Virus record (IMG/VR): IMGVR_UViG_3300035698_035359
Span: 26,260-90,259 of that record
DNA from: a virus
Strand: one strand, 5' to 3'
Length of the DNA stretch: 64,000 nt
Positions 1-64,000 of this stretch are shown piece after piece. The translations under genes and the position numbers were made by a program. The notes under the pieces are model-generated. The model was given only the letters and a program-made list of their open reading frames with translations, did not search any database and was not told the origin of the DNA. How positions within the stretch are numbered: position 1 is the stretch's first letter; every line of letters starts with the position of its first letter.

Positions 1-176
1 TTTAGCCAATGGAAAGCACCTATTAAACTTATTCCTCCCTTCCTCGCACTATTAACTATTGCAAGAAAGTCATTTGTATCCATAATACCTTCTTCTAAGG
101 CTTCTCTAGCTAAAGATATAATCTCTGATACTGTTGCTCCCTTTAAACTGTTTATATACTCTGCTAGGGTGTTCAT
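1..176 (-). CDS. Hypothetical protein, C-terminus cut by window edge
   Basis: The reading frame opens at an ATG at 176 and runs off the left edge, giving 58 residues without a stop. A GGAGG ribosome binding site lies about nine bases upstream, inside the end of the preceding gene, and only one base separates this start from that gene's stop, so translation is probably coupled. The N-terminus begins MNTLAEYINSL and is predicted mostly helical. I recognise no family. Confidence 0.6.
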   Translation of the reverse strand, partial: MNTLAEYINSLKGATVSEIISLAREALEEGIMDTNDFLAIVNSARKGGISLIGAFHWL

Positions 177-177
177 A

Positions 178-285
178 TCATACCTCCCATCTTATAAAGT
201 TAAAACATCTATTACACACTATATACCACCGTTTCTTTGTTTCGTCATATAGACTTGTTTCATTTTTAGATATACAACAATTCAT
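178..285 (-). CDS. Small Cys-rich hypothetical protein (35 aa)
   Basis: A 35-residue frame starts at the ATG at 285, overlapping the TGA of the upstream 138-residue gene (ATGA arrangement), with an AGGAGA site ten bases upstream. It contains an N-terminal CC pair and a later CNRC motif, a spacing compatible with metal binding. Tiny zinc-binding-like proteins are common in phage early regions. Function unknown; the coupling and binding site argue that it is real. Confidence 0.55.
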   Translation of the reverse strand: MNCCISKNETSLYDETKKRWYIVCNRCFNFIRWEV

Positions 286-698
286 ATCATTTCTCCTCTT
301 AAACTCATAAAATATTTAAATAATAAATTATTTGCACAGCTTGTTTCGTGCCAACTTTTTCTAACAAATTTTATTGGTATTAAAATTCCTAAATAATATC
401 TTCCATCTTTCCATGTAGCGTCATATACTTGATTATTTTTAACATTGAATCCGTGTTCAAAAGGTAAACCTATAAAACTTGTAATACCCCAACCCTCATA
501 ATATTTATGCTGACTATCGCTTATTGCTAGAGATTGGGCGTTATAGTAGCATTGTTTCATTTTACCCCTATTCTCAAGGTATTGAGCACCTTTAAACGAT
601 TCACCTGCTTGTAATACCCACTTATAGTACTCCGTAACAGTATTGTTTTTGTTTGTTTTGTGCATTTTTAGGATTTGTTTTAAGTATTTTTTTATCAT
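282..698 (-). CDS. Conserved phage/plasmid-type protein of unknown function
   Basis: This 138-residue protein has a recognisable pattern: an EGWG segment near residue 70, then EHGFNVKN, then VYDATW and a YYLGI.IP strand. I recall the same order (aromatic EG motif, H-containing strand, DPTW, YFGI) in a widespread phage and plasmid family without known activity; that match is from memory and untested. A consensus promoter sits just upstream (719-746), so it is probably the first gene of a short leftward transcript that also carries the two genes to its left. The ATG at 698 has only a weak AAGAGA ribosome site. Confidence 0.65.
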   Translation of the reverse strand: MIKKYLKQILKMHKTNKNNTVTEYYKWVLQAGESFKGAQYLENRGKMKQCYYNAQSLAISDSQHKYYEGWGITSFIGLPFEHGFNVKNNQVYDATWKDGRYYLGILIPIKFVRKSWHETSCANNLLFKYFMSLRGEMI

Positions 699-718
699 TT
701 TATTTTTCTCTTATTTCT

Positions 719-746
719 ATTGTAACATTTCCAGAGGTGTTGTCAA
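719..746 (-). promoter_or_regulatory. Sigma70-like promoter, leftward
   Basis: On the minus strand TTGACA (741-746) is followed after 16 bases by TACAAT (719-724). It lies about 20 bases upstream of the gene ending at 282 and overlaps the 3' flank of the gene at 750-917, so it would start a new leftward transcript. Confidence 0.65.
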
Positions 747-749
747 GCA

Positions 750-917
750 TTATTTTTTATTTAATACAACTTTTTTTCCGTCTTGTATCACTTGTAAAAC
801 TATATCTAAGCACTTGTCACATTTGCATAAGTGATTAGTAATTTCATGGACAACCCACTCGTCTTTGATTTCATGTCGCAGATATTCATTTAATCTTTTT
901 AATGTTGGACATTCCAT
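750..917 (-). CDS. Small zinc-binding-like hypothetical protein (55 aa)
   Basis: The frame starts at the ATG at 917 behind a strong AAGGAGG site and ends next to the promoter at 719-746. It encodes 55 residues with the motif H-L-C-K-C-D-K-C around residues 29-36, plus a Cys at position 3, suggesting a small zinc finger or ribbon. The start is one base from the stop of the upstream gene, as expected in an operon. Function unknown. Confidence 0.6.
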   Translation of the reverse strand: MECPTLKRLNEYLRHEIKDEWVVHEITNHLCKCDKCLDIVLQVIQDGKKVVLNKK

Positions 918-918
918 T

Positions 919-1146
919 TTATTTTTCCTCCTTACTACTTATTAGAGTAAATATAGTTTCCTTATAATCTTCTAAATCTTTTTGTAATGCTCCTTTTTTT
1001 ATTAATTTTTCCTCCGCCATTAGAACTGCAAAACCTTCTGCGGTCATATATACAGGTAACCCTGTTCCAGTACCAAAATCAAAATGAACCACATAAAACC
1101 CGTGTTTTATGCTCGGCTTTCTTATTTTTAATATTTTTCTACTCAT
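919..1146 (-). CDS. Hypothetical protein (75 aa)
   Basis: A 75-residue protein beginning MSRKILKIRKPS. A central beta-rich stretch (YVVHFDFGTGTGLPVYMT) is followed by a charged helical C-terminus. Its start overlaps the end of the neighbouring gene by four bases, consistent with translational coupling. I recognise no family. Confidence 0.6.
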   Translation of the reverse strand: MSRKILKIRKPSIKHGFYVVHFDFGTGTGLPVYMTAEGFAVLMAEEKLIKKGALQKDLEDYKETIFTLISSKEEK

Positions 1147-1286
1147 TTTTTATCTCCTCTCGATTTGATAGATTTTATATCCCAGCTAATATTTTCAATT
1201 TCTCTTATTCTTGCTTTGCTATTTTCGTCTTTGACGGGTTGCATTATTAAATTATAATATTCTCTTACTATATCTATGGTAGTCAT
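1143..1286 (-). CDS. Hypothetical protein (47 aa)
   Basis: The frame could extend to 1373, but that would run deep into the SleB-like gene. The ATG at 1286 is preferred because it falls eight bases after that gene's stop, giving 47 residues starting MTTIDIVREYYN. The ribosome site upstream is weak (AAGAAAG). The protein is short, charged and helical; function unknown. Confidence 0.5.
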   Translation of the reverse strand: MTTIDIVREYYNLIMQPVKDENSKARIREIENISWDIKSIKSRGDKK

Positions 1287-1293
1287 TTTATTA

Positions 1294-1719
1294 CTACACT
1301 TTCTTTTTATAAAACGTATGTTGACCAATTTTACAAGTAATTTCCATATCTTTCGCCCACCAGGGAATACCAAATTGCTCTATATTTTCATAGTGAGTGG
1401 CACCCTTTGTAACGTCTGGAGTCCCTAATATAAATACTTTTATTATTATATCCTTTGCCATCTGCTCATATCTCTTACCTTGTCGCTTGACAAAGGGAGT
1501 GAGATCCTTTCGCACTAGGGCTATGCACCCTAAAGATTTTCCTCTTATTAGTCTGTTTCTATATACACAAGTAACTGCGTACATTCCATTGTATCCCTCA
1601 GAAACAGCCTCACCTATAATCCCTTTCCAAAGGTCGCTTGGATAGGTTACTTCTTTGGCATTAACTAAAGATATAGAAAAGTTTAAAACTATTACTACTA
1701 TTAATAAATGTTTAAACAT
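1294..1719 (-). CDS. SleB-like cell-wall hydrolase (Hydrolase_2 family), secreted
   Basis: The 141-residue protein starts with a signal-peptide-like segment (MFKHLLIVVIVLNF...VNA, cleavage likely near residue 21). The mature part carries hallmarks of the SleB/CwlJ Hydrolase_2 fold: GEAVSEGYNGM.AV..VYRNR with the catalytic-type Glu, then GATHYEN, a W.A segment and a final IGQHTFYK. This family hydrolyses peptidoglycan glycan strands. In a phage it would act as an endolysin or accessory lysin that reaches the wall through the Sec pathway, not through a holin hole. At about 120 mature residues it is a minimal catalytic domain without a wall-binding domain. It sits among tiny genes, far from the tail-end membrane genes. 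Confidence 0.82.
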   Translation of the reverse strand: MFKHLLIVVIVLNFSISLVNAKEVTYPSDLWKGIIGEAVSEGYNGMYAVTCVYRNRLIRGKSLGCIALVRKDLTPFVKRQGKRYEQMAKDIIIKVFILGTPDVTKGATHYENIEQFGIPWWAKDMEITCKIGQHTFYKKKV

Positions 1720-1720
1720 T

Positions 1721-1918
1721 TTATATCCTCATTAGTTTATAGACTTTTTTCCTTGCCTCGTCAATATCAGTTGTACCCTTAAAAAAATCTTTATGATTAT
1801 CGCAGGCGTCAATTGCAATTCTTTCCCCAGTTTGCCTATCCTTCCTACTTATTCTCCATATGCTTTCTACTACCTTCCCTTCTTGATACTTGCAAACATC
1901 ACATATAGTCAGTTTCAT
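1721..1918 (-). CDS. Small zinc-ribbon-like protein (65 aa)
   Basis: The 65-residue protein has CDVCKY near its N-terminus and a C-D-N-H motif at about residues 39-42, a C..C...C..H arrangement suggesting a bound zinc. The start follows an AAAAGGAGAAAC site. It lies one base upstream of the SleB-like gene in the same operon. Similar short C..C/C..H proteins occur in actinophages and other phages without known role. Confidence 0.6.
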   Translation of the reverse strand: MKLTICDVCKYQEGKVVESIWRISRKDRQTGERIAIDACDNHKDFFKGTTDIDEARKKVYKLMRI

Positions 1919-1940
1919 TTTGTTTCTCCTTTTATTACTT

Positions 1941-2045
1941 TTATTTGTAAACGGTGGTGTTCTTCAAATACCAATTTAACTCGGAGTAGCTGATTAAATC
2001 AGTTTTTAAAACTCCATTTTCCATGTATGTTATAATTAAATCCAT
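1941..2045 (-). CDS. Hypothetical protein (34 aa)
   Basis: A 34-residue frame starts at 2045 behind an AAAGGTGAAAGG stretch. It begins MDLIITYMENG and is rich in Tyr, Asn and Thr. The gene is supported only by its start context and its fit within the dense gene order; no family recognised. Confidence 0.45.
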   Translation of the reverse strand: MDLIITYMENGVLKTDLISYSELNWYLKNTTVYK

Positions 2046-2074
2046 TTTAGTTACCTTTCACCTTTATAGATTCC

Positions 2075-2092
2075 TTATTAATATTATTAATA
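2075..2092 (-). repeat. 18-bp AT palindromic repeat in a gene leader, copy 1
   Basis: TTATTAATATTATTAATA occurs here and again, base for base, at 2251-2268, each time in the short leader between two small genes. The half-site TATTAATA is self-complementary. It could be an operator or simply a low-complexity element. Confidence 0.4.
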
Positions 2093-2097
2093 GATAT

Positions 2098-2238
2098 CTA
2101 TTCTCCAATTATCTTCAATTTAATTTCTGTGGGATTAACATCTTTCATATCTGGTAAATTTTCACAGATAATTTCTTCTTCCAATCCATTTTTTCTTAAA
2201 ATCTTTTCATAGTATTTTACTTTTTGCTTGGTTGTCAT
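2098..2238 (-). CDS. Hypothetical protein (46 aa)
   Basis: The frame begins at the ATG at 2238 with an excellent AAAGGAGG site eight bases upstream and encodes 46 charged residues starting MTTKQKVKYYEKIL. It is predicted helical at the N-terminus. No family recognised. It is flanked on both sides by copies of the same 18-bp AT-rich repeat. Confidence 0.55.
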   Translation of the reverse strand: MTTKQKVKYYEKILRKNGLEEEIICENLPDMKDVNPTEIKLKIIGE

Positions 2239-2250
2239 TTTGTTCCTCCT

Positions 2251-2268
2251 TTATTAATATTATTAATA
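2251..2268 (-). repeat. 18-bp AT palindromic repeat in a gene leader, copy 2
   Basis: Identical to the element at 2075-2092. Here it lies directly upstream of the ribosome binding site of the 46-residue gene, so a bound protein could affect transcription or translation of that gene. Confidence 0.4.
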
Positions 2269-2280
2269 TCGTCTTATTTT

Positions 2281-2309
2281 ATTGTTGCATATTAGCTTTC
2301 TTTTGTCAA
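2281..2309 (-). promoter_or_regulatory. Possible sigma70-like promoter, leftward
   Basis: On the minus strand TTGACA (2304-2309) is followed after 17 bases by AACAAT (2281-2286). The -35 box is perfect but the -10 box is weak. It overlaps the 3' end of the gene at 2292-2456 and would drive the gene at 2098-2238. Confidence 0.4.
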
Positions 2310-2456
2310 TGCTTTATATTCATATTGATAGGTTGCCAACTTTGCTCCCAGTTTCAGGTTTAAAGGTTTACGTCTGATTAAATTTCTAATACGTTTTGCC
2401 AAAATCTGCGGTCTTTTCTCCCTGTTTACAGTTGGGTTTGGTATATTGTTTTGCAT
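2292..2456 (-). CDS. Basic hypothetical protein (54 aa)
   Basis: The frame starts at 2456 behind an AAAGGAA site and encodes 54 residues rich in Arg and Lys (AKRIRNLIRRKP near the middle), so nucleic-acid binding is possible. No family recognised. Confidence 0.5.
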   Translation of the reverse strand: MQNNIPNPTVNREKRPQILAKRIRNLIRRKPLNLKLGAKLATYQYEYKALTKES

Positions 2457-2472
2457 TTCATTTCCTTTCTTT

Positions 2473-2775
2473 TTACTTCGTTAATTTATATGCTCTATAT
2501 TCGCCCCAAAAATAGTCATTAATAGTATCAAGGGTCCCAAAATAATGTCCTCTATGTATCACTCCATAACCTTTAATACCATATATTTCACCTGTTGCAT
2601 TTACTATCATATATTTTCCGCAACCGCCTAAGTCTATATTAGTATATTTTCTTTTCATTATATATCTTGCAACCGCATTGTCCAGATTACATTGGCAATC
2701 AAGTCCAGTTTCTTTTAACCTTTGATGTTGGTCTATTGTAATTTTATCGCATAGTGCCTGAAGTTTAGTTTCCAT
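2473..2775 (-). CDS. Hypothetical protein (100 aa)
   Basis: A 100-residue protein starting METKLQALCDKI. The second half is glycine- and tyrosine-rich (GGCGKYM, GIKGYGVIHRG). It is separated by one base from the upstream gene, so it is cotranscribed with it. No family recognised. Confidence 0.6.
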   Translation of the reverse strand: METKLQALCDKITIDQHQRLKETGLDCQCNLDNAVARYIMKRKYTNIDLGGCGKYMIVNATGEIYGIKGYGVIHRGHYFGTLDTINDYFWGEYRAYKLTK

Positions 2776-2776
2776 T

Positions 2777-2968
2777 TCATCCCTTTACATTTTTTGAAAT
2801 CAGTTTTATTTTAAAATCCCGTCCTAATGAAATAACCCCTTTATCATTGTCCCATTCTATATGTTTCTTTCTGATAAACTTTCTGATATTCCTTCTTGCT
2901 GGTTGCTCGAATCGTCCACCCATAATCAAGTCGTAAATATCCTCAAATAATAATTCATGTTTCGTCAT
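2777..2968 (-). CDS. Hypothetical protein (63 aa)
   Basis: A 63-residue protein starting MTKHELLFEDIYDLI, with a basic middle (RRNIRKFIRKKHIEW) that could contact nucleic acid. It is followed after one base by the 100-residue gene. No family recognised. Confidence 0.55.
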   Translation of the reverse strand: MTKHELLFEDIYDLIMGGRFEQPARRNIRKFIRKKHIEWDNDKGVISLGRDFKIKLISKNVKG

Positions 2969-2988
2969 TATCTTCTACCTTTCTGCCA

Positions 2989-3177
2989 TTAGATGGTTTT
3001 ATTATAGTGAAAGCATTTATCAAGATATAATTTTGCTTTAATCCTAGCGTCTTCCTCCGTTGTACCGTCAATTATAGCATTACTACACTTTTTCCCACCC
3101 CTCGTAAATGTTGCAAAGGAGGCAGTTTTCCCCTTTTCTACATTTATTTTAAATCCTCTATATGTTTTATATTTCAT
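2989..3177 (-). CDS. Hypothetical protein (62 aa)
   Basis: Two in-frame starts exist. The ATG at 3177 is preferred over 3198 because AGGGGGA sits six bases before it, while the upstream ATG is right behind the previous gene's stop with no site. The 62-residue product begins MKYKTYRGFKI and has an alternating pattern compatible with a small beta-sheet domain. Function unknown. Confidence 0.55.
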   Translation of the reverse strand: MKYKTYRGFKINVEKGKTASFATFTRGGKKCSNAIIDGTTEEDARIKAKLYLDKCFHYNKTI

Positions 3178-3199
3178 ATTTTCCCCCTTAGCCTTCATG

Positions 3200-3412
3200 T
3201 TATTCTGAATATTCCTCCCTTAGCCACTTCTTTGCAACTGATATCTTTCTTGTGTTGTATCGAACGATATCCACTCCGTCAAGTGTGATATCATATTGCC
3301 CTTGATACCTATTGAATGTTAAAATATATCTTTTTTTATTTATTATTGTTACACCGTCGGTTGCGTTGTTATGTAGTTTAATAACTGCGTTATTGATTGC
3401 TCTTACATCCAT
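3200..3412 (-). CDS. Hypothetical protein (70 aa)
   Basis: The 70-residue protein starts at 3412 with AGGAGG close upstream. It has a beta-rich middle (KRYILTFNRYQGQYDITLDG) and a basic helical C-terminus. No family recognised. Confidence 0.55.
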   Translation of the reverse strand: MDVRAINNAVIKLHNNATDGVTIINKKRYILTFNRYQGQYDITLDGVDIVRYNTRKISVAKKWLREEYSE

Positions 3413-3440
3413 ATATCCTCCTATCGATTAACTACGTTTC

Positions 3441-3608
3441 TTATTGATAAATATATCTCAATCTAACATCTGCTATTTTGCCTATTACTTCGCCAATCTC
3501 TTCGGCTCTTATCTTATCTCCGTTATGCCACAAAGTCCTTGCTATACTTTGTAATCTTATCATACGAGCTGATAAACTTTCGTATCTGCCTTGTGTGTCT
3601 TTAAACAT
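3441..3608 (-). CDS. Hypothetical protein (55 aa)
   Basis: The frame starts at 3608 behind AAAGGAAG and encodes 55 residues beginning MFKDTQGRYE. It is probably all-helical and amphipathic. Short proteins of this style occur in many phage early operons. Function unknown. Confidence 0.5.
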   Translation of the reverse strand: MFKDTQGRYESLSARMIRLQSIARTLWHNGDKIRAEEIGEVIGKIADVRLRYIYQ

Positions 3609-3633
3609 CTTGCTTCCTTTCTTTTAACTACGT

Positions 3634-3723
3634 TTATTCCTCATTAATAGTATCAGCGTTACAATCAGGGCACATTAAAACACCCTTATACTTAATCATA
3701 TCTCTTCCACAATTACACTTCAT
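3634..3723 (-). CDS. Zinc-ribbon micropeptide (29 aa)
   Basis: A 29-residue frame begins at 3723 behind GAAGGGGAAAAT. It carries C-N-C near the N-terminus and CPDC near residue 18-21, the two knuckles of a minimal zinc ribbon. It is the first gene after the consensus promoter at 3764-3791, which supports expression. Confidence 0.5.
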   Translation of the reverse strand: MKCNCGRDMIKYKGVLMCPDCNADTINEE

Positions 3724-3763
3724 ATTTTCCCCTTCGGTTATGTTGCGTTCTTATTGATAATTC

Positions 3764-3791
3764 ATTTTATCACATTCCAAATATTTGTCAA
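3764..3791 (-). promoter_or_regulatory. Sigma70-like promoter, leftward
   Basis: TTGACA (minus strand, 3786-3791) is followed after 16 bases by TAAAAT (3764-3769). It lies in the gap between the genes at 3813-4019 and 3634-3723 and would start the leftward run of small genes to 750. Confidence 0.65.
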
Positions 3792-3812
3792 GAACTATTT
3801 TAAAAAATAAAA

Positions 3813-4019
3813 TTATTCCAAATTCTCGTTGAGCATATTAAATCCCAACTTTAATTTATATCCATTCTTGCGGTTTATATCTGTTGCTAAATCATTGGTA
3901 GGATGTCCAATATCTAATATTTTACCATATCGACATTCAGTACAGAACATTTTATGGTGTTTTGTACAGGGTTTGATTGCATTTTTTTCCTCTTGACTTA
4001 GTTTTAGTTTTTCAAACAT
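3813..4019 (-). CDS. Small Cys/His-containing hypothetical protein (68 aa)
   Basis: The 68-residue protein starts at 4019 behind a perfect AAAGGAGG site. It contains C-T-K-H-H-K-M-F-C-T-E-C in its first half, a Cys/His cluster suggesting zinc binding. It follows the gene at 4021-4203 after one base. Function unknown. Confidence 0.6.
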   Translation of the reverse strand: MFEKLKLSQEEKNAIKPCTKHHKMFCTECRYGKILDIGHPTNDLATDINRKNGYKLKLGFNMLNENLE

Positions 4020-4020
4020 T

Positions 4021-4203
4021 TTAAACCTCCTTTAAGGTTATATTATTCGGGGCTATCCTAAATGTACTATATCGTAGGACTATCCTGAATTTATCATATA
4101 GCCAAAATTTTAAGATTTTTCCAGGATTTTGATTCGTGAATTCAATCACGGACTCCGTTATTCTGGTAACGGACTTAGATTCGGTATAGTATCCATGCTC
4201 CAC
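4021..4203 (-). CDS. Hypothetical protein with GTG start (60 aa)
   Basis: The first codon is GTG at 4203, with AGGAAG six bases upstream. The 60-residue product is polar at first and beta-rich later (KFWLYDKFRIVLRYSTFRI). It overlaps the end of another small frame at 4158-4289; at least one is real and both could be. Confidence 0.5.
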   Translation of the reverse strand: MEHGYYTESKSVTRITESVIEFTNQNPGKILKFWLYDKFRIVLRYSTFRIAPNNITLKEV

Positions 4204-4289
4204 TCATGCTTCCTCATGCTCGCCCTTACATGATTATCCTCGGAGTCATAGATTGTATTATTAATAGTATTAATAAAATCCAGATACAT
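4158..4289 (-). CDS. Possible small protein (43 aa)
   Basis: An ATG at 4289 follows a GGAGG site by about ten bases and opens 43 codons that end inside the next gene in another frame. The composition is unremarkable. The good ribosome site is the main support. Confidence 0.35.
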   Translation of the reverse strand: MYLDFINTINNTIYDSEDNHVRASMRKHEWSMDTIPNLSPLPE

Positions 4290-4343
4290 CCTTAACTTAC
4301 CTCCTATGTGGTAGGCATGTTGATTGACTTACTTATATACTCT

Positions 4344-4359
4344 ATGCTCCTTGGAGCAT
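4344..4359. repeat. Short perfect inverted repeat
   Basis: ATGCTCC and GGAGCAT face each other across two bases. There is no T-run, so it is not an intrinsic terminator. It lies in the gap 4290-4523 with no convincing gene and could be an operator or RNA hairpin. The rest of that gap shows only AT-rich sequence, including a TTATTAATAA palindrome at 4511-4520. Confidence 0.4.
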
Positions 4360-4523
4360 GGTTCCAGCTTGTCCTCGTCTATCTCCTTTGTGTTTTTCTG
4401 TCTGTCAATACTTAGTACTAATTCCAGTAGGTGTTATTGGCAATTTTCTTGCGTCAATAATTCCAATTATTATGGTAGGATTTTTTTACTGTTGATTGAT
4501 TCATAAAAAATTATTAATAATTA

Positions 4524-4829
4524 TTAAAATAAATCCACCACTACTTTTGGCAAGTGTTTAAAAGCCATAATTCCATACCTATCTTTTGGCAATTTTTTGG
4601 CGATATCTTTTTTCATTCTACATAAACCTGTACCGATTTTATAACCGTATTTAATACTTGAAAGTGGGTGGCTTGTCACATAGACCAAGGTTAATGGACA
4701 CCAAATTAATCCGCCAATCATAAAAATCGAAATCGCCTTTTTTAAATTTCCTATAACATCTCTGTATTTATACCATAGGAATTTTATTACAATTATTACT
4801 ACCATTATTATTATCAGGTATTTTATCAT
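4524..4829 (-). CDS. Small membrane protein (101 aa)
   Basis: Two hydrophobic segments are visible, residues about 3-17 (LIIIMVVIIVIKF) and about 33-52 (ISIFMIGGLIWCPLTLVYV), followed by a basic soluble tail. This suggests an inner-membrane protein with two spans. A TATAAT box lies about 30 bases upstream. It could take part in lysis or superinfection exclusion, but nothing specific shows that. Confidence 0.6.
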   Translation of the reverse strand: MIKYLIIIMVVIIVIKFLWYKYRDVIGNLKKAISIFMIGGLIWCPLTLVYVTSHPLSSIKYGYKIGTGLCRMKKDIAKKLPKDRYGIMAFKHLPKVVVDLF

Positions 4830-4869
4830 GATACTTCTCCTTTTTGTTATGTTGTATTATACAATTAAG

Positions 4870-4908
4870 CAAGTAGGTAATCATGCGGAGGATTAATTCT
4901 CCTACTTG
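4870..4908. repeat. Inverted repeat between operons
   Basis: CAAGTAGG (4870-4877) and CCTACTTG (4901-4908) form an 8-bp stem with a smaller GGAG/CTCC stem inside. It lies in the 124-base gap downstream of the CobT-like gene. No T-run follows in either direction, so a regulatory or mRNA-end hairpin is more likely than an intrinsic terminator. Confidence 0.4.
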
Positions 4909-4953
4909 ATACCTTACTTGCTGATTCATAGCTTGACCCTATCCTCTCTTGCT

Positions 4954-6930
4954 TTACAGTACATCCAAAAATGCTCGTTCCAAAATTTCATTTGCGGTAT
5001 CAGGTTCTGTAATGTTATAATCTCCAAATAATTCTTGGACATCTTCATCATTTTCATTAATATCTATACCCACAAAAATGAACCTAGCCCCGTCGGTTTG
5101 TAGTTTGTTGGTTAATTCATTAATATCCTCGGGATAAACATTTGCATCCGTCAAAATTACTACCGCTTGGTCGGTACATTCTGAATCTTCCTTCAATTCA
5201 GCTACCACATGATTGACCGCATTTGCCAATCGGGTGTCATTAGTACCCGCCATTATTCTTTTTGATTCGTATTCATAGGTGAATTTTTTATCGGTATAAT
5301 CTTCCGAATTAATCAACCTAACGGTACGAGCTCCAAAGGAATAAATTGTAAAATCTGCAGGCGCACCCTCATTAATTGCTTTACTAAAGGCGTCGGCAAT
5401 TTTAATTGTGGCTTCAAGTGCTATATCTTTCCTGGTTAAAAGGCTAAACCTATTTTCTTCATGATTAAATTTTTTGCGATCCATAGAACCTGAGGCATCA
5501 ATTATGAAGGCAACTTTGGTTTTGGTTTCTTGTTTATAAGGGTCTAAAAATAACTGGTCTTCCGAGGTATACAAATCATGAAACCTACTTTCATTTAAAT
5601 AAGCACCTTCATCCGATTCAATTTTTTGGTCTCGTTTCATTATTAATACTTCTTTAATAATTTCCTCTAATGCGGGAGTGGCTTCTATTTTGACCACATC
5701 TTTTTTGGTTTCGATTAATGATTCAGAATCTAGAGCTTTAAATCCAAGGATGTCTTTAGGTTCTCCCTGACCACATAGCTTGTTGGCTTCGTATGCTATG
5801 TTATTTTTTAAAGTATTAATTGAATTATCAATTTCCCTCCTTTCTCTTGTTTTATCGAATTGATTATCATTAGCCTTTTGGTAATTTGCATGAGCCTTAT
5901 AGTATTTTTCCTTACATTCTTCTTCCAATTTACTATACTTTTTTTCCTTTGTGATTTCACCTTTTCTTTGGGCATTATATCTTTTGGTTTGATAGGTTCT
6001 CCATCTGCGCCTTGCTGTTTTCAGTTCCTTTCTTTCCGAATTAATATCGTTTACATCTGTATTTAATTTTTCTTTGATTTCTTCTTGCTTTTCCAATTCT
6101 TCAATATTTTCCTTGAGTTCAGAAAGGTTTGGTTCTTCTGCATTTTCCTCATTATCTGGAGTATTGTCTCCTTCTTTATCTCCTTCATTATTATTAGGCG
6201 CTTGATTGCTTGATTCAGACTCCTTTTTTTCTTCTTCCTGATTCTTGTCCGTTGCAGATTCTTTTTGGTTGTTTTGCTTATTTCCTTTATTATCTTCCTT
6301 CGATTCATTACTATTACCTGAATCTGAAGATGTTCCTTGTCCCTGCTGAGGTTCTGGTGGATTTTTTAACATTTCACCAACTATTTTTTTGATTAATTCT
6401 TTGGCTATCGGAACTAATGTTTCGGTATTTTCGGCATTTATAGCCTTCGGTATATATTCGGAAAATGATTCTATCAATTTAATAGTTTTTGAATCATAAA
6501 CCCTTTCCAAAGGAATTTTATAAGATTTTAAAATTAATCCCTTTAAAATTTTCCGCGCTATTTTTTCCTTCTGTAAACTTCCTTTACTTCTTTTTATTAC
6601 TCCTTCCACCAATAACTCTTGAAACTCCATCGATTTCGGATACCGTTTGGAGGTTAAAGTATCAATTCTAATATCCTCCAGGGCATTTAAGGTTTCGAAT
6701 TCTATGGTAGATAATTCACTGGTAATATGCCGACTGAAATCGGTATATCTGATATGCCCCGTTTCATGTAACAAGGCACCTAATACTGAATAAATAGCCT
6801 CTTCTCGCATACAGGTTGGAAGAGTGATTATTTTTCCATCGGTTTGAGGTGTTGCATTGTCCTCGAATTTTACCGTACATCTAATAGTTTCCGCTAAATG
6901 TCTTGCAAGTATTTGAAATCTACTTTGCAT
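4954..6930 (-). CDS. CobT-like protein with zincin motif and VWA domain
   Basis: This 658-residue protein has three parts. The N-terminal domain contains HETGH at residues 55-59, a HExxH zincin-type motif. The middle (about 190-390) is an acidic, Asn/Glu-rich linker with coiled-coil character. The C-terminal domain is a von Willebrand A fold with a DASGS MIDAS motif at 478-482, a TND motif about 80 residues later and LTDAN near 593. This resembles cobaltochelatase-subunit CobT and CoxE-type proteins that pair with MoxR-family ATPases, and its gene lies 46 bases downstream of one. In phages such pairs are known but their job is unsettled; metal insertion, chaperoning or targeted proteolysis are possible. 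Confidence 0.8.
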   Translation of the reverse strand: MQSRFQILARHLAETIRCTVKFEDNATPQTDGKIITLPTCMREEAIYSVLGALLHETGHIRYTDFSRHITSELSTIEFETLNALEDIRIDTLTSKRYPKSMEFQELLVEGVIKRSKGSLQKEKIARKILKGLILKSYKIPLERVYDSKTIKLIESFSEYIPKAINAENTETLVPIAKELIKKIVGEMLKNPPEPQQGQGTSSDSGNSNESKEDNKGNKQNNQKESATDKNQEEEKKESESSNQAPNNNEGDKEGDNTPDNEENAEEPNLSELKENIEELEKQEEIKEKLNTDVNDINSERKELKTARRRWRTYQTKRYNAQRKGEITKEKKYSKLEEECKEKYYKAHANYQKANDNQFDKTRERREIDNSINTLKNNIAYEANKLCGQGEPKDILGFKALDSESLIETKKDVVKIEATPALEEIIKEVLIMKRDQKIESDEGAYLNESRFHDLYTSEDQLFLDPYKQETKTKVAFIIDASGSMDRKKFNHEENRFSLLTRKDIALEATIKIADAFSKAINEGAPADFTIYSFGARTVRLINSEDYTDKKFTYEYESKRIMAGTNDTRLANAVNHVVAELKEDSECTDQAVVILTDANVYPEDINELTNKLQTDGARFIFVGIDINENDEDVQELFGDYNITEPDTANEILERAFLDVL

Positions 6931-6976
6931 GATAAATTACCTCCATAATTTTAGGTTATTTTTATTTTTTGTTTAC

Positions 6977-8074
6977 TTATTCTGAATCTATTTCCTCAAA
7001 CGCTTTGGCGCCAAAGCAAATTTTGGCAATATCTTCCAGTGATTTCATTTCCCTCTCCGATGCCGTTGCAATTGCTGAATTGTAAAATCCATAAGAAAGC
7101 GCCGTTTTTACAGAATCTCCATTTTTTAGAAAATGGCTTATTCTCTGTATTGACCTTAAACTAATAACAGCCCGTAATCCTTGTTCCTTTATCACTCTTA
7201 AAACCTCGGAATAAAACCGTTTTAAGCTTTCAGTATTTTCTTCCGAATTGGTTTTGAAAAGATTTTCCATATCTTCGGTCTTAAATTGCTCCATAGGAAC
7301 TGTCATACATCTGTCAACTAAAGCCACATTAAATTTATTGGTACCTGCATACCTTCCCGAGACAGGATTACAAGATAAGAAAATACTACATTCAGGATGG
7401 ACATTAATTACTTTTCCAGACCCTGCATCCTTTAAGAATATTTTCCTATAACCTGGTTCCAATAACTCATGTAGGAAAAATTGCTTGCTTGGCGGTAGGC
7501 AATTAACCTCATCCAAAAGAATTATTGAGGGCACTTGCAGTAATTCAATCAAAGCACCCATCCGAAAGTATGTGGTTCCACTAATAATTTCCCTCTTGCC
7601 AATAAACTCTTTTAAAATTGCTGAATCATCACATGCAATCCTTAAAAATGGCTTTTTAGTTTCTGCGGCTATTTGGCGTGGCATGTATGATTTTCCCGTA
7701 CCAGCCTCACCTACTAATAACATGGCGCCATAATGTTTCCAATTAGTGCTGATACCGTTTTCAATCTTGGACATTATTTCAGCATCCACTTCCCGTTTTT
7801 TATAATTTGGGTCGGCTTGTGGAATATAATCTGCTGGATTAATGTTTGCTGGAATTACACTAACAAAATCGGTAGGATTTTTATCTACCAATCTGTTGAT
7901 TGCACCCGCTGAAATATCTCCTTTGGTTGATTGCTTGCTTGATTCTTCTTCTACTTTACGGAGCCAATAATAAGCTTGGGCTTTACTGATACCCAATTCT
8001 TTGGCTAATACTTCGGGATTATTTCCTATCTTTTCAATTGCTTCCTCTACCTTTGCTATTTTTAATCTTTTCAC
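6977..8074 (-). CDS. MoxR/CobS-type AAA+ ATPase with N-terminal HTH
   Basis: The 365-residue protein starts with a helix-turn-helix-like segment (EVLAKELGISKAQAYYWLRK, residues 21-40). It then has an AAA_5-type ATPase: Walker A GEAGTGKS at 122-129, Walker B ILLDEV at 185-190, and a sensor-like FLSCNP followed by an arginine in DRCMTVPM. This matches CobS and MoxR ATPases, which remodel a VWA-protein partner using ATP. The CobT-like VWA protein is the next gene, so they probably act as one complex. The HTH is unusual for plain CobS and hints at DNA targeting or self-regulation. Confidence 0.85.
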   Translation of the reverse strand: MKRLKIAKVEEAIEKIGNNPEVLAKELGISKAQAYYWLRKVEEESSKQSTKGDISAGAINRLVDKNPTDFVSVIPANINPADYIPQADPNYKKREVDAEIMSKIENGISTNWKHYGAMLLVGEAGTGKSYMPRQIAAETKKPFLRIACDDSAILKEFIGKREIISGTTYFRMGALIELLQVPSIILLDEVNCLPPSKQFFLHELLEPGYRKIFLKDAGSGKVINVHPECSIFLSCNPVSGRYAGTNKFNVALVDRCMTVPMEQFKTEDMENLFKTNSEENTESLKRFYSEVLRVIKEQGLRAVISLRSIQRISHFLKNGDSVKTALSYGFYNSAIATASEREMKSLEDIAKICFGAKAFEEIDSE

Positions 8075-8116
8075 CTTATACCTCCTGTTTGATGTTAGTT
8101 AAAATTATTATTCTGA

Positions 8117-8305
8117 TTACCTTATTACTTCTAGTTTATTCTGCCTAAATTTATACTTCTTTAATCTGTCACGGTCATTATGGTCTTCCGCATAAAAGAC
8201 GTAACCGTATTTTACTACCGTTACGTTTACAATTTTTATCCGCTTTGATTGCTCCACTTGGCGTAATCTCTTTTTATCCAATGAATCTAAATAGGAACTA
8301 TTCAT
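8117..8305 (-). CDS. Basic hypothetical protein (62 aa)
   Basis: A 62-residue Lys/Arg-rich protein starting MNSSYLDSLDKKRLRQVEQ, with a short beta-like core (KIVNVTVVKYGYVFYAED). It is preceded by AAAGGAG and lies 42 bases upstream of the ATPase gene in the same transcript. No family recognised. Confidence 0.55.
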   Translation of the reverse strand: MNSSYLDSLDKKRLRQVEQSKRIKIVNVTVVKYGYVFYAEDHNDRDRLKKYKFRQNKLEVIR

Positions 8306-8320
8306 TAAATTCTCCTTTGT

Positions 8321-8476
8321 TTACTGATTATAGTTTATACAGTTTGTTTTTTCTTCTTCATTCAAACAACTAGACAAATTACCTTTATAATCTTCCTTTA
8401 TTTCACTAATCATCATTTCATCATACCCTAGGCAATCAATTAAATAATTGATTATCATTTTATTGGTTAATTTCAC
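8321..8476 (-). CDS. Hypothetical protein with GTG start (51 aa)
   Basis: The frame starts with GTG at 8476, which overlaps the TAG of the upstream membrane peptide by one base (TAGTG), and GGAGG lies seven bases before it. The 51 residues are acidic and helical with three cysteines. The overlap indicates translational coupling. Confidence 0.5.
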   Translation of the reverse strand: MKLTNKMIINYLIDCLGYDEMMISEIKEDYKGNLSSCLNEEEKTNCINYNQ

Positions 8477-8580
8477 TATTTACCTCCATAGCTTTTGGTT
8501 AATTTGTGTTCAATTATTAATACTGATACACCAATTATTATTACAAGTGCTATAAAACAAATTCCCCACAAGTTTGGCAT
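8476..8580 (-). CDS. Single-span membrane micropeptide (34 aa)
   Basis: The ATG at 8580 follows AAGGAGAA. The 34-residue product is one hydrophobic helix (residues 5-23, WGICFIALVIIIGVSVLII) with a basic C-terminus, so it should insert in the inner membrane. It is the first gene of the leftward block, after a leader of about 340 bases. Confidence 0.55.
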   Translation of the reverse strand: MPNLWGICFIALVIIIGVSVLIIEHKLTKSYGGK

Positions 8581-8924
8581 AAATTATTCTCCTTGATTGA
8601 TTGTTATTAATAAATTATTATAATCTTGATTACTTTTATTCTTTTATACTTGTATTACTTCATTATTAATAACAGCTTTACCCAGCAATTATTAAAAATG
8701 CAAAACTTAGTATTGCCGTCTATAATTTATAATCATAACGGCTAAGATTAATTGATAAAGATTATCTGATTAGGTATGTAGAGTACCCTCCAGGTCTTCA
8801 ATTTTAATCAGTTGAGGTTAAGCAAGCTCGGCACGAGAGCATCCTCTGACGGAATAATATCCGTTTCGATTCACGATTCGGCTGTCTTTACTATTTAACC
8901 TTACTTTAATTTATCATAGAACTG
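8581..8924 (-). promoter_or_regulatory. Long structured 5' leader of the leftward operon
   Basis: No gene is visible between the promoter at 8930-8957 and the start at 8580. The minus-strand RNA contains several hairpins: ACGGA/TCCGT, GCCGT/ACGGC around an AT-rich loop, and GAGG/CCTC enclosing GCTC/GAGC. The length and nested stems suggest a regulatory or stable RNA. No known riboswitch class is recognised. Confidence 0.4.
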
Positions 8925-9387
8925 TATTTATTATAGCATACCAGCGTATACTGTCAAGAATAAAATCACTATTAATAATTATTATTCATTATTACATCAG
9001 AAGTCAAAAAGAGTGTTTATTACTGCATAATGTCTTATCCTATAGTCACGCATCCCTCACGCTACCCGAAAGGATTGGAACTCATACTTAAAGCTGGTAA
9101 ATAAACAAATACAATACCTGTATTAATAAGAAGAATTAAATTATTAATACTATTATACCATTGATTGATTGCATGAATGAGGTAATCTTGGCTATTTATA
9201 GGCAAAATGGATGCTATTAGAACGGTGTTGATTGCTCAAGATGCCATGTGGCTACTTGCACATGAATTGGTTATTTATAGGTGAAAATAAGGCGGATAAA
9301 ATTGAAAATACTTCCATTACCAAAAATAATAATACTATTACTACATAGCTAATTATTATTAATAATACGCATACTAGTTATTAATAA
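8604..9387. repeat. Cluster of TTATTAATAA palindromes
   Basis: The perfect 10-bp palindrome TTATTAATAA occurs at 8604-8613, 8663-8672, 9356-9365 and 9378-9387, with many near copies between. They lie in the divergent intergenic region where an origin or operators would be expected, but the base composition alone raises their chance frequency. Confidence 0.4.
8930..8957 (-). promoter_or_regulatory. Strong sigma70-like promoter, leftward
   Basis: On the minus strand TTGACA (8952-8957) and a perfect TATAAT (8930-8935) are 16 bases apart, and the -10 is extended by TGC. This is the best promoter in the window and should drive the block from 8580 leftward. Confidence 0.75.
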
Positions 9388-10025
9388 AATTATTACTATG
9401 TATGATACATTATTACTTATGAGCATAACACCATACTTGACGCTTGATACACCTAAGATACCACATCCTAATACAGAGTGTTATAATAATTATTACAAGT
9501 ACTATAATTAGTATTACTGTTATTATTATTGTATTACTAATGATTGATTAATATACCCGAAGAAGAAATATATATATTCGGATTGAGCTTGTTTTCCCTA
9601 GTCTAACAATAGACTATATACAGTAAAGCTATATAGCGTATAGAGTTAAGGCTTCAGCTTGACGGGGTACGTCAAAACCAGCACAGCCCCACACTCCCAC
9701 CACCACACTCTACTATACCACTCTCTGCAATATCTACATCCGACATCCATTCTAGTCACACACACGGTATATCACTGTTTTTCGGCACATTCTTCCAAAA
9801 CGCTCAGTTTCATTTCCTCATGGCTACATGCTATTCCAATGGAAATTCCAAGCTATCCAATCGTTTTTCTTTAATACTATGTTTTATTATTTTTGTCTCT
9901 TATTGCTTATTATTCGTTATTTGCTTCTATTTTGTTCTATTTGTTATAACTCTAATATATAACTTTAGTTATGATAAATAAACTACTATATTATATATTT
10001 ATTTTAATTTATTTTATTTTTTTAC
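8958..10025. other. Gene-free divergent intergenic region, candidate origin/control region
   Basis: About 1.07 kb without a credible gene on either strand, between leftward and rightward transcription. It is very AT-rich, has the TTATTAATAA palindromes, an imperfect direct repeat around TATTTATAGG at 9190-9208 and 9269-9288, a TTGACG/CGTCAA hairpin near 9660, and a C-rich plus strand at 9678-9710. It could hold the replication origin or early regulatory sites; no DnaA-box cluster was seen by eye. Confidence 0.4.
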
Positions 10026-10053
10026 TTAACTTTTACATCTTTCCTGCTATAAT
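10026..10053 (+). promoter_or_regulatory. Sigma70-like promoter, rightward
   Basis: TATAAT at 10048-10053 is preceded by TGC (extended -10) and by TTAACT at 10026-10031, 16 bases away. It lies about 64 bases upstream of the start at 10117 and should open the rightward late or packaging operon. Confidence 0.6.
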
Positions 10054-10116
10054 ATATATGAGAGCTATAATAGTTATAGTATGTATATTAATACTATATT
10101 ACAATAAGGAGAGTTT

Positions 10117-10935
10117 GTGGAAGATAGTAGTAGTAGTAAGCAAGAAGTAACCCAGCGTCAAATAGATGCTGAATATAAAAGACTGAAAGCTTTAATGTAT
10201 TCGAAACATTGGCCTGAGGAAAAGTTACAAACAAAGGCTAAAGAAATAGCAATTCGAAAGCTAATTCCAACTGTTGCAACAATTATAGATGTGACTTCTT
10301 TATTTAAAAATAAAACTGAAATCAAAGATGCAAAGAAACTATTGGAGAAGTATTTAATAGATTTTTCCCCTACCACAGTTTCAGACAAGAATAATTTAAG
10401 AAGTTTAATATATCTTGAAATAATGCAACTTAGATTACAGAATAAAATGAATGAGCATGCCGACAAGGACAGTGCTATTCCATTACAAATGATGAATGCT
10501 ATACATAGCAATCTAAATGAGATTAATGTTGTAAAGGAGAAGCTTGGACTAATAGGAAAAGACAAAGAGGTTGCTAAAACTGATGCATATAAAGCTTTAG
10601 AGCTTAAAATCAAACGACATAGACAATGGATGGATGCAAACCAAGGAAGTAGAACAATGCCATGCCCACATTGTGGGAAGATTGCTTTATGGAAAATTCG
10701 CACTAATATCTGGGAAGCACAGAAACATCCGTTCTTCCGTGACAAAGTGCTTTATAATAGACATTTAATTAAGATGTATTTAATGAAACAAGTTAGTAGA
10801 CAAGATGTGGCAGATGTGTTGGAAGTATCTTCGGATTATATAGATTGGTTAGTTGAGAAATATAAGATGACTCCAGATTTTAGAGTAATACAAGCTGAAA
10901 TTAAAGCCCAAGCAAACAAAGAATCGGGTTCATAA
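10117..10935 (+). CDS. Putative small terminase / HTH and zinc-ribbon protein
   Basis: The 272-residue protein starts with GTG at 10117 behind AAGGAGAG. It has a helical N-terminal half, a CPHC zinc knuckle at about residue 182-185 and a C-terminal helix-turn-helix-like segment (DVADVLEVSSDYIDWLVEK). First gene of the rightward operon that reaches the large terminase, it is best read as the DNA-recognising small terminase subunit. The ClpP gene and the tRNA array lie between it and the large subunit, which is unusual, so a transcription regulator remains possible. Confidence 0.5.
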   Translation: MEDSSSSKQEVTQRQIDAEYKRLKALMYSKHWPEEKLQTKAKEIAIRKLIPTVATIIDVTSLFKNKTEIKDAKKLLEKYLIDFSPTTVSDKNNLRSLIYLEIMQLRLQNKMNEHADKDSAIPLQMMNAIHSNLNEINVVKEKLGLIGKDKEVAKTDAYKALELKIKRHRQWMDANQGSRTMPCPHCGKIALWKIRTNIWEAQKHPFFRDKVLYNRHLIKMYLMKQVSRQDVADVLEVSSDYIDWLVEKYKMTPDFRVIQAEIKAQANKESGS

Positions 10936-10953
10936 ACAACCACGAGGTATATT

Positions 10954-11133
10954 ATGTCAGGTAAATGTGGAGCATGTGATTATGGTTTTTTAGTATGTAA
11001 ACCCTATGGAAACGGTGATTGGGTAATAACTTGTACCAATTGTAAGTTTAGACAAGTTAGGAAAGACTGGCGAAGGTATCAGCGGAGGCGACAGCCGAGG
11101 CATGATGCCAGAGACAGAAGGAATAAAATGTAA
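10954..11133 (+). CDS. Zinc-ribbon protein with Arg-rich tail (59 aa)
   Basis: A 59-residue frame starts at the ATG at 10954 after ACGAGGT. It shows C-G-A-C near residue 5-8 and C-T-N-C near residue 27-30, a classic four-cysteine ribbon, followed by a strongly basic tail (RRYQRRRQPRHDARDRR). It is likely a nucleic-acid-binding protein. It sits between the putative small terminase and the next structural-operon gene. Confidence 0.6.
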   Translation: MSGKCGACDYGFLVCKPYGNGDWVITCTNCKFRQVRKDWRRYQRRRQPRHDARDRRNKM

Positions 11134-11144
11134 GGAGAAAAAGT

Positions 11145-11432
11145 ATGGAAAGTTATACAGGGCAACAAAGCTTTGCTGGAACAGAATTGATGACAATTAG
11201 TAACACAGGAGATTATCAGATAGGACAATGTGATATATATCCTAACCATTATTATCCATTTTGGGAAAAGGAAGTTCATCACTATTATCCGTCAGTTTCT
11301 TATGTAACTGAAAAAAATAAGATAGAACAAGCTTTTAAGATAGTTAGAAAACTTTTAGAAAAAAAGATTATTAATAATATTAATGTAGCGAAGTTTATGG
11401 ATTTAGTACATGAAATAGCGAGCATTATATAA
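11145..11432 (+). CDS. Hypothetical protein (95 aa)
   Basis: Starts at 11145 behind TAAGGAG. The first half is Tyr- and His-rich with several Pro (PNHYYPFWEKEVHHYYP), the second half is a long amphipathic helix. No family recognised. It immediately precedes the ClpP-like protease gene. Confidence 0.55.
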   Translation: MESYTGQQSFAGTELMTISNTGDYQIGQCDIYPNHYYPFWEKEVHHYYPSVSYVTEKNKIEQAFKIVRKLLEKKIINNINVAKFMDLVHEIASII

Positions 11433-11449
11433 TAGCTTGGAGAAATCTT

Positions 11450-12037
11450 ATGAAGCAATATATTAGAGCAGATATTGAAATTTTTCACGATTGTGGAATT
11501 TTAATTCCAAATAGAACAATATATTTCGGGAGTGAAATTGAGGATGAAGGTGAAGAGGGTGGGGTTGATTTTGCTTCTTCAAAGAAAGTTATTAAAAACT
11601 TACTTTACTTAGATAATAAGGGAGATGAACCAATAACGCTTTATTGGAATAGTCCTGGAGGATGTGTTTTTCGTGGTATGGCAATTTATGATGTTATAAA
11701 AGGATTACGTTCTAAAGTAATTATGATTGGGTTAGGTATGGTGCGTTCTATGGGAACAATTATAATGCAAGCTTGTGATGAAAGAATATTAAGCCCAAAT
11801 ACAGATTTTATGATACATGACGGAACTAGCGTAAATTATGGCGAAACAAAAACAGTTATTGCTTGGGGCAAATGGGATGAAAAAGAATTAGATAGAATGT
11901 ATAGTATATATTTAGAAAAAATACAAGTAAAACATCCTAAATATACCAAAAAACAAATATCTGATTTATGTACTCACGATTGTATAATGAGTGGTGCAAA
12001 GGCTTTAGAATTAGGTCTAGTTGATAAAGTATTATAA
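11450..12037 (+). CDS. ClpP-type serine protease (S14)
   Basis: The 195-residue protein has the ClpP fold signature. NSPGG is at 68-72, the nucleophile Ser100 lies in MVRSMG, His123 in MIHDG and Asp177 in the expected third position, so the triad matches bacterial ClpP in order and spacing. The length matches ClpP. In phages such enzymes are usually seen as head-maturation proteases. Here a separate protease-scaffold fusion sits next to the capsid gene, so this one may do another job, such as joining or modifying the host Clp machinery. It lies just upstream of the tRNA array promoter. Confidence 0.88.
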   Translation: MKQYIRADIEIFHDCGILIPNRTIYFGSEIEDEGEEGGVDFASSKKVIKNLLYLDNKGDEPITLYWNSPGGCVFRGMAIYDVIKGLRSKVIMIGLGMVRSMGTIIMQACDERILSPNTDFMIHDGTSVNYGETKTVIAWGKWDEKELDRMYSIYLEKIQVKHPKYTKKQISDLCTHDCIMSGAKALELGLVDKVL

Positions 12038-12045
12038 AATAAAGC

Positions 12046-12075
12046 TTTACAAAGTCACTATGAATGTAGTATAAT
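12046..12075 (+). promoter_or_regulatory. Possible promoter of the tRNA array
   Basis: TTTACA (12046-12051) and TATAAT (12070-12075) are 18 bases apart, just after the ClpP-like gene and 45 bases before the first tRNA. A purine-rich AAAGGAG follows but no start codon does, consistent with a non-coding transcript. Confidence 0.5.
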
Positions 12076-12095
12076 AAAGGAGTAAGATAAAATTA

Positions 12096-12120
12096 AATAA
12101 TTCCATTGAGAATTATTCCA
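12096..12120 (+). ncRNA. CCA-terminated hairpin preceding tRNA-Met
   Basis: AATAATTC and GAATTATT form a perfect 8-bp stem with a 6-base loop, followed directly by CCA; the next base is position 1 of tRNA-Met. It resembles a mini acceptor stem and probably marks the 5' cleavage site. Similar hairpins precede tRNA-Gly, tRNA-Cys and tRNA-Asp. Confidence 0.55.
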
Positions 12121-12197
12121 TGCAGAGACAAGCCTTGGTAGGCTAGAAAGGTTCATACCCTTTATTATTGTGGATTCGATTTCCACCTCTGCTACCA
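12121..12197 (+). tRNA. tRNA-Met (CAT), possibly initiator-like
   Basis: Cloverleaf visible by hand: D stem AGCC/GGCT, anticodon stem AAAGG/CCTTT with loop TTCATAC, T stem GTGGA/TCCAC with TTCGATT, encoded CCA. The first acceptor pair is T1-T72, unpaired. An unpaired 1-72 is the mark of bacterial initiator tRNA, but the anticodon stem lacks the three G-C pairs, so elongator or Ile2 (CAT) is not excluded. Confidence 0.85.
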
Positions 12198-12301
12198 AAT
12201 TATCCTGCTACTTGAGGTTAATAATATCCAGTGAGATGTAACCAAGCAGAGTAGCACTTATAAGGGGTAGGTGTTAAGGTTCTTAACTATCTACCTCTCC
12301 A
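12198..12301 (+). ncRNA. Unassigned structured RNA segment ending in CCA
   Basis: This 104-base segment fills the space between tRNA-Met and tRNA-Pro and ends in CCA directly before the Pro acceptor. It can form TGCTACT/AGTAGCA, GGTTA/TAACC and a 3' hairpin GGTAG...GTTAAG/CTTAAC...CTACC. I could not fold it as a tRNA. It may be a degenerate tRNA, a spacer or a stable RNA of its own. Confidence 0.4.
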
Positions 12302-12379
12302 CTGGGTATAGGGGAGTTTGGCCACCCCGTCTCGTTTGGGGCGAGAAGAACGCAGGTTCGAATCCTGCTACCTAGACCA
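12302..12379 (+). tRNA. tRNA-Pro (TGG)
   Basis: Acceptor CTGGGTA/TACCTAG with one G-T pair, D stem GGGG/CCCC, anticodon stem TCTCG/CGAGA with loop TTTGGGG, T stem GCAGG/CCTGC with TTCGAAT, encoded CCA. It would read CCA and, by wobble, other proline codons. Confidence 0.93.
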
Positions 12380-12453
12380 AGGGATATAGTATAATGGTAG
12401 TGCATCGGTTTTACATACCGAGAGCGAAAGTTCGATTCTTTCTATTCCAACCA
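12380..12453 (+). tRNA. tRNA-Val (TAC)
   Basis: Starts at the base after the Pro CCA. Anticodon stem TCGGT/ACCGA with loop TTTACAT, T stem GAAAG/CTTTC, D stem GTAT/GTGC, encoded CCA. The first acceptor pair is A1-A72, a mismatch; the other six pairs form. Confidence 0.88.
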
Positions 12454-12529
12454 TCTGGAGTAGCTCACTGGTAGAGCGTTGGGTTGAAGACCCGAGACAG
12501 AGGTGGTTCGATTCCACTCTCTAGAACCA
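12454..12529 (+). tRNA. tRNA-Phe (GAA)
   Basis: Acceptor TCTGGAG/CTCTAGA, D stem GCTC/GAGC, anticodon stem TTGGG/CCCGA with loop TTGAAGA, T loop TTCGATT, encoded CCA. It abuts tRNA-Val without a spacer. Confidence 0.94.
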
Positions 12530-12603
12530 AGTCGTGTGGTGTAATGGTAACACAAGCGACTGTTAATCGCTTGATACAGGTTCGAATCCTGTCGTGACTG
12601 CCA
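12530..12603 (+). tRNA. tRNA-Asn (GTT)
   Basis: Acceptor AGTCGTG/CGTGACT, D stem GTGT/ACAC, anticodon stem AGCGA/TCGCT with loop CTGTTAA, T stem ACAGG/CCTGT, encoded GCCA. It abuts tRNA-Phe without a spacer. Confidence 0.94.
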
Positions 12604-12709
12604 CAGTTGATAGTTTAAAAGGTAGTTTACTATACTAGTCGATGTAACTACTGCTAAAATCCTTTCTATCTGAAAGGGGATTTAGGTGGAAGTCCTAATC
12701 AACTGACCA
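12604..12709 (+). ncRNA. tRNA-like RNA, isotype unassigned, expanded D region
   Basis: This 106-base unit begins at the base after the Asn CCA and ends ACCA. It has a full acceptor stem (CAGTTGA/TCAACTG) and a T-arm-like hairpin (TTAGG/CCTAA, loop TGGAAGT), and an anticodon-arm-like hairpin CCTTT/AAAGG. The part that should be the D arm is about 30 bases too long and contains GTAGTT/AACTAC. The anticodon is unclear. It could be a decayed or highly divergent tRNA, or a tRNA-like stable RNA. Confidence 0.5.
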
Positions 12710-12717
12710 AATATTAT

Positions 12718-12739
12718 AGAAAGTTTTTACTTTCTTCCA
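12718..12739 (+). ncRNA. CCA-terminated hairpin preceding tRNA-Gly
   Basis: AGAAAG/CTTTCT with a TTTTTA loop, then T and CCA, immediately followed by position 1 of tRNA-Gly. It shares flanking sequence (ATTATAGAA...TTCTTCCA) with the hairpin before tRNA-Cys. Confidence 0.5.
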
Positions 12740-12816
12740 GCGTCTATGGTGTTAACGGACAAGCATGATAGATTTCCAATCTATTGGTTTCGGTTCGAAT
12801 CCGAATAGACGCTCCA
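12740..12816 (+). tRNA. tRNA-Gly (TCC)
   Basis: Acceptor GCGTCTA/TAGACGC, anticodon stem ATAGA/TCTAT with loop TTTCCAA, T stem TTCGG/CCGAA, discriminator T and encoded CCA. The D arm is slightly large but pairs. Confidence 0.92.
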
Positions 12817-12931
12817 GGGAAGGTAGTTTAGTCCTATTAAGCCATGGTAACTTGTAGGATAAGATGATTCAAAAGTGGGTGTAAATTCTCACCCTTCTCT
12901 AAAATTATAGAAGATATAATATCTTCTTCCA
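12817..12931 (+). ncRNA. Unassigned structured RNA with 3' CCA hairpin
   Basis: The segment starts right after the Gly CCA. Its first 84 bases can close as a tRNA-like acceptor (GGGAAGG/CCTTCTC) with an internal hairpin TCCTA/TAGGA and a T-arm-like hairpin GTGGG/CTCAC, but no anticodon arm or D loop is convincing and TAAA replaces NCCA. A second hairpin (AGAAGAT/ATCTTCT, 12909-12927) then ends in TCCA immediately before tRNA-Cys. Confidence 0.42.
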
Positions 12932-13006
12932 GGCTATGTAGCCAAATGGCTAAGGCAATGAGTTGCAACCTCATTAATGGAGGTTCGATTCCTTCCGTAG
13001 TCTCCA
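12932..13006 (+). tRNA. tRNA-Cys (GCA)
   Basis: Acceptor GGCTATG/CGTAGTC with wobble pairs, D stem GCC/GGC, anticodon stem ATGAG/CTCAT with loop TTGCAAC, T loop TTCGATT, encoded CCA. Confidence 0.92.
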
Positions 13007-13081
13007 GGGACCATAGTGTCAATGGTAGCATTTCTCCCCTGCAAGGAGAAGGTTAGGGTTCAAATCCCTATGGCTCCACCA
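13007..13081 (+). tRNA. tRNA-Ala (TGC) with C33
   Basis: Anticodon stem TCTCC/GGAGA encloses loop CCTGCAA, giving anticodon TGC, but position 33 is C in place of the nearly invariant T. T stem TAGGG/CCCTA, encoded ACCA. The acceptor has an A4-C69 mismatch. The odd positions may reduce activity or be edited or tolerated. Confidence 0.85.
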
Positions 13082-13156
13082 GCCCGTTTAGTATAACGAT
13101 AGTATAATTCCCTTGTAAGGAATAGGTGGTGGTTTAATTCCGACCAATGGGCTCCA
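13082..13156 (+). tRNA. tRNA-Thr (TGT)
   Basis: Acceptor GCCCGTT/AATGGGC, anticodon stem ATTCC/GGAAT with loop CTTGTAA, encoded CCA. The T arm (loop TTTAATT) needs one bulged G to pair, and the D stem relies on wobble pairs, so it is a weaker cloverleaf than its neighbours. Confidence 0.85.
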
Positions 13157-13161
13157 AAAAT

Positions 13162-13338
13162 ATGACATTAAAATATACAATTTATAAAATAACTAATTTA
13201 ATAAATAATAGGTTTTATATTGGGATGCATAGAACAAAAAATATTAATGATTATTATTTAGGTTCTGGTAAATTAATCATACAAGCGATAGAAAAATATG
13301 GTGAAGAAAATATTGTAAATTTATTGATAACAAGTTAG
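13162..13338 (+). pseudogene. Truncated GIY-YIG homing endonuclease remnant
   Basis: Fifty-eight codons from the ATG at 13162 encode the start of a GIY-YIG domain: YTIYKITN, FYIGMH, then YLGSGK and AIEKYGEEN. Intact family members go on for at least another hundred residues with catalytic Glu and a DNA-binding tail, but here a TAG ends the frame at 13338 and no continuation is seen. It is inserted between tRNA-Thr and tRNA-Asp, a typical place for free-standing homing genes. The preceding ATG at 13147 lies inside the tRNA and is not used as the start here. Confidence 0.75.
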
Positions 13339-13365
13339 AAACTATTAAAAAATAAAAACAGTTTA

Positions 13366-13395
13366 AATATACAAGAGATTAATTTGTATATTCCA
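13366..13395 (+). ncRNA. CCA-terminated hairpin preceding tRNA-Asp
   Basis: AATATAC/GTATATT forms a 7-bp stem with a 13-base loop, followed directly by CCA and then by the first base of tRNA-Asp. This is the same arrangement as before tRNA-Met. Confidence 0.5.
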
Positions 13396-13470
13396 GGTAG
13401 ATTAGTGTAATGAAAAGCACGTGGCTCTGTCGAAGCCAAAGCGAGAGATTGATACTCTCATTTACCGCCA
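13396..13470 (+). tRNA. tRNA-Asp (GTC)
   Basis: Acceptor GGTAGAT/ATTTACC, D stem GTGT/GCAC, anticodon stem TGGCT/AGCCA with loop CTGTCGA, T stem GAGAG/CTCTC, encoded GCCA. The T loop reads ATTGATA instead of the usual TTCRANT and the D loop lacks GG, so the elbow contact is atypical. Confidence 0.87.
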
Positions 13471-13544
13471 GAGGATTTGGTGTAATGGAAACATTTGTAG
13501 CTCCAAACTACAAGACATGGGTTCGATTCCTATAATCTTTGCCA
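13471..13544 (+). tRNA. tRNA-Trp (CCA)
   Basis: Acceptor GAGGATT/AATCTTT, D stem GTGT/ACAT, anticodon stem TGTAG/CTACA with loop CTCCAAA, T stem ATGGG/CCTAT with TTCGATT, encoded GCCA. It abuts tRNA-Asp. Confidence 0.92.
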
Positions 13545-13560
13545 ATAAAAAGGAGAAACA

Positions 13561-13755
13561 ATGTTTAATAATAAAAAAAGATGGGACAATGAACAACCAG
13601 AAATTGAGTTTCCGTCACTTGATATACTTAAAGATTGTTTATGTTTTATGTTTTGTATTCAAGTAAAGAAAAATAAACAGTTTCTTTCGTGTTATAAGCA
13701 AGCTTTAGAATCACAGTTAAAAATGGTGGGTCAAGAGTTAAAGACTTTAGATTAA
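13561..13755 (+). CDS. Hypothetical protein (64 aa)
   Basis: Starts at 13561 behind AAAAGGAGAAAC, 16 bases after the last tRNA. The 64-residue product begins MFNNKKRWDNEQPE and has a hydrophobic helix-like middle with Cys and Phe (DCLCFMFCIQV). No family recognised. Confidence 0.5.
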   Translation: MFNNKKRWDNEQPEIEFPSLDILKDCLCFMFCIQVKKNKQFLSCYKQALESQLKMVGQELKTLD

Positions 13756-13775
13756 TATTAATTTAAGGGGAGCTT

Positions 13776-13889
13776 ATGTCCAGAGATGGTAAAGGAAGTT
13801 TTTACAAGAAATTAAAAGTTGATAAGGAGACACGAAATATTATTCGTGAATTTAGGTCATGGAAGAAGAAAATTATTAATAAGAAATAA
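13776..13889 (+). CDS. Basic micropeptide (37 aa)
   Basis: An ATG at 13776 follows AAGGGGAG by five bases. The 37 residues are strongly basic (FYKKLKVDKE...RSWKKKIINKK). It ends 31 bases before an intrinsic terminator, so it is probably the last gene of the tRNA transcript. Confidence 0.5.
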   Translation: MSRDGKGSFYKKLKVDKETRNIIREFRSWKKKIINKK

Positions 13890-13920
13890 TTTTAAAAAAT
13901 AAGTATAAAGTTTTATATAA

Positions 13921-13956
13921 CCCGTTATAGATTATGTTTCTATAGCGGGTTTTTTA
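13921..13956 (+). terminator. Intrinsic terminator before the large terminase
   Basis: CCCGTTATAG and CTATAGCGGG form a 10-bp stem with one G-T pair and a 9-base loop, followed by a run of six Ts. It should end the transcript that carries the tRNAs, so the morphogenesis genes need read-through or their own promoter. Confidence 0.8.
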
Positions 13957-13974
13957 TTTATATAAGGAGAATAT

Positions 13975-15570
13975 GTGTTAGAGAAATTATCAAATGAAGA
14001 ATTAGATTTTATGGATAGTTGGTTTTATCCGATATGTCAAGCAGAGACTTTGTTTTCGGATTTTGACAATCTCGCAATGATGGAAGATGGTATATTAGGT
14101 AATATAAGGCTTGGTCAATTCCCCTTACTTTCTTATGAATATTTATTAGATGATGAAAATCCTAGTCTTTCTAAAAAAGAGAATTTTCAATTAAGAAAAA
14201 GATTAGGAGATATTTACTGTTTTGGTGGAAGATTGTTTGGAAAAACTTTAATATTAGAAAAAATAGATATGATGATTTCGATGATATTGCAAGGAGCAGA
14301 AAAGGTTGGATTTACTTCCGCTGATGCTTCGCACATTGAAGGTGTTTTAGAAGATGTTTTATATGGGGTAGAAAATCACCCATTTATGAAATTATATGAA
14401 CCTAGTACCAAAAGAAACCCTTACACTGTAAAGTTAAAAACTGGTTATCATATGTTAGGCGTTAATATGAACGTATATGGAAAGAATCCTGGAAAGAATT
14501 TTTTTCAGAAGCATTTTACTAGGCTTTATATAGAAGAAGCTAGTATGGAAACAGATGAAGTTTATAAGAAAAGACGTGATAGTGTTTCGGAATTAGGATG
14601 TGTATTCCGTGTTGCTGGAATGACAGATTTCATAAAACATAGCCCCTGTGGTAGTGTAATGGATGATATAACAAAGATACCTTGGCTTTGTAATCTTCCA
14701 CAATATGTAAACCCAAATTGGAATGAGAAATCTAAAGTAGATGCTATTAGAGATTTTGGCGGGGAACAAACAATTGAATTTAGAATATTTATCAAAGGAG
14801 AAATAGTTGAAGATGCTATAACTGTTTTTGATATGGGAAGAATTCGCCCCCAGTATAATCAAAATAGAAGAGTTAAATTTTTTGAAGTAAACAAAGATAC
14901 TTTTGATTTATTTGAGCAAATAATAATAGTAGAGAGACCCTCTAACGCAGCAACAGTATTTATATCTGCGGATATTGGGGAATCTGCTCCAACGGAAATA
15001 GGAATATTTTTTGAAATAAATAAAAAATATAGATACGTTTATAATATTACTTTATATAATTTAACAGATAAAGAACAATTTAAAATTTTTAAATTTTTAG
15101 GTGAAATATTAGGTAGTAATTATATTGGGCTTGATTGCTCAGATGGTACTGGAAGAGCAATTTTCCGTTCTTTAGAAGAAGTATTTCCGAAAGAAAATTT
15201 AAACTGGTGTTCATTTAATGAAAAAGTAGCAGTAGACTATGTTAAAGATAAAGATGAGGAAGGTAAAGAAGTACTTGTGCTAAAAAATGGTAAGCCAGTT
15301 GAAAAAATGGAATATGTTGTTGCTTGGTCAGTTAAGAGATTACAACATTTATTATATGGGGAACTTTTTGATTTACCCATAGATAACAAGTTTGATACTC
15401 AATTTAATAAAGTAAAATGTTTTAAAACTGGTAACAGAGTTGTATATAAATGTCTCGGAGAAGACCATCTATTCCAAATGTTCCAAGTTTTTGCAATTAT
15501 GCAATGGGATAGAGAATGGTGCAATAATAAACCTATAAAAAAATTAACTTTTTGTAAGTCAGGGAAATAA
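13975..15570 (+). CDS. Large terminase subunit (TerL)
   Basis: The 531-residue protein starts with GTG at 13975 behind AAGGAG. Its ATPase half has a deviant Walker A GGRLFGKT at 84-91 and a Walker B LYIEEAS at 184-190 with the catalytic Glu. The nuclease half shows an ADIGES motif near 331 and LDCSDG near 385, typical of the RNase-H-like fold. It packages DNA into the prohead and cuts it. The portal gene follows after 11 bases. Confidence 0.9.
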   Translation: MLEKLSNEELDFMDSWFYPICQAETLFSDFDNLAMMEDGILGNIRLGQFPLLSYEYLLDDENPSLSKKENFQLRKRLGDIYCFGGRLFGKTLILEKIDMMISMILQGAEKVGFTSADASHIEGVLEDVLYGVENHPFMKLYEPSTKRNPYTVKLKTGYHMLGVNMNVYGKNPGKNFFQKHFTRLYIEEASMETDEVYKKRRDSVSELGCVFRVAGMTDFIKHSPCGSVMDDITKIPWLCNLPQYVNPNWNEKSKVDAIRDFGGEQTIEFRIFIKGEIVEDAITVFDMGRIRPQYNQNRRVKFFEVNKDTFDLFEQIIIVERPSNAATVFISADIGESAPTEIGIFFEINKKYRYVYNITLYNLTDKEQFKIFKFLGEILGSNYIGLDCSDGTGRAIFRSLEEVFPKENLNWCSFNEKVAVDYVKDKDEEGKEVLVLKNGKPVEKMEYVVAWSVKRLQHLLYGELFDLPIDNKFDTQFNKVKCFKTGNRVVYKCLGEDHLFQMFQVFAIMQWDREWCNNKPIKKLTFCKSGK

Positions 15571-15581
15571 AGGAGAAGAAT

Positions 15582-17495
15582 ATGGCAATTAAGAAAGCCT
15601 CGCCAGCACTTCGGTGGTTAGTAGATATGATGGATTTTATGAGTAGAGATTCTATAAAAGTACCATCAGATTATAGACCTCAAGTGTTAGAAGTTAAAGC
15701 ATTATTAAAGCAAGACCCATCTGGGTTGGCTAGTACATTACTTGACTTAGCTATTTCTTCTGCAGCAGATGTGGATTATAGAATTGAAACTAGCAACGAT
15801 TCATTAGATGATTTATTGAATTCGTGGTTAGGTGATATAAATTTTGCTCTAAGAGGCAAAATTCCAACAGGAATAGAAAATTTATCCAAAGAATATTATA
15901 GAGAAAGATGGAAGGGTTCTTCCTTTTTACTATTGAGAACTTTTTGGGAAGATGTAGGTGGATATAATTTACCTACAAAGCTATATTTTCTTGATGGAGA
16001 AGATATTGTGGTATCTGATAATAAGGAATCTGTTATATTAGGTGATGAAAAATATAAATTAAGAATTAGTAAAAATAAAAGTATTGCGCTTCCTTCTAGA
16101 AAGAATGAAGTAATTTTTATTCAAAAACCCTATGATTCTTGGGGAACGTCTTATTCTACTCCTTTTCTTATTCAGCGTGGAATATTTGAAAATGTTAAAT
16201 TTTTAGAATTATTAGGTAAAAAGGGACAAGATGTTGTTGGTAAAGCTCTTGAATATTTATTAACTATGAAAAAAGGAACAGAAGGATTGTTTTTAGAAGG
16301 GCATATTGGTTATAGTGCCGATGAGTTAGCAATAGCTAAAGAAGATTTCCAAAAAATTATATCGGATAGAAAAACTCAAGCGGGTACACCTAGTTATGTG
16401 TCTAATTTTGATACAGAAATAGAACATTTGATACCTGAATATAAGAAAATTTTAGATGGAGTTTTATATGCTCCTATTGAAAAAAGAATTTTGGCTGGAA
16501 TAGGTCTTGTAGATATTGTGCAAGGTGCTGCTTCAACTAGAAGAGAATCTACTTTAAACCCTAAACCTTTTATAGGTGAAATCAATAGTGGGGTTAGTGA
16601 TTTTAAATCTTTACTTAAAGACATAATGTTAACTATGGTTGAACGAAATAAAAATAAACATCCGAAATATTTTAAAAATACTCAAATAGAAAAAATTAGA
16701 ACTACTTCTTTAAAAATCTTTCTTAGCGATGATGATAAAGTTATGTTTAGAAGTATGTATGATAGAGGTGCTATATCTAAACAAACTTTTGTAGAAATGA
16801 CAGGAGACGTTGATTATACATTAGAAGTTGAAAGAAGAAAAGCTGAAAAGACACGTGGAGAAGAAAAAACTATGTTCCCACCTGTTACACAGAACTTAGA
16901 GCAGAATAGTAATGTTAAAGATTTTCCAGATACGAAAACAAAAGATGTAAATGACAATGAGGTTCCAGATGATAGAACTGGACCTGAAACTAAAAACTTT
17001 TCTGGTGTTTTAGAAGAAACTAAATGTCCACATTGTTCTGAAATATTTGATTATGAATCACAGAAAGAAATTACAGTAGGCTCAGTTGCATGCCCTAAAT
17101 GTCAGAAAGAAGTAACAAAAGCTTCTATATTGGAATTAGCTAAAAAGAAATATGAGGAAGCACCTTATACCTTAAAGAAATATCCTGCGCAACTAAAAAA
17201 CATACCTGCAAAGGCTAGAGAAATTTGGATTAAAACTTTTAATGAAGTTCTAAAGCAAACTAATAGCGAAACTACTGCAAGACAGTCTGCTTGGAGAAAT
17301 GTTAAATTAAAATATAAGAAGGTTGAGGATAAATGGACAAGAAAGACTAAGAGCGAAGTTGAGAAATCAGTTAAAGAATTGGATATTGAAAAATTGGTAG
17401 ACTTAGCAAAATTAGAAATTCTTGGCAAACAAAACAAGTTACTAGACCAAATTATAAAAGAAAATGAAGTTTCAGACTCAAGTGAGGTAGAATAA
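15582..17495 (+). CDS. Portal protein with C-terminal zinc knuckles and ChaB domain
   Basis: The 637-residue protein has the composition and position of a portal, directly after the large terminase. Residues to about 450 form the portal core. The C-terminal extension contains CPHC and CPKC (about 487-510) and then a ChaB-like domain (about 530-595) with YPAQLKNIPAKAREIW and later AWRNVKLKY and W, matching the E. coli ChaB pattern LPSHAQDIY...AW..VK..Y...W. ChaB domains occur in phage and baculovirus proteins with unclear function. The stop overlaps the next start (TAATG). Confidence 0.85.
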   Translation: MAIKKASPALRWLVDMMDFMSRDSIKVPSDYRPQVLEVKALLKQDPSGLASTLLDLAISSAADVDYRIETSNDSLDDLLNSWLGDINFALRGKIPTGIENLSKEYYRERWKGSSFLLLRTFWEDVGGYNLPTKLYFLDGEDIVVSDNKESVILGDEKYKLRISKNKSIALPSRKNEVIFIQKPYDSWGTSYSTPFLIQRGIFENVKFLELLGKKGQDVVGKALEYLLTMKKGTEGLFLEGHIGYSADELAIAKEDFQKIISDRKTQAGTPSYVSNFDTEIEHLIPEYKKILDGVLYAPIEKRILAGIGLVDIVQGAASTRRESTLNPKPFIGEINSGVSDFKSLLKDIMLTMVERNKNKHPKYFKNTQIEKIRTTSLKIFLSDDDKVMFRSMYDRGAISKQTFVEMTGDVDYTLEVERRKAEKTRGEEKTMFPPVTQNLEQNSNVKDFPDTKTKDVNDNEVPDDRTGPETKNFSGVLEETKCPHCSEIFDYESQKEITVGSVACPKCQKEVTKASILELAKKKYEEAPYTLKKYPAQLKNIPAKAREIWIKTFNEVLKQTNSETTARQSAWRNVKLKYKKVEDKWTRKTKSEVEKSVKELDIEKLVDLAKLEILGKQNKLLDQIIKENEVSDSSEVE

Positions 17496-17788
17496 TGAAA
17501 ATTCAGACTAAAGACGGTAAAAATTTAGGAGATACAATTCCTCTAGGAATAGTAGAAGCTGGTAAATCAAAAGAGTTTGAATTTATTATTTTTAATAATG
17601 AGTCTCTTGCTCAGGTTAGCGATATTAAAATAGAAATTGCTCATAAAGAAGTTGAAATATTGGATTATCCTAAAGAGCTAAAACCAAATAATAGTGGAAT
17701 TTTGCGAATCCTATGGAGTCCAAATCTAACTGTAAAACAAGGATTAAAAACAACTATTAAATTAACTGCTAAAGAATTATATATGTAG
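17495..17788 (+). CDS. Small Ig-like structural protein (97 aa)
   Basis: The start overlaps the portal stop. The 97 residues alternate hydrophobic and polar positions (KEFEFIIFNNESL, DIKIEIAHKEVEIL, LRILWSPNL), the pattern of a small beta-sandwich like those in decoration or neck proteins. Assignment to a family is not possible by eye. Confidence 0.6.
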   Translation: MKIQTKDGKNLGDTIPLGIVEAGKSKEFEFIIFNNESLAQVSDIKIEIAHKEVEILDYPKELKPNNSGILRILWSPNLTVKQGLKTTIKLTAKELYM

Positions 17789-17800
17789 GGGATAAAAAAT

Positions 17801-20281
17801 ATGGCAGATAGTAGAGACTTTCAATTTCATCCTGACTTAACTGGAGCACAACTTCATATTCCTAAAGTACATATTACTACTCACTATCCTGGAGGCAGTG
17901 ACCCAATGGATTACAGTGCTATGACTTTTTCAGCTTCTGGGATGTCAGCTATAACTTTGCAAGGTGCAATAGAAGAAGCTTTTAATAGTGGTAGTTCTGG
18001 TGCAACTTGGGGAAGTATTATTGGTACTTTGGCAAGTCAAACTGATTTGCAAGTAGCTTTAGATGCTAAAGAAGATGATATAACAGCAGGAACCACTGCT
18101 CAATATTGGAGAGGCGATAAAAGCTGGCAAACATTAAATACTTCGATAGTTCCAGAAAGTACTAACCTTTATTACACGCAAGCTAGATTTGATACTGCAT
18201 TTGGTTTAAAATCTACTGCGGATTTAGCTGAACTAACAAATCTTTACTATACTGATGCAAGAGCTAGGGTTGCAATATCTGAAACTGTTGTAGGTTTAGA
18301 TTATAATAGTTCTACTGGAATTTTATCTTTAACCACTGGCTATGTAATCCCAACAACTACAGAAGAAGCAAATTGGAATGACGCATATGGTAAAAGAGTA
18401 GATACTTGGGGGAATGGATTAGCTTACTCATCTCAAGTTGCTAGTGTAGATTATAATACTACAAATTTAAAAATAACTTCGGAGCAGTTAAATACTATAC
18501 AAGATATAGCAACTTCTTCAAGTCCAACATTTAGTTCTTTGACAATAAGCACTGCACCAACAGAAGATGGTCATGCAACCCGCAAAGATTGGGTTCTTGC
18601 TCAGATAGCTACTGAAAATCTTTGGGATAGAGAATCAGGTGCAGTTTTAGTTCCACATACTGCAAATGATAATATTAACATTGGTTCAGGTGGATTTACC
18701 ACCACAGGTCTTGTAGATTTAGGTTCTCTTGTAGTAGATACTACTACTCTGGTAGTTAATGCCACGGGGTATGCTGATAAAGTTGGAATAGGTACAGCTA
18801 CACCAAGCGCAGAATTAGATGTAATAGGTAATACCGAAATAAGTGGCTATGTACGAATAGGCACTGATACAACATATGAAACTTTCTATCAAGAAGAAGG
18901 CGATTTGTATTCAGGCAGTGGTAAAGCTTATTTTGGGTCAGGTTTAAATACAGTAGCAGAACGATATGGTGTAGGACTTCAAATAAGAGAGCAGACTTTA
19001 ACTAAAACTCTTGTTTATGACATAGACGCTACATTCACAGCAGCTACAGGAACAGTATATAAATCAGGGCAAACCTTTGTTTCTAATGGAGTGGTAATAG
19101 GTGATTTCCTTGTAGTTACTAATGCAAACGATACTTCATACATAGGTTCAACAGGTGAAATAATATCAGTTACACAAGAAACTATTGTAGTTAATATAGC
19201 TGCTGCTGGAACAGATGTGCCAAGTGATTTAACAGACTTTGACTTTGTAGTATTAAATCACCCTATATGCTCAATATTAGACAATGGAGATATTCACTTT
19301 AAGGTAGGTGTATCTTCTACCGCAGGATTTCATATATTAAGCCCTACTGGTGCTTCTGAATGTGCTTTATTTTTTGACCTAACTACAGGAGTAGCTGGAC
19401 ACAATGGTATATGTATTGACTTTGATGCAGTAACTTTTGGGGGAACATCAGCCATAGGTTTAAATTATGATGCTTCTTCATTTAGTGCATCCGATACAAT
19501 AGGAACTGGAATAGATGTTGTAGTAAATAATACTGGCGCAACAAACGGTGATATGCACGTTATAGATGTTGCTTTATCAGACCCTACCAATACCAGTCTT
19601 GAAGTAGAAGCGATAGCAACAGGTGAAGGAGTAGATGTAATAGGACAATATTTAGGAGACCCTGCAGCACTTGACGCTGGTTTTTCTTATGACACAAGTA
19701 TTTATAATGATAGAACAGTAGCTTTTAATTCAGCAGGTACAGATGTTCAGATATTTGTTTCACAGAATGATTACATATACTTAGCAGCAACCTCTAAGTG
19801 GGACCAAATAAATGTAGCATTAGCAATTCAAGCAAGTCATAATATTATACCTACTTTTGAATATGTAGAAACTGATGGAGGTTGGGTAGTATTTACACCA
19901 GCTGATGATACTAATGGTTTCCAACAAAATGGAGCAATAAGATTTGAATCTGATAATCTTACAACTTGGGGACAAAGAACAGTTTTTCAAGTTACAGGAA
20001 AAGTAGGAGCAATAAATTACTATTGGATAAGGATAAGAAGAACAAGAAAAATCTTACCTACTCCACCAACGGAAGATACTATACAGCTTACTACTCTAGG
20101 TGCTAAGTTCTACTGGAATAAAACAGGAGATACTTTTCAGAATACAATGGCTGTAACAGATGGGGTAACTGCTCCTTCTAATGTTACAGGACAAGCAATA
20201 ATTTATGTAGATACTGCAGATGGAGATTTAAAGGTTAAATTCGCAGATGGTCATGTAGCAACAATAGCAAGTGATAGCTAG
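17801..20281 (+). CDS. Head or neck fibre-like protein
   Basis: The 826-residue protein is Ser/Thr/Gly/Asn-rich and beta-structured. Near residues 125-155 it has two LYYT.AR motifs, common in phage fibres, then GIGTATPSAELDV, a motif of repetitive surface proteins. Near the C-terminus there is a domain with WVVFTP...F...GAI.F...W and YYWIRIRR that is also found in the tail protein at 45375-46670. Between portal and capsid genes, it is likely a head fibre or collar whisker that binds host glycans. Confidence 0.65.
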   Translation: MADSRDFQFHPDLTGAQLHIPKVHITTHYPGGSDPMDYSAMTFSASGMSAITLQGAIEEAFNSGSSGATWGSIIGTLASQTDLQVALDAKEDDITAGTTAQYWRGDKSWQTLNTSIVPESTNLYYTQARFDTAFGLKSTADLAELTNLYYTDARARVAISETVVGLDYNSSTGILSLTTGYVIPTTTEEANWNDAYGKRVDTWGNGLAYSSQVASVDYNTTNLKITSEQLNTIQDIATSSSPTFSSLTISTAPTEDGHATRKDWVLAQIATENLWDRESGAVLVPHTANDNINIGSGGFTTTGLVDLGSLVVDTTTLVVNATGYADKVGIGTATPSAELDVIGNTEISGYVRIGTDTTYETFYQEEGDLYSGSGKAYFGSGLNTVAERYGVGLQIREQTLTKTLVYDIDATFTAATGTVYKSGQTFVSNGVVIGDFLVVTNANDTSYIGSTGEIISVTQETIVVNIAAAGTDVPSDLTDFDFVVLNHPICSILDNGDIHFKVGVSSTAGFHILSPTGASECALFFDLTTGVAGHNGICIDFDAVTFGGTSAIGLNYDASSFSASDTIGTGIDVVVNNTGATNGDMHVIDVALSDPTNTSLEVEAIATGEGVDVIGQYLGDPAALDAGFSYDTSIYNDRTVAFNSAGTDVQIFVSQNDYIYLAATSKWDQINVALAIQASHNIIPTFEYVETDGGWVVFTPADDTNGFQQNGAIRFESDNLTTWGQRTVFQVTGKVGAINYYWIRIRRTRKILPTPPTEDTIQLTTLGAKFYWNKTGDTFQNTMAVTDGVTAPSNVTGQAIIYVDTADGDLKVKFADGHVATIASDS

Positions 20282-20290
20282 GAGAATTGA

Positions 20291-20974
20291 ATGTCTTTCT
20301 ATGAATTTGAATATGTATATACTACCACAAATCAAGAAATAAAAACTACTGATAATAAAATTGTTGTTTTAACAGCAACTCCATTAGGTGTAGCTGGTGG
20401 TGGAAGTATAACACGTTACCCCAAAACCAAGAAAGAAGTTGAACTGAAATTAGATTTAGAAGGAATAAAGGCTTTTCAGTTAATGCTAACTATTTCTTTA
20501 ATTGGAACCAAACAGATTTTAGTTGAAAAATTATTAGAGATTATAGGTCAAATATTAACTCAAGAAACTACAGAATTATCAATAGAAGGTATTTCTAGCA
20601 CAATTATTGATATTGATAAAGAGATAGAAGGTGCAGTTTCTAAAGATATTATTAATTTAGATTTTTTATCTGGTATAGTTAAGAGTATCTTTAAACAAAA
20701 TGTTGAGTTAGAAGGTATTAAATCAAAAGATGTAAGTGTTATAAAATTTATGATAGGAGTTTCTAAAGTAGATTCTGGTTTAGTTAAAATTCTAGTTGGT
20801 GGGCAAAAAGTTGATGCAGAATTAATTACTTCAATTATAGGTTCTAAAGCCTTTTCAATTGGACTACATAAAATAGTTTCTGGGATTAAGAGTAGTAAAA
20901 CAAACTTAAAACTGGGAATCCAAGGAAAAAGAGATATTCGAAAGATAATATTGTCTCTTTTTGATGTTGACTAA
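20291..20974 (+). CDS. Hypothetical protein with internal repeats (227 aa)
   Basis: Starts at 20291 behind TAGGAG. From residue 60 on, the sequence is a series of degenerate 20-30-residue units of the type L.LEGIK..., LILVGGQK..., IIGSKAF..., IGLHKIVSGIKS, rich in Ile, Leu, Gly and Lys. This looks like a beta-solenoid or other repeat fold. Located in the head module, it is probably a minor virion protein. No family recognised. Confidence 0.55.
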   Translation: MSFYEFEYVYTTTNQEIKTTDNKIVVLTATPLGVAGGGSITRYPKTKKEVELKLDLEGIKAFQLMLTISLIGTKQILVEKLLEIIGQILTQETTELSIEGISSTIIDIDKEIEGAVSKDIINLDFLSGIVKSIFKQNVELEGIKSKDVSVIKFMIGVSKVDSGLVKILVGGQKVDAELITSIIGSKAFSIGLHKIVSGIKSSKTNLKLGIQGKRDIRKIILSLFDVD

Positions 20975-20995
20975 TTTATTAAGGAGAAATAAAAC

Positions 20996-22885
20996 ATGAA
21001 AAGTAAAATAGAGATTTTTTTGGAGGATATGTCACTTAATACCACCTATGAATTTTTGGAATATGGAAAAGATAAATCTGAATTAGATAAGATAGCTAAA
21101 AAAAGAGGTATCAAGCTACCAGCTAAAGATTTAGCAGTTTTTAAAGGAACATATGCTTATACTGACCGAACAAATAAAAACGGTTGTATGTTAGTTAAAT
21201 CAGAGGTTGAAAAATCTTTGGATACGTTAGTTGGTAAAGCAGTTGACTTTGACCATTTCCGAGAAAATGTAGTGGGGAATTTTTTAGAGGCAACATTAAT
21301 TGATGATGAAATAATTTGTTATGGAACCTTTTATAAAGGTAATTTTCCAAAAGATTATGAGCTAGTCCAAAAATTAATGAAAAATGGTAATCTAGGAATA
21401 TCCTTTGAAGCTTGGGGAGATAAAGAATTTACCAATGATGCTATGACAGAATATAATTTGAATGGAATAGAATGGGCAGGAGGAGCTTTACTTATTAAAG
21501 AAGACCCTGCATTTGATGGTGCTGGAGTATTAGAGATGGCATCAGAAGAAAAAACTGAAGTTTTAGAGCTTGCAAAAGTTATGATTAAGCCAGCTAATTT
21601 TGTATTAGGTACAAAACCTGAAGAAGCAGCTTATAAATGTTCTTGTGTTGATTGTGGTCATGTAGTTACTAGTAAAGAGCATTGTAATACTCTGAAATGT
21701 TCTAAATGTGGTGGGTCTATGAGACGAGCAGAAAGACCTGGTCCTGGGAAATCAGCCATAGAAGAAGCAAGATATTCAATGTATGATTATCAAGCAATAG
21801 AAAAGATTGTTAGTGAAGCTGAAAAGCCAAAAGGTGAAGAAAATAATTATACAGTAATTGAATCTATAAATTTTAAAACAGAAAAAGTTACTATAAGATA
21901 TGAACCTAGTAATACTGTTGCTGAAATAGATTTAAGTATTAAACCAAAAGTTAAAGTTATTAAAAAAGGTAAAGGAACATCTAATGCTGGAGAAGATACA
22001 GTTTCCGCTGAAGAGAGAGTTTTAGCATTATTTGAAGATGCTACAAAAACTGATGCAGAGATAGAAATTTTACTTGCTACTGAATTAGAATATGTAGATA
22101 GTGAGATTGAGGAAAGTAAAAGAATAGATAAAGAGAAAAAAAGTAAATTGACAGATAATCAATTTGCTGTAATAAAATCTTACACAACTAAAGCTGGTTT
22201 AAAAAGAAAGATAAAAATATTCTCCCTTCACGACCCAGCACATGTTCGCAATGCGTTAGATAAATTAGATACATCTAAAGTTAAAGCTATTTTGCGTAAG
22301 TTGGGTATTTCAATAGATAATGCGAGGGGAAAAATCTTGAAACAAGCGAGGAAATTAAATATGAAGGATTTACTTGAAAGATATGAAGGTTCTGATGAAG
22401 CTATTAGAGTTAAAATGTTTACTGAGATTGCAGAAGAAAATGCTAGTTTGAAGTTACAAATAGAAGCTAAAGATACTGAAATTGCTACTGCTAAAGATGA
22501 AGCAACTAAAAAAGATACTGAAATTGCTACAAAAGTTACTGAATTAGCTGATATCACTAAAGAAAAAGATGAAGCTATTACTGAAATTGCTAAAAGAGAT
22601 AAAGAGATTCAGGATGCTACGATTAAAGCTAGAAGAGAAGAACTAGGTGAAGAAGTTGCTAAAGATATGAAAGATGAAGATATACTTGATGATAGTAAAT
22701 ATAAGATTGCTAAGTTAGAAAAAGAAAATGCTGCTTTAAAAGATAAAGTTGGAGAAGAAAAACCTGAAGATGCTAATACAGATTTAACTAAAGGTAGTAA
22801 AGATAAAAATGCTGCAACAAAAATTTGGGATGCGCAAAAAAGAGTTAGTGATGGTGCTTTTGGAAAAGAAAATAACGCCCAATAA
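20996..22885 (+). CDS. Prohead protease-scaffold fusion
   Basis: The 629-residue protein precedes the capsid gene. The N-terminal 170 residues resemble phage prohead proteases, with His87 in VDFDHF and Ser136 in LGISFEAWG as likely catalytic residues. A four-cysteine zinc-ribbon region follows (about 205-240), then a segment with HDPAHVRNAL, a motif I associate with other phage head-maturation proteins. Residues about 470-600 are a long Lys/Glu/Thr coiled coil typical of scaffolding. The fusion would guide capsid assembly and then digest the scaffold. Confidence 0.75.
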   Translation: MKSKIEIFLEDMSLNTTYEFLEYGKDKSELDKIAKKRGIKLPAKDLAVFKGTYAYTDRTNKNGCMLVKSEVEKSLDTLVGKAVDFDHFRENVVGNFLEATLIDDEIICYGTFYKGNFPKDYELVQKLMKNGNLGISFEAWGDKEFTNDAMTEYNLNGIEWAGGALLIKEDPAFDGAGVLEMASEEKTEVLELAKVMIKPANFVLGTKPEEAAYKCSCVDCGHVVTSKEHCNTLKCSKCGGSMRRAERPGPGKSAIEEARYSMYDYQAIEKIVSEAEKPKGEENNYTVIESINFKTEKVTIRYEPSNTVAEIDLSIKPKVKVIKKGKGTSNAGEDTVSAEERVLALFEDATKTDAEIEILLATELEYVDSEIEESKRIDKEKKSKLTDNQFAVIKSYTTKAGLKRKIKIFSLHDPAHVRNALDKLDTSKVKAILRKLGISIDNARGKILKQARKLNMKDLLERYEGSDEAIRVKMFTEIAEENASLKLQIEAKDTEIATAKDEATKKDTEIATKVTELADITKEKDEAITEIAKRDKEIQDATIKARREELGEEVAKDMKDEDILDDSKYKIAKLEKENAALKDKVGEEKPEDANTDLTKGSKDKNAATKIWDAQKRVSDGAFGKENNAQ

Positions 22886-22951
22886 AAATTAAGACTAATA
22901 AAAAAAGAAATAGATAATATAGAAATATTCTTAAAGGAGGATACAATAGAT

Positions 22952-23905
22952 ATGAGTCAAATTAATCAGTTAGAAGTATCTAGAATCATAGGTGAACCAT
23001 TAGACCCAAGAAAACCTTACCCTCATATAGTTGATGCTACATGTGACACCGATAGTGCTGAGCCTGAGGATTACATTTATTATTTTGATGTATTGGTAGA
23101 AGTAGAAAAGGTATATGTGATAACATCTAGTGGTGAAGTTACACAGGAGAGGGTAGACCCCGATACACCTGCTGCGTTGACGTTTGCTGATTTAGCTACA
23201 CCTGAGTATTACATTAAGTTGAATGATTATGCTTCAAGAAAAGAAAATGTTTTAGCTAGAAAGAAAAAAACAATAGAGAGAGCGTTGAATAGTTATGAAA
23301 ATTATCAGATTATAACTCTATTAGCTGCTGCTACAAGTTCGACTGGTAATGAAAATACACCGATTTCTGGAGCTGGAAGATTTAGATTTATTGATTTAGT
23401 TGCGATGGTTGAACAGGTACAGGATTATGGAGATGACTTAGCTCTTATTAATGGTGCATCTTGTGATAAAGATATAATTAGATGGAACTGGGATGATAAT
23501 AAAAATCAAAGTTTATCTGAAGCTCTTACAATGATGAATATAAAATCAAAGATTAGATTAAGTTTAGCTGGCTCTGCGCAAACTCTTAGAATTGCTGCTG
23601 ATACTTCTGGTGCGTCAGTTAGTACAACCGATGTATTAGGTTCAACACTGTCTTACCTTGTTGCTAGAGATACTGTGATGGGTAAACCATTGTTATTTGT
23701 TAGAAAGAAAATGGATAGTTTAAAAGAGTTAGGTGGATTGATTTATGAAGATGGTACACAACCTGAAAGATTAGTGTTTACGTCACCGAACCCTATTGTT
23801 GTTACTGGTTCTGCCCGTTATCTTGCGATAGCTGTAATTGGTTTTGAACAATATGCTGCTGCAACGAAAAATATTTATGCAATTTCTAAGTTTACAAGGT
23901 CTTGA
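22952..23905 (+). CDS. Major capsid protein (HK97-fold)
   Basis: The 317-residue protein follows the protease-scaffold gene behind a perfect AAAGGAGG. It contains an acidic early segment, a long helix (ASRKENVLARKKKTIERALN) like the spine helix, and a C-terminal beta strand region ending FEQYAAATKNIYAIS. Size and position fit the HK97-fold capsid protein. A strong stem-loop follows the gene, as expected for a highly expressed message. Confidence 0.82.
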   Translation: MSQINQLEVSRIIGEPLDPRKPYPHIVDATCDTDSAEPEDYIYYFDVLVEVEKVYVITSSGEVTQERVDPDTPAALTFADLATPEYYIKLNDYASRKENVLARKKKTIERALNSYENYQIITLLAAATSSTGNENTPISGAGRFRFIDLVAMVEQVQDYGDDLALINGASCDKDIIRWNWDDNKNQSLSEALTMMNIKSKIRLSLAGSAQTLRIAADTSGASVSTTDVLGSTLSYLVARDTVMGKPLLFVRKKMDSLKELGGLIYEDGTQPERLVFTSPNPIVVTGSARYLAIAVIGFEQYAAATKNIYAISKFTRS

Positions 23906-23950
23906 TACTAAACGAGTTACGACAATTTTGATAAATAATCTTTAGATATA

Positions 23951-23976
23951 GGGGGAAGTAATAAAATACTTCCCCC
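23951..23976 (+). other. Stem-loop after the capsid gene
   Basis: GGGGGAAGTA and TACTTCCCCC form a perfect 10-bp stem around ATAAAA. No T-run follows, so it is more likely an mRNA-stabilising or processing hairpin than a full terminator. Comparable hairpins occur at 27049-27068 and 29863-29886, each followed by CCAA. Confidence 0.65.
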
Positions 23977-24036
23977 CCAATGAAATCTAAACTTATAATT
24001 GAGAAACAAGTAACATAACCCCAAGAAAGCCACAAA

Positions 24037-24501
24037 ATGATAACAAAATTGAATCCATCTGACAAGAAAAAACATGTTGGAATAGTTGATTTTCTCGCTA
24101 ATAACTTTGACACTGATTTTTATATGACACATGAGAACAAACGTGTTTATATCACTAAAGAATATCAACTTAAAATATTGTTTGCTGAATCTCAAGATAT
24201 CTATATATTAGAGGAAGGTGGAGATTATTTAGGTTTGGCTCTTATTTGGGTTAGTTTGGGTGGAGAGAAGAAACGATATTATATAAAAATAAATGCAATA
24301 AACAAAGATGTTGCAGATGATTTATTAACTCAAATTTTATGGGATTATTCTGAAAAAGAGTTATTTGTAAAAATTAAAAAAAGCAATAAATTACTATCTA
24401 CATTTTATAGGAAAAATTTTAAGTTTTTAGGTGGAAGAGGTTCACAAATACTCTTGAATAGAAAAAATTTATTTAATAGGGAGAGAAAAAATAATGGCTG
24501 A
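24037..24501 (+). CDS. GNAT-like acetyltransferase-fold protein
   Basis: The 154-residue protein has the order expected of a GNAT fold: an N-terminal helix pair, a strand with YLGLALIWV, and a late YRKNFKFLGGRGSQILL segment like the conserved C-terminal part. Phage structural modules often carry such GNAT-like proteins of unknown substrate. The acetyl-CoA motif R.xx.GxG/A is not clear, so it may be non-catalytic. It overlaps the next start by eight bases. Confidence 0.45.
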   Translation: MITKLNPSDKKKHVGIVDFLANNFDTDFYMTHENKRVYITKEYQLKILFAESQDIYILEEGGDYLGLALIWVSLGGEKKRYYIKINAINKDVADDLLTQILWDYSEKELFVKIKKSNKLLSTFYRKNFKFLGGRGSQILLNRKNLFNRERKNNG

Positions 24502-25063
24502 TACAACTTTATCAGATGTAACTACACTTGTCCGATATTTAATTGAGGACACTTCTACAAATAATCTTCCAGGGGATATTTTTGTGTATGCTAACAGTGC
24601 AGTATTTACTTTAACAGAAAGTAATGTGATTGAGGTAACACAAGTATTGGTCAATGATTCTTCACTCGGTTCTGGAGACTATTCATATGATGTTGATGAT
24701 AATTCTGTACAAGTAGTTAGTTCTTTGTCTTCAGGAGACACCATTGAGATACAATATTCTTATTATGCCAATTACAGTGATTCAATTATTCAAAACTACA
24801 TAAGAAGTGCGGTTATACATTTAAGTATTAATAATTATTATAATTTTGAAGTTGTATCAACAGGAATATACCCTGAACCATCTACAACTGAAAAGAATTT
24901 AATAGCAATGGTTGCTTCTTTGTTAATAAACCCTGGGAATCAATCAATCCGTTTACCTGATATTACAATTAATGTTCCTAATGATTTACCAACAAATACC
25001 AAAATTGCTAAAGTTATTAATGTTGCAAAGCATAACACAACTGGAATTTTTTCCTTGTTATGA
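24494..25063 (+). CDS. Head-tail connector (adaptor) protein
   Basis: The 189-residue protein begins MADTTLSDVTTLVRYLIED and later has YIRSAVIHLSINNYYNF, a pattern of phage adaptor proteins in which helices pack on the portal, with a small beta insert (about 60-95). It lies just after the capsid gene, where the gp6/gp15-type adaptor is normally found. Confidence 0.6.
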   Translation: MADTTLSDVTTLVRYLIEDTSTNNLPGDIFVYANSAVFTLTESNVIEVTQVLVNDSSLGSGDYSYDVDDNSVQVVSSLSSGDTIEIQYSYYANYSDSIIQNYIRSAVIHLSINNYYNFEVVSTGIYPEPSTTEKNLIAMVASLLINPGNQSIRLPDITINVPNDLPTNTKIAKVINVAKHNTTGIFSLL

Positions 25064-25252
25064 TGCCCAAAAAGAAAGTAGATAAAAGTGTAATATAAGA
25101 GCTAATTTCAATAAAGACTATTGGTTTTCTTATTTTACTTATATAATGGAAAATTAAAAGTTTTATAGACGCAATTAAAAGTATGGGAGGATAATATGAA
25201 GTAAGAATAATGTTCCGTAGGTGTAGCTAAAAAAATAAACGTAACTAAAAGT
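25063..25252 (+). other. Spacer with tiny start-stop frames
   Basis: No normal gene is seen. A TGATG overlap opens an 11-codon frame (25063-25098). At 25185-25190 GGGAGG is followed by ATG AAG TAA (25196-25204), a minimal start-stop unit, and then a similar AAAAGT-ATG-AAAAGGAG block repeats just before the gene at 25271. This may be a decayed gene or a translation-control leader. Confidence 0.35.
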
Positions 25253-25270
25253 ATGAAAAGGAGAAGTAAG

Positions 25271-25693
25271 ATGAATATGAATTTTTACCAAGCTTTAAGA
25301 AATTTTAATGGGGAAGCAATTAAAAGAGGACCAGAAACTTTATATATTTCAGATATGATATCAAATGCTCTAAGTGTTACTCAACCTAAAAACCCACAGA
25401 CTGATGCTATCAAACAGTATGATTTAGCTTTAAAAATATATAATGCAAGAGAAGCTTTAGATGTAAATGAAACAGATATAGTATTACTGAAAAGTGTTAT
25501 GTCTCAAAACGAGTTAAAATATACTGCTTTAATATTAGGACAAGTCTTTAAGGTATTAGATGGCAAAGAAATTGAACCTGCGTTGAAACCAAGTAAGCCA
25601 ATGCCACCTAAAGTGGAAGCAATAGTTAAAGAAGAAACAAAACCCGATACCGTTGAGGTGAAAGATAAAAAAGAAGAGAAAAAACCTGAATAA
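25271..25693 (+). CDS. Hypothetical protein with acidic/basic tail (140 aa)
   Basis: The frame is open from 25253, but the ATG at 25271 is chosen because AAAAGGAG lies directly upstream. The 140 residues begin MNMNFYQALRNFNGE, are helical, and end in a Lys/Glu/Pro-rich tail. In this position a structural or assembly-accessory role is likely, but no family is recognised. Confidence 0.6.
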   Translation: MNMNFYQALRNFNGEAIKRGPETLYISDMISNALSVTQPKNPQTDAIKQYDLALKIYNAREALDVNETDIVLLKSVMSQNELKYTALILGQVFKVLDGKEIEPALKPSKPMPPKVEAIVKEETKPDTVEVKDKKEEKKPE

Positions 25694-25706
25694 AGGTTAG
25701 AAAATA

Positions 25707-26039
25707 ATGTCATATCCAAGAATAAAATCTGTCAAATTTGAATCTTCTGGTCAATATACTAACATACCAAAACAAGCAGTTTTAGGAGATGCTATTAGAA
25801 TAACTGCAATAGTGAATTTAGCATCTGCCGATACTGCAAAGATTACTATTGATGACTCTGCTGAAACTGTAAAAGTCGATGCAGTCGCAATGACTAAAGC
25901 AGCGGATGGAGTTTATACCTATATTCTCCAAAGTGATGAAGATTGGGACTGTGGTACTTTTATTATAACTATAGAAATTAGTGATGGAACTAATACTGCT
26001 ACTCGTCAAGACAGAATAGAATTATTGGAGCAAGATTAG
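25707..26039 (+). CDS. Small Ig-like virion protein (110 aa)
   Basis: The 110-residue protein shows a clear beta-sandwich pattern: AIRITAIVNL, AKITIDDS, VYTYILQ, GTFIITIEISDG and a final IELLE strand. This resembles Ig-like or bacterial Ig accessory domains found on phage capsids and tails, which bind host surface sugars weakly. Confidence 0.6.
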   Translation: MSYPRIKSVKFESSGQYTNIPKQAVLGDAIRITAIVNLASADTAKITIDDSAETVKVDAVAMTKAADGVYTYILQSDEDWDCGTFIITIEISDGTNTATRQDRIELLEQD

Positions 26040-26055
26040 TTAGGAGAATATTTTT

Positions 26056-26364
26056 ATGGATGAAAAGAAAAAAAATAATGGAAATGGTAGTAAACAAGCT
26101 GTTGAATGGTTTCGATTAATTACTCCAGTCTTGGTTACAATTAGTATATTTTTTCTAAGTGGACTTAGTTTTCAGTTGCATAGAATAGATAATAAATTAT
26201 TTACCCACTTAACAAATGATGAAATTCATGTACCTAGAGGACAAGTTGTTACCCAAGCTGAGTTTGATTTACATTGTAAGTTTGCCAAAGAAAATAAAGA
26301 AGATTTTTTGAGGGCACTTGGTGAATTTAAACAGGATATGAGAGCAGTTTTAGCACAAAAATAA
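26056..26364 (+). CDS. Single-span membrane protein (102 aa)
   Basis: One hydrophobic segment (about residues 22-42, ITPVLVTISIFFLSGLSF) follows a basic N-terminus, then a polar tail with HLTNDEIHVPRG and a coiled-coil-like end. I recall the HLTN/H.PR motif in phage proteins near connector genes; untested. It is the first of three membrane-active genes in a row and might belong to a lysis or injection function. Confidence 0.6.
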   Translation: MDEKKKNNGNGSKQAVEWFRLITPVLVTISIFFLSGLSFQLHRIDNKLFTHLTNDEIHVPRGQVVTQAEFDLHCKFAKENKEDFLRALGEFKQDMRAVLAQK

Positions 26365-26379
26365 AAAGGAGAATGACTT

Positions 26380-26592
26380 ATGAATAAAATTATACAGTTT
26401 CTAAAAAATATTTTGATGGGTATAGTTGGAATACTTGAAGCCATAGTAAAAGCTATCAAAGAAATTTGTACAGTAATTTTAGATATTATATCAATTATTC
26501 CGAAAGTTAAAATAGTTATTACTAAAGTTAGAGAGTTTTGTAATGGTTTATATGATAAACTAAGCGATTTAAAAGATTCATTGGAAGAATAA
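26380..26592 (+). CDS. Small hydrophobic/amphipathic protein (70 aa), holin-like candidate
   Basis: The 70-residue protein is a nearly continuous hydrophobic and amphipathic helix (IIQFLKNILMGIVGILEAIV, then VILDIISIIPKVKIVI) ending in a charged tail (DKLSDLKDSLEE). Its size and charge distribution would fit a holin or pinholin, but amphipathic membrane peptides have other uses too. Confidence 0.5.
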   Translation: MNKIIQFLKNILMGIVGILEAIVKAIKEICTVILDIISIIPKVKIVITKVREFCNGLYDKLSDLKDSLEE

Positions 26593-26593
26593 A

Positions 26594-27040
26594 ATGGCTG
26601 ATATAAATAAAGATATTAAGTGGTTGGGATTTTTAGAGCAGTTTTCAATAAAAAGAAAAACAATTTTCAAGTTGATAAACTATGCTTGGATACTTTTAGT
26701 AGTGATTTTGTTTTTTATGGGAATTGCTTTTATAAAGAACTTAATATTCCCTGTTAAGCCTATAAGTAATGTAAATACCCCAGTGTTTAATACTGGTGAA
26801 GGAACTAACGTGAATTATACTGTTGTTCAACAAACAGAAAGAGAACAAGAAAAAATAAATGTTGTTCCTTATGTAGATGCAAACTTCGGACAAAATAGAA
26901 GTATGGGTAATTGGAATCAAGGTGAAACTGGCTGGGAAGTAAAAGCTGGAGTTAGGATAGAATTTGATGGTTTGTTTGATTGGTTATTTCAAAGAAGTAA
27001 TAAAGCTGTGCAAATGGTTTCAAAACCTGTAATAGAATAA
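26594..27040 (+). CDS. Membrane-anchored protein with periplasmic domain (148 aa)
   Basis: A basic N-terminus is followed by one span (about residues 29-48, YAWILLVVILFFMGIAFI) and then a soluble domain of about 95 residues, predicted outside the cytoplasm. Topology resembles an inner-membrane spanin subunit, although the external part is beta-like and not coiled coil. It starts one base after the preceding gene's stop. Confidence 0.55.
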   Translation: MADINKDIKWLGFLEQFSIKRKTIFKLINYAWILLVVILFFMGIAFIKNLIFPVKPISNVNTPVFNTGEGTNVNYTVVQQTEREQEKINVVPYVDANFGQNRSMGNWNQGETGWEVKAGVRIEFDGLFDWLFQRSNKAVQMVSKPVIE

Positions 27041-27048
27041 TTAATAAA

Positions 27049-27068
27049 GGGGCGAAGCAATTCGTCCC
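27049..27068 (+). other. Stem-loop with GNRA-type loop
   Basis: GGGGCGAA and TTCGTCCC form an 8-bp stem (one G-T pair) capped by GCAA, a stable tetraloop. No T-run follows. It separates the membrane-gene trio from the head-completion genes. Confidence 0.6.
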
Positions 27069-27087
27069 TCCAATGGAGAATAATTAA

Positions 27088-27495
27088 ATGGTAAACATAA
27101 ATAAATCTTTACCCAATATAAAAAAAATTCTTAGAGATAGTAACTATCGTACTAAGATATATGTTTCCTTTGCGTCAAAAGCCTACGGTGATGACTATGA
27201 CCCATTTGAAGGAAATTCTACAGATACTATATTAAACCATAAAACAATATATGGGATTGTTTCTGATATTACTCCTGAGAGTCTTGCTTGGAAGCAATAT
27301 GGGCAAAAGGCACAGGGTGCAAAAGAAATTCTATGTGAATCTAAATATATAAATTATTTTGAGCAATCAATAAAAATAAAAATAGGTACCAAATATTATA
27401 CTACCTTTAGAGATGCTGCTAGTTCTAGATGTTTAATTACTGAGCGTGCTATGGGAATGATTCGAGTTATAGTGCAACAGAAAGATGAGGCATAA
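27088..27495 (+). CDS. Putative head-closure (stopper) protein
   Basis: The 135-residue protein follows the connector region and precedes the tail terminator-like gene. It is beta-rich with segments TKIYVSFASK, TIYGIVSDITPES and IKIKIGTKYYTTF, and resembles the small beta-barrel stoppers by size and position. Family match is by context, not by motif. Confidence 0.45.
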   Translation: MVNINKSLPNIKKILRDSNYRTKIYVSFASKAYGDDYDPFEGNSTDTILNHKTIYGIVSDITPESLAWKQYGQKAQGAKEILCESKYINYFEQSIKIKIGTKYYTTFRDAASSRCLITERAMGMIRVIVQQKDEA

Positions 27496-27497
27496 TT

Positions 27498-27980
27498 ATG
27501 GCTAGTGTATATTTTTCAGTTTTCCGTAATATGGAATTATCATTGCTTGAATATTTGCAAACACAACTAAATGCAAGTTGGACTGGCATAACAACTGTAA
27601 AAACTTTTAAAAATGTCTATTCAAAAAATGTTTCTGTTCCAATAGTAACTGCTAGAATGTTAGATTTAGGTCCAGAAACATTAGAAATTGGAGCAACAAC
27701 TTTAGACCCAAAACCTTTATTTTCTATTGATATTTTTGCAATATCTCAAGCTCAAAGACTTGACCTTGCAGCCTTTCTTACTGATAAATTAAAAGATTCT
27801 TTTGACTATCAAACTTATGCTCATGCTTCTGGAGATAAAAGTACAATAGAAGGAACTGTAGCTGGCAAATTAAAAGTAATTACTTGGATAACTAATGCCC
27901 CTCTGGATTTCGGAGAGCAGGTTGAGGTCAAAGACCGATACAGACATAATATTTCTATTCAAATTAGAAAGAGTACTTAA
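27498..27980 (+). CDS. Putative tail terminator protein
   Basis: The 160-residue protein starts two bases after the previous gene. It has the alpha/beta pattern of tail terminators: an N-terminal helix (MELSLLEYLQTQLN), then strands around VPIVTARML and LFSIDIFAI, a helix (AQRLDLAAFLTDKL) and a final strand RHNISIQIRKS. This fits the protein that caps the tail tube. Confidence 0.55.
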   Translation: MASVYFSVFRNMELSLLEYLQTQLNASWTGITTVKTFKNVYSKNVSVPIVTARMLDLGPETLEIGATTLDPKPLFSIDIFAISQAQRLDLAAFLTDKLKDSFDYQTYAHASGDKSTIEGTVAGKLKVITWITNAPLDFGEQVEVKDRYRHNISIQIRKST

Positions 27981-27981
27981 A

Positions 27982-28518
27982 ATGATTACTAAGATAAGAT
28001 ATACTAAGCAGGGTAAAGGATATATTGAATTGTCTAGAGATATTGATTTTCAATTTATTACAATAGAAAATGGTTTAGTTGCATTGGGTGAAGAAACAAA
28101 AACTCATATGCAAACAATTATTCAGACTAGTAAGAAAAGGTCTGGAAGTAAAAATGAATTAGAGAATTCAATACGAGTTCATAAACAAAAAATAACAGCA
28201 AATAGAATTGATGTGGGTGTTGGAAAGAAAAGCGAATTACCAAAATATTGGGCTGTTATTAATTATGGAGGATATTCAGGTGCAGCTCTTTCTGGTAAAA
28301 AAGTTCCAGGTTCTTTTGGCGGTAGCCCACCTAATCCATCTTACAAAGGAACAGGAATAGGTCATGAGAAATATGACTATGCTAGAGGTGGTCCTTATTT
28401 TATGAAAGTTGAAAGTCCAATTATGGCGATGAATTATATAGAGAAAACTATTGTATGGGCAAATACTATTAGTAGAGTTCATTATAGTAATTGGAATAAT
28501 AAAATAAAAGTGATTTAG
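27982..28518 (+). CDS. HK97 gp10-like tail completion protein
   Basis: The frame is open upstream, but the ATG at 27982 is chosen because earlier codons overlap the preceding gene. The 178-residue protein has the helix-then-loop pattern of gp10/minor tail proteins (LGEETKTHMQTIIQTSKKRSG) and a PYFMKVESP.MAMNYIE C-terminus. The order stopper, terminator, gp10-like, tube is conventional. Confidence 0.5.
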   Translation: MITKIRYTKQGKGYIELSRDIDFQFITIENGLVALGEETKTHMQTIIQTSKKRSGSKNELENSIRVHKQKITANRIDVGVGKKSELPKYWAVINYGGYSGAALSGKKVPGSFGGSPPNPSYKGTGIGHEKYDYARGGPYFMKVESPIMAMNYIEKTIVWANTISRVHYSNWNNKIKVI

Positions 28519-28620
28519 AATAAGTAAGATTGTTACAATTAAGTAAGACAGATAAATAAGATTCTTCCAAGGAGAGGAGAGTCAACCAGTACAATTACAT
28601 TTTCATAGGAGGAAAATAAA

Positions 28621-29844
28621 ATTATACATACCAGCCACTACGAACCACGCTACTTCCCATATAAGGGAGCAGCAACAATCATATCTACTGAAATAGATAG
28701 ATTACAAGATTTAGCAGCTACATCTACTTTAAATCGTACTAAGCTTGAAGAATTAGGTAGAGAAGGGCTTGTTGATTGGAGAAAAACAACTCCGACAGTT
28801 GGTCTTACTTTAAGACAATTAGAATATGGAGGATTTGAGTTTTATCAGCAGTTAGCTAATGTAGCATCTACAGATGTTAAAGTAGAGGCTAAAGATTTTA
28901 AAACTTCATTAGGAGATATTGCAGGATATGAAACTGATGATGATGCTTCATTTTTAAGTACCGTGTGGTATCCTAAACAGAAACTTGCAGGATTTAGTTT
29001 AAATATAGGAGACCCAGATGCAGTAGCGGAAAGAACATTTAATTTAGTTGGTGAAGATAGAATAATTTTAAGAGGAACAGGAAAATATCTTATTGATTTA
29101 ATAGATAGTGCTACTGCTGCAGGACATCAAATTGTTATAGCTTCTGGTGGTTTTGCTGATTATCCAGCTCCTGTTGAAGACCAAGATAATTCTGGAAATT
29201 ATTTCCTAAGATGCGTTAGATATAGAAGTAGTATTGCTACAGAATTAGTTGAAGGAACAGACTTTACTTGGGATAATGGAACTCAAACTATAACTATTCC
29301 ACTCTCAGCAAGTGGTGATGTTTTTAGATTTATGTATTCTGCTGCAGCTTATATAACTGATAGTAGCCCGTTTACAGAAAATGATTCAGATTTGGCAGCA
29401 ATTACTGCTGATTCAGTTAGCATTTATTTAGGTTCTGGTGAAGAATACTTATATAAAATACAAAATGTAGCTTGTGATATTAGTTTAGATAGATTTGATG
29501 TTAGAGAAGTTGGTAATTCTACTGTTGTAAAGGAAGGTGCTAGAGACATAACAACTAGTATTACTTTGGGTAGAATTCTTGAAGATTATACTATTGAGCA
29601 AATTTTACGAGGTGAAGGTTCTACTTTTAGAAAACTTGATATAAAGAAATTTGTTGATGAATTGCAACTTATTATAAAACTTTATTCAGATGATGGTAAA
29701 GGAACATTTTTGATGGGATATAAATTTACAGATTTAGCTCCAGCAAGTTTGGATGATGCTAATGCCTTAAATGATTACAGTACTATTGGTGTAAGTTTAA
29801 CTGGCGAATCCATGTTTGTAACAAATGATGAAACTGAGCTTTAA
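28621..29844 (+). CDS. Putative major tail tube protein with AUU start codon
   Basis: The frame is open from 28609 and a strong AGGAGG (28607-28612) lies eight bases before an ATT at 28621. No ATG, GTG or TTG occurs in frame until the GTG at 28963, 114 codons later, and the intervening 114 codons read as normal protein (HYEPRYFPYKG..., LVDWRKTTPTVGLTLRQLEYGG). The full product is 407 residues. Position after the completion genes and before the chaperones and tape measure fits the tail tube. A stem-loop follows, as after the capsid gene. Confidence 0.65.
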   Translation: MIHTSHYEPRYFPYKGAATIISTEIDRLQDLAATSTLNRTKLEELGREGLVDWRKTTPTVGLTLRQLEYGGFEFYQQLANVASTDVKVEAKDFKTSLGDIAGYETDDDASFLSTVWYPKQKLAGFSLNIGDPDAVAERTFNLVGEDRIILRGTGKYLIDLIDSATAAGHQIVIASGGFADYPAPVEDQDNSGNYFLRCVRYRSSIATELVEGTDFTWDNGTQTITIPLSASGDVFRFMYSAAAYITDSSPFTENDSDLAAITADSVSIYLGSGEEYLYKIQNVACDISLDRFDVREVGNSTVVKEGARDITTSITLGRILEDYTIEQILRGEGSTFRKLDIKKFVDELQLIIKLYSDDGKGTFLMGYKFTDLAPASLDDANALNDYSTIGVSLTGESMFVTNDETEL

Positions 29845-29862
29845 TATAGCAAAATAAGAAAC

Positions 29863-29886
29863 GGGGAGGGATTAATTTCCTTCCCC
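29863..29886 (+). other. Stem-loop after the tail tube gene
   Basis: GGGGAGG and CCTTCCCC can pair (one bulged base) around an AT-rich loop. Like the hairpin after the capsid gene it lacks a T-run and is followed by TCCAA, suggesting a shared role in message stability or partial termination. Confidence 0.5.
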
Positions 29887-29927
29887 TCCAAATAGTAATT
29901 AAATGTAAGAAAAAATAAGGAGCAAGT

Positions 29928-30194
29928 ATGGGAAATGAAACTTTAAATATAAGTTATGATTATTTAAAAGAAGTAATAGGTTTTTCTTCTTCTAAATGCG
30001 TGGGCAAGATTATGAAGAGATTTGATTTATTTGAGAGCCCAGAGGTTCTAAAAAAAGAAATCAAGGAGTTGATATATGAAAATTATAGAGACTTTCTTGA
30101 TATTATATTAGCCCATAATAAGGGACTTGATATGGATATTTTTGTGTTTAAAGGCAAGAAAAAATTAGGGGAAGACTCTACCTATAAAGGGTAG
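29928..30194 (+). CDS. Putative tail assembly chaperone (88 aa)
   Basis: The 88-residue helical protein lies between the tube gene and the next, longer chaperone candidate, the slot usually taken by the gpG-type protein. No slippery heptamer followed by an overlapping frame is evident; the stop is embedded in an intrinsic terminator, so a gpG-gpGT frameshift seems unlikely here. Confidence 0.5.
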   Translation: MGNETLNISYDYLKEVIGFSSSKCVGKIMKRFDLFESPEVLKKEIKELIYENYRDFLDIILAHNKGLDMDIFVFKGKKKLGEDSTYKG

Positions 30195-30213
30195 AAGTGT
30201 TCCCTCTTTTTTA
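30168..30213 (+). terminator. Intrinsic terminator overlapping a stop codon
   Basis: GGGGAAGACTCTACC (30168-30182) pairs with GGGTAGAAGTGTTCCC (30189-30204), with one irregularity, and a T-run follows at 30207. The stop codon of the 88-residue gene lies in the 3' arm, so translation to the end could melt the stem, which suggests coupling between translation and termination. Confidence 0.75.
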
Positions 30214-30240
30214 TTTTTATAACGAAAAGGAGAGTAAGGT

Positions 30241-30924
30241 ATGAATAAAGAATTTTTAGAAAGTGGTAAGACACCAGAAGAGCAATTAGCTGAAGATATT
30301 AAGCTAAAAGAAGTTAAAAAACAAATGCAAAAAGTTATGAATATGGATTTGTTAGAGAAAGTTTTAGAGAATAATGAGTTTATATTTTCAATTGAAGATA
30401 TAAAATATAAAGTAAAAAAACCTTCCTTTGAGCAGAAACAGGATGCTAATAATAAAAGAATTGCAAAATATATGGAGCTATTACAACATCCTACCTTTGT
30501 TTTAGAAGAAGAGTTACGCAAGATTTATAAACCTAAAGGTGTAGATATAGATGCAATGGATGAGAAAATGTTTAATATAACTAAAAAGAAAGAAGATTAT
30601 TTACTTAAATTAGGAAAAGCGATTAAAGACAAAAAACCTGATGCAGAGAAACAAGCATTTAAAAAAGAAATAGAAATTCTTCAACAAGAATTACAGGACG
30701 TTTCTATAAAGAAAACTTCGTATCTAGAATTATCTATAGAACATCAAGTTATAATTTATGTTTACTCATATTTAACTTATTTAATATCTGAAAAGAAAGA
30801 AAAAGATAAGTGGATACCAGTTTGGAAAACTTATGATGAATTTACAAGAGATAGTGGAGTAAGAATGGATGGAATAACTTTTTATGCTTCTTCAATAATA
30901 AGTGATGAATTAAATAAACAGTAA
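30241..30924 (+). CDS. Putative tail assembly protein (227 aa)
   Basis: Starts behind AAAGGAG. The 227 residues contain a short beta region (FIFSIEDIKYKVKKPS) and two long Lys/Glu helices, resembling tail assembly chaperones and tape-measure chaperones in composition. The gene lies two genes upstream of the tape measure. Function by context. Confidence 0.5.
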   Translation: MNKEFLESGKTPEEQLAEDIKLKEVKKQMQKVMNMDLLEKVLENNEFIFSIEDIKYKVKKPSFEQKQDANNKRIAKYMELLQHPTFVLEEELRKIYKPKGVDIDAMDEKMFNITKKKEDYLLKLGKAIKDKKPDAEKQAFKKEIEILQQELQDVSIKKTSYLELSIEHQVIIYVYSYLTYLISEKKEKDKWIPVWKTYDEFTRDSGVRMDGITFYASSIISDELNKQ

Positions 30925-30934
30925 GGACCATACT

Positions 30935-31312
30935 ATGAAATATAATAATTTTAGACCTTATAGTTTAATTCGTGAGTTGGCAAAAACAGACAAATATCAA
31001 GCATTATATTCACAAGCTAAAGAATTACACCTAAAATTATTTCTTAATGAGTTTAATTTTACAGACAAACAACTAATGTTTTTAAATTACTTGTCTTTTT
31101 ATGCCTCCTTAAATTTGGATGTTGCTTTAGGTGATGTGGAAGAGATAGTATTTGAGAATGAAATATATGAAGATGCTTATGCATTTTACCGTAATTCAGA
31201 ACGTAAAAAAGATAAAAAGCTAGTAGATAATAAAGGGAATAAGAACCAAAAAAATCAATCAGGGAATACTGATTCTTGGATTTTTAAATCTAAGAAGAAG
31301 TTAAATAAATAA
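30935..31312 (+). CDS. Hypothetical tail assembly protein (125 aa)
   Basis: The 125-residue protein has a helical body (LIRELAKTDKYQALYSQAKE, FTDKQLMFLNYLSFYASLN) and a basic Lys/Asn tail. It immediately precedes the tape measure gene (one base gap), the usual site of the second chaperone. Confidence 0.5.
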   Translation: MKYNNFRPYSLIRELAKTDKYQALYSQAKELHLKLFLNEFNFTDKQLMFLNYLSFYASLNLDVALGDVEEIVFENEIYEDAYAFYRNSERKKDKKLVDNKGNKNQKNQSGNTDSWIFKSKKKLNK

Positions 31313-31313
31313 A

Positions 31314-34142
31314 ATGGCGCAAACTACTACAACTTATTTAATACGATATGTCGGAGATACTAAAGGATTAAAACAAGTCCAACAACAATTAGCTAGGACT
31401 AATAAGGTACAGGGTGCAAGTGTTAAAGAGCAAGATAAGTTAGCAAAATCAAGTAAAAGTCTTGGCCAAAATATGGCTCGTTTAGCTGGACGTGCAGCTA
31501 TAACTATTCCTATCTGGCTTGCTCTACGTGGTGCTATTATGTCGGTAATTGGTTTTGTTAAAGATTCAATTAAAACTTGGATAGATTTAGAGCGAGAAAT
31601 GGGTAGAGTTGCTACTGTTACTAGGGGAAGCGCAGCAGAGCTTGATTTATTAAAAAATAAAGTTATAGACTTTTCAGCATCTTCAAGTAGAGGATTTAAA
31701 GAAGCTGCATCGGCAATGTATGCTTTAGGTTCTGCAGGATTATCTGTTACAGAGCAGTTGACTGGTATGGAACATATTATGAATGTATCTATTGGTACTT
31801 TTGGCGATACTGAACAAATAGCTAAATTAGTTGCGGGTGCTTACAATGTTTTTGGTAAATCTATGGATGAAGCATATACTTCTTCAGCAAAATTCAAAAG
31901 AATATCTGATATTTTATCATATACATATAGTACACAGCAGGTAGAGTTATCAGAAATAGCAAACGCTATGACTTATGTTGCTTCTATTGGTAGTTTGATG
32001 AACATAAAATTTGAAACCCTTGTTGGAACAATAGGTGTTTTAAATACTGGAATGTTAAAAGGTAGTAAATCTGGTACAGCATTGATGAATGCCTTTATAC
32101 GAGTAGCGCAAAAAAGTGATGCATTAGCTAAATTGGGAGTTGTATTTGACCCAAGTGCGTCACTAGACTTTTTAGATGTAATGACTCAATTACATATTAA
32201 ATATGGAGACCAAGCACTTTCTTTAATGAATTTAAAAGAAATAATGGATGTATTTGGGAGAAGAGGGGGTAGAGCTGCAGCTCAATTAATTAAGGATTTT
32301 GATAGATGGAAAAAGTCTTTAGATGATGGTAAAGCTACATTTGAAGATTTTGCTGCACAAATGAAAGAGGACGCAGAAAACACTTTACCTATGGCTTTTG
32401 CCAAATTAGGTAATTCTATAAAGGCTAATGTAGTTGGAGCATTATCAGAAAGTTCAGGTGAGTTGAAAGATTTTATTAATACTATAAATGAGATAACAGA
32501 AGAGCAAAGATTGGCAGCTGAAGGAAAAAAATATTTACGTGGTCCAGATAGAAGTTCAGCAAAGACTGAAGACCCTACAAATAAATCTGCTTGGGGGGTT
32601 GCTCTTGAGTTAGCTTTGCGTCAAATTCGTGGGTTAAATAAAGAAAATACTGCAGAAAATGTCAAACAAGCAAAAGCTCACGGTGGATTAATTGATGCAA
32701 TGAAACAGGCCAATGTGTTATTAGAGAAAAAAAAGAAATTAACAAAAGAAGAAATTGGGTTTCAAAAAGAAATGAAATCAATTGGTAAAGAGTTAGCTGA
32801 AAGTACTAAAAGTTCTGTAGATGCAGAAGCAGATGCCCGTTTAAGAATCTCTAAATATATTTTTAATAATGCTAACATGTTAGAAATGAATCAAAAACTT
32901 TTTAATGCAACTGTAGATATATTAAAAGACCAGTTACTAATAAAAAAGAGTGAATTACAAGTTGCTAGAGAGTTAGCTAAAGAAGACCAGAAGAAAATTG
33001 ATAAAATAAAAGATTCAATGCAGTACGAGGAAATGAAGTTAAGAGGAGTTAAAGAAAGTACCATAGAGAGATTAAAGTTAGATAAGATGATTCTTGAAAT
33101 AAATGAAAAAATTGCTAGGGCAAACGAAAAAGATGGAAAATTAAATCTACAAAATTTAGATGCTACTAGTTTAATGTTAGGTGAAACAGAAGCTTTAGAA
33201 GCAGCAATTCAGCATGTAGGTGAAGCAGGAAAAACTGCATTATTAAAAACTTTTACTCAAGCGAAAAAAACTATTGGTGAATTAAGAGAAGAAGTTGCAG
33301 AGTTTAGTGATGAATTAAAGGGCTCTTTTCAAGAAGGATTTGTAGACTTATTTAAAGGTGATATAGGGTTAGCAGAATTTGGTGATAGAATAGGTGAAAC
33401 AATGAGAGAAGCTATTTTATCTCAAGCTGCTGAAGGGTTAACTGATTTAGTTTTTAATATGACTGGTATGGGTGACCTTTTTGGTGCTCAAATGCTTGAT
33501 ATAAAAGGGATGTTTGGTGGACCAGCAGCTCAATTTGAAGTAGCTATAATAAAAGCTTCAAGGGAAGGTTCAGCTATGTATGCAACTGCTATAAGTAATG
33601 CTAGCGTGGCTGGGGGAAGTAAGATTGGTACTGCTTGGGCAGGAGAAACTTTTGCAGGAAAAAGTCCTTTAGACGCATATGCTAAGGCAAAAGGCCAAGG
33701 AGCTACTGATGCCGATGCTTTAAAAGCAAGTAAAGGGTTCCAATTACCAGCAGGATTGCAAAAAGGATTAGGTTTCGGTATGGCTGGGTTATCTGGTTTT
33801 ATGGCAGGTCAAGCAGGTGGTGGAGGTATGGCTGGAGGTTTAATGGGTGGTGCAGGTGGAATATTATCTATGATTCCAGGAATGCAAGGATTTGGAGCAG
33901 CATTAAGTTTTGGTGCTCAACTATTTGGCATGTTCGGGAAGAAAGAAACTAAAGTAGAAGAAAAGCGACAAACTTTGCAAGTGACCTCCAGAATTGATGT
34001 TACTAATCATCAATTAGATATAGTAAACAGAAATCTTGTAGCAATGAGACAAGAACTTACTTATATAATGCAAGAAAGTTTCTATTTTTCAGAGAAACGT
34101 GGAACACTTGAAGACAATTTTTCATTAGATAGTCGTAGATAA
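31314..34142 (+). CDS. Tail tape measure protein
   Basis: The 942-residue protein has the TP901-type tape measure pattern. A hydrophobic patch (AAITIPIWLALRGAIMSVIGFV) is followed by the conserved core with FSASSSRGFKEAASAMYALGSAGLS and later LMNIKFETLVGTIGVLNTGML and GTALMNAF. There are long helices, and a Gly/Ala/Met-rich hydrophobic C-terminal region. Helical length of about 940 residues corresponds to roughly 140 nm of tail by the usual rule of 0.15 nm per residue. Confidence 0.9.
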   Translation: MAQTTTTYLIRYVGDTKGLKQVQQQLARTNKVQGASVKEQDKLAKSSKSLGQNMARLAGRAAITIPIWLALRGAIMSVIGFVKDSIKTWIDLEREMGRVATVTRGSAAELDLLKNKVIDFSASSSRGFKEAASAMYALGSAGLSVTEQLTGMEHIMNVSIGTFGDTEQIAKLVAGAYNVFGKSMDEAYTSSAKFKRISDILSYTYSTQQVELSEIANAMTYVASIGSLMNIKFETLVGTIGVLNTGMLKGSKSGTALMNAFIRVAQKSDALAKLGVVFDPSASLDFLDVMTQLHIKYGDQALSLMNLKEIMDVFGRRGGRAAAQLIKDFDRWKKSLDDGKATFEDFAAQMKEDAENTLPMAFAKLGNSIKANVVGALSESSGELKDFINTINEITEEQRLAAEGKKYLRGPDRSSAKTEDPTNKSAWGVALELALRQIRGLNKENTAENVKQAKAHGGLIDAMKQANVLLEKKKKLTKEEIGFQKEMKSIGKELAESTKSSVDAEADARLRISKYIFNNANMLEMNQKLFNATVDILKDQLLIKKSELQVARELAKEDQKKIDKIKDSMQYEEMKLRGVKESTIERLKLDKMILEINEKIARANEKDGKLNLQNLDATSLMLGETEALEAAIQHVGEAGKTALLKTFTQAKKTIGELREEVAEFSDELKGSFQEGFVDLFKGDIGLAEFGDRIGETMREAILSQAAEGLTDLVFNMTGMGDLFGAQMLDIKGMFGGPAAQFEVAIIKASREGSAMYATAISNASVAGGSKIGTAWAGETFAGKSPLDAYAKAKGQGATDADALKASKGFQLPAGLQKGLGFGMAGLSGFMAGQAGGGGMAGGLMGGAGGILSMIPGMQGFGAALSFGAQLFGMFGKKETKVEEKRQTLQVTSRIDVTNHQLDIVNRNLVAMRQELTYIMQESFYFSEKRGTLEDNFSLDSRR

Positions 34143-34184
34143 TTCTATGAAAATAAAATATAAAAATTTAGTGAGGTAAAATAA

Positions 34185-34580
34185 ATGGGAACACGTGGCA
34201 CATGGACTATTTATAGCAAAAGTACAGGAAGCTGGGTAGCAGATGGAACAATTTACCCTCCAAATTCTGATATTATCTTCCCAGAAATTTCAACTCAAAG
34301 CAAATCAAAATCTGCTGACGGAGATAACATATTTTTTACGCCTGCTACAAAATATGTAAAAGAACCAATTTCTTGGGTCTGGTATGCAGTAAATTCTACA
34401 TTTAAGAATAAAATTAGAACTTACTTTAGAGCTGGAACAAGTGTTAAAATTGTGGATGATAATAGCGTAAATCATATTGGAAGATTCACATCTTATAATG
34501 AAAGTAGGCTAATTGCTGATGGTGAAGAAGATGTTTTTAATGTTCAGGCTACCTTAGAACAAATACCTTCACTGGCTTAA
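34185..34580 (+). CDS. Putative distal tail protein (131 aa)
   Basis: The 131-residue beta-rich protein lies directly after the tape measure gene, where the distal-tail hub or a small tail-tip protein is found. It has TWTIYSKSTGSWV at the start and a late FNVQATLEQIP strand. Assignment is by position. Confidence 0.45.
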   Translation: MGTRGTWTIYSKSTGSWVADGTIYPPNSDIIFPEISTQSKSKSADGDNIFFTPATKYVKEPISWVWYAVNSTFKNKIRTYFRAGTSVKIVDDNSVNHIGRFTSYNESRLIADGEEDVFNVQATLEQIPSLA

Positions 34581-34584
34581 TATT

Positions 34585-34749
34585 ATGAATATAATAACTA
34601 AAAAAATAAAATTTGAGATAGATTTCCAATGTAAATGTGGATGCTCACGTTTTTTAGAAACAAAGATAAATCCAGCACAAATTAAATTACTTTGTACTAA
34701 TTGCGAAAAAATTTTTGTGATGTCAATCTGTACTGAGGAGAAGAAATAG
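34585..34749 (+). CDS. Zinc-ribbon hypothetical protein (54 aa)
   Basis: The 54 residues include C-K-C-G-C and later C-T-N-C, consistent with a zinc ribbon. The start has no clear ribosome site, but its stop is two bases from the next gene and the stretch fills the gap exactly. It contains the GAGGAG used by the downstream gene. Confidence 0.5.
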   Translation: MNIITKKIKFEIDFQCKCGCSRFLETKINPAQIKLLCTNCEKIFVMSICTEEKK

Positions 34750-34750
34750 A

Positions 34751-37700
34751 ATGGCAAAGGCACTAACTCAAACAATTCAAAATATGATAACAGTTAAGGA
34801 TATACAAGGAACTTATATCTTTGAAATCAATGATGTTGTCTTTACTTCTTCAGTAATAAGCTATAATATTTCATATGATAAAGATTTTGGAAGTGCCTCT
34901 GCAACTTTTACCTTAGATAATAATGCTAGTGCATTTGGGTCTGGTGGCGCAAGTGAAATCAAAATTGGAGATAAAATAGAATTAATTGAAGATTATACTG
35001 GTGATTCTACTAATTGGAAAAGTTTCTATGGTGAAGTTGTTCAAAGAACTATAAATAAAAATTCGAGTAATCGAACTATAACTATAACTTGTTTAGATTA
35101 TATAAATAAACTTAAAAACTATGATATAGATTTAGAGGTTGAAGGAACAAAAGTAGAAGTTACTAATGAAGTTTTAACTCCTAATTACTTAGCTTCTCCT
35201 AATGAAGATTTAGCGCAATTATATGATTTTGTCAATGATGCAATTGCTACTAATCCAATGCCTGTTATAATGATAGAAGATACTTATAATAGCACTGAAG
35301 ACCCACAATTTGATGGGTTTGAAGTCTATTATCCAACTGGTCAATTAAAGTTAGGTACACCGTTAAATGCCAAAAATAATTATAATGTAAAAGTCCGTTC
35401 TTACTATTACTATACTCATGGCGTTTATGGGGAAGATATTTTAGAAGAAATTCTTACGCAGGTTGATGGATATGGAAATTATTTATTCGGTGAAACTTCT
35501 GCTCAAGATGTAATAGATAATCATCTAACAACAACATATGAAGCAGAGGAGGGTACAGGAGAAACAGATACCTTAACTCCCAATACATCTACCTCTACTA
35601 TTACTATTGAAACTACTTTAGCTTCTAGTGTTTCTGCTGGAGCTACTAGTGTTGTTTTAACTTCTGGGAGTGGATTTCCTACAAGTGGTTCAGGAACTAT
35701 AAATGGTGATACATTTACTTGGACAGGTAAAAGTACTAATACTTTAACAGGTGTACCAGCTACTGGGGGTAATGCTTTAAAGGCACATAATTCTGGTGAT
35801 TATGCGGAATATGAATCAACTTATGTAGCAGGAAAAGTGTGGAGTCTTACTTATAGTAATTTAGTAACAACTTTAGTTTCTGGTAATTTTACTGTTCCAG
35901 GTGCGACAATTGACTATGTTGATAAGCGATATGGCAGAATTATTTTAGATACTGCTATTTCTTTATTAGCAACAGTAACTTGCGATATTAATTATAGCCT
36001 TAAAACCTTGCAAGCAACAGGAATAGAGTTAAATGGTATTAAATTTAAACCAAGAGAACTAGATAACGCTTTTGACGCAATAGAAAAATTGAGAAAATAT
36101 TTAGCTCCTAATTATATTATTAGAACTCAAGGAGATGATAAGATTTGGGCATCATATTTAACTCAAAAAACAATTGCAGATTACACATTAAATTTAATGC
36201 AAAAAATAGATTATATGGATGATGAAGATATCTACACTAGAGTTAGTTTTTATGGAAAAAATGCTGACCCAACAGATTTAATGTTTGGAGATGATGTAGA
36301 TTTTGTAACTACTGGGGAAAACTATAAGGCTTTAGCATCACAAAATACTTTAACTTTTGATAGTGAAGAGGGTAACTATTATGTATATAAGAGTTCTCTT
36401 GGTAGCGCAGGATATATAGATTTGGAAGATATAAAGCCTATCGTCTATATTAACAATGTTGCGATTGATAATAAATCACATCAAATGGTGGCTTTACCTG
36501 TTGTTGTTGAAGTAAATAATAGAAGTGAAACTAGGTCTGGATGTCATGGTACAAGTAAAGAAAACTATACTAAAATTACTCAATATTATTGGTATAATAT
36601 CTATTTTTCACATATGAATATAGAACCAACTGAACCTATTTATATATACAATTCTACAGGTAGTTTGATTGTAACTATTTCAGCAAATGATGGAAATATG
36701 GACTATGCTAATGGAATATGGAGGGCTCCAGGTGACCAACGAAACAGTACTTTAGAAAGTATTTCCACTGCAACATATACAGTATTTTATTCAGATGAGA
36801 GTTTAGTAATAGATTATAACAATGTTCTATTTAAAATTGCTAAAAGCATCATACCAGATAGAACTAAGGCATCGGTTTCAGCAACCTATGAATATTGGTA
36901 TATTATGACACCAGTAGAAAATATTGCATCAATTGTTGATGGTAGATGGGATACTCAAGTTCAAACTGAATTTTTTGCTGAACCTACAACTGGATATAAT
37001 TATGCTATAATAGATTTGGGAGCAACTAAGAATATACAAACAATAGATTTAGTTGCTGGGTTTTTCAAGCCCGATACAATTAGAAAATATGATGTAGATA
37101 TACGTTTTACTTTACATTCATCAACTGACAATATAACTTATACAGCAATTAGTGATGCTACTCACAATGTTAAATTAACTGGTGGCGAAGCTGCTACTTT
37201 TAGTGAAGAAGATTTAGGTACAAGTTTTACTGCTAGATATATAAAAATTATATTAGAAAGTGTTAAGAAAATTGATTTTAGAGATGGAGTCTGGCCTGTA
37301 GCTTTTACAGAAATTGCAGCTTATGATAATATTATAGTTAATTCACAAGCTACTTTAATTGTCACTAATGAGTTAAATGGTGCATTATCTGGTGGAGAGT
37401 CCACTGTAACAGTTTTAGATACAACAGGATTTGACAGTTCAGGTACAGCATATTTAAACGCAGGAGGAACTTCAGGTAATACTGATGATGCTTTTACATA
37501 TACAGGAAAAACATCAACTACTTTTACTGGTTGTAGTGGAGTTCAAGCTCAAAGTGATGACGCTACTGTAGCACAAACTTTAGAAACAGATACTACTTTA
37601 TATGACCATTTATATCTTTTACCAAGTTTAGGAGATAGATTATATAAAGATGTTAGAATAAGTGATGAAACTTTATATACTCAAACACAATTGGATGATT

Positions 37701-37900
37701 TAGCAAAAGATTATTTGAGAGAATATGTGAAAGAACATACTAAAAGACAAGTTAATGTTATTTTTTCTCCATATCTAAAAGTAGGTCAGACAGTGCTTTT
37801 AACAGATACATATAATAATGCTAACGAAAATTATTTTATCGAAGCTGTAAATAATAATTCGGGAAATTTCTCATTAACCTTGGCGAGATATCCTGCCTAG
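34751..37900 (+). CDS. Tail tip / tail-associated protein with carbohydrate-binding-like domain
   Basis: The 1049-residue protein opens with a beta domain typical of tail hub proteins (VFTSSVISYNISYDKDFGSASATFTLDN). Two homologous modules of about 65 residues occur near residues 290-355 and 875-940, both with a TWTGK or FTYTGK core. Between them, around 730-860, is a discoidin/F5-8C-like domain (IDLGATKNIQTIDLV, IKIILESVKK). This suggests a tip protein that docks the tail and binds host glycans. Confidence 0.7.
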   Translation: MAKALTQTIQNMITVKDIQGTYIFEINDVVFTSSVISYNISYDKDFGSASATFTLDNNASAFGSGGASEIKIGDKIELIEDYTGDSTNWKSFYGEVVQRTINKNSSNRTITITCLDYINKLKNYDIDLEVEGTKVEVTNEVLTPNYLASPNEDLAQLYDFVNDAIATNPMPVIMIEDTYNSTEDPQFDGFEVYYPTGQLKLGTPLNAKNNYNVKVRSYYYYTHGVYGEDILEEILTQVDGYGNYLFGETSAQDVIDNHLTTTYEAEEGTGETDTLTPNTSTSTITIETTLASSVSAGATSVVLTSGSGFPTSGSGTINGDTFTWTGKSTNTLTGVPATGGNALKAHNSGDYAEYESTYVAGKVWSLTYSNLVTTLVSGNFTVPGATIDYVDKRYGRIILDTAISLLATVTCDINYSLKTLQATGIELNGIKFKPRELDNAFDAIEKLRKYLAPNYIIRTQGDDKIWASYLTQKTIADYTLNLMQKIDYMDDEDIYTRVSFYGKNADPTDLMFGDDVDFVTTGENYKALASQNTLTFDSEEGNYYVYKSSLGSAGYIDLEDIKPIVYINNVAIDNKSHQMVALPVVVEVNNRSETRSGCHGTSKENYTKITQYYWYNIYFSHMNIEPTEPIYIYNSTGSLIVTISANDGNMDYANGIWRAPGDQRNSTLESISTATYTVFYSDESLVIDYNNVLFKIAKSIIPDRTKASVSATYEYWYIMTPVENIASIVDGRWDTQVQTEFFAEPTTGYNYAIIDLGATKNIQTIDLVAGFFKPDTIRKYDVDIRFTLHSSTDNITYTAISDATHNVKLTGGEAATFSEEDLGTSFTARYIKIILESVKKIDFRDGVWPVAFTEIAAYDNIIVNSQATLIVTNELNGALSGGESTVTVLDTTGFDSSGTAYLNAGGTSGNTDDAFTYTGKTSTTFTGCSGVQAQSDDATVAQTLETDTTLYDHLYLLPSLGDRLYKDVRISDETLYTQTQLDDLAKDYLREYVKEHTKRQVNVIFSPYLKVGQTVLLTDTYNNANENYFIEAVNNNSGNFSLTLARYPA

Positions 37901-37918
37901 AAATAAGGAACAAATAAT

Positions 37919-38380
37919 ATGAGACCAATGACTAATGCTATTAGAAATAAAATAAGCGTATATCGTAAGAACAAGATTGATATATCGGAACTAATCAAAG
38001 ATGTTGAAATAAGAGGAGAAAACCTTTCTTATGCTATAATAAAAGATTTTTATAGAGTTAAAACAGATATATCAAATTGTAACTTTTCCAATGCTATTAT
38101 AGGAGAAGAAAACAAAGTTACAATGATGTCAAATACTAATATGAAAAATTGTGTTTTTAAAAGCACTAAATTTTTGGGTAAAATTATTATGAGAAGATGT
38201 GATGCAAGAGGTAGTAATTTTACAGAAACTTTTATGCCGAATATAGCTTATGAATATAGTGATTTTAGAGGTTGTAATTTTTGTAGTTGTATATTTAGAA
38301 TAGGAAGTAGAGAAGGATTAGGAGCTATATTTGATAAAAAATTATGGGTTGATTTAACAAAGGGATGGGTAATTAAATAA
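37919..38380 (+). CDS. Pentapeptide-repeat protein (153 aa)
   Basis: The central part follows the A(N/D)(L/F)xx periodicity: CNFSNA, TNMKNCVF, CDARGSNF, YSDFRGCNF. Such repeats fold into a right-handed quadrilateral beta helix. In phages they occur near tail genes; some free-standing members protect DNA gyrase. Neither role is proven here. Confidence 0.65.
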   Translation: MRPMTNAIRNKISVYRKNKIDISELIKDVEIRGENLSYAIIKDFYRVKTDISNCNFSNAIIGEENKVTMMSNTNMKNCVFKSTKFLGKIIMRRCDARGSNFTETFMPNIAYEYSDFRGCNFCSCIFRIGSREGLGAIFDKKLWVDLTKGWVIK

Positions 38381-38395
38381 CAGTAAGGAGTAGAT

Positions 38396-38566
38396 ATGAA
38401 TATCGGAGATATAAGAAAAGAATTGGATGAAAAAGTTAAACATGGAAACAAATTAGCTAACGCAAAAGTTCAAGTAGATGCTGAGTTACAGCGAGTAGAA
38501 GGACAAATAATATTGTTACAAGATATGATAAAAAGGGAAGAAAATAAAGAAAGCGGAACTAAGTAA
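38396..38566 (+). CDS. Coiled-coil hypothetical protein (56 aa)
   Basis: The ATG at 38396 follows TAAGGAG. The 56 residues are highly charged and helical (IRKELDEKVKHGNKLANAKV). It may be a small assembly factor for the long fibre encoded next. Confidence 0.5.
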   Translation: MNIGDIRKELDEKVKHGNKLANAKVQVDAELQRVEGQIILLQDMIKREENKESGTK

Positions 38567-38574
38567 TAATTTTA

Positions 38575-41500
38575 ATGAATACTTATAAAACTTTGTTTAC
38601 ACAAGTAAATGAATTAATAGGCAAAAATGCTAATTTCAATACTACACAAAAATATGAAAAGCAACTTTCTCATGTTTCTGTGCAACCTCTTTCTGGCAAT
38701 CCTTTATCAGATGCGAGCAGTGCTGAATTAATTACTACTATAAACACTTTATTAAAGGATGCGATTGCTCCTTGGATAGCTAGTGGCTTGGTAGTAGATG
38801 CAACTGACCCTATTACTAATCAAATAACTATTAGCGCAGGAACAGGTTCGGTTGGTGCTAGAAAATTTACATTAGCTTCTAATACTACAATAACTATTCC
38901 ATTTGATTCAGTAACTACTTTGTTTTATGTTAATTTATATCAAGATAGAGTAATGCTTGATAAAGCACCTAGTATTGAAAAAATACAATTAGCCCAAATA
39001 ATAGTACCAAAGCCAGGAACTACTAATAAAGTTAGAGATATACAGAGTTTTGATGAACCATATGATGCATATTTACAAAATGCAAATGAATTTAAGTTTT
39101 ATGGTGATGGAAATGGGAATTTATCAGATGATAGTACTGATATAATTGAACGAGCTATTTTTCCAATTTCAGCAGATAATATAGTTGGTGGACTAAAATT
39201 AAATGAAGATGTAAAAATCACAAACACTTCTGGAAGTATTGAAATAGATAGTTTAGGGATTAATCTATATGATGTAGATAGTAATGTTATGGCTAAATTT
39301 AATCGTAGAGGAACTTTCTTTTATAATACTGATGGCGTTGAAATGGCTCGCTTTACAACAGATGACGCTAGAATAGGAAACATTTTAATAACTAAAAATT
39401 CAGTTGAATCGGCAGATTTTGTAACGGGTTCAGCAGGATTCCAAATACAAGATGATGGTTCTGCGGAGTTCAATGACGTAATCGTAAGAGGAACTATTTA
39501 TGCTTCTGCAGGTAAAATAGCTAATTGGACAATAGAAACTAATCAGCTATCTAGTGGTAATATGACTATTAATTCTATAACAGGAATAGATTTTAATTCT
39601 GTTTTTACTGTTGACCAAGATGGTGCTATTGGTGCTACTAGTGGGTCAATTGGAGGATGGTCTTTGCTATCTGATAGATTTTACGGTGGTTCAGGTAGTA
39701 GTTATATTGGTTTAATTCCTGGAACTGGTATCCAATTAGGAAATGAAATATTTGGCTCTGCACCTTTTAGAGTTACAAACGCTGGTGCTGTAACTGCTAT
39801 AAGTGGAGCCATAGGTGGATGGACATTAGCTTCTGATAGATTGTCTTATGGTACAGATGATGATTATATAGGTTTAATTCCAGGCGTAGGTATTCAATTA
39901 GGTGATTCTGTTTTTGCTGATGCAGAATTTAGCGTCACAAATGCAGGAGTATTAAAAGCTGTAAGCGGAACAGTAGGTGCTTGGACATTAGATACAGATA
40001 GATTATATGGAGGTTCAGGTTCTGCATATATTGGTTTAATTCCTGGCACTGGATTATATCTTGGTAGCGAAGCTTTTGGCTCTGCTCCATTTTCAGTAAC
40101 AAGTGCAGGAGTATTGAAAGCTGTTAGTGGTTTAATAGGTAACTGGACTATTTCTACTGACAGATTATCTGGCGGTACAGGTTCTTCTTATATAGGATTA
40201 TTACCAGGAACTGGTATGTATTTAGGTGCTGAAGCACTTGGTTCAGCTCCCTTCAGTGTTACAAATGCAGGATATTTATCCAGTATAAGTGGTAGAATTG
40301 GTGGTTGGTATATTGATGCTACAACTTTGGCTAGTGATTCAGATACAGATAGCGCAAATATTTTAGTAGACCAAGCAAATGGATTATTAAGAGTAGGAAG
40401 CAATGTAAGTGGTTCTGCTTCTTATATTACAATAGATGGTGCAAATAAAAGAATGGAATCTTCTGATTTTGTATCAGGTGTTTTAGGTTCTGGTTGGAGA
40501 ATAGACACAGATATAGCAGAGTTCCAAAATATAAGAGCAAGGGGAAAGATTACTACTGCTGTATTTGAGAAAGATGCTGTTTCTACAGTTGGTGGTAGTT
40601 TGATGACATTAGATTCCGATATTTTAGATACTGATATGACTGCTCTAGATTCATCTACTTTAACTATATTAGGTGACACAACTTTTGATGTGGGAGATAT
40701 TTTATTTATTAATGATGGCACTGATGAAGAATGGTTAGAAGTTACAAATACTACTTCAGGTTCAGATACTTATACAGTTACAAGAGATAAAAAAGGTTCT
40801 TATGCAACAGATAGCAATCCTATTTGGAAAAAAGGCACAGCAGTAGCTAATTATGGAGTAAGTGGTGAAGGAGGAGTTTTAATTACTGCCTCAGAAACAA
40901 ATTCACCTTATGTAGATGTATTTACTCACGATGGTAGTCCTTGGGATGGTGTAACTGTTAAATGTAGATTAGGAAATTTAGCTGGAATTAATCCATACTA
41001 TGGTTATGGTTTATATGCTGCAAACAATTTTATAATTGGTGACATTACAAGTGAGAACTATATAGCTTATGTTGATGGGGTTATGTCAATTCAAGGTGAT
41101 TTAATATTAGGTGGTGGTTCTTTACCTCCAGATGATGTATCTTATTTTACTGTAGAACAAGATGAAGACTTTTTAGTATTTACTTGGACACCTGTTCTCA
41201 ATGTAGATTTAAAAGGATATGAAATTAGACTTGGTGAAGAATGGAATAAAGCTTTTCCAATAGATACTGTAATTGCGGGAAGTGGATATATGTTTAGATT
41301 TTTTGGTTTGGGACTTCTAAAATTCCACATAAAAGCAATAGACTTTGCAGGTAATTATTCAGATAATGCAACATCAGTTTCAATAATTATTACAAGAAGA
41401 CCTGGCAAAAATGCAGCTTATATTAATTATGAGTGGGGTAAAATGGATACCCCTCTTGAAGGATTTATGACTGAAAATATGCAAAAATTTTGGAGTACTC

Positions 41501-42168
41501 TATATGATTCTTCTTATAACCGAATTGCATTAATGGCTAAAAGCACCAATCGTTGGGATACTTGGGATATGGATTGGACTACTGCTGAAGAAGGAGAATA
41601 TGAATGGGATTTCCCAATAGGTGAAGGTGGAGGAACTACTTGGATTTATGATATAAAACCAATAGATTTTGGAGGATTAATTAAGGTTAGTCACTTAGTC
41701 CAATTAGAATATTTTAGATACCAACAATATTCTACTGATGATTATAGCGCAATAGCTCAAGATAGACAAAGTGCTGATGGGATAACTTGGGGCGATTGGA
41801 AATTATATAATCCAGGATTTATTACAGCTAGATATTGGGATTTTAGATTTGTTATTGTTGAAGCAGTAGGGAATCTAGGATATAATGGAGATAGTTTTTT
41901 TAATAGTGTTTCTTTATTTGATGTTCCTGATGTAGTAGATAGCAGTCAAGCAGTGGACATTGCAGATAGTGGAACTGCTGTAGCATTTACTAGAGGATTT
42001 ATTACTACACCAAAATTATTTATAACCCCTTATAAAGCAAATACTCCTTTATGTATTGTAATGGATAAAGCAGATATTTCTAATACTGGTTTCACTTTAA
42101 AATTGAGAGACCCAGAAGCAGCAGCCTATGTTGCTGGAGAAATTGATTGGAAAGCAGAGGGATACTAA
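38575..42168 (+). CDS. Long tail fibre with 54-residue tandem repeats
   Basis: The 1197-residue protein contains four tandem 54-residue repeats and a partial fifth (residues about 357-610), each with an I-G-x-W-x-L start and a YIGLIPGTG middle. The N-terminal part resembles fibre attachment domains, and a fibronectin-III-like domain (about 850-945, TWTPVLNVDLKGYEIRLG) precedes the C-terminal region. It probably forms a trimeric fibre involved in host recognition. Confidence 0.75.
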   Translation: MNTYKTLFTQVNELIGKNANFNTTQKYEKQLSHVSVQPLSGNPLSDASSAELITTINTLLKDAIAPWIASGLVVDATDPITNQITISAGTGSVGARKFTLASNTTITIPFDSVTTLFYVNLYQDRVMLDKAPSIEKIQLAQIIVPKPGTTNKVRDIQSFDEPYDAYLQNANEFKFYGDGNGNLSDDSTDIIERAIFPISADNIVGGLKLNEDVKITNTSGSIEIDSLGINLYDVDSNVMAKFNRRGTFFYNTDGVEMARFTTDDARIGNILITKNSVESADFVTGSAGFQIQDDGSAEFNDVIVRGTIYASAGKIANWTIETNQLSSGNMTINSITGIDFNSVFTVDQDGAIGATSGSIGGWSLLSDRFYGGSGSSYIGLIPGTGIQLGNEIFGSAPFRVTNAGAVTAISGAIGGWTLASDRLSYGTDDDYIGLIPGVGIQLGDSVFADAEFSVTNAGVLKAVSGTVGAWTLDTDRLYGGSGSAYIGLIPGTGLYLGSEAFGSAPFSVTSAGVLKAVSGLIGNWTISTDRLSGGTGSSYIGLLPGTGMYLGAEALGSAPFSVTNAGYLSSISGRIGGWYIDATTLASDSDTDSANILVDQANGLLRVGSNVSGSASYITIDGANKRMESSDFVSGVLGSGWRIDTDIAEFQNIRARGKITTAVFEKDAVSTVGGSLMTLDSDILDTDMTALDSSTLTILGDTTFDVGDILFINDGTDEEWLEVTNTTSGSDTYTVTRDKKGSYATDSNPIWKKGTAVANYGVSGEGGVLITASETNSPYVDVFTHDGSPWDGVTVKCRLGNLAGINPYYGYGLYAANNFIIGDITSENYIAYVDGVMSIQGDLILGGGSLPPDDVSYFTVEQDEDFLVFTWTPVLNVDLKGYEIRLGEEWNKAFPIDTVIAGSGYMFRFFGLGLLKFHIKAIDFAGNYSDNATSVSIIITRRPGKNAAYINYEWGKMDTPLEGFMTENMQKFWSTLYDSSYNRIALMAKSTNRWDTWDMDWTTAEEGEYEWDFPIGEGGGTTWIYDIKPIDFGGLIKVSHLVQLEYFRYQQYSTDDYSAIAQDRQSADGITWGDWKLYNPGFITARYWDFRFVIVEAVGNLGYNGDSFFNSVSLFDVPDVVDSSQAVDIADSGTAVAFTRGFITTPKLFITPYKANTPLCIVMDKADISNTGFTLKLRDPEAAAYVAGEIDWKAEGY
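39643..40290 (+). repeat. Four in-frame 162-bp tandem repeats
   Basis: Units start at 39643, 39805, 39967 and 40129, with a partial fifth from 40291. Each encodes 54 residues with conserved glycine and aromatic positions. Copy number could change by slippage or recombination. Confidence 0.85.
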
Positions 42169-42305
42169 TGAAAACACATAATAGAATTACTAATGCAATA
42201 AAAGTAGACTTTTATAAATATAAAGTAGATAAAAATGGCAAAATAATAGTTACAGAAAAAATAGAAAGACATAAGAAAAGTAAGAAAAAGGATGGTAAAA
42301 AATAA
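42168..42305 (+). CDS. Basic micropeptide between fibre genes (45 aa)
   Basis: The start overlaps the long-fibre stop (TAATG) and its own stop overlaps the next start in the same way. The 45 residues are very basic with a KKSKKKDGKK tail. The double overlap strongly suggests translation; function unknown. Confidence 0.55.
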   Translation: MKTHNRITNAIKVDFYKYKVDKNGKIIVTEKIERHKKSKKKDGKK

Positions 42306-44761
42306 TGGCACTTATAACGGAAATAACAAAATCATATTTTGATAGATTTATGCCTAGACCAAGAGATGGATTTAGCTCTGCAAATATGAGAAATCAATAT
42401 ATTGCATTAGCATCTGGAGACTTTCTTCCATTTAGAGCAATGTGTCAATTAGTAGTTGAAAGCCACGATTATGGAAGCGATATTGCAGCATCTGGAGTTT
42501 ATTCTGGAACAGGAGTTACAGTAACTACTAACAAAGCTAGTCAATATGAAGGATTGGCTTGTTTAGAATGCACAATAGATGGCACAGGAAATAGAACTGC
42601 AGCAAGAGCAGCATTAGGTACTGTAATAGATATATCTGATTTTACAATGCTAGGAATATGGGCTAGATGTGATACAACTTCTTCTGCTATACAATTTTAT
42701 TTGAAGGATGGTTCTGCCAATGAAAGTTATTGGGACATTACTACCAACGGAACAGCAGATACTTGGGAACAAGCTGCTTTAACTTTAGCTTCCCCAGATT
42801 CTAATAATGGTACACCAGCGGTTTTAACTGATATAGAATCTTATGGATATAAAGGATTAGATGCTTCTGTTGTTTATTTATTTGACGAGATACTTGCTCA
42901 TATTTGGGCGATGAAAGTTTATATGACACAATCTTACATTGGAGATTATTTCTATCCTTTTTATGACGGTACAACTAGAATAAGTTATGCAGGTGGATTA
43001 ACTGGGACAATTACTGCTCCATCTGTTAATCCTAGGTTAGATTTAATTAGTTATAATCCAGGTGCTGGAACAATTACAGTAACAAGTGGTAGTGAAGTTG
43101 CTGCACCTGTCTTTTCTGATATACCTGCAGTTCCTGCGGATGAGATACCTTTATATGCCGTATATGTTCCTACAACTGCTACAAAAATAGTAGAATATCA
43201 CGACAAATCCAACTACCCTACCGATGGATATATTTATGCGGATTTAAGACCACTATATGAAATGTCTGCTACAGAACCAGGTGCTAATAAAGCTCTTAGC
43301 AATCTTTCTTCAGTGGCGATAAATACTTCTTTGCTACCTGCTGCAGCAGATACACATAGTTTAGGTTCGGTAGATAAAGAATGGTTAAGTCTTTATATTG
43401 GTGATGCAGGAAAGATATATTTAGGTTTAGGGCAAGATGTCTCAATAGAAAGAAGTGCAGCTAATGAAATGACAATAACAGCTACTTCTGGTGTAACTTT
43501 AGCAGATTGCGGTGTTCTAGATGCAGATGGCATAGACTTAGTTACAGGGAATGATTATCAAATTAATAATGTATCTGTACTCAATGCAACTACGCTAGGT
43601 GCTACAGTATTAGCTTCCTCATTAACTTCGCTTGGCACAATAGCTTCCTTAGTAGCAACCACAGCAGACATTAATGCAGGAACATTTGACGGTATAGTAG
43701 GTGGTACAACACCAGCTGATGGGTCATTCTCTACTTTAAGTGCTACTGGAGATGTCACTCTAACTACTCACCTTGTAGGTGGAGATGGCACTACTAACCC
43801 TACTAACCTATTAACCAATGGTAACTTTGAACTATGGTCGGCAGGGACTTCTTCTGCTCCTGATGGGTGGACTTTGACAAATGGTAGTGTAGCGAGAGAA
43901 GGAACTATTATTAAAACAGGGACATACTCTGCCGCTTTAACAAGAGCTGGGGCAAATGCTACTATCAGGCAAAGGATAGATGAAGAAAAAGGAATAGATT
44001 ATTACAAGGGAAGATTAGTAACTTATAGTTGTTGGGTATATGCTACCGTTGCAGACAGAGCAAGATTAAACATTGAAGATGCGGGAACCGCTGATAACTA
44101 TTCATCTTATCATACAGGAAACTCAAGCTGGCAGTTGCTAACAGTTACAACTACAATAGGGTCTGGTTCTTCTATGATAACTTGTTACTGTAATGTAAGT
44201 ACAGGCGACACAACAGCCTACTTTGACGGAGCTATGTTAGTAGAAGGTGCTATGCCTTATGCTTTCTCTCCTCGCCCAGTTCAACCACAAGACACTCCAG
44301 ACTTAAATGGTATCAAATTCCCCGCCACTCAATCAGCCTCAGCAGACGCTAACACTTTAGATGATTATGAGGAAGGGACTTGGACGCCTGTTTTAAGTTT
44401 AGCTACTGCTGGGGATAGTGCCCAAAGTAGTCAATATGGTAGTTATGTAAAAATAGGTAATAGGGTATTTATTACTGGTAATGTTACTATTGTAAAGGGG
44501 ACAGGAACAGGAACATTAACTCTGACAGGATTACCATTTACAAATAAAAATGTAGCAGATAATTGGGCAGCACTTACTATTAATTGGTATGGTGGAGGGA
44601 ATGCTAATGAAATACCGATAGCTTTGGTTGATGTTAACAGCAATGTAGTTTCTTTACAGATGCAATCGTTGGCTTCAGGTGGCACATATTCCGCTATGGA
44701 TAATACTGATTTAGCTGCTGCTTTTGCAACAGCAAGAATATCAGGGCATTATCTGGTGTAA
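42305..44761 (+). CDS. Tail fibre / receptor-binding protein
   Basis: The 818-residue protein has several beta domains. One near residues 495-640 resembles a CBM4/9-type carbohydrate-binding module (LLTNGNFELWSAG...DGWTLTNG...AALTRAG). The C-terminus has EEGTWTPVL and YVKIGNRVFITG, a tip module common in phage fibres. It should recognise a host surface polysaccharide. Confidence 0.72.
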   Translation: MALITEITKSYFDRFMPRPRDGFSSANMRNQYIALASGDFLPFRAMCQLVVESHDYGSDIAASGVYSGTGVTVTTNKASQYEGLACLECTIDGTGNRTAARAALGTVIDISDFTMLGIWARCDTTSSAIQFYLKDGSANESYWDITTNGTADTWEQAALTLASPDSNNGTPAVLTDIESYGYKGLDASVVYLFDEILAHIWAMKVYMTQSYIGDYFYPFYDGTTRISYAGGLTGTITAPSVNPRLDLISYNPGAGTITVTSGSEVAAPVFSDIPAVPADEIPLYAVYVPTTATKIVEYHDKSNYPTDGYIYADLRPLYEMSATEPGANKALSNLSSVAINTSLLPAAADTHSLGSVDKEWLSLYIGDAGKIYLGLGQDVSIERSAANEMTITATSGVTLADCGVLDADGIDLVTGNDYQINNVSVLNATTLGATVLASSLTSLGTIASLVATTADINAGTFDGIVGGTTPADGSFSTLSATGDVTLTTHLVGGDGTTNPTNLLTNGNFELWSAGTSSAPDGWTLTNGSVAREGTIIKTGTYSAALTRAGANATIRQRIDEEKGIDYYKGRLVTYSCWVYATVADRARLNIEDAGTADNYSSYHTGNSSWQLLTVTTTIGSGSSMITCYCNVSTGDTTAYFDGAMLVEGAMPYAFSPRPVQPQDTPDLNGIKFPATQSASADANTLDDYEEGTWTPVLSLATAGDSAQSSQYGSYVKIGNRVFITGNVTIVKGTGTGTLTLTGLPFTNKNVADNWAALTINWYGGGNANEIPIALVDVNSNVVSLQMQSLASGGTYSAMDNTDLAAAFATARISGHYLV

Positions 44762-44773
44762 AGGAGAAATCCA

Positions 44774-44875
44774 ATGAACCAAAATGATAAGAGTATGAAC
44801 AACAGAGCAATCAAGCAGAAGTTGTTTGACCTACTCAAACAGGCTATAAGGCTGATCGGAGCGTTTAAATGTTGA
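44774..44875 (+). CDS. Possible micropeptide (33 aa)
   Basis: An ATG at 44774 follows AAGGAGAAA and opens 33 codons of a basic amphipathic helix (AIKQKLFDLLKQAIRLIGAF). It overlaps the next start by seven bases. It may be a remnant of the fibre locus. Confidence 0.4.
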   Translation: MNQNDKSMNNRAIKQKLFDLLKQAIRLIGAFKC

Positions 44876-45360
44876 ACCCTGAATGGGCAATGGCAACAGG
44901 CTCTTGGAATCACTTTGCTATTGTTAGAAACGGAAACAATGGATATCTTTATGTTAATGGTGTTCAAGGTCAAACTTGGGACGTAACAGGATTAAGTATA
45001 GATTCAGAAGGTTCTGGATTATGTATAGGACGACCTTACGGCAATGTTGATAATTATTATTTAGATGGTTGGATAGATGAAATTAGACTATCAAAAGGCG
45101 TTGCACGTTGGACAGCTGCCTTTACACCACCAACATACGCATATGTATCTACTTTCGAAGTTACGCCTAACATAACAAGTGCTAATGCATTTCAGGCGAT
45201 TGCATGGGATATTTCTGCAATAGGAGATTATAATAAAGATGCAATAGATAAAATTATAGCAACTGTAGTTAATGCCGATGCTGCTAATACTTTTTATATA
45301 GATAATATGTATGCAGTTCTTGGTGGTAGTAATGTAATCTTTTTTGGGAATAATTTTTAA
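44869..45360 (+). CDS. LamG-like lectin fragment (163 aa)
   Basis: Residues 10-95 match the second half of a LamG/concanavalin-like jelly roll: WNHFAIVRNGNNGYLYVNG, LCIGRPYG, YLDGWIDEIRLSKGVARW. The first half of the jelly roll, normally another 80 or so residues, is missing, because the frame starts within the domain. Either this is a truncated gene or the first half is contributed by another chain. It lies between two fibre genes. Confidence 0.65.
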   Translation: MLNPEWAMATGSWNHFAIVRNGNNGYLYVNGVQGQTWDVTGLSIDSEGSGLCIGRPYGNVDNYYLDGWIDEIRLSKGVARWTAAFTPPTYAYVSTFEVTPNITSANAFQAIAWDISAIGDYNKDAIDKIIATVVNADAANTFYIDNMYAVLGGSNVIFFGNNF

Positions 45361-45374
45361 ACGGAGAAAACAAA

Positions 45375-46670
45375 ATGACAATATATCGGAACAATTCCAA
45401 TCTTCCAAATTCTACTAAAATAGATAATAACAATGAAATGATTTTAGAATTAGAAGGCTTAGTGCAAAGTGGAAGGTTTAATAAAAGTGAACTTGACCAA
45501 ATTTATGCTATTTTAAATCTTGATAGGAAATTCCTTCGTGACCAAGGTATAGGTAACACTATTACTACACGCACAGGTTGGTCACACATTAAGGAGGAAA
45601 CTGGGTATTCTATATGGCGTTTTCTACCTACTAGATATTCTTATAATTCTTTAAATAATCTCTATTTTAATAGTGCAGTCCTCGAAAATCGTGGCGAAGC
45701 TTCAAGTGAAACTGCTGAAACTTTTGATTCTGTTCAATTATATAATGGTGATAGTGGCGCAGGTTACACTGATGATACTACAGAAGCTGGAACAGAGGGT
45801 GGAACAGAGTTTGATTTGCTAGATTCAACTAATGACTATCTTTATATTGGTGACGCAACAACTTTTACTGGTATAAAATTTGAGTTTCATACAAGAGGTA
45901 GCAATAATACATTAAAAGTAGAATATTGGAATGGAGCGTGGACAGAAGTAACAGCTAATAGTGATACTTTAGATGATGATACTTCTGACTTTGAAAGTGA
46001 TGGAAAAATATCTTGGGATGCTTTATCAGACTGGGCTACAACTACTGTTAATAGTGTAACAAAATATTGGATAAGAATATCTACAACTACAACGCCAGTT
46101 ACAACAGCTAAAGGGTATTATATAATTCCTTATAATAGCGTACCTGCTTTACTTGCTTTATCTTCTACTCAAATACAAGAAGAAGATTGGGCTTGGTGTT
46201 CTTATAGCACTGCAATATATGTTACTGTAAGAAATTCAGGGAATGCTTCTTATGAGGGTGATTATTTTATAGATTCCGCTAGCACTTCTACAAATTTAGA
46301 AAATTTCTTTGTTCACAATAACGGAGATGGCTATGAAGCAGACTATGAAGATAGTGGATATGACCCAGTGCAAGCGGTTAGTTCCGCAACATCACTAACT
46401 GTAGATGATGGAGTAGTATTAGTAGATGCTTCAAATGTTCCTAGTGGTAGCAATTATATTGTAATTACATTGCCTAGCGCAGTTGCTATTGAAGGAAAAA
46501 GATTAACTATTAAAGTTCTAACAACAGAATCAGGTAATGCAGGCGTTCAAATAGATGGGGAAAGTGGAGAAACTATTGATGGGATTGCTACATATGAAAT
46601 GATAGTAGATTATGATTATGTTACTGTCATAAGTAATGGAGCAAGTTGGAATATCATAAGTAAATCATAA
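45375..46670 (+). CDS. Tail fibre or tail-tip accessory protein
   Basis: The 431-residue protein has a short coiled-coil start, then a domain with VEYWNGAWTEVT, WDALSDW and KYWIRIST that is also present in the head-fibre-like protein at 17801-20281. The C-terminus (SLTVDDGVVLVDAS, GKRLTIKVLTTESG) looks like a fibre-tip beta helix. It probably binds the host surface. Confidence 0.65.
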   Translation: MTIYRNNSNLPNSTKIDNNNEMILELEGLVQSGRFNKSELDQIYAILNLDRKFLRDQGIGNTITTRTGWSHIKEETGYSIWRFLPTRYSYNSLNNLYFNSAVLENRGEASSETAETFDSVQLYNGDSGAGYTDDTTEAGTEGGTEFDLLDSTNDYLYIGDATTFTGIKFEFHTRGSNNTLKVEYWNGAWTEVTANSDTLDDDTSDFESDGKISWDALSDWATTTVNSVTKYWIRISTTTTPVTTAKGYYIIPYNSVPALLALSSTQIQEEDWAWCSYSTAIYVTVRNSGNASYEGDYFIDSASTSTNLENFFVHNNGDGYEADYEDSGYDPVQAVSSATSLTVDDGVVLVDASNVPSGSNYIVITLPSAVAIEGKRLTIKVLTTESGNAGVQIDGESGETIDGIATYEMIVDYDYVTVISNGASWNIISKS

Positions 46671-47206
46671 TGCTAGTATTACTAAACTTATTACTATTAT
46701 TAATAATTACAGTATCTTGTGGATTATTGGGTTCTTATGCTGGTGCAGATAAAACCTGGAAGGGTTGGCGTAGATATATAATGCCTATTCTTTTAACTAT
46801 ATTAGCTATCGCAGTATTACAATGGTGGTGTGTATTAATACTATTAATAATAATTCCCTTAACAATGGGATATGGAATACCCGATTCGGGAGATGATGGA
46901 AGTACTTTAGGTAGGTTTTTCTGGAAGTTATTTAATAAGAATGAATTTTTAGCTAATTTTGCTACAAGGGGAATGTTATCAGTTTTAGAATGGATTCCTT
47001 TTATTATTATACCAATTCTTTTTGGTAACTTTATATTATATTTTATATTAGGGATTATTTTTATAGTGAACACTTTGATATGGTCTGTTTTTGTTAAAAA
47101 TGAGGGTATGTTCACATTCTTAAATAGAAATTTGGGATGGGAGGAATTTTATATTTGGAGTGGTTATGGGTTCTGTGCTGGAGTTTTAATATTATTTAAT
47201 AGATAG
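46670..47206 (+). CDS. Multi-span membrane protein (178 aa), possible holin
   Basis: The start overlaps the upstream stop. About five hydrophobic segments are visible (residues 1-20, 38-67, 107-135 and 158-177 among them). A holin is often encoded right after the tail fibres, but holins usually have one to four spans, so this may instead be a transport or exclusion protein. Confidence 0.5.
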   Translation: MLVLLNLLLLLIITVSCGLLGSYAGADKTWKGWRRYIMPILLTILAIAVLQWWCVLILLIIIPLTMGYGIPDSGDDGSTLGRFFWKLFNKNEFLANFATRGMLSVLEWIPFIIIPILFGNFILYFILGIIFIVNTLIWSVFVKNEGMFTFLNRNLGWEEFYIWSGYGFCAGVLILFNR

Positions 47207-47219
47207 GAGTGATACAATA

Positions 47220-47597
47220 ATGGGAGCTATGTCAGAGTGGGTTAAACAAATATATGAAGAAGTATTTTATTATAATTCAGAGACATTTAATGAACATTCT
47301 AAAATGAGACAATATAAATGTGACTTATGTAGAATTGTTCATAAAAACAAAAAAATGAGAGTTCAATGGGAAGATGAAGATTGGTTAATTGTTAATAGTC
47401 CCAAAAACACCCCCATGATTATATTTAAGAAACACGTTAAATATGTTGAGGGTGCTAGATACACTGAGGATTTGGAAGGTTTCTTAAAGTGGATGTTTTT
47501 AATTCATTCAAAAGTTAAAGACCATGAACATAGATATGTGGATATAGATATATATAGAACTTCACCTCATTTTCATGCATACTATAAGTTATTTTGA
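47220..47597 (+). CDS. Putative HIT-like protein (125 aa)
   Basis: The protein has CDLCR, a later PMIIFKKHV strand, and ends with SPHFHAYYKLF. The order C..C, strand, then HxHx near the end resembles histidine-triad nucleotide hydrolases, but the third histidine is replaced by aromatic residues. It is the last rightward gene, and its end overlaps the convergent gene by nine bases. Confidence 0.4.
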   Translation: MGAMSEWVKQIYEEVFYYNSETFNEHSKMRQYKCDLCRIVHKNKKMRVQWEDEDWLIVNSPKNTPMIIFKKHVKYVEGARYTEDLEGFLKWMFLIHSKVKDHEHRYVDIDIYRTSPHFHAYYKLF

Positions 47598-47768
47598 ACC
47601 AATTAATTTTTTAACTAATTTAATTTCTTCTCTTGTAACTTTTATAATGGTTTTCTTAATATTCCCATTATTAAAGAAAACAGATATAGTTTTATCTTTG
47701 CTATTCACTTCAAACATAAAAACTTCATCAAGTTTAATTCCGAAATTTCTTATTTTAATCCAATTCAT
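47589..47768 (-). CDS. Hypothetical protein (59 aa)
   Basis: The ATG at 47768 is preferred over 47828 because GGAGGGGAG lies just upstream and the longer form overlaps the next gene more. The 59 residues are beta-rich (VFMFEVNSKDKTISVFF) with a helical C-terminus. It is the terminal gene of the leftward locus. No family recognised. Confidence 0.5.
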   Translation of the reverse strand: MNWIKIRNFGIKLDEVFMFEVNSKDKTISVFFNNGNIKKTIIKVTREEIKLVKKLIGSK

Positions 47769-48045
47769 TTTCAATCTCCCCTCCAATGTATTTTTCTCCA
47801 TCCCATATTTCCATATGCAATGAGTCATCTTTTTTATTCATAAATATTTTAAGATACCCCTTATTTATTAATTCTATCGTTGCTTCTTCAGATTCATCTA
47901 ATCCCATTCCTCCTTTATGAAATAAACTATAACAATTGTTACTTTTTAATAATTCTCTAATAACTTTAATAAAAAATTTTCGTTCTTCATTAGGTAAGTC
48001 TTGCACTTTAATAAAAGGTAAACTTGTAATTGGTGGTGGGTTCAT
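47755..48045 (-). CDS. Hypothetical protein (96 aa)
   Basis: The 96-residue protein starts one base from the end of the next glycosyltransferase gene. It begins MNPPPITSLPF and is alpha/beta with an acidic tail. No family recognised; its place suggests a small accessory of the glycan locus. Confidence 0.55.
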   Translation of the reverse strand: MNPPPITSLPFIKVQDLPNEERKFFIKVIRELLKSNNCYSLFHKGGMGLDESEEATIELINKGYLKIFMNKKDDSLHMEIWDGEKYIGGEIENELD

Positions 48046-48662
48046 TATAATACACCTCTTTTTAATGCTCTAGAAACTTGGTAATGTTTTATTACTGCAT
48101 TATCACATTTCACATGAGGTTCTTGTCCTCCAGGCATACTTGTTATATAACAATATTCTAATGGTAAGTCATATATCTTAATATCTTTTTTTTGCTTCAA
48201 AACCCTACCTAAAGCTTTCTGCTCCCAGTCACCAACTTCCATAGCATTTTCATACCATATTCTGCATAACTTTTTAACTTTATCAGTATTCCGCAAAAAC
48301 ATAGTCCCAGAAAGTACTTCTTTTACTCCACTATTGTTTTTATACCAAGTATCCCAATCTAGAGTATATAAAGCTATGCTATACTCTTCTGGAAGGCACT
48401 GGAACAGCTCTGGATAGCTCTCCACAGTACAATCGACATCTAATAGTACGATATTAGTACCCTTATATTTTTCAAGCGTCTGAAGGGCTATCAGGGGCTT
48501 TTGAGCTACATTTTTATGCCAATTATGATAGTTTTCAGCTTCTATAATAAGAGGCTCTATATTAAGCTTTTTAAGTGAAGGTAGTAGATATTTATTAGCC
48601 ACTTCAATATATGGACTGTCTTTAGTTATAAAACAAACTATTTTAAATTCTTCCATGGTCAT
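48045..48662 (-). CDS. GT-A type glycosyltransferase (nucleotide-sugar transferase)
   Basis: The 205-residue protein has a DVD metal-binding motif in IVLLDVDCTV (about residue 74-79), SGTMFLRN further on and DWEQKAL near residue 144, as in GT8-like and related nucleotide-diphospho-sugar transferases. It transfers a sugar from a nucleotide donor to a glycan. The acceptor is unknown. It overlaps the cupin gene by 20 bases. Confidence 0.7.
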   Translation of the reverse strand: MTMEEFKIVCFITKDSPYIEVANKYLLPSLKKLNIEPLIIEAENYHNWHKNVAQKPLIALQTLEKYKGTNIVLLDVDCTVESYPELFQCLPEEYSIALYTLDWDTWYKNNSGVKEVLSGTMFLRNTDKVKKLCRIWYENAMEVGDWEQKALGRVLKQKKDIKIYDLPLEYCYITSMPGGQEPHVKCDNAVIKHYQVSRALKRGVL

Positions 48663-48996
48663 CTTCCAATCTTATAATATCATCTTCTTTACATCTACCT
48701 TCTTGCACTTCTAATATTCTAGCAACATCTTTTCCATTATTCTGTAACCTATGAACTTCTTTTTTCTTAATCATATCCCAATAACCAAAAATATCTCTAA
48801 TATCTACTTCTTGGTTATCAATGACAAAGGTAACTTTACCTTTTAATAAGTACCAAAATTCAGACCTAAATTTATGAAACTGTAATGAAGTTCTTGATTT
48901 AGGGTTAATTTCTATAATTTTAACTTTGTAATTTTTATCTTGTTCAATAACTTTAAATCTACCCCAAGGTCTTTTAGACCATTTATTTTTTACCAT
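48643..48996 (-). CDS. Mannose-6-phosphate isomerase-type cupin
   Basis: The 117-residue protein matches the C-terminal cupin of type II mannose-6-phosphate isomerases: RPWGRFKVIE, then SLQFHKFRSEFW, HRLQNNG and ending LEVQEGRCKEDDIIRLEDDHGR. The metal-binding His/Glu set is present. Here it stands alone without the nucleotidyltransferase part, so it could convert fructose-6-P and mannose-6-P or act on a related sugar-phosphate for GDP-mannose/GDP-fucose supply. Confidence 0.8.
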   Translation of the reverse strand: MVKNKWSKRPWGRFKVIEQDKNYKVKIIEINPKSRTSLQFHKFRSEFWYLLKGKVTFVIDNQEVDIRDIFGYWDMIKKKEVHRLQNNGKDVARILEVQEGRCKEDDIIRLEDDHGRI

Positions 48997-49220
48997 GGTT
49001 TTATAATCCTACTTTTAGTTTCATGTAATTTTTTAGCTTCTTTTGGATGCTTTAAAAAATACAGTGCCTTTGCCAAATCATTTACAACTACTCCGTGAGT
49101 TTCTTCATCCCACTTAACAAATAATTTAAAGTGCTGTAAAAAGGAAATCATTTTGTCTATCGTTTCTTTTGTTTTACCTTTTTTAACTCCTATAAAACCT
49201 ATTTTCTTTTCATAACTCAT
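48990..49220 (-). CDS. Small SLOG-like hypothetical protein (76 aa)
   Basis: The N-terminal IGFIGVKKGKTKETI resembles the start of the IGFTGTRKGMT-type phage proteins of the SLOG/Rossmann group, but the protein is too short to hold the full fold. A C-terminal helix-rich part follows. The relationship is tentative. Confidence 0.4.
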   Translation of the reverse strand: MSYEKKIGFIGVKKGKTKETIDKMISFLQHFKLFVKWDEETHGVVVNDLAKALYFLKHPKEAKKLHETKSRIIKPW

Positions 49221-49708
49221 TGTTTTTCTTCCCTTTCTTCATAATTTATAATAACGTCAATACCCTCTTCAATAGTAGGAGTTTCATATCTGTTATAAAA
49301 GTTAGTCCAAACTTTATCCCAAACTTCTCTTTTAAAACCCCCATGAGGATTTTTCATTCTTCTATCAACTGAATCTTTTTGACTTAATCTAGGCATTAAA
49401 ATACAAGTAACTTTATATTTATATTTTTTCGCCATATTGATAAAATAATCTCTCCATTCTTGAGCTACATTAACTTCATCAATAAGTAAATTAACCCCTA
49501 GCTTCATAAATTTCTTAGCCATATTATGAGCAGAATCTATAATAATAGGTTCATATTCAGTATTAAATATATATTTACCTCCACCTATACCATAGCGCAT
49601 AGCATCTCTAGAAATTATAACATAGTCTTTCTTTTGATATTTAGAAGCAACAGTAGATTTACCACTTCCTATGTTTCCCACAGTTAAAATTAAATTTTTT
49701 TCTGACAT
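49217..49708 (-). CDS. P-loop kinase (polynucleotide kinase-like)
   Basis: The 163-residue protein starts with Walker A GNIGSGKST at about residues 11-19, followed by SRDAMRYG with the Asp-Ala-Met pattern of the AAA_33/PNK-type kinases, and LLIDEVN (Walker B-like). It likely phosphorylates a small molecule, sugar or nucleic-acid 5' end. In this locus a sugar or aminoalcohol substrate is attractive but unproven. Confidence 0.7.
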   Translation of the reverse strand: MSEKNLILTVGNIGSGKSTVASKYQKKDYVIISRDAMRYGIGGGKYIFNTEYEPIIIDSAHNMAKKFMKLGVNLLIDEVNVAQEWRDYFINMAKKYKYKVTCILMPRLSQKDSVDRRMKNPHGGFKREVWDKVWTNFYNRYETPTIEEGIDVIINYEEREEKQ

Positions 49709-49710
49709 TT

Positions 49711-50301
49711 CTAATTCTCCATTATATAGGTGTAATAAGCAAACCAGTAATCTCTATTTGTGTTGGCAATAACATTACATGGTTGACATATAGTAATTAA
49801 ATTATTAATATTACAATTCTTTTTGTTATAATCTATATGATGAATATCTAATTTTCTATAATAGTCTTTTTCTTTCTTTCCACACTTTTGACAGGTATAA
49901 TTATCTCTTTTTCTTATTTTTTCTTTTAATTTAGAAGTAAATTTTAAGCTATACTCGCCAAAGCTTAAACCACCTTGCCAATTCCAATGTTTATCTCCTA
50001 TCTCGGCTTCACCTATCTTCCTCTTAGTTTCTTCTGATAATTTTCCCCCTCTTAGACTATTAGCTATTTGCTTTCTCATTTTTTTAGTCATTCTTTTCTT
50101 ATGAATAACAACTACTTTGTTTCTATATTTAGGAGTAGTCCATATTTTCTTCATAAATAAACTATGTTCTGGATTCTTTTTCCCCTTTAATTTTTGTCTT
50201 ATTTTTGCTTTAATTTCTTCGCCCATTTTCCTATTTTTATTCCAAGGAATATGTCCTTTTTTAAAACTTCCATTATTTGACTGCCCTTTATGCAAACCCA
50301 T
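49711..50301 (-). CDS. HNH homing endonuclease with NUMOD3 motifs
   Basis: The ATG at 50301 is favoured because GGGAG precedes it and the longer version (to 50322) would overlap the APS kinase gene more. NUMOD3-type DNA-binding segments (LSEETKRKIGEA) lie in the first half. The C-terminal part is an HNH domain: CQKCGKKE, LDIHHIDYNKKN and NNLITICQPCN. It is a mobile gene inserted in the glycan locus next to the APS kinase gene. Confidence 0.85.
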   Translation of the reverse strand: MGLHKGQSNNGSFKKGHIPWNKNRKMGEEIKAKIRQKLKGKKNPEHSLFMKKIWTTPKYRNKVVVIHKKRMTKKMRKQIANSLRGGKLSEETKRKIGEAEIGDKHWNWQGGLSFGEYSLKFTSKLKEKIRKRDNYTCQKCGKKEKDYYRKLDIHHIDYNKKNCNINNLITICQPCNVIANTNRDYWFAYYTYIMEN

Positions 50302-50744
50302 TATTTTACTCCCAATAACCAATCTTCAAAAATTTCTACGCATTTTCCCTTACTATTTTTATCTATATCTATTTTTAAATCAGGTTCCATAGGGATTTCG
50401 TAAGGTTTATTAGAAGCTAATCTCAATTTTCTTTCCAAGTAAACCCATTTTATAGGAACTATTTTCTGTAACTTTAATCTCGTATCTCTAAATGGAGCAA
50501 TAACAGATACAATTACTAGTTGATTTTGTTTTAGTAACACTTTAGCTAATCTTGCAACTCTTAAATTATGTTCTTCTCTAGCTTCTTTAGTGAAACCTGC
50601 ACCCAGAGAAATACTATCTCGCATTTCATCTCCATCTAGGATTACACAGCTATTATGTTTTTTAAATCCATAAGCTAAAGTTGTTTTACCTGCTCCCGAA
50701 TTTCCAGTGAGCCAAATTATTTGTTTTCTTTTTTGCATTGACAT
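50301..50744 (-). CDS. cysC: Adenylylsulfate (APS) kinase
   Basis: The 147-residue protein has the APS-kinase hallmarks: Walker A GNSGAGKTT at 14-22, DGDEMRDSIS, LGAGFTKEAREEHNLRVARLAK and VSVIAPFRDTR. The reaction is APS plus ATP to PAPS plus ADP. PAPS is the sulfate don for sulfotransferases, two of which are encoded at 61105-62518. It is slightly shorter than bacterial CysC (about 200), lacking part of the C-terminal region. No ATP sulfurylase is seen in this window, so APS would come from the host or another phage gene. Confidence 0.85.
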   Translation of the reverse strand: MSMQKRKQIIWLTGNSGAGKTTLAYGFKKHNSCVILDGDEMRDSISLGAGFTKEAREEHNLRVARLAKVLLKQNQLVIVSVIAPFRDTRLKLQKIVPIKWVYLERKLRLASNKPYEIPMEPDLKIDIDKNSKGKCVEIFEDWLLGVK

Positions 50745-50968
50745 TTTTCCCTTTCGTCCATTTTAAATAGTCTTAGAAATGTATAGTGATATAAATAATA
50801 TAGACACATATTAATAGTGCCCCATATTAAGGAAGCTCCCATTGCCCCAAAACTTATCATGGCTTGTTTCACTACCAATTTAAAGAAAATAGCGTTGACT
50901 AATATTACTATGCATCTATATACAAGACCGCTTTTTAGTAATCTAATTGTTTTAATCGGTCTCCACAT
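50717..50968 (-). CDS. Small membrane protein, DUF2061-like (83 aa)
   Basis: Two hydrophobic segments (about residues 16-33 and 40-65) flank a short loop, with basic ends. Similar pattern and length to one half of the DUF2061 protein at 51788-52183. DUF2061 proteins are often linked to sulfate-activation genes in bacteria. It overlaps the APS kinase gene by 28 bases. Confidence 0.55.
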   Translation of the reverse strand: MWRPIKTIRLLKSGLVYRCIVILVNAIFFKLVVKQAMISFGAMGASLIWGTINMCLYYLYHYTFLRLFKMDEREKCQCKKENK

Positions 50969-51311
50969 TTCGCGATTCCCTAATCTTTGTTGCTGATATT
51001 TGTTCCGTTTCTTTATCTAGACTTATCACACGAATTCCCCATCCCACTTTTCTGCCATGACATACTTCATCTATATCAGGTATTTTAATAACTTTAACTG
51101 TTCCATCCAACATTTCATCCTTAAACTCTGCGATAAACATAAACAATCTTTCATCATAATTATACGGATTACTTTCATCTTTCATAGTATTTCTAATAGC
51201 AACACAAACATTTTTTCCTTCATCTAAAACCGATTGTATTAATTTGATATGCCCAGCGTGGAGAGGTTGATATCTCCCTATCATTAAAGAATAAACTTTT
51301 TTCTCTTTCAT
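50952..51311 (-). CDS. Nucleotidyltransferase (cytidylyltransferase superfamily)
   Basis: The 119-residue protein has GRYQPLHAGHIKLI, the HxGH motif, near its start and ISATKIRES at the end, the second signature (ISxTxxR). This superfamily couples NTP to phosphate groups and includes NMN adenylyltransferase and glycerol-3-phosphate cytidylyltransferase. The substrate cannot be told from sequence; an activated sugar or alcohol for the glycan locus is one option. ATP sulfurylase is not supported, since it is much longer. Confidence 0.72.
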   Translation of the reverse strand: MKEKKVYSLMIGRYQPLHAGHIKLIQSVLDEGKNVCVAIRNTMKDESNPYNYDERLFMFIAEFKDEMLDGTVKVIKIPDIDEVCHGRKVGWGIRVISLDKETEQISATKIRESRNVETD

Positions 51312-51478
51312 TTCACTTTCTCCTTTAGATATAATATTCTATTTTTAATTCTATTTTCCTTTATTTGATAATACACTTTTTTCTTTTCAGTTGTTGCGGG
51401 TTGACATACCTCTCTTACATTAAATATTGCTAATTCTATTTCATATAGTAACAGTTCTAATTGTCGATATTTATTCAT
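51308..51478 (-). CDS. Hypothetical protein (56 aa)
   Basis: The frame starts at 51478 and its TGA overlaps the next start (ATGA). The 56 residues are helical with several Lys/Glu (LLLYEIELAIFNVREVC). No clear ribosome site was required because of overlap with the upstream gene. No family recognised. Confidence 0.5.
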   Translation of the reverse strand: MNKYRQLELLLYEIELAIFNVREVCQPATTEKKKVYYQIKENRIKNRILYLKEKVK

Positions 51479-51740
51479 CTTTATAAAATTCTTCTACATC
51501 ATGATGACCACTATATTTAAGAGATAAATCATTTCCATCTTTTAGTAAATCGATAACCTTTCTTGCCCAAATTCTATCCTCCTCTTTAATTTTTTCTGGT
51601 AATTGTTCATAAGGCACCCATAATCTTTGCCATCTTGCTAATATGTTCTGTCTAACGTCTTGAGTTCTTGATATATTCTTAGACCAAAATACCCATTGCT
51701 CATGTTCTAATGCAGCTAATTTTTCTATTAATTTTTCCAT
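51471..51740 (-). CDS. Conserved phage protein, LEHEQW family (89 aa)
   Basis: The ATG at 51740 is preferred over 51776 because AAGGAGAAA precedes it. The 89-residue protein contains LEHEQWVFWSK and later WVPYEQLPE with KEEDRIWARKV, a pattern I recall from other phage proteins of unknown function. No catalytic motif is seen. Confidence 0.6.
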   Translation of the reverse strand: MEKLIEKLAALEHEQWVFWSKNISRTQDVRQNILARWQRLWVPYEQLPEKIKEEDRIWARKVIDLLKDGNDLSLKYSGHHDVEEFYKDE

Positions 51741-51787
51741 ATTTTTCTCCTTTGGGGTGGTGCCCGAAGACACCACCTATTTTACTA

Positions 51788-52183
51788 TTATCTTGTTCCT
51801 AACTTAATTTTCTTCCAAACAAATTCATTAATTATATAGGTAATATGTTTAATTCCTATATAAGTAAGTGTAATTGCTGTCATCTGTTTCCAATCACCTG
51901 TAATACAATAAGTAATCGTACCTAAAATCACATTACCTAACAATGTTTCATATGTAAACATTTTAGCAATACTTCTAGCAGTTAATCCAACAGGATGTTT
52001 TATCCTCAACCATATTCTTTCATGAAAATAAAATACAACAAGAAATACTCCATGATGAATAACTGTGATTAACCCAGTCTGCACCCAATGTCTTGTATAA
52101 AAATACGTTACTGCACCCAATATCAAAACACCCATAACACGCCATATAGCTGATTTGCTTGCGCTTCTTATTTTAGTTTCCAT
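51788..52183 (-). CDS. DUF2061-type membrane protein (131 aa)
   Basis: The protein shows two similar halves, each with two spans. KSAIWRVMGVLILGAVTYF and HHGVFLVVFYFHERIWLRI form the first, TYETLLGNVILGTITYCI and a HITYIINEFVW end the second. This repeats the DUF2061 pattern R..gt..t...tg...H...YY.HERiW. Such proteins often lie beside sulfate-activation genes, as here. Function unknown. Confidence 0.75.
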   Translation of the reverse strand: METKIRSASKSAIWRVMGVLILGAVTYFYTRHWVQTGLITVIHHGVFLVVFYFHERIWLRIKHPVGLTARSIAKMFTYETLLGNVILGTITYCITGDWKQMTAITLTYIGIKHITYIINEFVWKKIKLGTR

Positions 52184-52353
52184 TTCATCCCTCCTCCTAT
52201 CTCACCAACTTTCCAATTATTATCGTTTTGTTCATTCATATCAGCACCGACCCAAACTTCATCGGGCATTACAGTACATTTTTTGTTAAATCCAGTTCCA
52301 GCACAACCAGTTAGCATAAGACTTAATATAAATATCGATATAAATTTTATCAT
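52168..52353 (-). CDS. Small lipoprotein (61 aa)
   Basis: A basic start, hydrophobic stretch (FISIFILSLMLTG) and a lipobox LTGC at residues 14-17 give a clear type II signal peptide. The mature part is about 45 residues. Small phage lipoproteins can be outer-membrane spanins or superinfection-exclusion factors. It overlaps the DUF2061 gene by 16 bases. Confidence 0.7.
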   Translation of the reverse strand: MIKFISIFILSLMLTGCAGTGFNKKCTVMPDEVWVGADMNEQNDNNWKVGEIGGGMKWKLK

Positions 52354-52760
52354 TTATTTTCCTCTCTTATTTTTTCTTTTATTTTTGTACTACTCTGTAC
52401 TGAGTAGTATGGCATCACTACAACTTTACCATTAATACTATTAATATAATTGTTTGCTGGCATCTCACTATGACTGGCACTTTCAAATAAAATGTCAGGT
52501 TTCAATGCCTTACAATTAGTTAATGGAGAATATTCTTCTTGACATACTGCCATATCTACATTCTTTAAGTTTGCAATAAGTTCTAATCTTTCATCAAATG
52601 ACTTTATCGGTTTAGGCTTTTTTTCCATACAAGCCTCATCAGATAATACGCCACAGATTAAAAAATCACATAAACTCTTACAATTTCTTAGATGCAACAG
52701 ATGTCCTTTATGTAAAATATCTCCAACAACATAACAGTATCCTATTATTTGGTCTTTCAT
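52350..52760 (-). CDS. TagD-like cytidylyltransferase
   Basis: The 136-residue protein has GDILHKGHLLHL with the HxGH motif and ends near SSTKIKEKI, the second signature. The size equals glycerol-3-phosphate and ethanolamine-phosphate cytidylyltransferases. It would make a CDP-alcohol for transfer onto a glycan or teichoic-acid-like polymer. Another nucleotidyltransferase (50952-51311) and a LicC-like domain (58349-59608) are in the same locus. Confidence 0.72.
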   Translation of the reverse strand: MKDQIIGYCYVVGDILHKGHLLHLRNCKSLCDFLICGVLSDEACMEKKPKPIKSFDERLELIANLKNVDMAVCQEEYSPLTNCKALKPDILFESASHSEMPANNYINSINGKVVVMPYYSVQSSTKIKEKIREENK

Positions 52761-53689
52761 ATTAACTCCTTTATTTTGTCATATGCCATAGCAAAAGTAG
52801 AGTATTTATTCATTAATAACTGTCTTGCTTGTCTCATATCTTCTAAATGTTCTTCTCTAAAATTACTTTTAACTAGCTCATGTATTTTATTAATTTCATT
52901 TATATTATCCCATTTTCGAATATCAACATAACGAAAAGAATTTTCTGGTAACCAATTTTGAATATTATCACTACCAAAATAAATAGGCATTGCCCATAAC
53001 AACATAGAATCAAAAAATCTTTCACTAAAATAATTCTTTATCCAGTCACCATCTGGAAAGACTCCATGGTCAAAGTCTAAAGAATATCTATAATTTTTTA
53101 ATACTCCCTTTCCTACAGTATGTTCATTATTACGTCCATCAAAAGTTTTATTACCTAAAATTCCTTTATATACTTTATTTAATATAGGATTAGCTTCAAA
53201 TAGCCTTTCTTGCCTACCATATACATCAATATCTTTAGAAACTTTTGTATATGATTCTAAAAACTTAATCCTATGAATATAAGTTGAATATTTATCCCTA
53301 TAAGTAGTTATACTTAATAGATTTTTTTCTTTCTTAGGTGGTTCCATTGCCATTAAAGTATCATAATCCTCTTCTATCCACCATTCACCTATACATAATG
53401 ATGTATCCGCAGGAAATACCGCTAATGCTTTATCTTTTACATCATCCATAGTTTTAAAGGCAGGAATACCTTGAGGATGTTGGGCAAAGAATAAAGTTCT
53501 TTCTATTGGATATTTATGTGTAGGATAACCGTCTACGCATACAACAAAATCTGCTTGCTTTAGGTCTGTTGTTGCTTCCATTTCTTTCCAAATTCCCTTT
53601 TTACCAGGAGTCATTTTAATTATTGTACTTAAAAACACTTCTGGGTTTTTAAAATGTGGACTAGTAAATAATACTTTAAATTTTTTCAT
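52757..53689 (-). CDS. GT10 (fucosyltransferase-like) glycosyltransferase, copy 1
   Basis: The 310-residue protein carries the conserved C-terminal GT10 block: YFSERFFDSMLLWAMPIYFG, then ENSFRYVDI. This family uses GDP-L-fucose in alpha-1,3/4 fucosyltransferases. The N-terminal part has MTPGKKGIWKEME. It is a clear paralog of 57422-58321, probably by duplication within this locus. It should fucosylate an unknown glycan acceptor. Confidence 0.78.
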   Translation of the reverse strand: MKKFKVLFTSPHFKNPEVFLSTIIKMTPGKKGIWKEMEATTDLKQADFVVCVDGYPTHKYPIERTLFFAQHPQGIPAFKTMDDVKDKALAVFPADTSLCIGEWWIEEDYDTLMAMEPPKKEKNLLSITTYRDKYSTYIHRIKFLESYTKVSKDIDVYGRQERLFEANPILNKVYKGILGNKTFDGRNNEHTVGKGVLKNYRYSLDFDHGVFPDGDWIKNYFSERFFDSMLLWAMPIYFGSDNIQNWLPENSFRYVDIRKWDNINEINKIHELVKSNFREEHLEDMRQARQLLMNKYSTFAMAYDKIKELI

Positions 53690-54497
53690 TTTTCCTCCGT
53701 TTAAGAATTCCCAATTCTCTCAGTTCTTTTCCCATCAAAACAGTAATTTTAACTTTCGGATACTTTTTCTTAAAAAGCTTGAATTTTCTTTTAGCTCCAG
53801 GTCTCCAGTATCCTTTTACTTCAATCCATTCATTAGTTTTAATCAAATAAAAATCAGGACGATAAGTGCAATTACCTAAATCAAAAACTTTCTTTTCATA
53901 TGTCCATTTAATTTTATTTTTATCTAGATACTTAGCATACTTAATTTCCCAGGAACTCCGCATCCATATTTTTTTATAATAGCCTCCTTTATAATTATTA
54001 TCTTTACTTTGACAACCTTTACCAAAATTAGGATTATTTTTACCTACATGAGTTTTATTTAGTTTTTTGGTTTTACTAATACTTTTTTTATGCTCTAATG
54101 AAAGAGGGCATCTTTTTTTGCCTTTGATATATTTATGATAACAGTCAGAACATCTTTTATTTCCATAAGAAATCGGTGATTCGCAATCTATACAAAAGTT
54201 GTTTGTACTAATACCGTTCTTCCAATTAGGGTTATTTTTACCAGATAACTCAGTTCCTTTATGAAAAAATCTATTTTTAACACCAGATATTGCTAATTTA
54301 ACTGCTTCTATTTGAGTTCTTTTAGATATATTATATTTATTTAATCTGTTAGAAATAGTTGAGGAATCACATTTTTGTTCCTTTGTGATTTGGATAATTG
54401 ATTTCTTATTTGTGATATATTCCAAAATAAGAAATTCTTTTGTAATATAATTATATTTCTGATTAAAATATCCTTTATGATTATGATTCCCTTTCAT
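53676..54497 (-). CDS. Homing endonuclease with NUMOD3 motifs and PD-(D/E)xK-type nuclease
   Basis: The 273-residue protein has an N-terminal HTH-like segment, NUMOD3-type repeats (LSGKNNPNWKNG, VGKNNPNFGKG) and a four-cysteine zinc segment. The C-terminus has MRSSWEIKYAKYLD, YRPDFYL and WIEVKGYWRP, the order of the EDxHD/Vsr-like homing nucleases. It overlaps the GT10 gene by 14 bases, suggesting recent insertion that kept the neighbour's start. Confidence 0.8.
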   Translation of the reverse strand: MKGNHNHKGYFNQKYNYITKEFLILEYITNKKSIIQITKEQKCDSSTISNRLNKYNISKRTQIEAVKLAISGVKNRFFHKGTELSGKNNPNWKNGISTNNFCIDCESPISYGNKRCSDCYHKYIKGKKRCPLSLEHKKSISKTKKLNKTHVGKNNPNFGKGCQSKDNNYKGGYYKKIWMRSSWEIKYAKYLDKNKIKWTYEKKVFDLGNCTYRPDFYLIKTNEWIEVKGYWRPGAKRKFKLFKKKYPKVKITVLMGKELRELGILKRRKNEKI

Positions 54498-54516
54498 AAA
54501 TTAAATTCCTTTTTCA

Positions 54517-56604
54517 TTATATTTCTCCTTTATACCATTCTATAGTTTTTTTCAATCCATTTTCTAAGGACATTTCAGCCTCAAAATTTATTTCTGTTTT
54601 AGCTTTTGATACATCTAAGACTCTGTTTATTTGCCCAGTAGGTTTAGAACTATTAAAAACTACATTCTTTCCATATTCAGTAAGTTTATTCAAAGTTGAA
54701 GCCAAATGACCCATAGTTACTTCTTCTCCACTCCCTATATTTAAAGGTTCAGATTTATTATATTTTTCCATAGCTAATATTATTGCTTTAGCACAATCTT
54801 CTACATATAGAAAATCCCTAGTAACTGGTCGACTTCCCCAGATAGATACTTTGCGTATCTTATTCTTTTTTGCAGTTAGGAATTTCTTGATAAGAGAAGC
54901 AATAACATGAGAAGATTTGTCTCTTGGTCCATATAAATTTGTAGCTAGTAAAAATATAGCATCAAAACTATATTGTTTTCTGTAAGCTTGTGTTTGTACC
55001 AATAACATTTTTTTAGCCATAGCATAAGGAGCATTTGTTATGTTAGGATAACCACTCCATAAATCTTCTTCTTTGAAAGGAGCAGGGCAATTCTCAGGGT
55101 AGCAGGAAGCTGTTCCTAATGTAACAAATTTCTCTAGTTTAAGTTTTCTTGCTTCTTCCATTAATTGAATACCCATTATAGCATTATCATAAAAGAACTC
55201 TGCTGGTCTTTTCATATTGTCTTCAATTCCTCCAGCCAATGCAGCTAAGTGAATTACAATATTAGGTTTAAAGTCAGCATAAGCTTTTTTTATATCACTA
55301 AGCTTCCTTAAATCATATTCTTCAATTTTAGGAATGAAAACTTTATGTCCTCTATGCAATAATTGTATATTTACATGTGAACCTAAGAAACCTTCTCCAC
55401 CAGTTAACATAACTCTTTTAACATTATTATCTGCTACAGATTCCATCATAAAATTTATAGATTTTTCAGGTTTAGATTCTATAATTTTAAGTTTAGGTTT
55501 AAACACTACTTTTTCTGGTGTAATACTTTCTTCTAAACTTGGAGTATTTTTTTCTGGAACAATAACTTTTGGAGTAACAATTTCTGGAACCTCTTCTATT
55601 ATACTACTTTCCACGTATTTATATCTTAATTTTTTATATTTTTTTCTTATCAGGTCTACTAATTGCTGTGCCCTTATCTCATGAGTATGTCTTGATTCGA
55701 TACAAGACCTTGCTCTATTTGTAGCTGAACCCACATAATATTTATTATGTATTATCATACTTGCCTTTTCAAGCAAATCAGAGAAGTCTTCTTTATATGT
55801 GCAATAACTTCCTTCAGGAAATAACATTTTTAGTCCATATTTATCAGATTCATTAGTAAACAACAAACTACCTGAAGCCATTATTTCAAACATTTTAGCT
55901 GAACTAATATCAAAAAGGCTAGAACCATTCAAGTGACAAATATAGTTATGTAAACAAGCAAGATAACTTTGTTCTTTACATGTAGCTTTTTTATTTACAA
56001 AATACGCTTTATCTTTTAATATTTCACATACACCTCTACGAAAAGGATATGCTACTCCTCCGCTATTACCAGCGAAACAAATTTTATTTTCTTTTGAAAT
56101 TGTTTTATCATGATAAAAAGTATTAGTATCCACTGAAAAAGGAAACCACTCATGTTTTACTTTCTGTCCTCTAAGAGATTGAGAATAGTGACGTTGTAGA
56201 ACTAAATTAATTCCATTTTCATAAAACCAATCATCATTGTCTTGATAATGGTAGTCTTCTTCTATTACTAATTTTGGTGTTTTATTAAAAGAAGCAAAAT
56301 CTTTAGGTAGCCAACAGTTATATCTTAACTCTTGCCCCTCTAATCTAGGTGGAGTATATTTTTCAAACATTCTACTCATAGTATTGATAATAACTACATC
56401 AAAGTCTAATTCTTTCTTTAAATCTTCCATAGTCAAATCTTTATCATAGGGAAATGCTAATTTAGGATGACCATTTTCTAGGTCTAATCCATACCCCACT
56501 AAATCTACACCATTTAGTTTCTTTATAGTTTTAGCAAAGTCCATATGAAACCAGTGGTCAAAGTTATACCAACTGGCATATCTATAGAGCCACAAAATAC
56601 GCAT
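54517..56604 (-). CDS. Fusion: CgeB-like glycosyltransferase + GDP-L-fucose synthase-like epimerase/reductase
   Basis: The 695-residue protein joins two enzymes. The first 330 residues look like a GT-B/CgeB transferase (KMFEIMASGSLLFTNESDKYG). After a Pro/Lys-rich linker (about 340-385) a short-chain Rossmann enzyme follows: TGGEGFLGSHV, SCYPENCPAP, YAMAKKML (Tyr and Lys of the catalytic pair), LATNLYGPRD, RDFLYVEDCA, and NIGSGEEVT. This order is that of GDP-L-fucose synthase, which makes GDP-L-fucose. Next to GT10 enzymes, a fucose route is a strong inference. Confidence 0.85.
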   Translation of the reverse strand: MRILWLYRYASWYNFDHWFHMDFAKTIKKLNGVDLVGYGLDLENGHPKLAFPYDKDLTMEDLKKELDFDVVIINTMSRMFEKYTPPRLEGQELRYNCWLPKDFASFNKTPKLVIEEDYHYQDNDDWFYENGINLVLQRHYSQSLRGQKVKHEWFPFSVDTNTFYHDKTISKENKICFAGNSGGVAYPFRRGVCEILKDKAYFVNKKATCKEQSYLACLHNYICHLNGSSLFDISSAKMFEIMASGSLLFTNESDKYGLKMLFPEGSYCTYKEDFSDLLEKASMIIHNKYYVGSATNRARSCIESRHTHEIRAQQLVDLIRKKYKKLRYKYVESSIIEEVPEIVTPKVIVPEKNTPSLEESITPEKVVFKPKLKIIESKPEKSINFMMESVADNNVKRVMLTGGEGFLGSHVNIQLLHRGHKVFIPKIEEYDLRKLSDIKKAYADFKPNIVIHLAALAGGIEDNMKRPAEFFYDNAIMGIQLMEEARKLKLEKFVTLGTASCYPENCPAPFKEEDLWSGYPNITNAPYAMAKKMLLVQTQAYRKQYSFDAIFLLATNLYGPRDKSSHVIASLIKKFLTAKKNKIRKVSIWGSRPVTRDFLYVEDCAKAIILAMEKYNKSEPLNIGSGEEVTMGHLASTLNKLTEYGKNVVFNSSKPTGQINRVLDVSKAKTEINFEAEMSLENGLKKTIEWYKGEI

Positions 56605-57425
56605 TATATTTCCTCCTTCTTCAACTTCAACTCTTTTGGTATTAAGTCATCAATATTTATCTCTGTAGGATGGTTAGAATCTCCTACTTTACCTAACAGC
56701 CTATCCCTAATAATTAGCGGATTTTTTCTAGTGACTTTTAAAATTTCTAGCCTTTCAGGTGCTGGTTCTGCCCAATGGTGATATTGATGCACAATCACTT
56801 TATCCATAAATGGAATTTTACCTAAGATAGCTTTGATTCTATACCACAAATCATTATCTTCTGCACCATAACCAAAATAATTTTCATTCATCCCACCTAA
56901 AACATTTAAGAAGAATAGTCTATCGGCAAACCATATACCGCCTATTGTTTCTATGTTACTAGTAAATTGTATTCTTACTATCGGATTATCTCTACCTGGA
57001 AGACATACTATATTGCTATAAGCATTGAAAAGTAATGTATTTCTACCTTCTTCCAAGGATTTTAGTCTAAATAATATTAATCTTTTAAAATATTCTTTAT
57101 CAAATAAAACATCTGCATCTACAACTAAAATGTTATTGGTTGCTGCTGCCTTTATTCCTACGTTTACACACCAACTCTTATTGAAAGGTCTATCATCTTT
57201 TAATATAATATGTTTAGTCACTAGTTGAGGAACTCTAAAATGACTATGTTCTTTAAGTTCTTCTACCAATATTGTATCAAACTTAATAACATGCTCTATA
57301 TCAAGTTTATTTACAAACACTCTCTTTTGTACTCTAATACATTCAAATAAATCTTTTAGTGCTTGCTCTCTAAGCCCACCACCATAAGTGTAAGGAATAA
57401 TTATACTAAATTTTATTGTTTTCAT
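56604..57425 (-). CDS. GT-A glycosyltransferase (GT2/GT7-like)
   Basis: The 273-residue protein starts FSIIIPYTYGG and contains a VVDADVLF motif (DxD, about residue 98-105) and GGMNENYFGYGAEDNDLWYR, similar to the acceptor loop of beta-4-galactosyltransferases. It should transfer a hexose or N-acetylhexosamine. Its end touches the start of the fusion gene. Confidence 0.78.
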   Translation of the reverse strand: MKTIKFSIIIPYTYGGGLREQALKDLFECIRVQKRVFVNKLDIEHVIKFDTILVEELKEHSHFRVPQLVTKHIILKDDRPFNKSWCVNVGIKAAATNNILVVDADVLFDKEYFKRLILFRLKSLEEGRNTLLFNAYSNIVCLPGRDNPIVRIQFTSNIETIGGIWFADRLFFLNVLGGMNENYFGYGAEDNDLWYRIKAILGKIPFMDKVIVHQYHHWAEPAPERLEILKVTRKNPLIIRDRLLGKVGDSNHPTEINIDDLIPKELKLKKEEI

Positions 57426-58321
57426 AGATTATTTATAACCCCATGTACCCTTCCCCAAATCTGATATCGATTTAGCATTAAGTCTCTAGCTTCTGCTATA
57501 TCTGTCATATGTTCCTCTCTAAAATTACTATTTAATAAGTCAATAATTTCTTCAGGTGTAGTTTTAAAGACATCAAGATACACAAAAGAATTCTTAGGTA
57601 TATATTTTTCTAGACCAATAGCTCCATAATAAATAGGACAACACCACATCAACATACTATCAAAAAATCTTTCTCCCCAATAATTAGCATTTGTTCTTTT
57701 AACAAATTCTAAAGAGTATTTGTAAGGTTCTAATCCTTTTCTTTTACCAAACCAATATTTACTTCCCCAGTTAGGATGTCCTTTATCTATGCCAAGCAAC
57801 CCTTTATAACTATTAGCTAAACTTTGTTCCTTTGGCAATTCAGGATGTATTCTCCCATATAAATCTACTCTATCAGGATATTTTTTACAAAAATCCATCA
57901 TATATTCTATTCTAATTCTATGATTAACATGATTTCTTTCATTAGATAATATACAACTTAAATCTTTAGTCTTTTGAGGTGGTTTCATAGCTACGAGAGT
58001 GTCATAGTCTTCATCTAGCCACCATTCTCCAAATCCAAAAGTATCTCTCTGGTCTAACTTAGCTACGCATTTTTTATCATCAAAATTTACATACGAGCTA
58101 TGAGCATATGCGTGAGCACCTATATAAATTTTCTTTTCAGCAGGAACTTTATCTTCCCATTCTCTAGAGTAATCTATAAACACTACAAAATCAGCTTTAT
58201 TTGGGTCAGTTATTCCTTCTATATTTTTCCATATACCTTTTCTTCCTGGAGTCATCTTTTTAAGATGCTCTAATAGTATATCATTAGTATATGAAGTTTG
58301 TAAAAAGCATACTTTAATCAT
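57422..58321 (-). CDS. GT10 (fucosyltransferase-like) glycosyltransferase, copy 2
   Basis: The 299-residue protein resembles 52757-53689 over its length, sharing MTPGRKGIWK, GEWWLDEDYDTL, YWGERFFDSMLMWCCPIYYG and a SNFREEH end. It has the GT10 C-terminal signature. Two paralogs suggest two fucose transfers or two acceptors. Confidence 0.78.
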   Translation of the reverse strand: MIKVCFLQTSYTNDILLEHLKKMTPGRKGIWKNIEGITDPNKADFVVFIDYSREWEDKVPAEKKIYIGAHAYAHSSYVNFDDKKCVAKLDQRDTFGFGEWWLDEDYDTLVAMKPPQKTKDLSCILSNERNHVNHRIRIEYMMDFCKKYPDRVDLYGRIHPELPKEQSLANSYKGLLGIDKGHPNWGSKYWFGKRKGLEPYKYSLEFVKRTNANYWGERFFDSMLMWCCPIYYGAIGLEKYIPKNSFVYLDVFKTTPEEIIDLLNSNFREEHMTDIAEARDLMLNRYQIWGRVHGVINNL

Positions 58322-58348
58322 ATTATTGTATTCCTTTCATAGTTTTTA

Positions 58349-59608
58349 TTAACATGACTCTGGAAGTCTTGCTGGTTTCTTTCCTTCTTTTGGTATCTTC
58401 CAATCTGCTCCATAACATAGTTCTAAAAACTCTTCCGTATGACATGGAACTTTAAAAGTATATCCTTTAAACTCAAAATCTATTAAATTATCTAAGAAGT
58501 GTTTTGGATATCCTAGAGGACTTCTTTTAGGTGCAGCAACATACTTGTCTCCCTTATCTTCTGATAAAGTTACTTGTATTTTTTCTTTATCTCTTATATA
58601 CCACCTATCTTCAGGGAAACAAACTTCTTCTTTAGGAATGAAACATCCTTTCTTAATTAAATCTACTTCTACTTTATGGATTATTTTTTCTCTATCTTCC
58701 CAATGAGCTGATATATCCATATCTGTATCCCAAGAAATAAAAGCTCCATCTCTAACTAATCCTAACAAAGTTCCCCAACAAAGCCAATATTTTATATCGT
58801 GTTTTTTAAATGTTTCAACAGTATCTATTAGTAATCTTAAAGCATTATCTTGATGCATTTTAGCTTTATGTCTAATTCCAAATTCCCAATCAGGCATTCC
58901 CCAAATAAATATTTCTCTAGCTTCTAATAAATCTTCTTCAAAATCTATTTCTATGGAAGGAAAATTAGTTACATCTATCATATAAGTACCGTCATGATAA
59001 GGTTTCTGTTTAAGAAAGGGATTTATAGCATGTTCAAACCATTGATTCTTATCACACTCATAAAGATGTTTTTTAAAACGTGTAATATTATCAGTGAATT
59101 TTGCTATTCCCATAAACTCTCCATAAGAGTCTTTTATTTCTTTGCTTACCTCTAATATCTTATGTGGGAAATAACTCTCATCTACAGTAACTTTCATATC
59201 TTCTTCTATGTAATCTTTCTTTTGGATAGCCATACAATTTGAAACAGGAGATAATACTACATTCCTAATTACATCTGGATGGCATATTGTATCTCCATTT
59301 AATACTATAAAACCATTATCATTTTCTTCTAATGCCAATCCCAAAGAGAAGGCATTATTAGTAGTCGAATATTGGGTGTTGTATATTAACTCTACATTCA
59401 TATGATTATATTTTTCGATAAATTTTTCAACTTTATCATGTTGAAATCCAGTCACAATAGTAACATCATAAATACCACTTTTACTTAATCCATCTAATTG
59501 CCAACCTAATATTTCCTTTCCTCCGACTTTTAAAAGGCATTTAGGTGTATCATCAGTATAAGGTTTTAATCTTGTTCCTTGTCCTGCAGCTAGTATAATT
59601 GCTCTCAT
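58349..59608 (-). CDS. Fusion: LicC-like nucleotidyltransferase + LicD-like transferase
   Basis: The first 235 residues form a nucleotidyltransferase: LAAGQGTRLKPYTDDTPKCL (activation loop), VLNGDT and IEIDFEED (metal-binding). The last 165 residues match LicD: CWGTLLGLVRDGAFISWDTDMDI and later a LCYGADWKIP end. In LicC-LicD systems CTP plus phosphocholine gives CDP-choline, and LicD moves phosphocholine to teichoic acid or LPS sugar. A single 419-residue chain would join both steps. No choline kinase or transporter was seen. Confidence 0.8.
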   Translation of the reverse strand: MRAIILAAGQGTRLKPYTDDTPKCLLKVGGKEILGWQLDGLSKSGIYDVTIVTGFQHDKVEKFIEKYNHMNVELIYNTQYSTTNNAFSLGLALEENDNGFIVLNGDTICHPDVIRNVVLSPVSNCMAIQKKDYIEEDMKVTVDESYFPHKILEVSKEIKDSYGEFMGIAKFTDNITRFKKHLYECDKNQWFEHAINPFLKQKPYHDGTYMIDVTNFPSIEIDFEEDLLEAREIFIWGMPDWEFGIRHKAKMHQDNALRLLIDTVETFKKHDIKYWLCWGTLLGLVRDGAFISWDTDMDISAHWEDREKIIHKVEVDLIKKGCFIPKEEVCFPEDRWYIRDKEKIQVTLSEDKGDKYVAAPKRSPLGYPKHFLDNLIDFEFKGYTFKVPCHTEEFLELCYGADWKIPKEGKKPARLPESC

Positions 59609-60354
59609 ATTTCATACTCCTTTAATTTACTTTTGAATTTCTCAAATTTATCTTCTCTGCAATAAGCAACAGCTAAATCATCTTCATCTTTGCAAAGAAA
59701 AACAAAATTCTTTCTCAATTTATCGAATATTTTTTCTTTAGGTTTCCAGACTTCTTTCCATTTACCAGTCTTCATCATCTCTTCCCATCTTCTATTAGTA
59801 TAGAAGCATACCAATTCTATACTTTCAGAGAATCTAGAAGTAATAAAGATTGTTGGAGAACTACAATTATTTACTACAATTGGCTTTGTTGTTTTAAAAT
59901 CATTTAGTTTATATTTAATATCACCAGCTTTCATTAAATCTTCTAACATTGATGGGCAAATTTGAGAAAAGTTGTCTATTGCATGAAAATTATCAAATCC
60001 TAATTTAGATAAATAAAATATAAGTCTACCCATACCAGCTCCGAAATCTTCTATTAATATATGCTTATCTTTGTAGAGTAAGTCAACCAAAAATAAAGGT
60101 AAATAATTAGAAACATATAAAATTAGATTATAGCGTTCATCCTCTCTTACTTTAGAGTCACAGTTAGGATAACATCTTGATAAAGGTAGTTTCTTGACAG
60201 AATCAGGGTCAAACCATCTACTTACTTTTTTATTTTCTAAATCATAGGGTCCATCGTGATTGTAAGTGTAATTTGAACATACATCTCTAATTACTTTTTC
60301 ATGACATTGGAGATTCTTATAAAAGTTTAGATTTTTAAATATATTAATAGACAT
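59605..60354 (-). CDS. SAM-binding-like protein, copy 1
   Basis: The 249-residue protein contains IEDFGAGMGRLIFYLSKLGF, a glycine-rich motif I with an FxGxG pattern like Rossmann methyltransferases. The ends are not typical. It is a paralog of the next gene. A methylation role on the glycan is possible but not shown. Confidence 0.5.
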   Translation of the reverse strand: MSINIFKNLNFYKNLQCHEKVIRDVCSNYTYNHDGPYDLENKKVSRWFDPDSVKKLPLSRCYPNCDSKVREDERYNLILYVSNYLPLFLVDLLYKDKHILIEDFGAGMGRLIFYLSKLGFDNFHAIDNFSQICPSMLEDLMKAGDIKYKLNDFKTTKPIVVNNCSSPTIFITSRFSESIELVCFYTNRRWEEMMKTGKWKEVWKPKEKIFDKLRKNFVFLCKDEDDLAVAYCREDKFEKFKSKLKEYEI

Positions 60355-61108
60355 GTACTTTATATTCCTCTAGTTGTTTTTTAAACTCATCATACTTATC
60401 TTTTCTGCAATAAGCTATTGAAAGTAGGTTTTGCTCTTCACATAATTCTACATAGCCACTACCCTTTAAGAAAGAACCAAAATCTTTTAGAAGAGCATTA
60501 TTACAATATACACAAACTAATTCAGTTGTCTCTATATTAAAGCCTTTTATTTTAGGATAAGAAGGATATCCGCAATGATTTACTACAACTGGTTTTGACT
60601 TATTCTTTTCATCGGAAATTATTTTTTGATTTTTAAGTTCAAGACAATCATTTAGCATATGTTTAACTTTAGGGTTTAATTCTGTAACTTTTTTCCAGAA
60701 ACTTTCTAGAAATTTTTGTGGCATCTGTGAAAAGTTATCAACAAAACTAAAATTAGTATATCCTAATTTAGATAAATAATAGCTAAATCTGCTTATGCCA
60801 CAGCAACTATCTTCTATTAAAATATCTTTCTTATCACGATACAGTAAATCTAATAAAAATATTCCTAAATAATTAGGTTGATAAAGTATCAATTCGTAAG
60901 AATTTTTTAATGTTATCTTCCAAAGAGGTTCTGTTCCTCTTATCTTTAACCATAAAGCATTCACTTTTTTAGGGTCAAACCACCAAGAAGGTACATGCTT
61001 TCCTGATTCCAAATCTTCTATATATTCCTTGTATATCAACTCAGGTAATTCGTTGTGCTTTTTAAGACTTTCAAATAATTCCGTATTCTTAAATATGTTT
61101 ATTCTCAT
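60344..61108 (-). CDS. SAM-binding-like protein, copy 2
   Basis: The 254-residue protein aligns with 59605-60354: both begin M.INIFKN, share a W[FW]FDP segment, ILIED and YYLSKLG. Here motif I is SCCGISR, with the usual glycines replaced, so SAM binding may be lost. Tandem duplicates of this kind suggest divergence of function. Confidence 0.5.
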   Translation of the reverse strand: MRINIFKNTELFESLKKHNELPELIYKEYIEDLESGKHVPSWWFDPKKVNALWLKIRGTEPLWKITLKNSYELILYQPNYLGIFLLDLLYRDKKDILIEDSCCGISRFSYYLSKLGYTNFSFVDNFSQMPQKFLESFWKKVTELNPKVKHMLNDCLELKNQKIISDEKNKSKPVVVNHCGYPSYPKIKGFNIETTELVCVYCNNALLKDFGSFLKGSGYVELCEEQNLLSIAYCRKDKYDEFKKQLEEYKVHVY

Positions 61109-61764
61109 AAAATGTATTCCTCCAATTTTGGATTTAATTTTAAAATTTTATCTCTAATTTGCTTAGAGTAATTTCTTACAAATATAGTTTTCATACTATT
61201 TTTATATTCTGGTATAATACCTTTCCTGTGTTTCTTTATAATTTCCTTTGTGCATTTAAGCTTATAAAGTTTTTTTTCATCTATCACATCAGTAAAATGG
61301 AGTATTGCTTTGGATATTTCTTTATGCATATCTTTAACTAATCCTTCATAAGTTATTATTGTTTTCTTTTTAGTATCATTAAAAAGCCATTTAGATATCT
61401 GGTCAACATATTGCTCTGTCCAAGAGTTTACATTATTTCTAAGTACTTTACCTCTAATATTTGTCATTTCTGGATATCTATTACTAAAAAATCTCATACA
61501 AGAAAAGACGCATTCTGCACTATTTTTACGATACAGATAAAGAACATTATTAGGTTGTAAACTTAGCTCCATATCATGTGTTCTAATAGCTAAATAATTA
61601 TCATTATTATGGATAAAACAAGCAGGTAATATTGGTCTTTCAAAGTACTGCTCTAACAAATACCATACCCAATGAGTTCCTGAGCGAGGAAAACTTATAA
61701 AATGTGGGAAATCTTTATTATATAAATAAGGATAACACTTTTTAATTTCTAGGAGTCTTTGCAT
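61105..61764 (-). CDS. PAPS-dependent sulfotransferase, copy 1
   Basis: The 219-residue protein has the 5'-phosphosulfate loop FPRSGTHWVWYLLE near residues 25-38, and later LYLYRKNSAECVFSCM, the 3'-phosphate-binding segment with Arg and Ser. It should transfer sulfate from PAPS to a hydroxyl of a glycan. With APS kinase in the same locus the PAPS supply is covered by phage genes. Confidence 0.75.
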   Translation of the reverse strand: MQRLLEIKKCYPYLYNKDFPHFISFPRSGTHWVWYLLEQYFERPILPACFIHNNDNYLAIRTHDMELSLQPNNVLYLYRKNSAECVFSCMRFFSNRYPEMTNIRGKVLRNNVNSWTEQYVDQISKWLFNDTKKKTIITYEGLVKDMHKEISKAILHFTDVIDEKKLYKLKCTKEIIKKHRKGIIPEYKNSMKTIFVRNYSKQIRDKILKLNPKLEEYIL

Positions 61765-62518
61765 ATCCCCACCTCACTAACTGTCCATCTAGTTCATAGA
61801 ATATAGACCATAGATGTTTGGGTACTAATTTTTTCCAGCCACCAACTTTTCCATCACCTATGTGATGAACATGCATATTACTTATGAAATTTACATTGTC
61901 AAATTCTTCTCGTAAATTCCTATTTATAACTATATCATTAGACTTTTGCTTATTAGCTTCTATGCTTGTATTTGCTATTATTTCCTCTCTTTTACTTTTT
62001 GGAATTGTGACATCAAAAAAGACTTCTATTTTTTCGAATAAATAATCATAGTTATTGAAAAAATCCTCATACCTTAACCATAATAAATTGTTTCTAAGAT
62101 GATATAGCTTACCCTTTTCTTCCATATATTCTCGTCTATATCTATTCAAATGTCCTAATTGCTTTCGTGTCTTTTCGACACTTTTAACTAGTTTAGTAGG
62201 TTCTGGAACAGAAATTAAATTCCTATTCTCATCAAACTGTCCATGGTGAATTCTCCATTGTGAACATGCACAATCTCTAAAGTCTCTATATCCAATTACT
62301 AATGGTAACTCCGTTTCTTCATATAGATGTGCAGTAGTTTCAACATCAAATAGATGCAATAAGACTTGTCTTAAAAAACTACCTCCACTTCTCGGTAACC
62401 AATATAGCTTTATTTTTTTCTCTATCATCATAGGATTATAACAATCAAGAATGGCTTTTCTATTTGCATCTCTCGCTTTTTCTTTACTGTCTGACATTTT
62501 AAGTTTTTTCCTTTTCAT
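61742..62518 (-). CDS. PAPS-dependent sulfotransferase, copy 2
   Basis: The 258-residue protein contains LPRSGGSFLRQVL (5'-phosphosulfate loop), GYRDFRDCACSQW (3'-phosphate segment), and DGKVGGWKKL near the C-terminus, like the conserved GxxGxWK motif of sulfotransferases. It overlaps copy 1 by 23 bases. A start at the internal Met8 is also possible. Confidence 0.75.
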   Translation of the reverse strand: MKRKKLKMSDSKEKARDANRKAILDCYNPMMIEKKIKLYWLPRSGGSFLRQVLLHLFDVETTAHLYEETELPLVIGYRDFRDCACSQWRIHHGQFDENRNLISVPEPTKLVKSVEKTRKQLGHLNRYRREYMEEKGKLYHLRNNLLWLRYEDFFNNYDYLFEKIEVFFDVTIPKSKREEIIANTSIEANKQKSNDIVINRNLREEFDNVNFISNMHVHHIGDGKVGGWKKLVPKHLWSIFYELDGQLVRWGYAKTPRN

Positions 62519-63230
62519 TTATTAATTCCCACGATTTACCCCAAATTAATCCTTGAGATTTTCTTTTGAGATGTGTTAATATATCTTTATTTTTAGTATC
62601 ACCTCTTGAAACTTTATGCGTTTCATCCATTTCTTCACGACAAAATCCAGGATGGTAATGTTTTAATATTGCATCTTTACAATGTATGAACTTATTTAGT
62701 GAAGAAGCATATTCAAACATTTCTTCATCTTGATACAAAAAAGTATAATCTGGACATGCTATTTGTCTATCAGGATATCTTTCGATAAATTGTTTACCTA
62801 TTAAAGTTTGCCCAAATGGTTTATAAGTATATTCAGAGTGCCCAGGACATACCTGACTTAATCCTACAATACCATTAGTATCTTTGTAATTTTCTTTAAA
62901 ACATTTTACTGCATTTTCTAAGCATTCGGGATAAAGCTCTACATCATCACAAAGCCCTAACATAGCATCTTTTATGTTTTCGTTTCCTTGTGAATCCCTA
63001 GTAAATAGATTCCAACAACCCATAACATATTGATGGTCAAGTATTATAATAGGAAATACTTTATCAATACCTTTGTATTCTGTCTCAATATATTCAAAGC
63101 TTTCCACATCATTATTATCACACATAACATAAATCTTAAAGTCTTGGTGAGTTTGACATAGTATCGAATCAATACACCGTTTTAATTTTTTATGCCTCTG
63201 AAACGTAGGAATTACAATTGATAAATGCAT
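62499..63230 (-). CDS. GT2 glycosyltransferase
   Basis: The 243-residue protein starts LSIVIPTFQRHKKLKRCIDSILCQT, the classical GT2 N-terminal motif, and shows a CDDVELYP segment (DD metal-binding). It transfers a sugar from a nucleotide donor. It is the first enzyme gene of the leftward glycan locus and overlaps the sulfotransferase gene by 20 bases. Confidence 0.8.
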   Translation of the reverse strand: MHLSIVIPTFQRHKKLKRCIDSILCQTHQDFKIYVMCDNNDVESFEYIETEYKGIDKVFPIIILDHQYVMGCWNLFTRDSQGNENIKDAMLGLCDDVELYPECLENAVKCFKENYKDTNGIVGLSQVCPGHSEYTYKPFGQTLIGKQFIERYPDRQIACPDYTFLYQDEEMFEYASSLNKFIHCKDAILKHYHPGFCREEMDETHKVSRGDTKNKDILTHLKRKSQGLIWGKSWELINEKEKT

Positions 63231-63231
63231 A

Positions 63232-63714
63232 TTAACTTTCCTTCCCGTGATGTTTTACATCCATTTGTTCTATTGCATCTATGGTATTTATAAGTATTTG
63301 TTTAAGTTGCTCAGAATACTCAAACCTTTCAGCGTTCATTTCTAAGCTTTTATATATGTCACCCGTTTCGTGCCTCAAAGTGGCAGCTTTCCAATCACAC
63401 ATCATTTCAAGTAAATCAATTAAAGTCATATCGTTTATACCATTTTTAAAATGCTCTGGGTGGTGACGATTAACTTTAGTATGATGGTCTATCGCAACTT
63501 TCATTTCTTTCATATTTTGCATATATTCATCAGAACCATAAGGAGTATCTTTTAGCTTTGGGGTATATTCATTAAAAATTGATAGCTCTGGTTCTTGTAG
63601 TTTAGATTGGTCATGATTTTCTTGACGTTTCATAAGCTCTACAATAACAGCGTTAATATAATTGCGTACAGTTTCAATATGGCGCAATGTTTTAAATTGT
63701 GAATTTTGTTTCAT
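63232..63714 (-). CDS. DUF5662 family phage protein (160 aa)
   Basis: The protein has HDQSKLQEPE, YTPKL, SDEYM, DHHTKVNRHHPEHFKNGINDMTLIDLLEMMCDWKAA, which matches the DUF5662 pattern common in phages. The His- and Asp-rich motif is compatible with metal binding; the reaction is unknown. It is followed by the GT2 gene and probably unrelated to the glycan locus. Confidence 0.75.
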   Translation of the reverse strand: MKQNSQFKTLRHIETVRNYINAVIVELMKRQENHDQSKLQEPELSIFNEYTPKLKDTPYGSDEYMQNMKEMKVAIDHHTKVNRHHPEHFKNGINDMTLIDLLEMMCDWKAATLRHETGDIYKSLEMNAERFEYSEQLKQILINTIDAIEQMDVKHHGKES

Positions 63715-63812
63715 TTTTCCTCCAATATTCGTATAACTTCTTTTAATAAATCTACAACTTTTCTTATTTTTGCTCTATATTTCATATTAGCTTCAGCGAT
63801 TTTATTATTCAT
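63711..63812 (-). CDS. Micropeptide (33 aa)
   Basis: The ATG at 63812 opens 33 charged residues (YRAKIRKVVDLLKEVIRILEE) that are all-helical. The stop overlaps the DUF5662 start by four bases (ATGA), and the GGAGG used for that start lies near its end. Function unknown. Confidence 0.5.
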   Translation of the reverse strand: MNNKIAEANMKYRAKIRKVVDLLKEVIRILEEK

Positions 63813-63829
63813 TATTATTCCCTTTATTT

Positions 63830-64000
63830 TTAAAATTCAGTTGTAGCAAAAAAACAAGGAAACTTTTGTCCAGATTTAATTCTATTTTCTAATTCCTCTG
63901 CAAAAGTAATCACTATTGCCTTGCCATCTTTATCTTTTGTATCAGTATGATACTTGGTGCTTTTTAAGGCTTCTGCTGACATAGCTTCTATGGGTTCGTC
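63830..64000 (-). CDS. Hypothetical protein, N-terminus cut by window edge
   Basis: Fifty-six codons run in from the right edge and stop at 63830-63832. The visible part is acidic/basic mixed and ends FPCFFATTEF. The true start is outside the window, so its family cannot be assigned. Confidence 0.5.
   Translation of the reverse strand, partial: DEPIEAMSAEALKSTKYHTDTKDKDGKAIVITFAEELENRIKSGQKFPCFFATTEF

What the first reader, a model, noticed from the sequence alone, without database searches (positions are those of the whole stretch)
48045..63230. A phage locus that could make a fucosylated, sulfated and phosphocholine-type decorated glycan
Seen directly: within 15 kb on one strand there are a mannose-phosphate-isomerase-type cupin, a GDP-fucose-synthase-like fusion, two GT10 paralogs, three or more other glycosyltransferases, a LicC-LicD-like fusion, two cytidylyltransferases, an APS kinase and two sulfotransferases. 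Known: GT10 uses GDP-fucose, sulfotransferases use PAPS made by APS kinase, and LicC/LicD attach phosphocholine. Inference: the phage carries its own donor-making and transfer steps for a complex modified glycan, on the virion or the host surface. I am not aware of a described phage locus with this exact combination.
Basis: partly seen in the sequence, partly recalled or inferred. Interest (0 to 1): 0.85.

Follow-up and report, generated by a model that had tools for sequence, protein, structure and literature searches.

The report
Swappable phage glycan-building gene island
Next to its tail genes this uncultured phage carries an exchangeable set of sugar-building and sugar-decorating genes that probably makes a sulfate- and phosphate-bearing glycan, and it includes a kinase-nucleotidyltransferase pair, also found in three other phages, that may supply the activated sulfate.

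Summary
A 15 kb reverse-strand block after the tail genes encodes six glycosyltransferases (two GT10-like), a GT-GDP-fucose-synthase fusion, a LicC-LicD fusion, two sulfotransferases and a short APS-kinase homologue. A collinear relative (G002, terminase 54% identical) carries a different sugar set (NeuB, cytidylyltransferase, aminotransferase, radical-SAM) at the same site between related glycosyltransferases, so the block looks like a swappable glycan island.

Three corrections. (1) One 'cytidylyltransferase' (50952-51311) resembles an NMN adenylyltransferase. Its relatives in three other phages lie beside, or are fused to, an APS-kinase-like kinase; in one (G053) the neighbours also include a sulfotransferase and a DUF2061 membrane protein, as here. 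(2) The fucose-synthase-like domain has Ser where 80 viral homologues and E. coli have the catalytic Cys. Engineered Cys-to-Ser enzymes mostly make GDP-6-deoxy-altrose, so fucose is not assured. (3) Donor supply is incomplete on this contig: no GDP-mannose dehydratase, no canonical ATP sulfurylase; no flippase or polymerase candidate.

Close precedents exist: cyanophage S-CAM7 combines fucose genes with an unrecognised LicD. The full combination was not found in 50 GFS-bearing viral records. Target (virion or host surface) and glycan remain unproven. Verdict: new variant of a known kind.

The parts
48045..48662 (-). glycosyltransferase (Nucleotid_trans, PF03407); tail-proximal boundary gene kept in relative G002
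   Evidence: Pfam 27.7 bits, cut-off 22; 51% identity to G002 88613-89254
48643..48996 (-). mannose-6-phosphate isomerase type II cupin domain, stand-alone
   Evidence: PF01050 87.7 bits; TIGR01479 C-terminus
49217..49708 (-). AAA_33 P-loop kinase, role unknown
   Evidence: PF13671 53.2 bits
49711..50322 (-). HNH/NUMOD3 homing-type endonuclease; relatives in the G002 island
   Evidence: 52% identity over 84 aa to a G002 HNH
50301..50744 (-). APS-kinase homologue without the lid
   Evidence: PF01583 79.3 bits; lid deletion
50717..50968 (-). small membrane protein between the kinase and nucleotidyltransferase genes
   Evidence: one hydrophobic 19-residue peak; no Pfam hit
50952..51311 (-). small HIGH-superfamily nucleotidyltransferase, NadM-like N-terminal half, GRxVG[YW] motif; candidate APS-forming enzyme
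   Evidence: 43% identity over 111 aa to the G053 gene beside APSK; relatives fused to APSK-like kinases in two phages
51788..52183 (-). DUF2061 protein (two matched stretches)
   Evidence: PF09834 47.5 bits, cut-off 23.1
52350..52760 (-). HldE-C/TagD/phosphoethanolamine-type nucleotidyltransferase
   Evidence: TIGR02199 78.9 bits, below equivalog cut-off; PDB relatives
52757..53689 (-). GT10-like glycosyltransferase, paralogue 1
   Evidence: PF00852 22.5 bits; 38% to the paralogue
53676..54497 (-). putative endonuclease inside the island
   Evidence: PF05367 26.8 bits, below cut-off 29.1
54517..56604 (-). fusion: glycosyltransferase (Glyco_trans_1_2) + GDP-fucose-synthase-like SDR with Ser at the catalytic Cys position
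56604..57425 (-). GT2/GT7-type glycosyltransferase
   Evidence: PF02709 33.0 bits, PF10111 32.9 bits
57422..58321 (-). GT10-like glycosyltransferase, paralogue 2
   Evidence: PF00852 24.5 bits; 33% to the viral GT10 of L023
58349..59608 (-). LicC-LicD fusion: NTP transferase + LicD transferase
   Evidence: LicC 1jyk E 1.9e-19; homologues are separate neighbouring genes in Prevotella
59605..60354 (-). unknown, paralogue A; SAM-methyltransferase-like motif by eye
   Evidence: 44% to the next gene; no Pfam family
60344..61108 (-). unknown, paralogue B
61105..61764 (-). sulfotransferase, PAPS loop SFPRSGTHW
   Evidence: PF00685 23.6 bits, cut-off 22; motif read
61742..62518 (-). sulfotransferase, loops LPRSGGS and RDFRDCACS
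   Evidence: PF00685 29.9 bits, cut-off 22; motifs read
62499..63230 (-). GT2 glycosyltransferase; distal boundary gene kept in G002
   Evidence: PF00535 35.9 bits; 34% to G002 107692-108393

Best explanation
A swappable glycan-biosynthesis island of a tailed bacterial phage. SHOWN: a one-strand gene block of GTs, sugar-nucleotide, sulfate and LicC-LicD enzymes after the tail genes; different sugar genes at the same place in a collinear relative, with boundary GTs kept. INFERRED: the enzymes assemble in the cytoplasm a short glycan (no lipid-carrier initiator, flippase or polymerase candidate was found) with a 6-deoxyhexose from a GDP donor, then add sulfate (kinase and nucleotidyltransferase to PAPS, used by the two sulfotransferases) and a phospho-alcohol (LicC-LicD). 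The most likely acceptor is a virion protein, with host-envelope glycan the alternative; exchange of the island changes the surface chemistry, as capsule-locus exchange does in bacteria.
For: Families. Collinearity and swapped island. Sugar cassettes in other phages, several beside tail-fibre genes: S-CAM7 and ACG-2014f, L007, L023, G053. Kinase + nucleotidyltransferase association: G053 and fusions in DLP_6 and AhaSv. No initiating phosphoglycosyltransferase of PF02397, no thymidylate-synthase-family enzyme, no protein with four or more hydrophobic segments.
Against: Both contigs end inside their islands, so missing genes may lie beyond. No acceptor is identified and there are no expression or chemical data. 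Only one close relative reaches the island. The kinase lacks the APS-kinase lid, the GT10 scores are marginal, and GMD is absent from the contig.
Confidence: 0.6

Rival explanations
1. The island modifies the host envelope (LPS, capsule or other surface glycan) to block superinfection or alter recognition, rather than decorating the virion.
For: Authors propose this for licD in Flandersviridae and for cyanophage sugar genes; LicD and sulfotransferases commonly act on bacterial surface polymers (general knowledge).
Against: No lipid-carrier initiator, flippase or polymerase candidate on the contig, though host ones could be used; the island lies next to tail genes, and S-CAM7, ACG-2014f and G053 also place sugar genes by tail-fibre genes.
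Confidence: 0.33
2. The APS-kinase-like / nucleotidyltransferase pair is a NAD-salvage module (kinase + NMN adenylyltransferase, NadR-like) and the sulfotransferases use host PAPS.
For: The nucleotidyltransferase's best solved relatives are NMN adenylyltransferases; a NADAR gene sits next to the fusion in AhaSv; the kinase lacks the APS-kinase lid.
Against: The kinases match APS_kinase best or near-best (79, 70, 38 and 32 bits); the acceptor half of the nucleotidyltransferase does not align to NMN adenylyltransferases; sulfotransferases are neighbours in G053 and here, and a sub-threshold one in AhaSv.
Confidence: 0.35
3. The glycosyltransferases hypermodify phage DNA.
For: Phage GTs are known to do so (cited in PMC12619734); P-loop kinases occur in such pathways (general knowledge).
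Against: No thymidylate-synthase/hydroxymethylase family enzyme on the contig; sulfotransferases, LicD and nucleotide-sugar enzymes fit poorly. The contig is incomplete, so this is not excluded.
Confidence: 0.04

Closest known systems
Synechococcus phage S-CAM7 sugar cassette (KU686213, 164047-171410)
   Same: Tail-fibre-flanked block with GMD, GDP-fucose synthase, GT11, other GTs and a LicD protein that the record calls hypothetical
   Different: No sulfotransferase or APS kinase recognised (the gene annotated 'adenylylsulfate kinase' matches methyltransferase families); GT11 instead of GT10; LicD not fused to LicC; GFS keeps the catalytic Cys
Cyanophage S-SCSM1 cell-wall gene set (PMC9602691)
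   Same: GMD, GFS, fucosyltransferases, GTs, stand-alone type II PMI, NMNAT
   Different: No LicC-LicD or sulfotransferase mentioned in the passages read
G053 / IMGVR_UViG_3300020204_003072
   Same: GMD, GFS, GT10, GT11, plus sulfotransferase + APSK + GRxVG nucleotidyltransferase + DUF2061
   Different: Sulfation genes lie about 25 kb from the fucose genes; no LicD; GMD present
Flandersviridae ispD-licD insertion (PMC8008677)
   Same: Nucleotidyltransferase and LicD genes in a phage, present in only some members
   Different: Two genes only, in the replication module
Moumouvirus australiensis glycan cluster (PMC9614988)
   Same: Virus gene cluster with GTs, nucleotide-sugar enzymes and two sulfate-metabolism enzymes
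   Different: Giant amoeba virus, unrelated architecture
Bifunctional PAPS synthetases (ATP sulfurylase-APS kinase)
   Same: Coupling of an ATP-using HIGH-superfamily nucleotidyltransferase with an APS kinase
   Different: Here about 245 aa when fused, NadM-like rather than PF01747, lid absent; activity untested

Membership tests
GDP-L-fucose synthase (GFS) | extended SDR Ser/Thr-Tyr-Lys triad | tested here: met
   Thr107, Tyr136, Lys140 (E. coli numbering), alignment of 82 sequences
GDP-L-fucose synthase (GFS) | Cys109/His179 epimerisation pair | tested here: not met
   His179 present, Cys109 replaced by Ser; Cys in all 81 others; Cys-to-Ser in human GFS gives about 70% of the altro product and about 440-fold lower activity (PMC12362431)
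GDP-L-fucose synthase (GFS) | NCBIfam equivalog cut-off | tested here: not met
   233 bits against 500
GT10 fucosyltransferase | Pfam GT10 domain over cut-off | tested here: inconclusive
   24.5 and 22.5 bits against 23.9; relative in L023 41.4 bits
GT10 fucosyltransferase | E-K of the donor-site motif (TEK/SEK) | tested here: not met
   E-R in both paralogues, E-K in L023; donor role of this Lys is from memory
LicC (phosphocholine cytidylyltransferase) | NTP-transferase fold closest to LicC | tested here: met
   1jyk best hit, E 1.9e-19; bacterial hits named phosphocholine cytidylyltransferase family
LicC (phosphocholine cytidylyltransferase) | choline-phosphate specificity | not testable with these tools
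   the match to LicC stops at residue 142 of the query, while another NTP transferase (6pd1) aligns to residue 198; specificity needs an assay
LicD | PF04991 domain with GTLLG...WDxDxD motif | tested here: met
   50.9 bits, cut-off 22.6; GTLLGLVRDGAFISWDTDMD read
APS kinase | P-loop, DGDxxR, R-E-H/N, S-x-x-P motifs | tested here: met
APS kinase | KGLYxKxRxGxIKxFTG lid | tested here: not met
   about 22 residues absent relative to phage LR756500 APSK; shortened or absent in G053, DLP_6, AhaSv
PAPS-dependent sulfotransferase | family score and 5'/3' phosphosulfate loops | tested here: met
   23.6 and 29.9 bits, cut-off 22; loops read by eye
ATP sulfurylase (PF01747) | PF01747 domain on the contig | tested here: not met
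   no match
NMN adenylyltransferase (NadM) | full-length homology including the NMN-binding half | tested here: not met
   profile aligns only over the N-terminal ATP-binding half

The most novel reading that the evidence does not exclude
Phages encode a miniature PAPS synthetase: a lid-less APS-kinase domain paired with, or fused to, a nucleotidyltransferase of about 115 residues derived from NadM that replaces ATP sulfurylase, with a DUF2061 membrane protein in two cases, feeding phage sulfotransferases that sulfate a glycan whose 6-deoxyhexose is D-altro configured because the fucose-synthase homologue naturally carries the Cys-to-Ser change.
Probability: 0.2. Interest if true: 0.85.

Novelty: new variant of a known kind. 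Interest (0 to 1): 0.62.

Why it matters
It suggests that phages can exchange whole glycan-decoration islands at one site, as bacteria exchange capsule loci, so that related phages may present different surface chemistry. It also gives directly testable enzymes: a natural Ser-for-Cys GDP-fucose-synthase homologue, a LicC-LicD fusion, and a kinase-nucleotidyltransferase pair that might be a compact route to PAPS. Sulfated glycans made by a phage would be unusual; no paper on phage PAPS synthesis was found in the held library with the terms tried.

Tried and rejected
AlphaFold2 of the GT10 pair and of the unknown pair gave mean pLDDT 36-37 and was not used. Close LicC-LicD fusions: none in viral contigs; none covering 80% in phages or plasmids. 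Relatives of the terminase or the GT10 pair in bacterial genomes: none. Cytidine-diphosphoramidate kinase (a CysC-like enzyme of Campylobacter, from memory) was considered as an alternative for the kinase; the partner enzymes of that pathway were not seen in the island, and no comparison sequence was obtained. A DUF2061 link to sulfate in bacteria: no plasmid hits and no informative paper. Structured RNAs in the island: none; promoter and terminator scans at chance level. DNA hypermodification: no supporting enzyme. The S-CAM7 'adenylylsulfate kinase' was first taken as a precedent for sulfation and rejected: it matches methyltransferase families.
Full report
WHAT THE SEQUENCE IS. The window is bases 26260-90259 of a 90,259-bp linear IMG/VR virus record. 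It reads as a tailed-phage genome fragment: a large ORF at 13975 whose relatives sit in the same order in other viral contigs, followed by further conserved genes up to long tail-like ORFs at 31-47 kb. A sigma-70 region-4 protein and Shine-Dalgarno-like motifs before 56 of 84 genes against a 10% background fit a bacterial host. I call the 13975 gene 'terminase' and the 45-47 kb genes 'tail' from position and sequence; no profile search was run on them. No relative of the terminase was found in the 50,697 annotated phage records.

THE OBSERVATION. From 63230 back to 48045, all on the minus strand, most genes overlap or abut. No homologues of either GT10-like protein or of either sulfotransferase were found in the phage collection by tblastn.

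THE ISLAND IS SWAPPED IN A RELATIVE. G002 (109,385 bp) is collinear over replication, head and tail genes at about 30-58% identity. After its tail genes it also carries a reverse-strand sugar block, but with NeuB (223 bits), a CTP_transf_3 cytidylyltransferase, a class III aminotransferase, several radical-SAM proteins, an E1/TPP protein and several GT2-like proteins. Only the tail-side GT (51%), the far GT2 (34%) and HNH endonucleases are shared. So position and boundary GTs are kept and the chemistry differs. This rests on two genomes, and both contigs end in their islands. HNH endonucleases inside both islands could help mobilise them (inference).

FUCOSE OR NOT. The 54517-56604 protein fuses a glycosyltransferase domain to a GFS-like SDR. 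In an alignment of 80 viral homologues plus E. coli GFS, Cys109 is invariant except here, where it is Ser with a Cys one residue later; Tyr136, Lys140 and His179 are kept. In human GFS the equivalent C116S change lowers activity about 440-fold and gives about 70% of the D-altro product and 30% GDP-L-fucose, consistent with earlier evidence for the C109S variant (PMC12362431). The phage enzyme may therefore make a 6-deoxy-altrose donor, a mixture, or be compensated by the shifted Cys. No GMD was found on the contig (the only hit is the GFS itself), whereas 41 of 50 GFS-bearing viral records have a GMD-type match above 260 bits.

SULFATION GENES. The kinase at 50301 has the APS-kinase motifs but lacks the lid. 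G053, the only one of 50 GFS-bearing records with a sulfotransferase and an APS kinase over cut-off, has sulfotransferase, short-lid APS kinase, the same nucleotidyltransferase (43% identity) and DUF2061 as consecutive genes. Searching phages with that nucleotidyltransferase led to DLP_6 and AhaSv, where it is fused to an APS-kinase-like domain (37.9 and 32.5 bits); AhaSv has a sub-threshold sulfotransferase-like gene and a NADAR gene nearby. In the 115 sequences scanned, all four proteins with the GR[YF]QPxHxGH and GRxVG[YW] motifs have a P-loop kinase with the DxD..R motif in the same protein or within 0.6 kb. Two of the four (window, G053) were chosen because they had both genes; DLP_6 and AhaSv were found by the nucleotidyltransferase alone. 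This supports a kinase-nucleotidyltransferase unit; that its product is PAPS is inference, and NAD metabolism is a live rival. No PF01747 ATP sulfurylase is on the contig.

PHOSPHO-ALCOHOL. The LicC-LicD fusion matches LicC (1jyk) in its N-terminal part and LicD/FKRP in its C-terminal part. In Prevotella sp. F0039 homologues of the two halves are separate neighbouring genes, which supports joint function. The substrate (choline, ethanolamine, aminoethylphosphonate, others) is open.

HOW COMMON. Among 50 viral records with GFS homologues: LicD 0, sulfotransferase over cut-off 1, APS kinase over cut-off 1, GT10 over cut-off 12. Records are fragments and the set was chosen by GFS similarity, so these are rough rates; the same GT10 profile scores the window's own two genes below cut-off in this tool, so divergent members are missed. 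S-CAM7, outside that set, pairs fucose genes with LicD.

TARGET. No initiating phosphoglycosyltransferase of PF02397 and no protein with four or more hydrophobic segments (a crude scale that missed both DUF2061 repeats) were found, which suggests cytoplasmic assembly; with the tail-side position this favours virion decoration slightly over host-surface modification. Neither is shown.

VERDICT. A new variant of a known kind (phage sugar cassettes), with three unusual and testable features: island exchange in one lineage, a natural Ser-for-Cys GFS homologue, and a kinase-nucleotidyltransferase pair possibly making PAPS.

Noticed in passing
L024:11636-12205 (S-CAM7, AOV62418.1): Annotated 'adenylylsulfate kinase' but matches only methyltransferase families; the next gene (AOV62419.1, hypothetical) is LicD over cut-off.
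   Followed up: yes
L112:3590-4321 and L113:3578-4324: Natural fusions of an APS-kinase-like domain with a NadM-like nucleotidyltransferase in Stenotrophomonas phage DLP_6 and Xanthomonas phage AhaSv, annotated hypothetical; some related hits are named 'kinase'.
   Followed up: partly
L013 and L014 (G002 88.6-109 kb): The relative's island holds NeuB plus several radical-SAM proteins, one with a B12-binding domain and one with SPASM, and an E1/TPP protein beside a possible partner half: possibly an unusual nonulosonic-acid pathway.
   Followed up: partly
window 59605-61108: Two paralogues of 249 and 254 aa with no family; the motif resembles SAM methyltransferases by eye, structure prediction failed.
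   Followed up: partly
window 12302-13544: Eight tRNA genes just before the terminase.
   Followed up: no
L003:16884-18236: Phage-encoded RtcB RNA ligase (370 bits), also in G002, where the ORF is longer (748 aa).
   Followed up: no
L003:1405-2505: 366-aa protein that aligns weakly to the GT10 pair (15% identity), outside the island.
   Followed up: no
window 51471-51776: RyR-domain protein just under cut-off (27.2 against 27.4 bits) inside the island.
   Followed up: no
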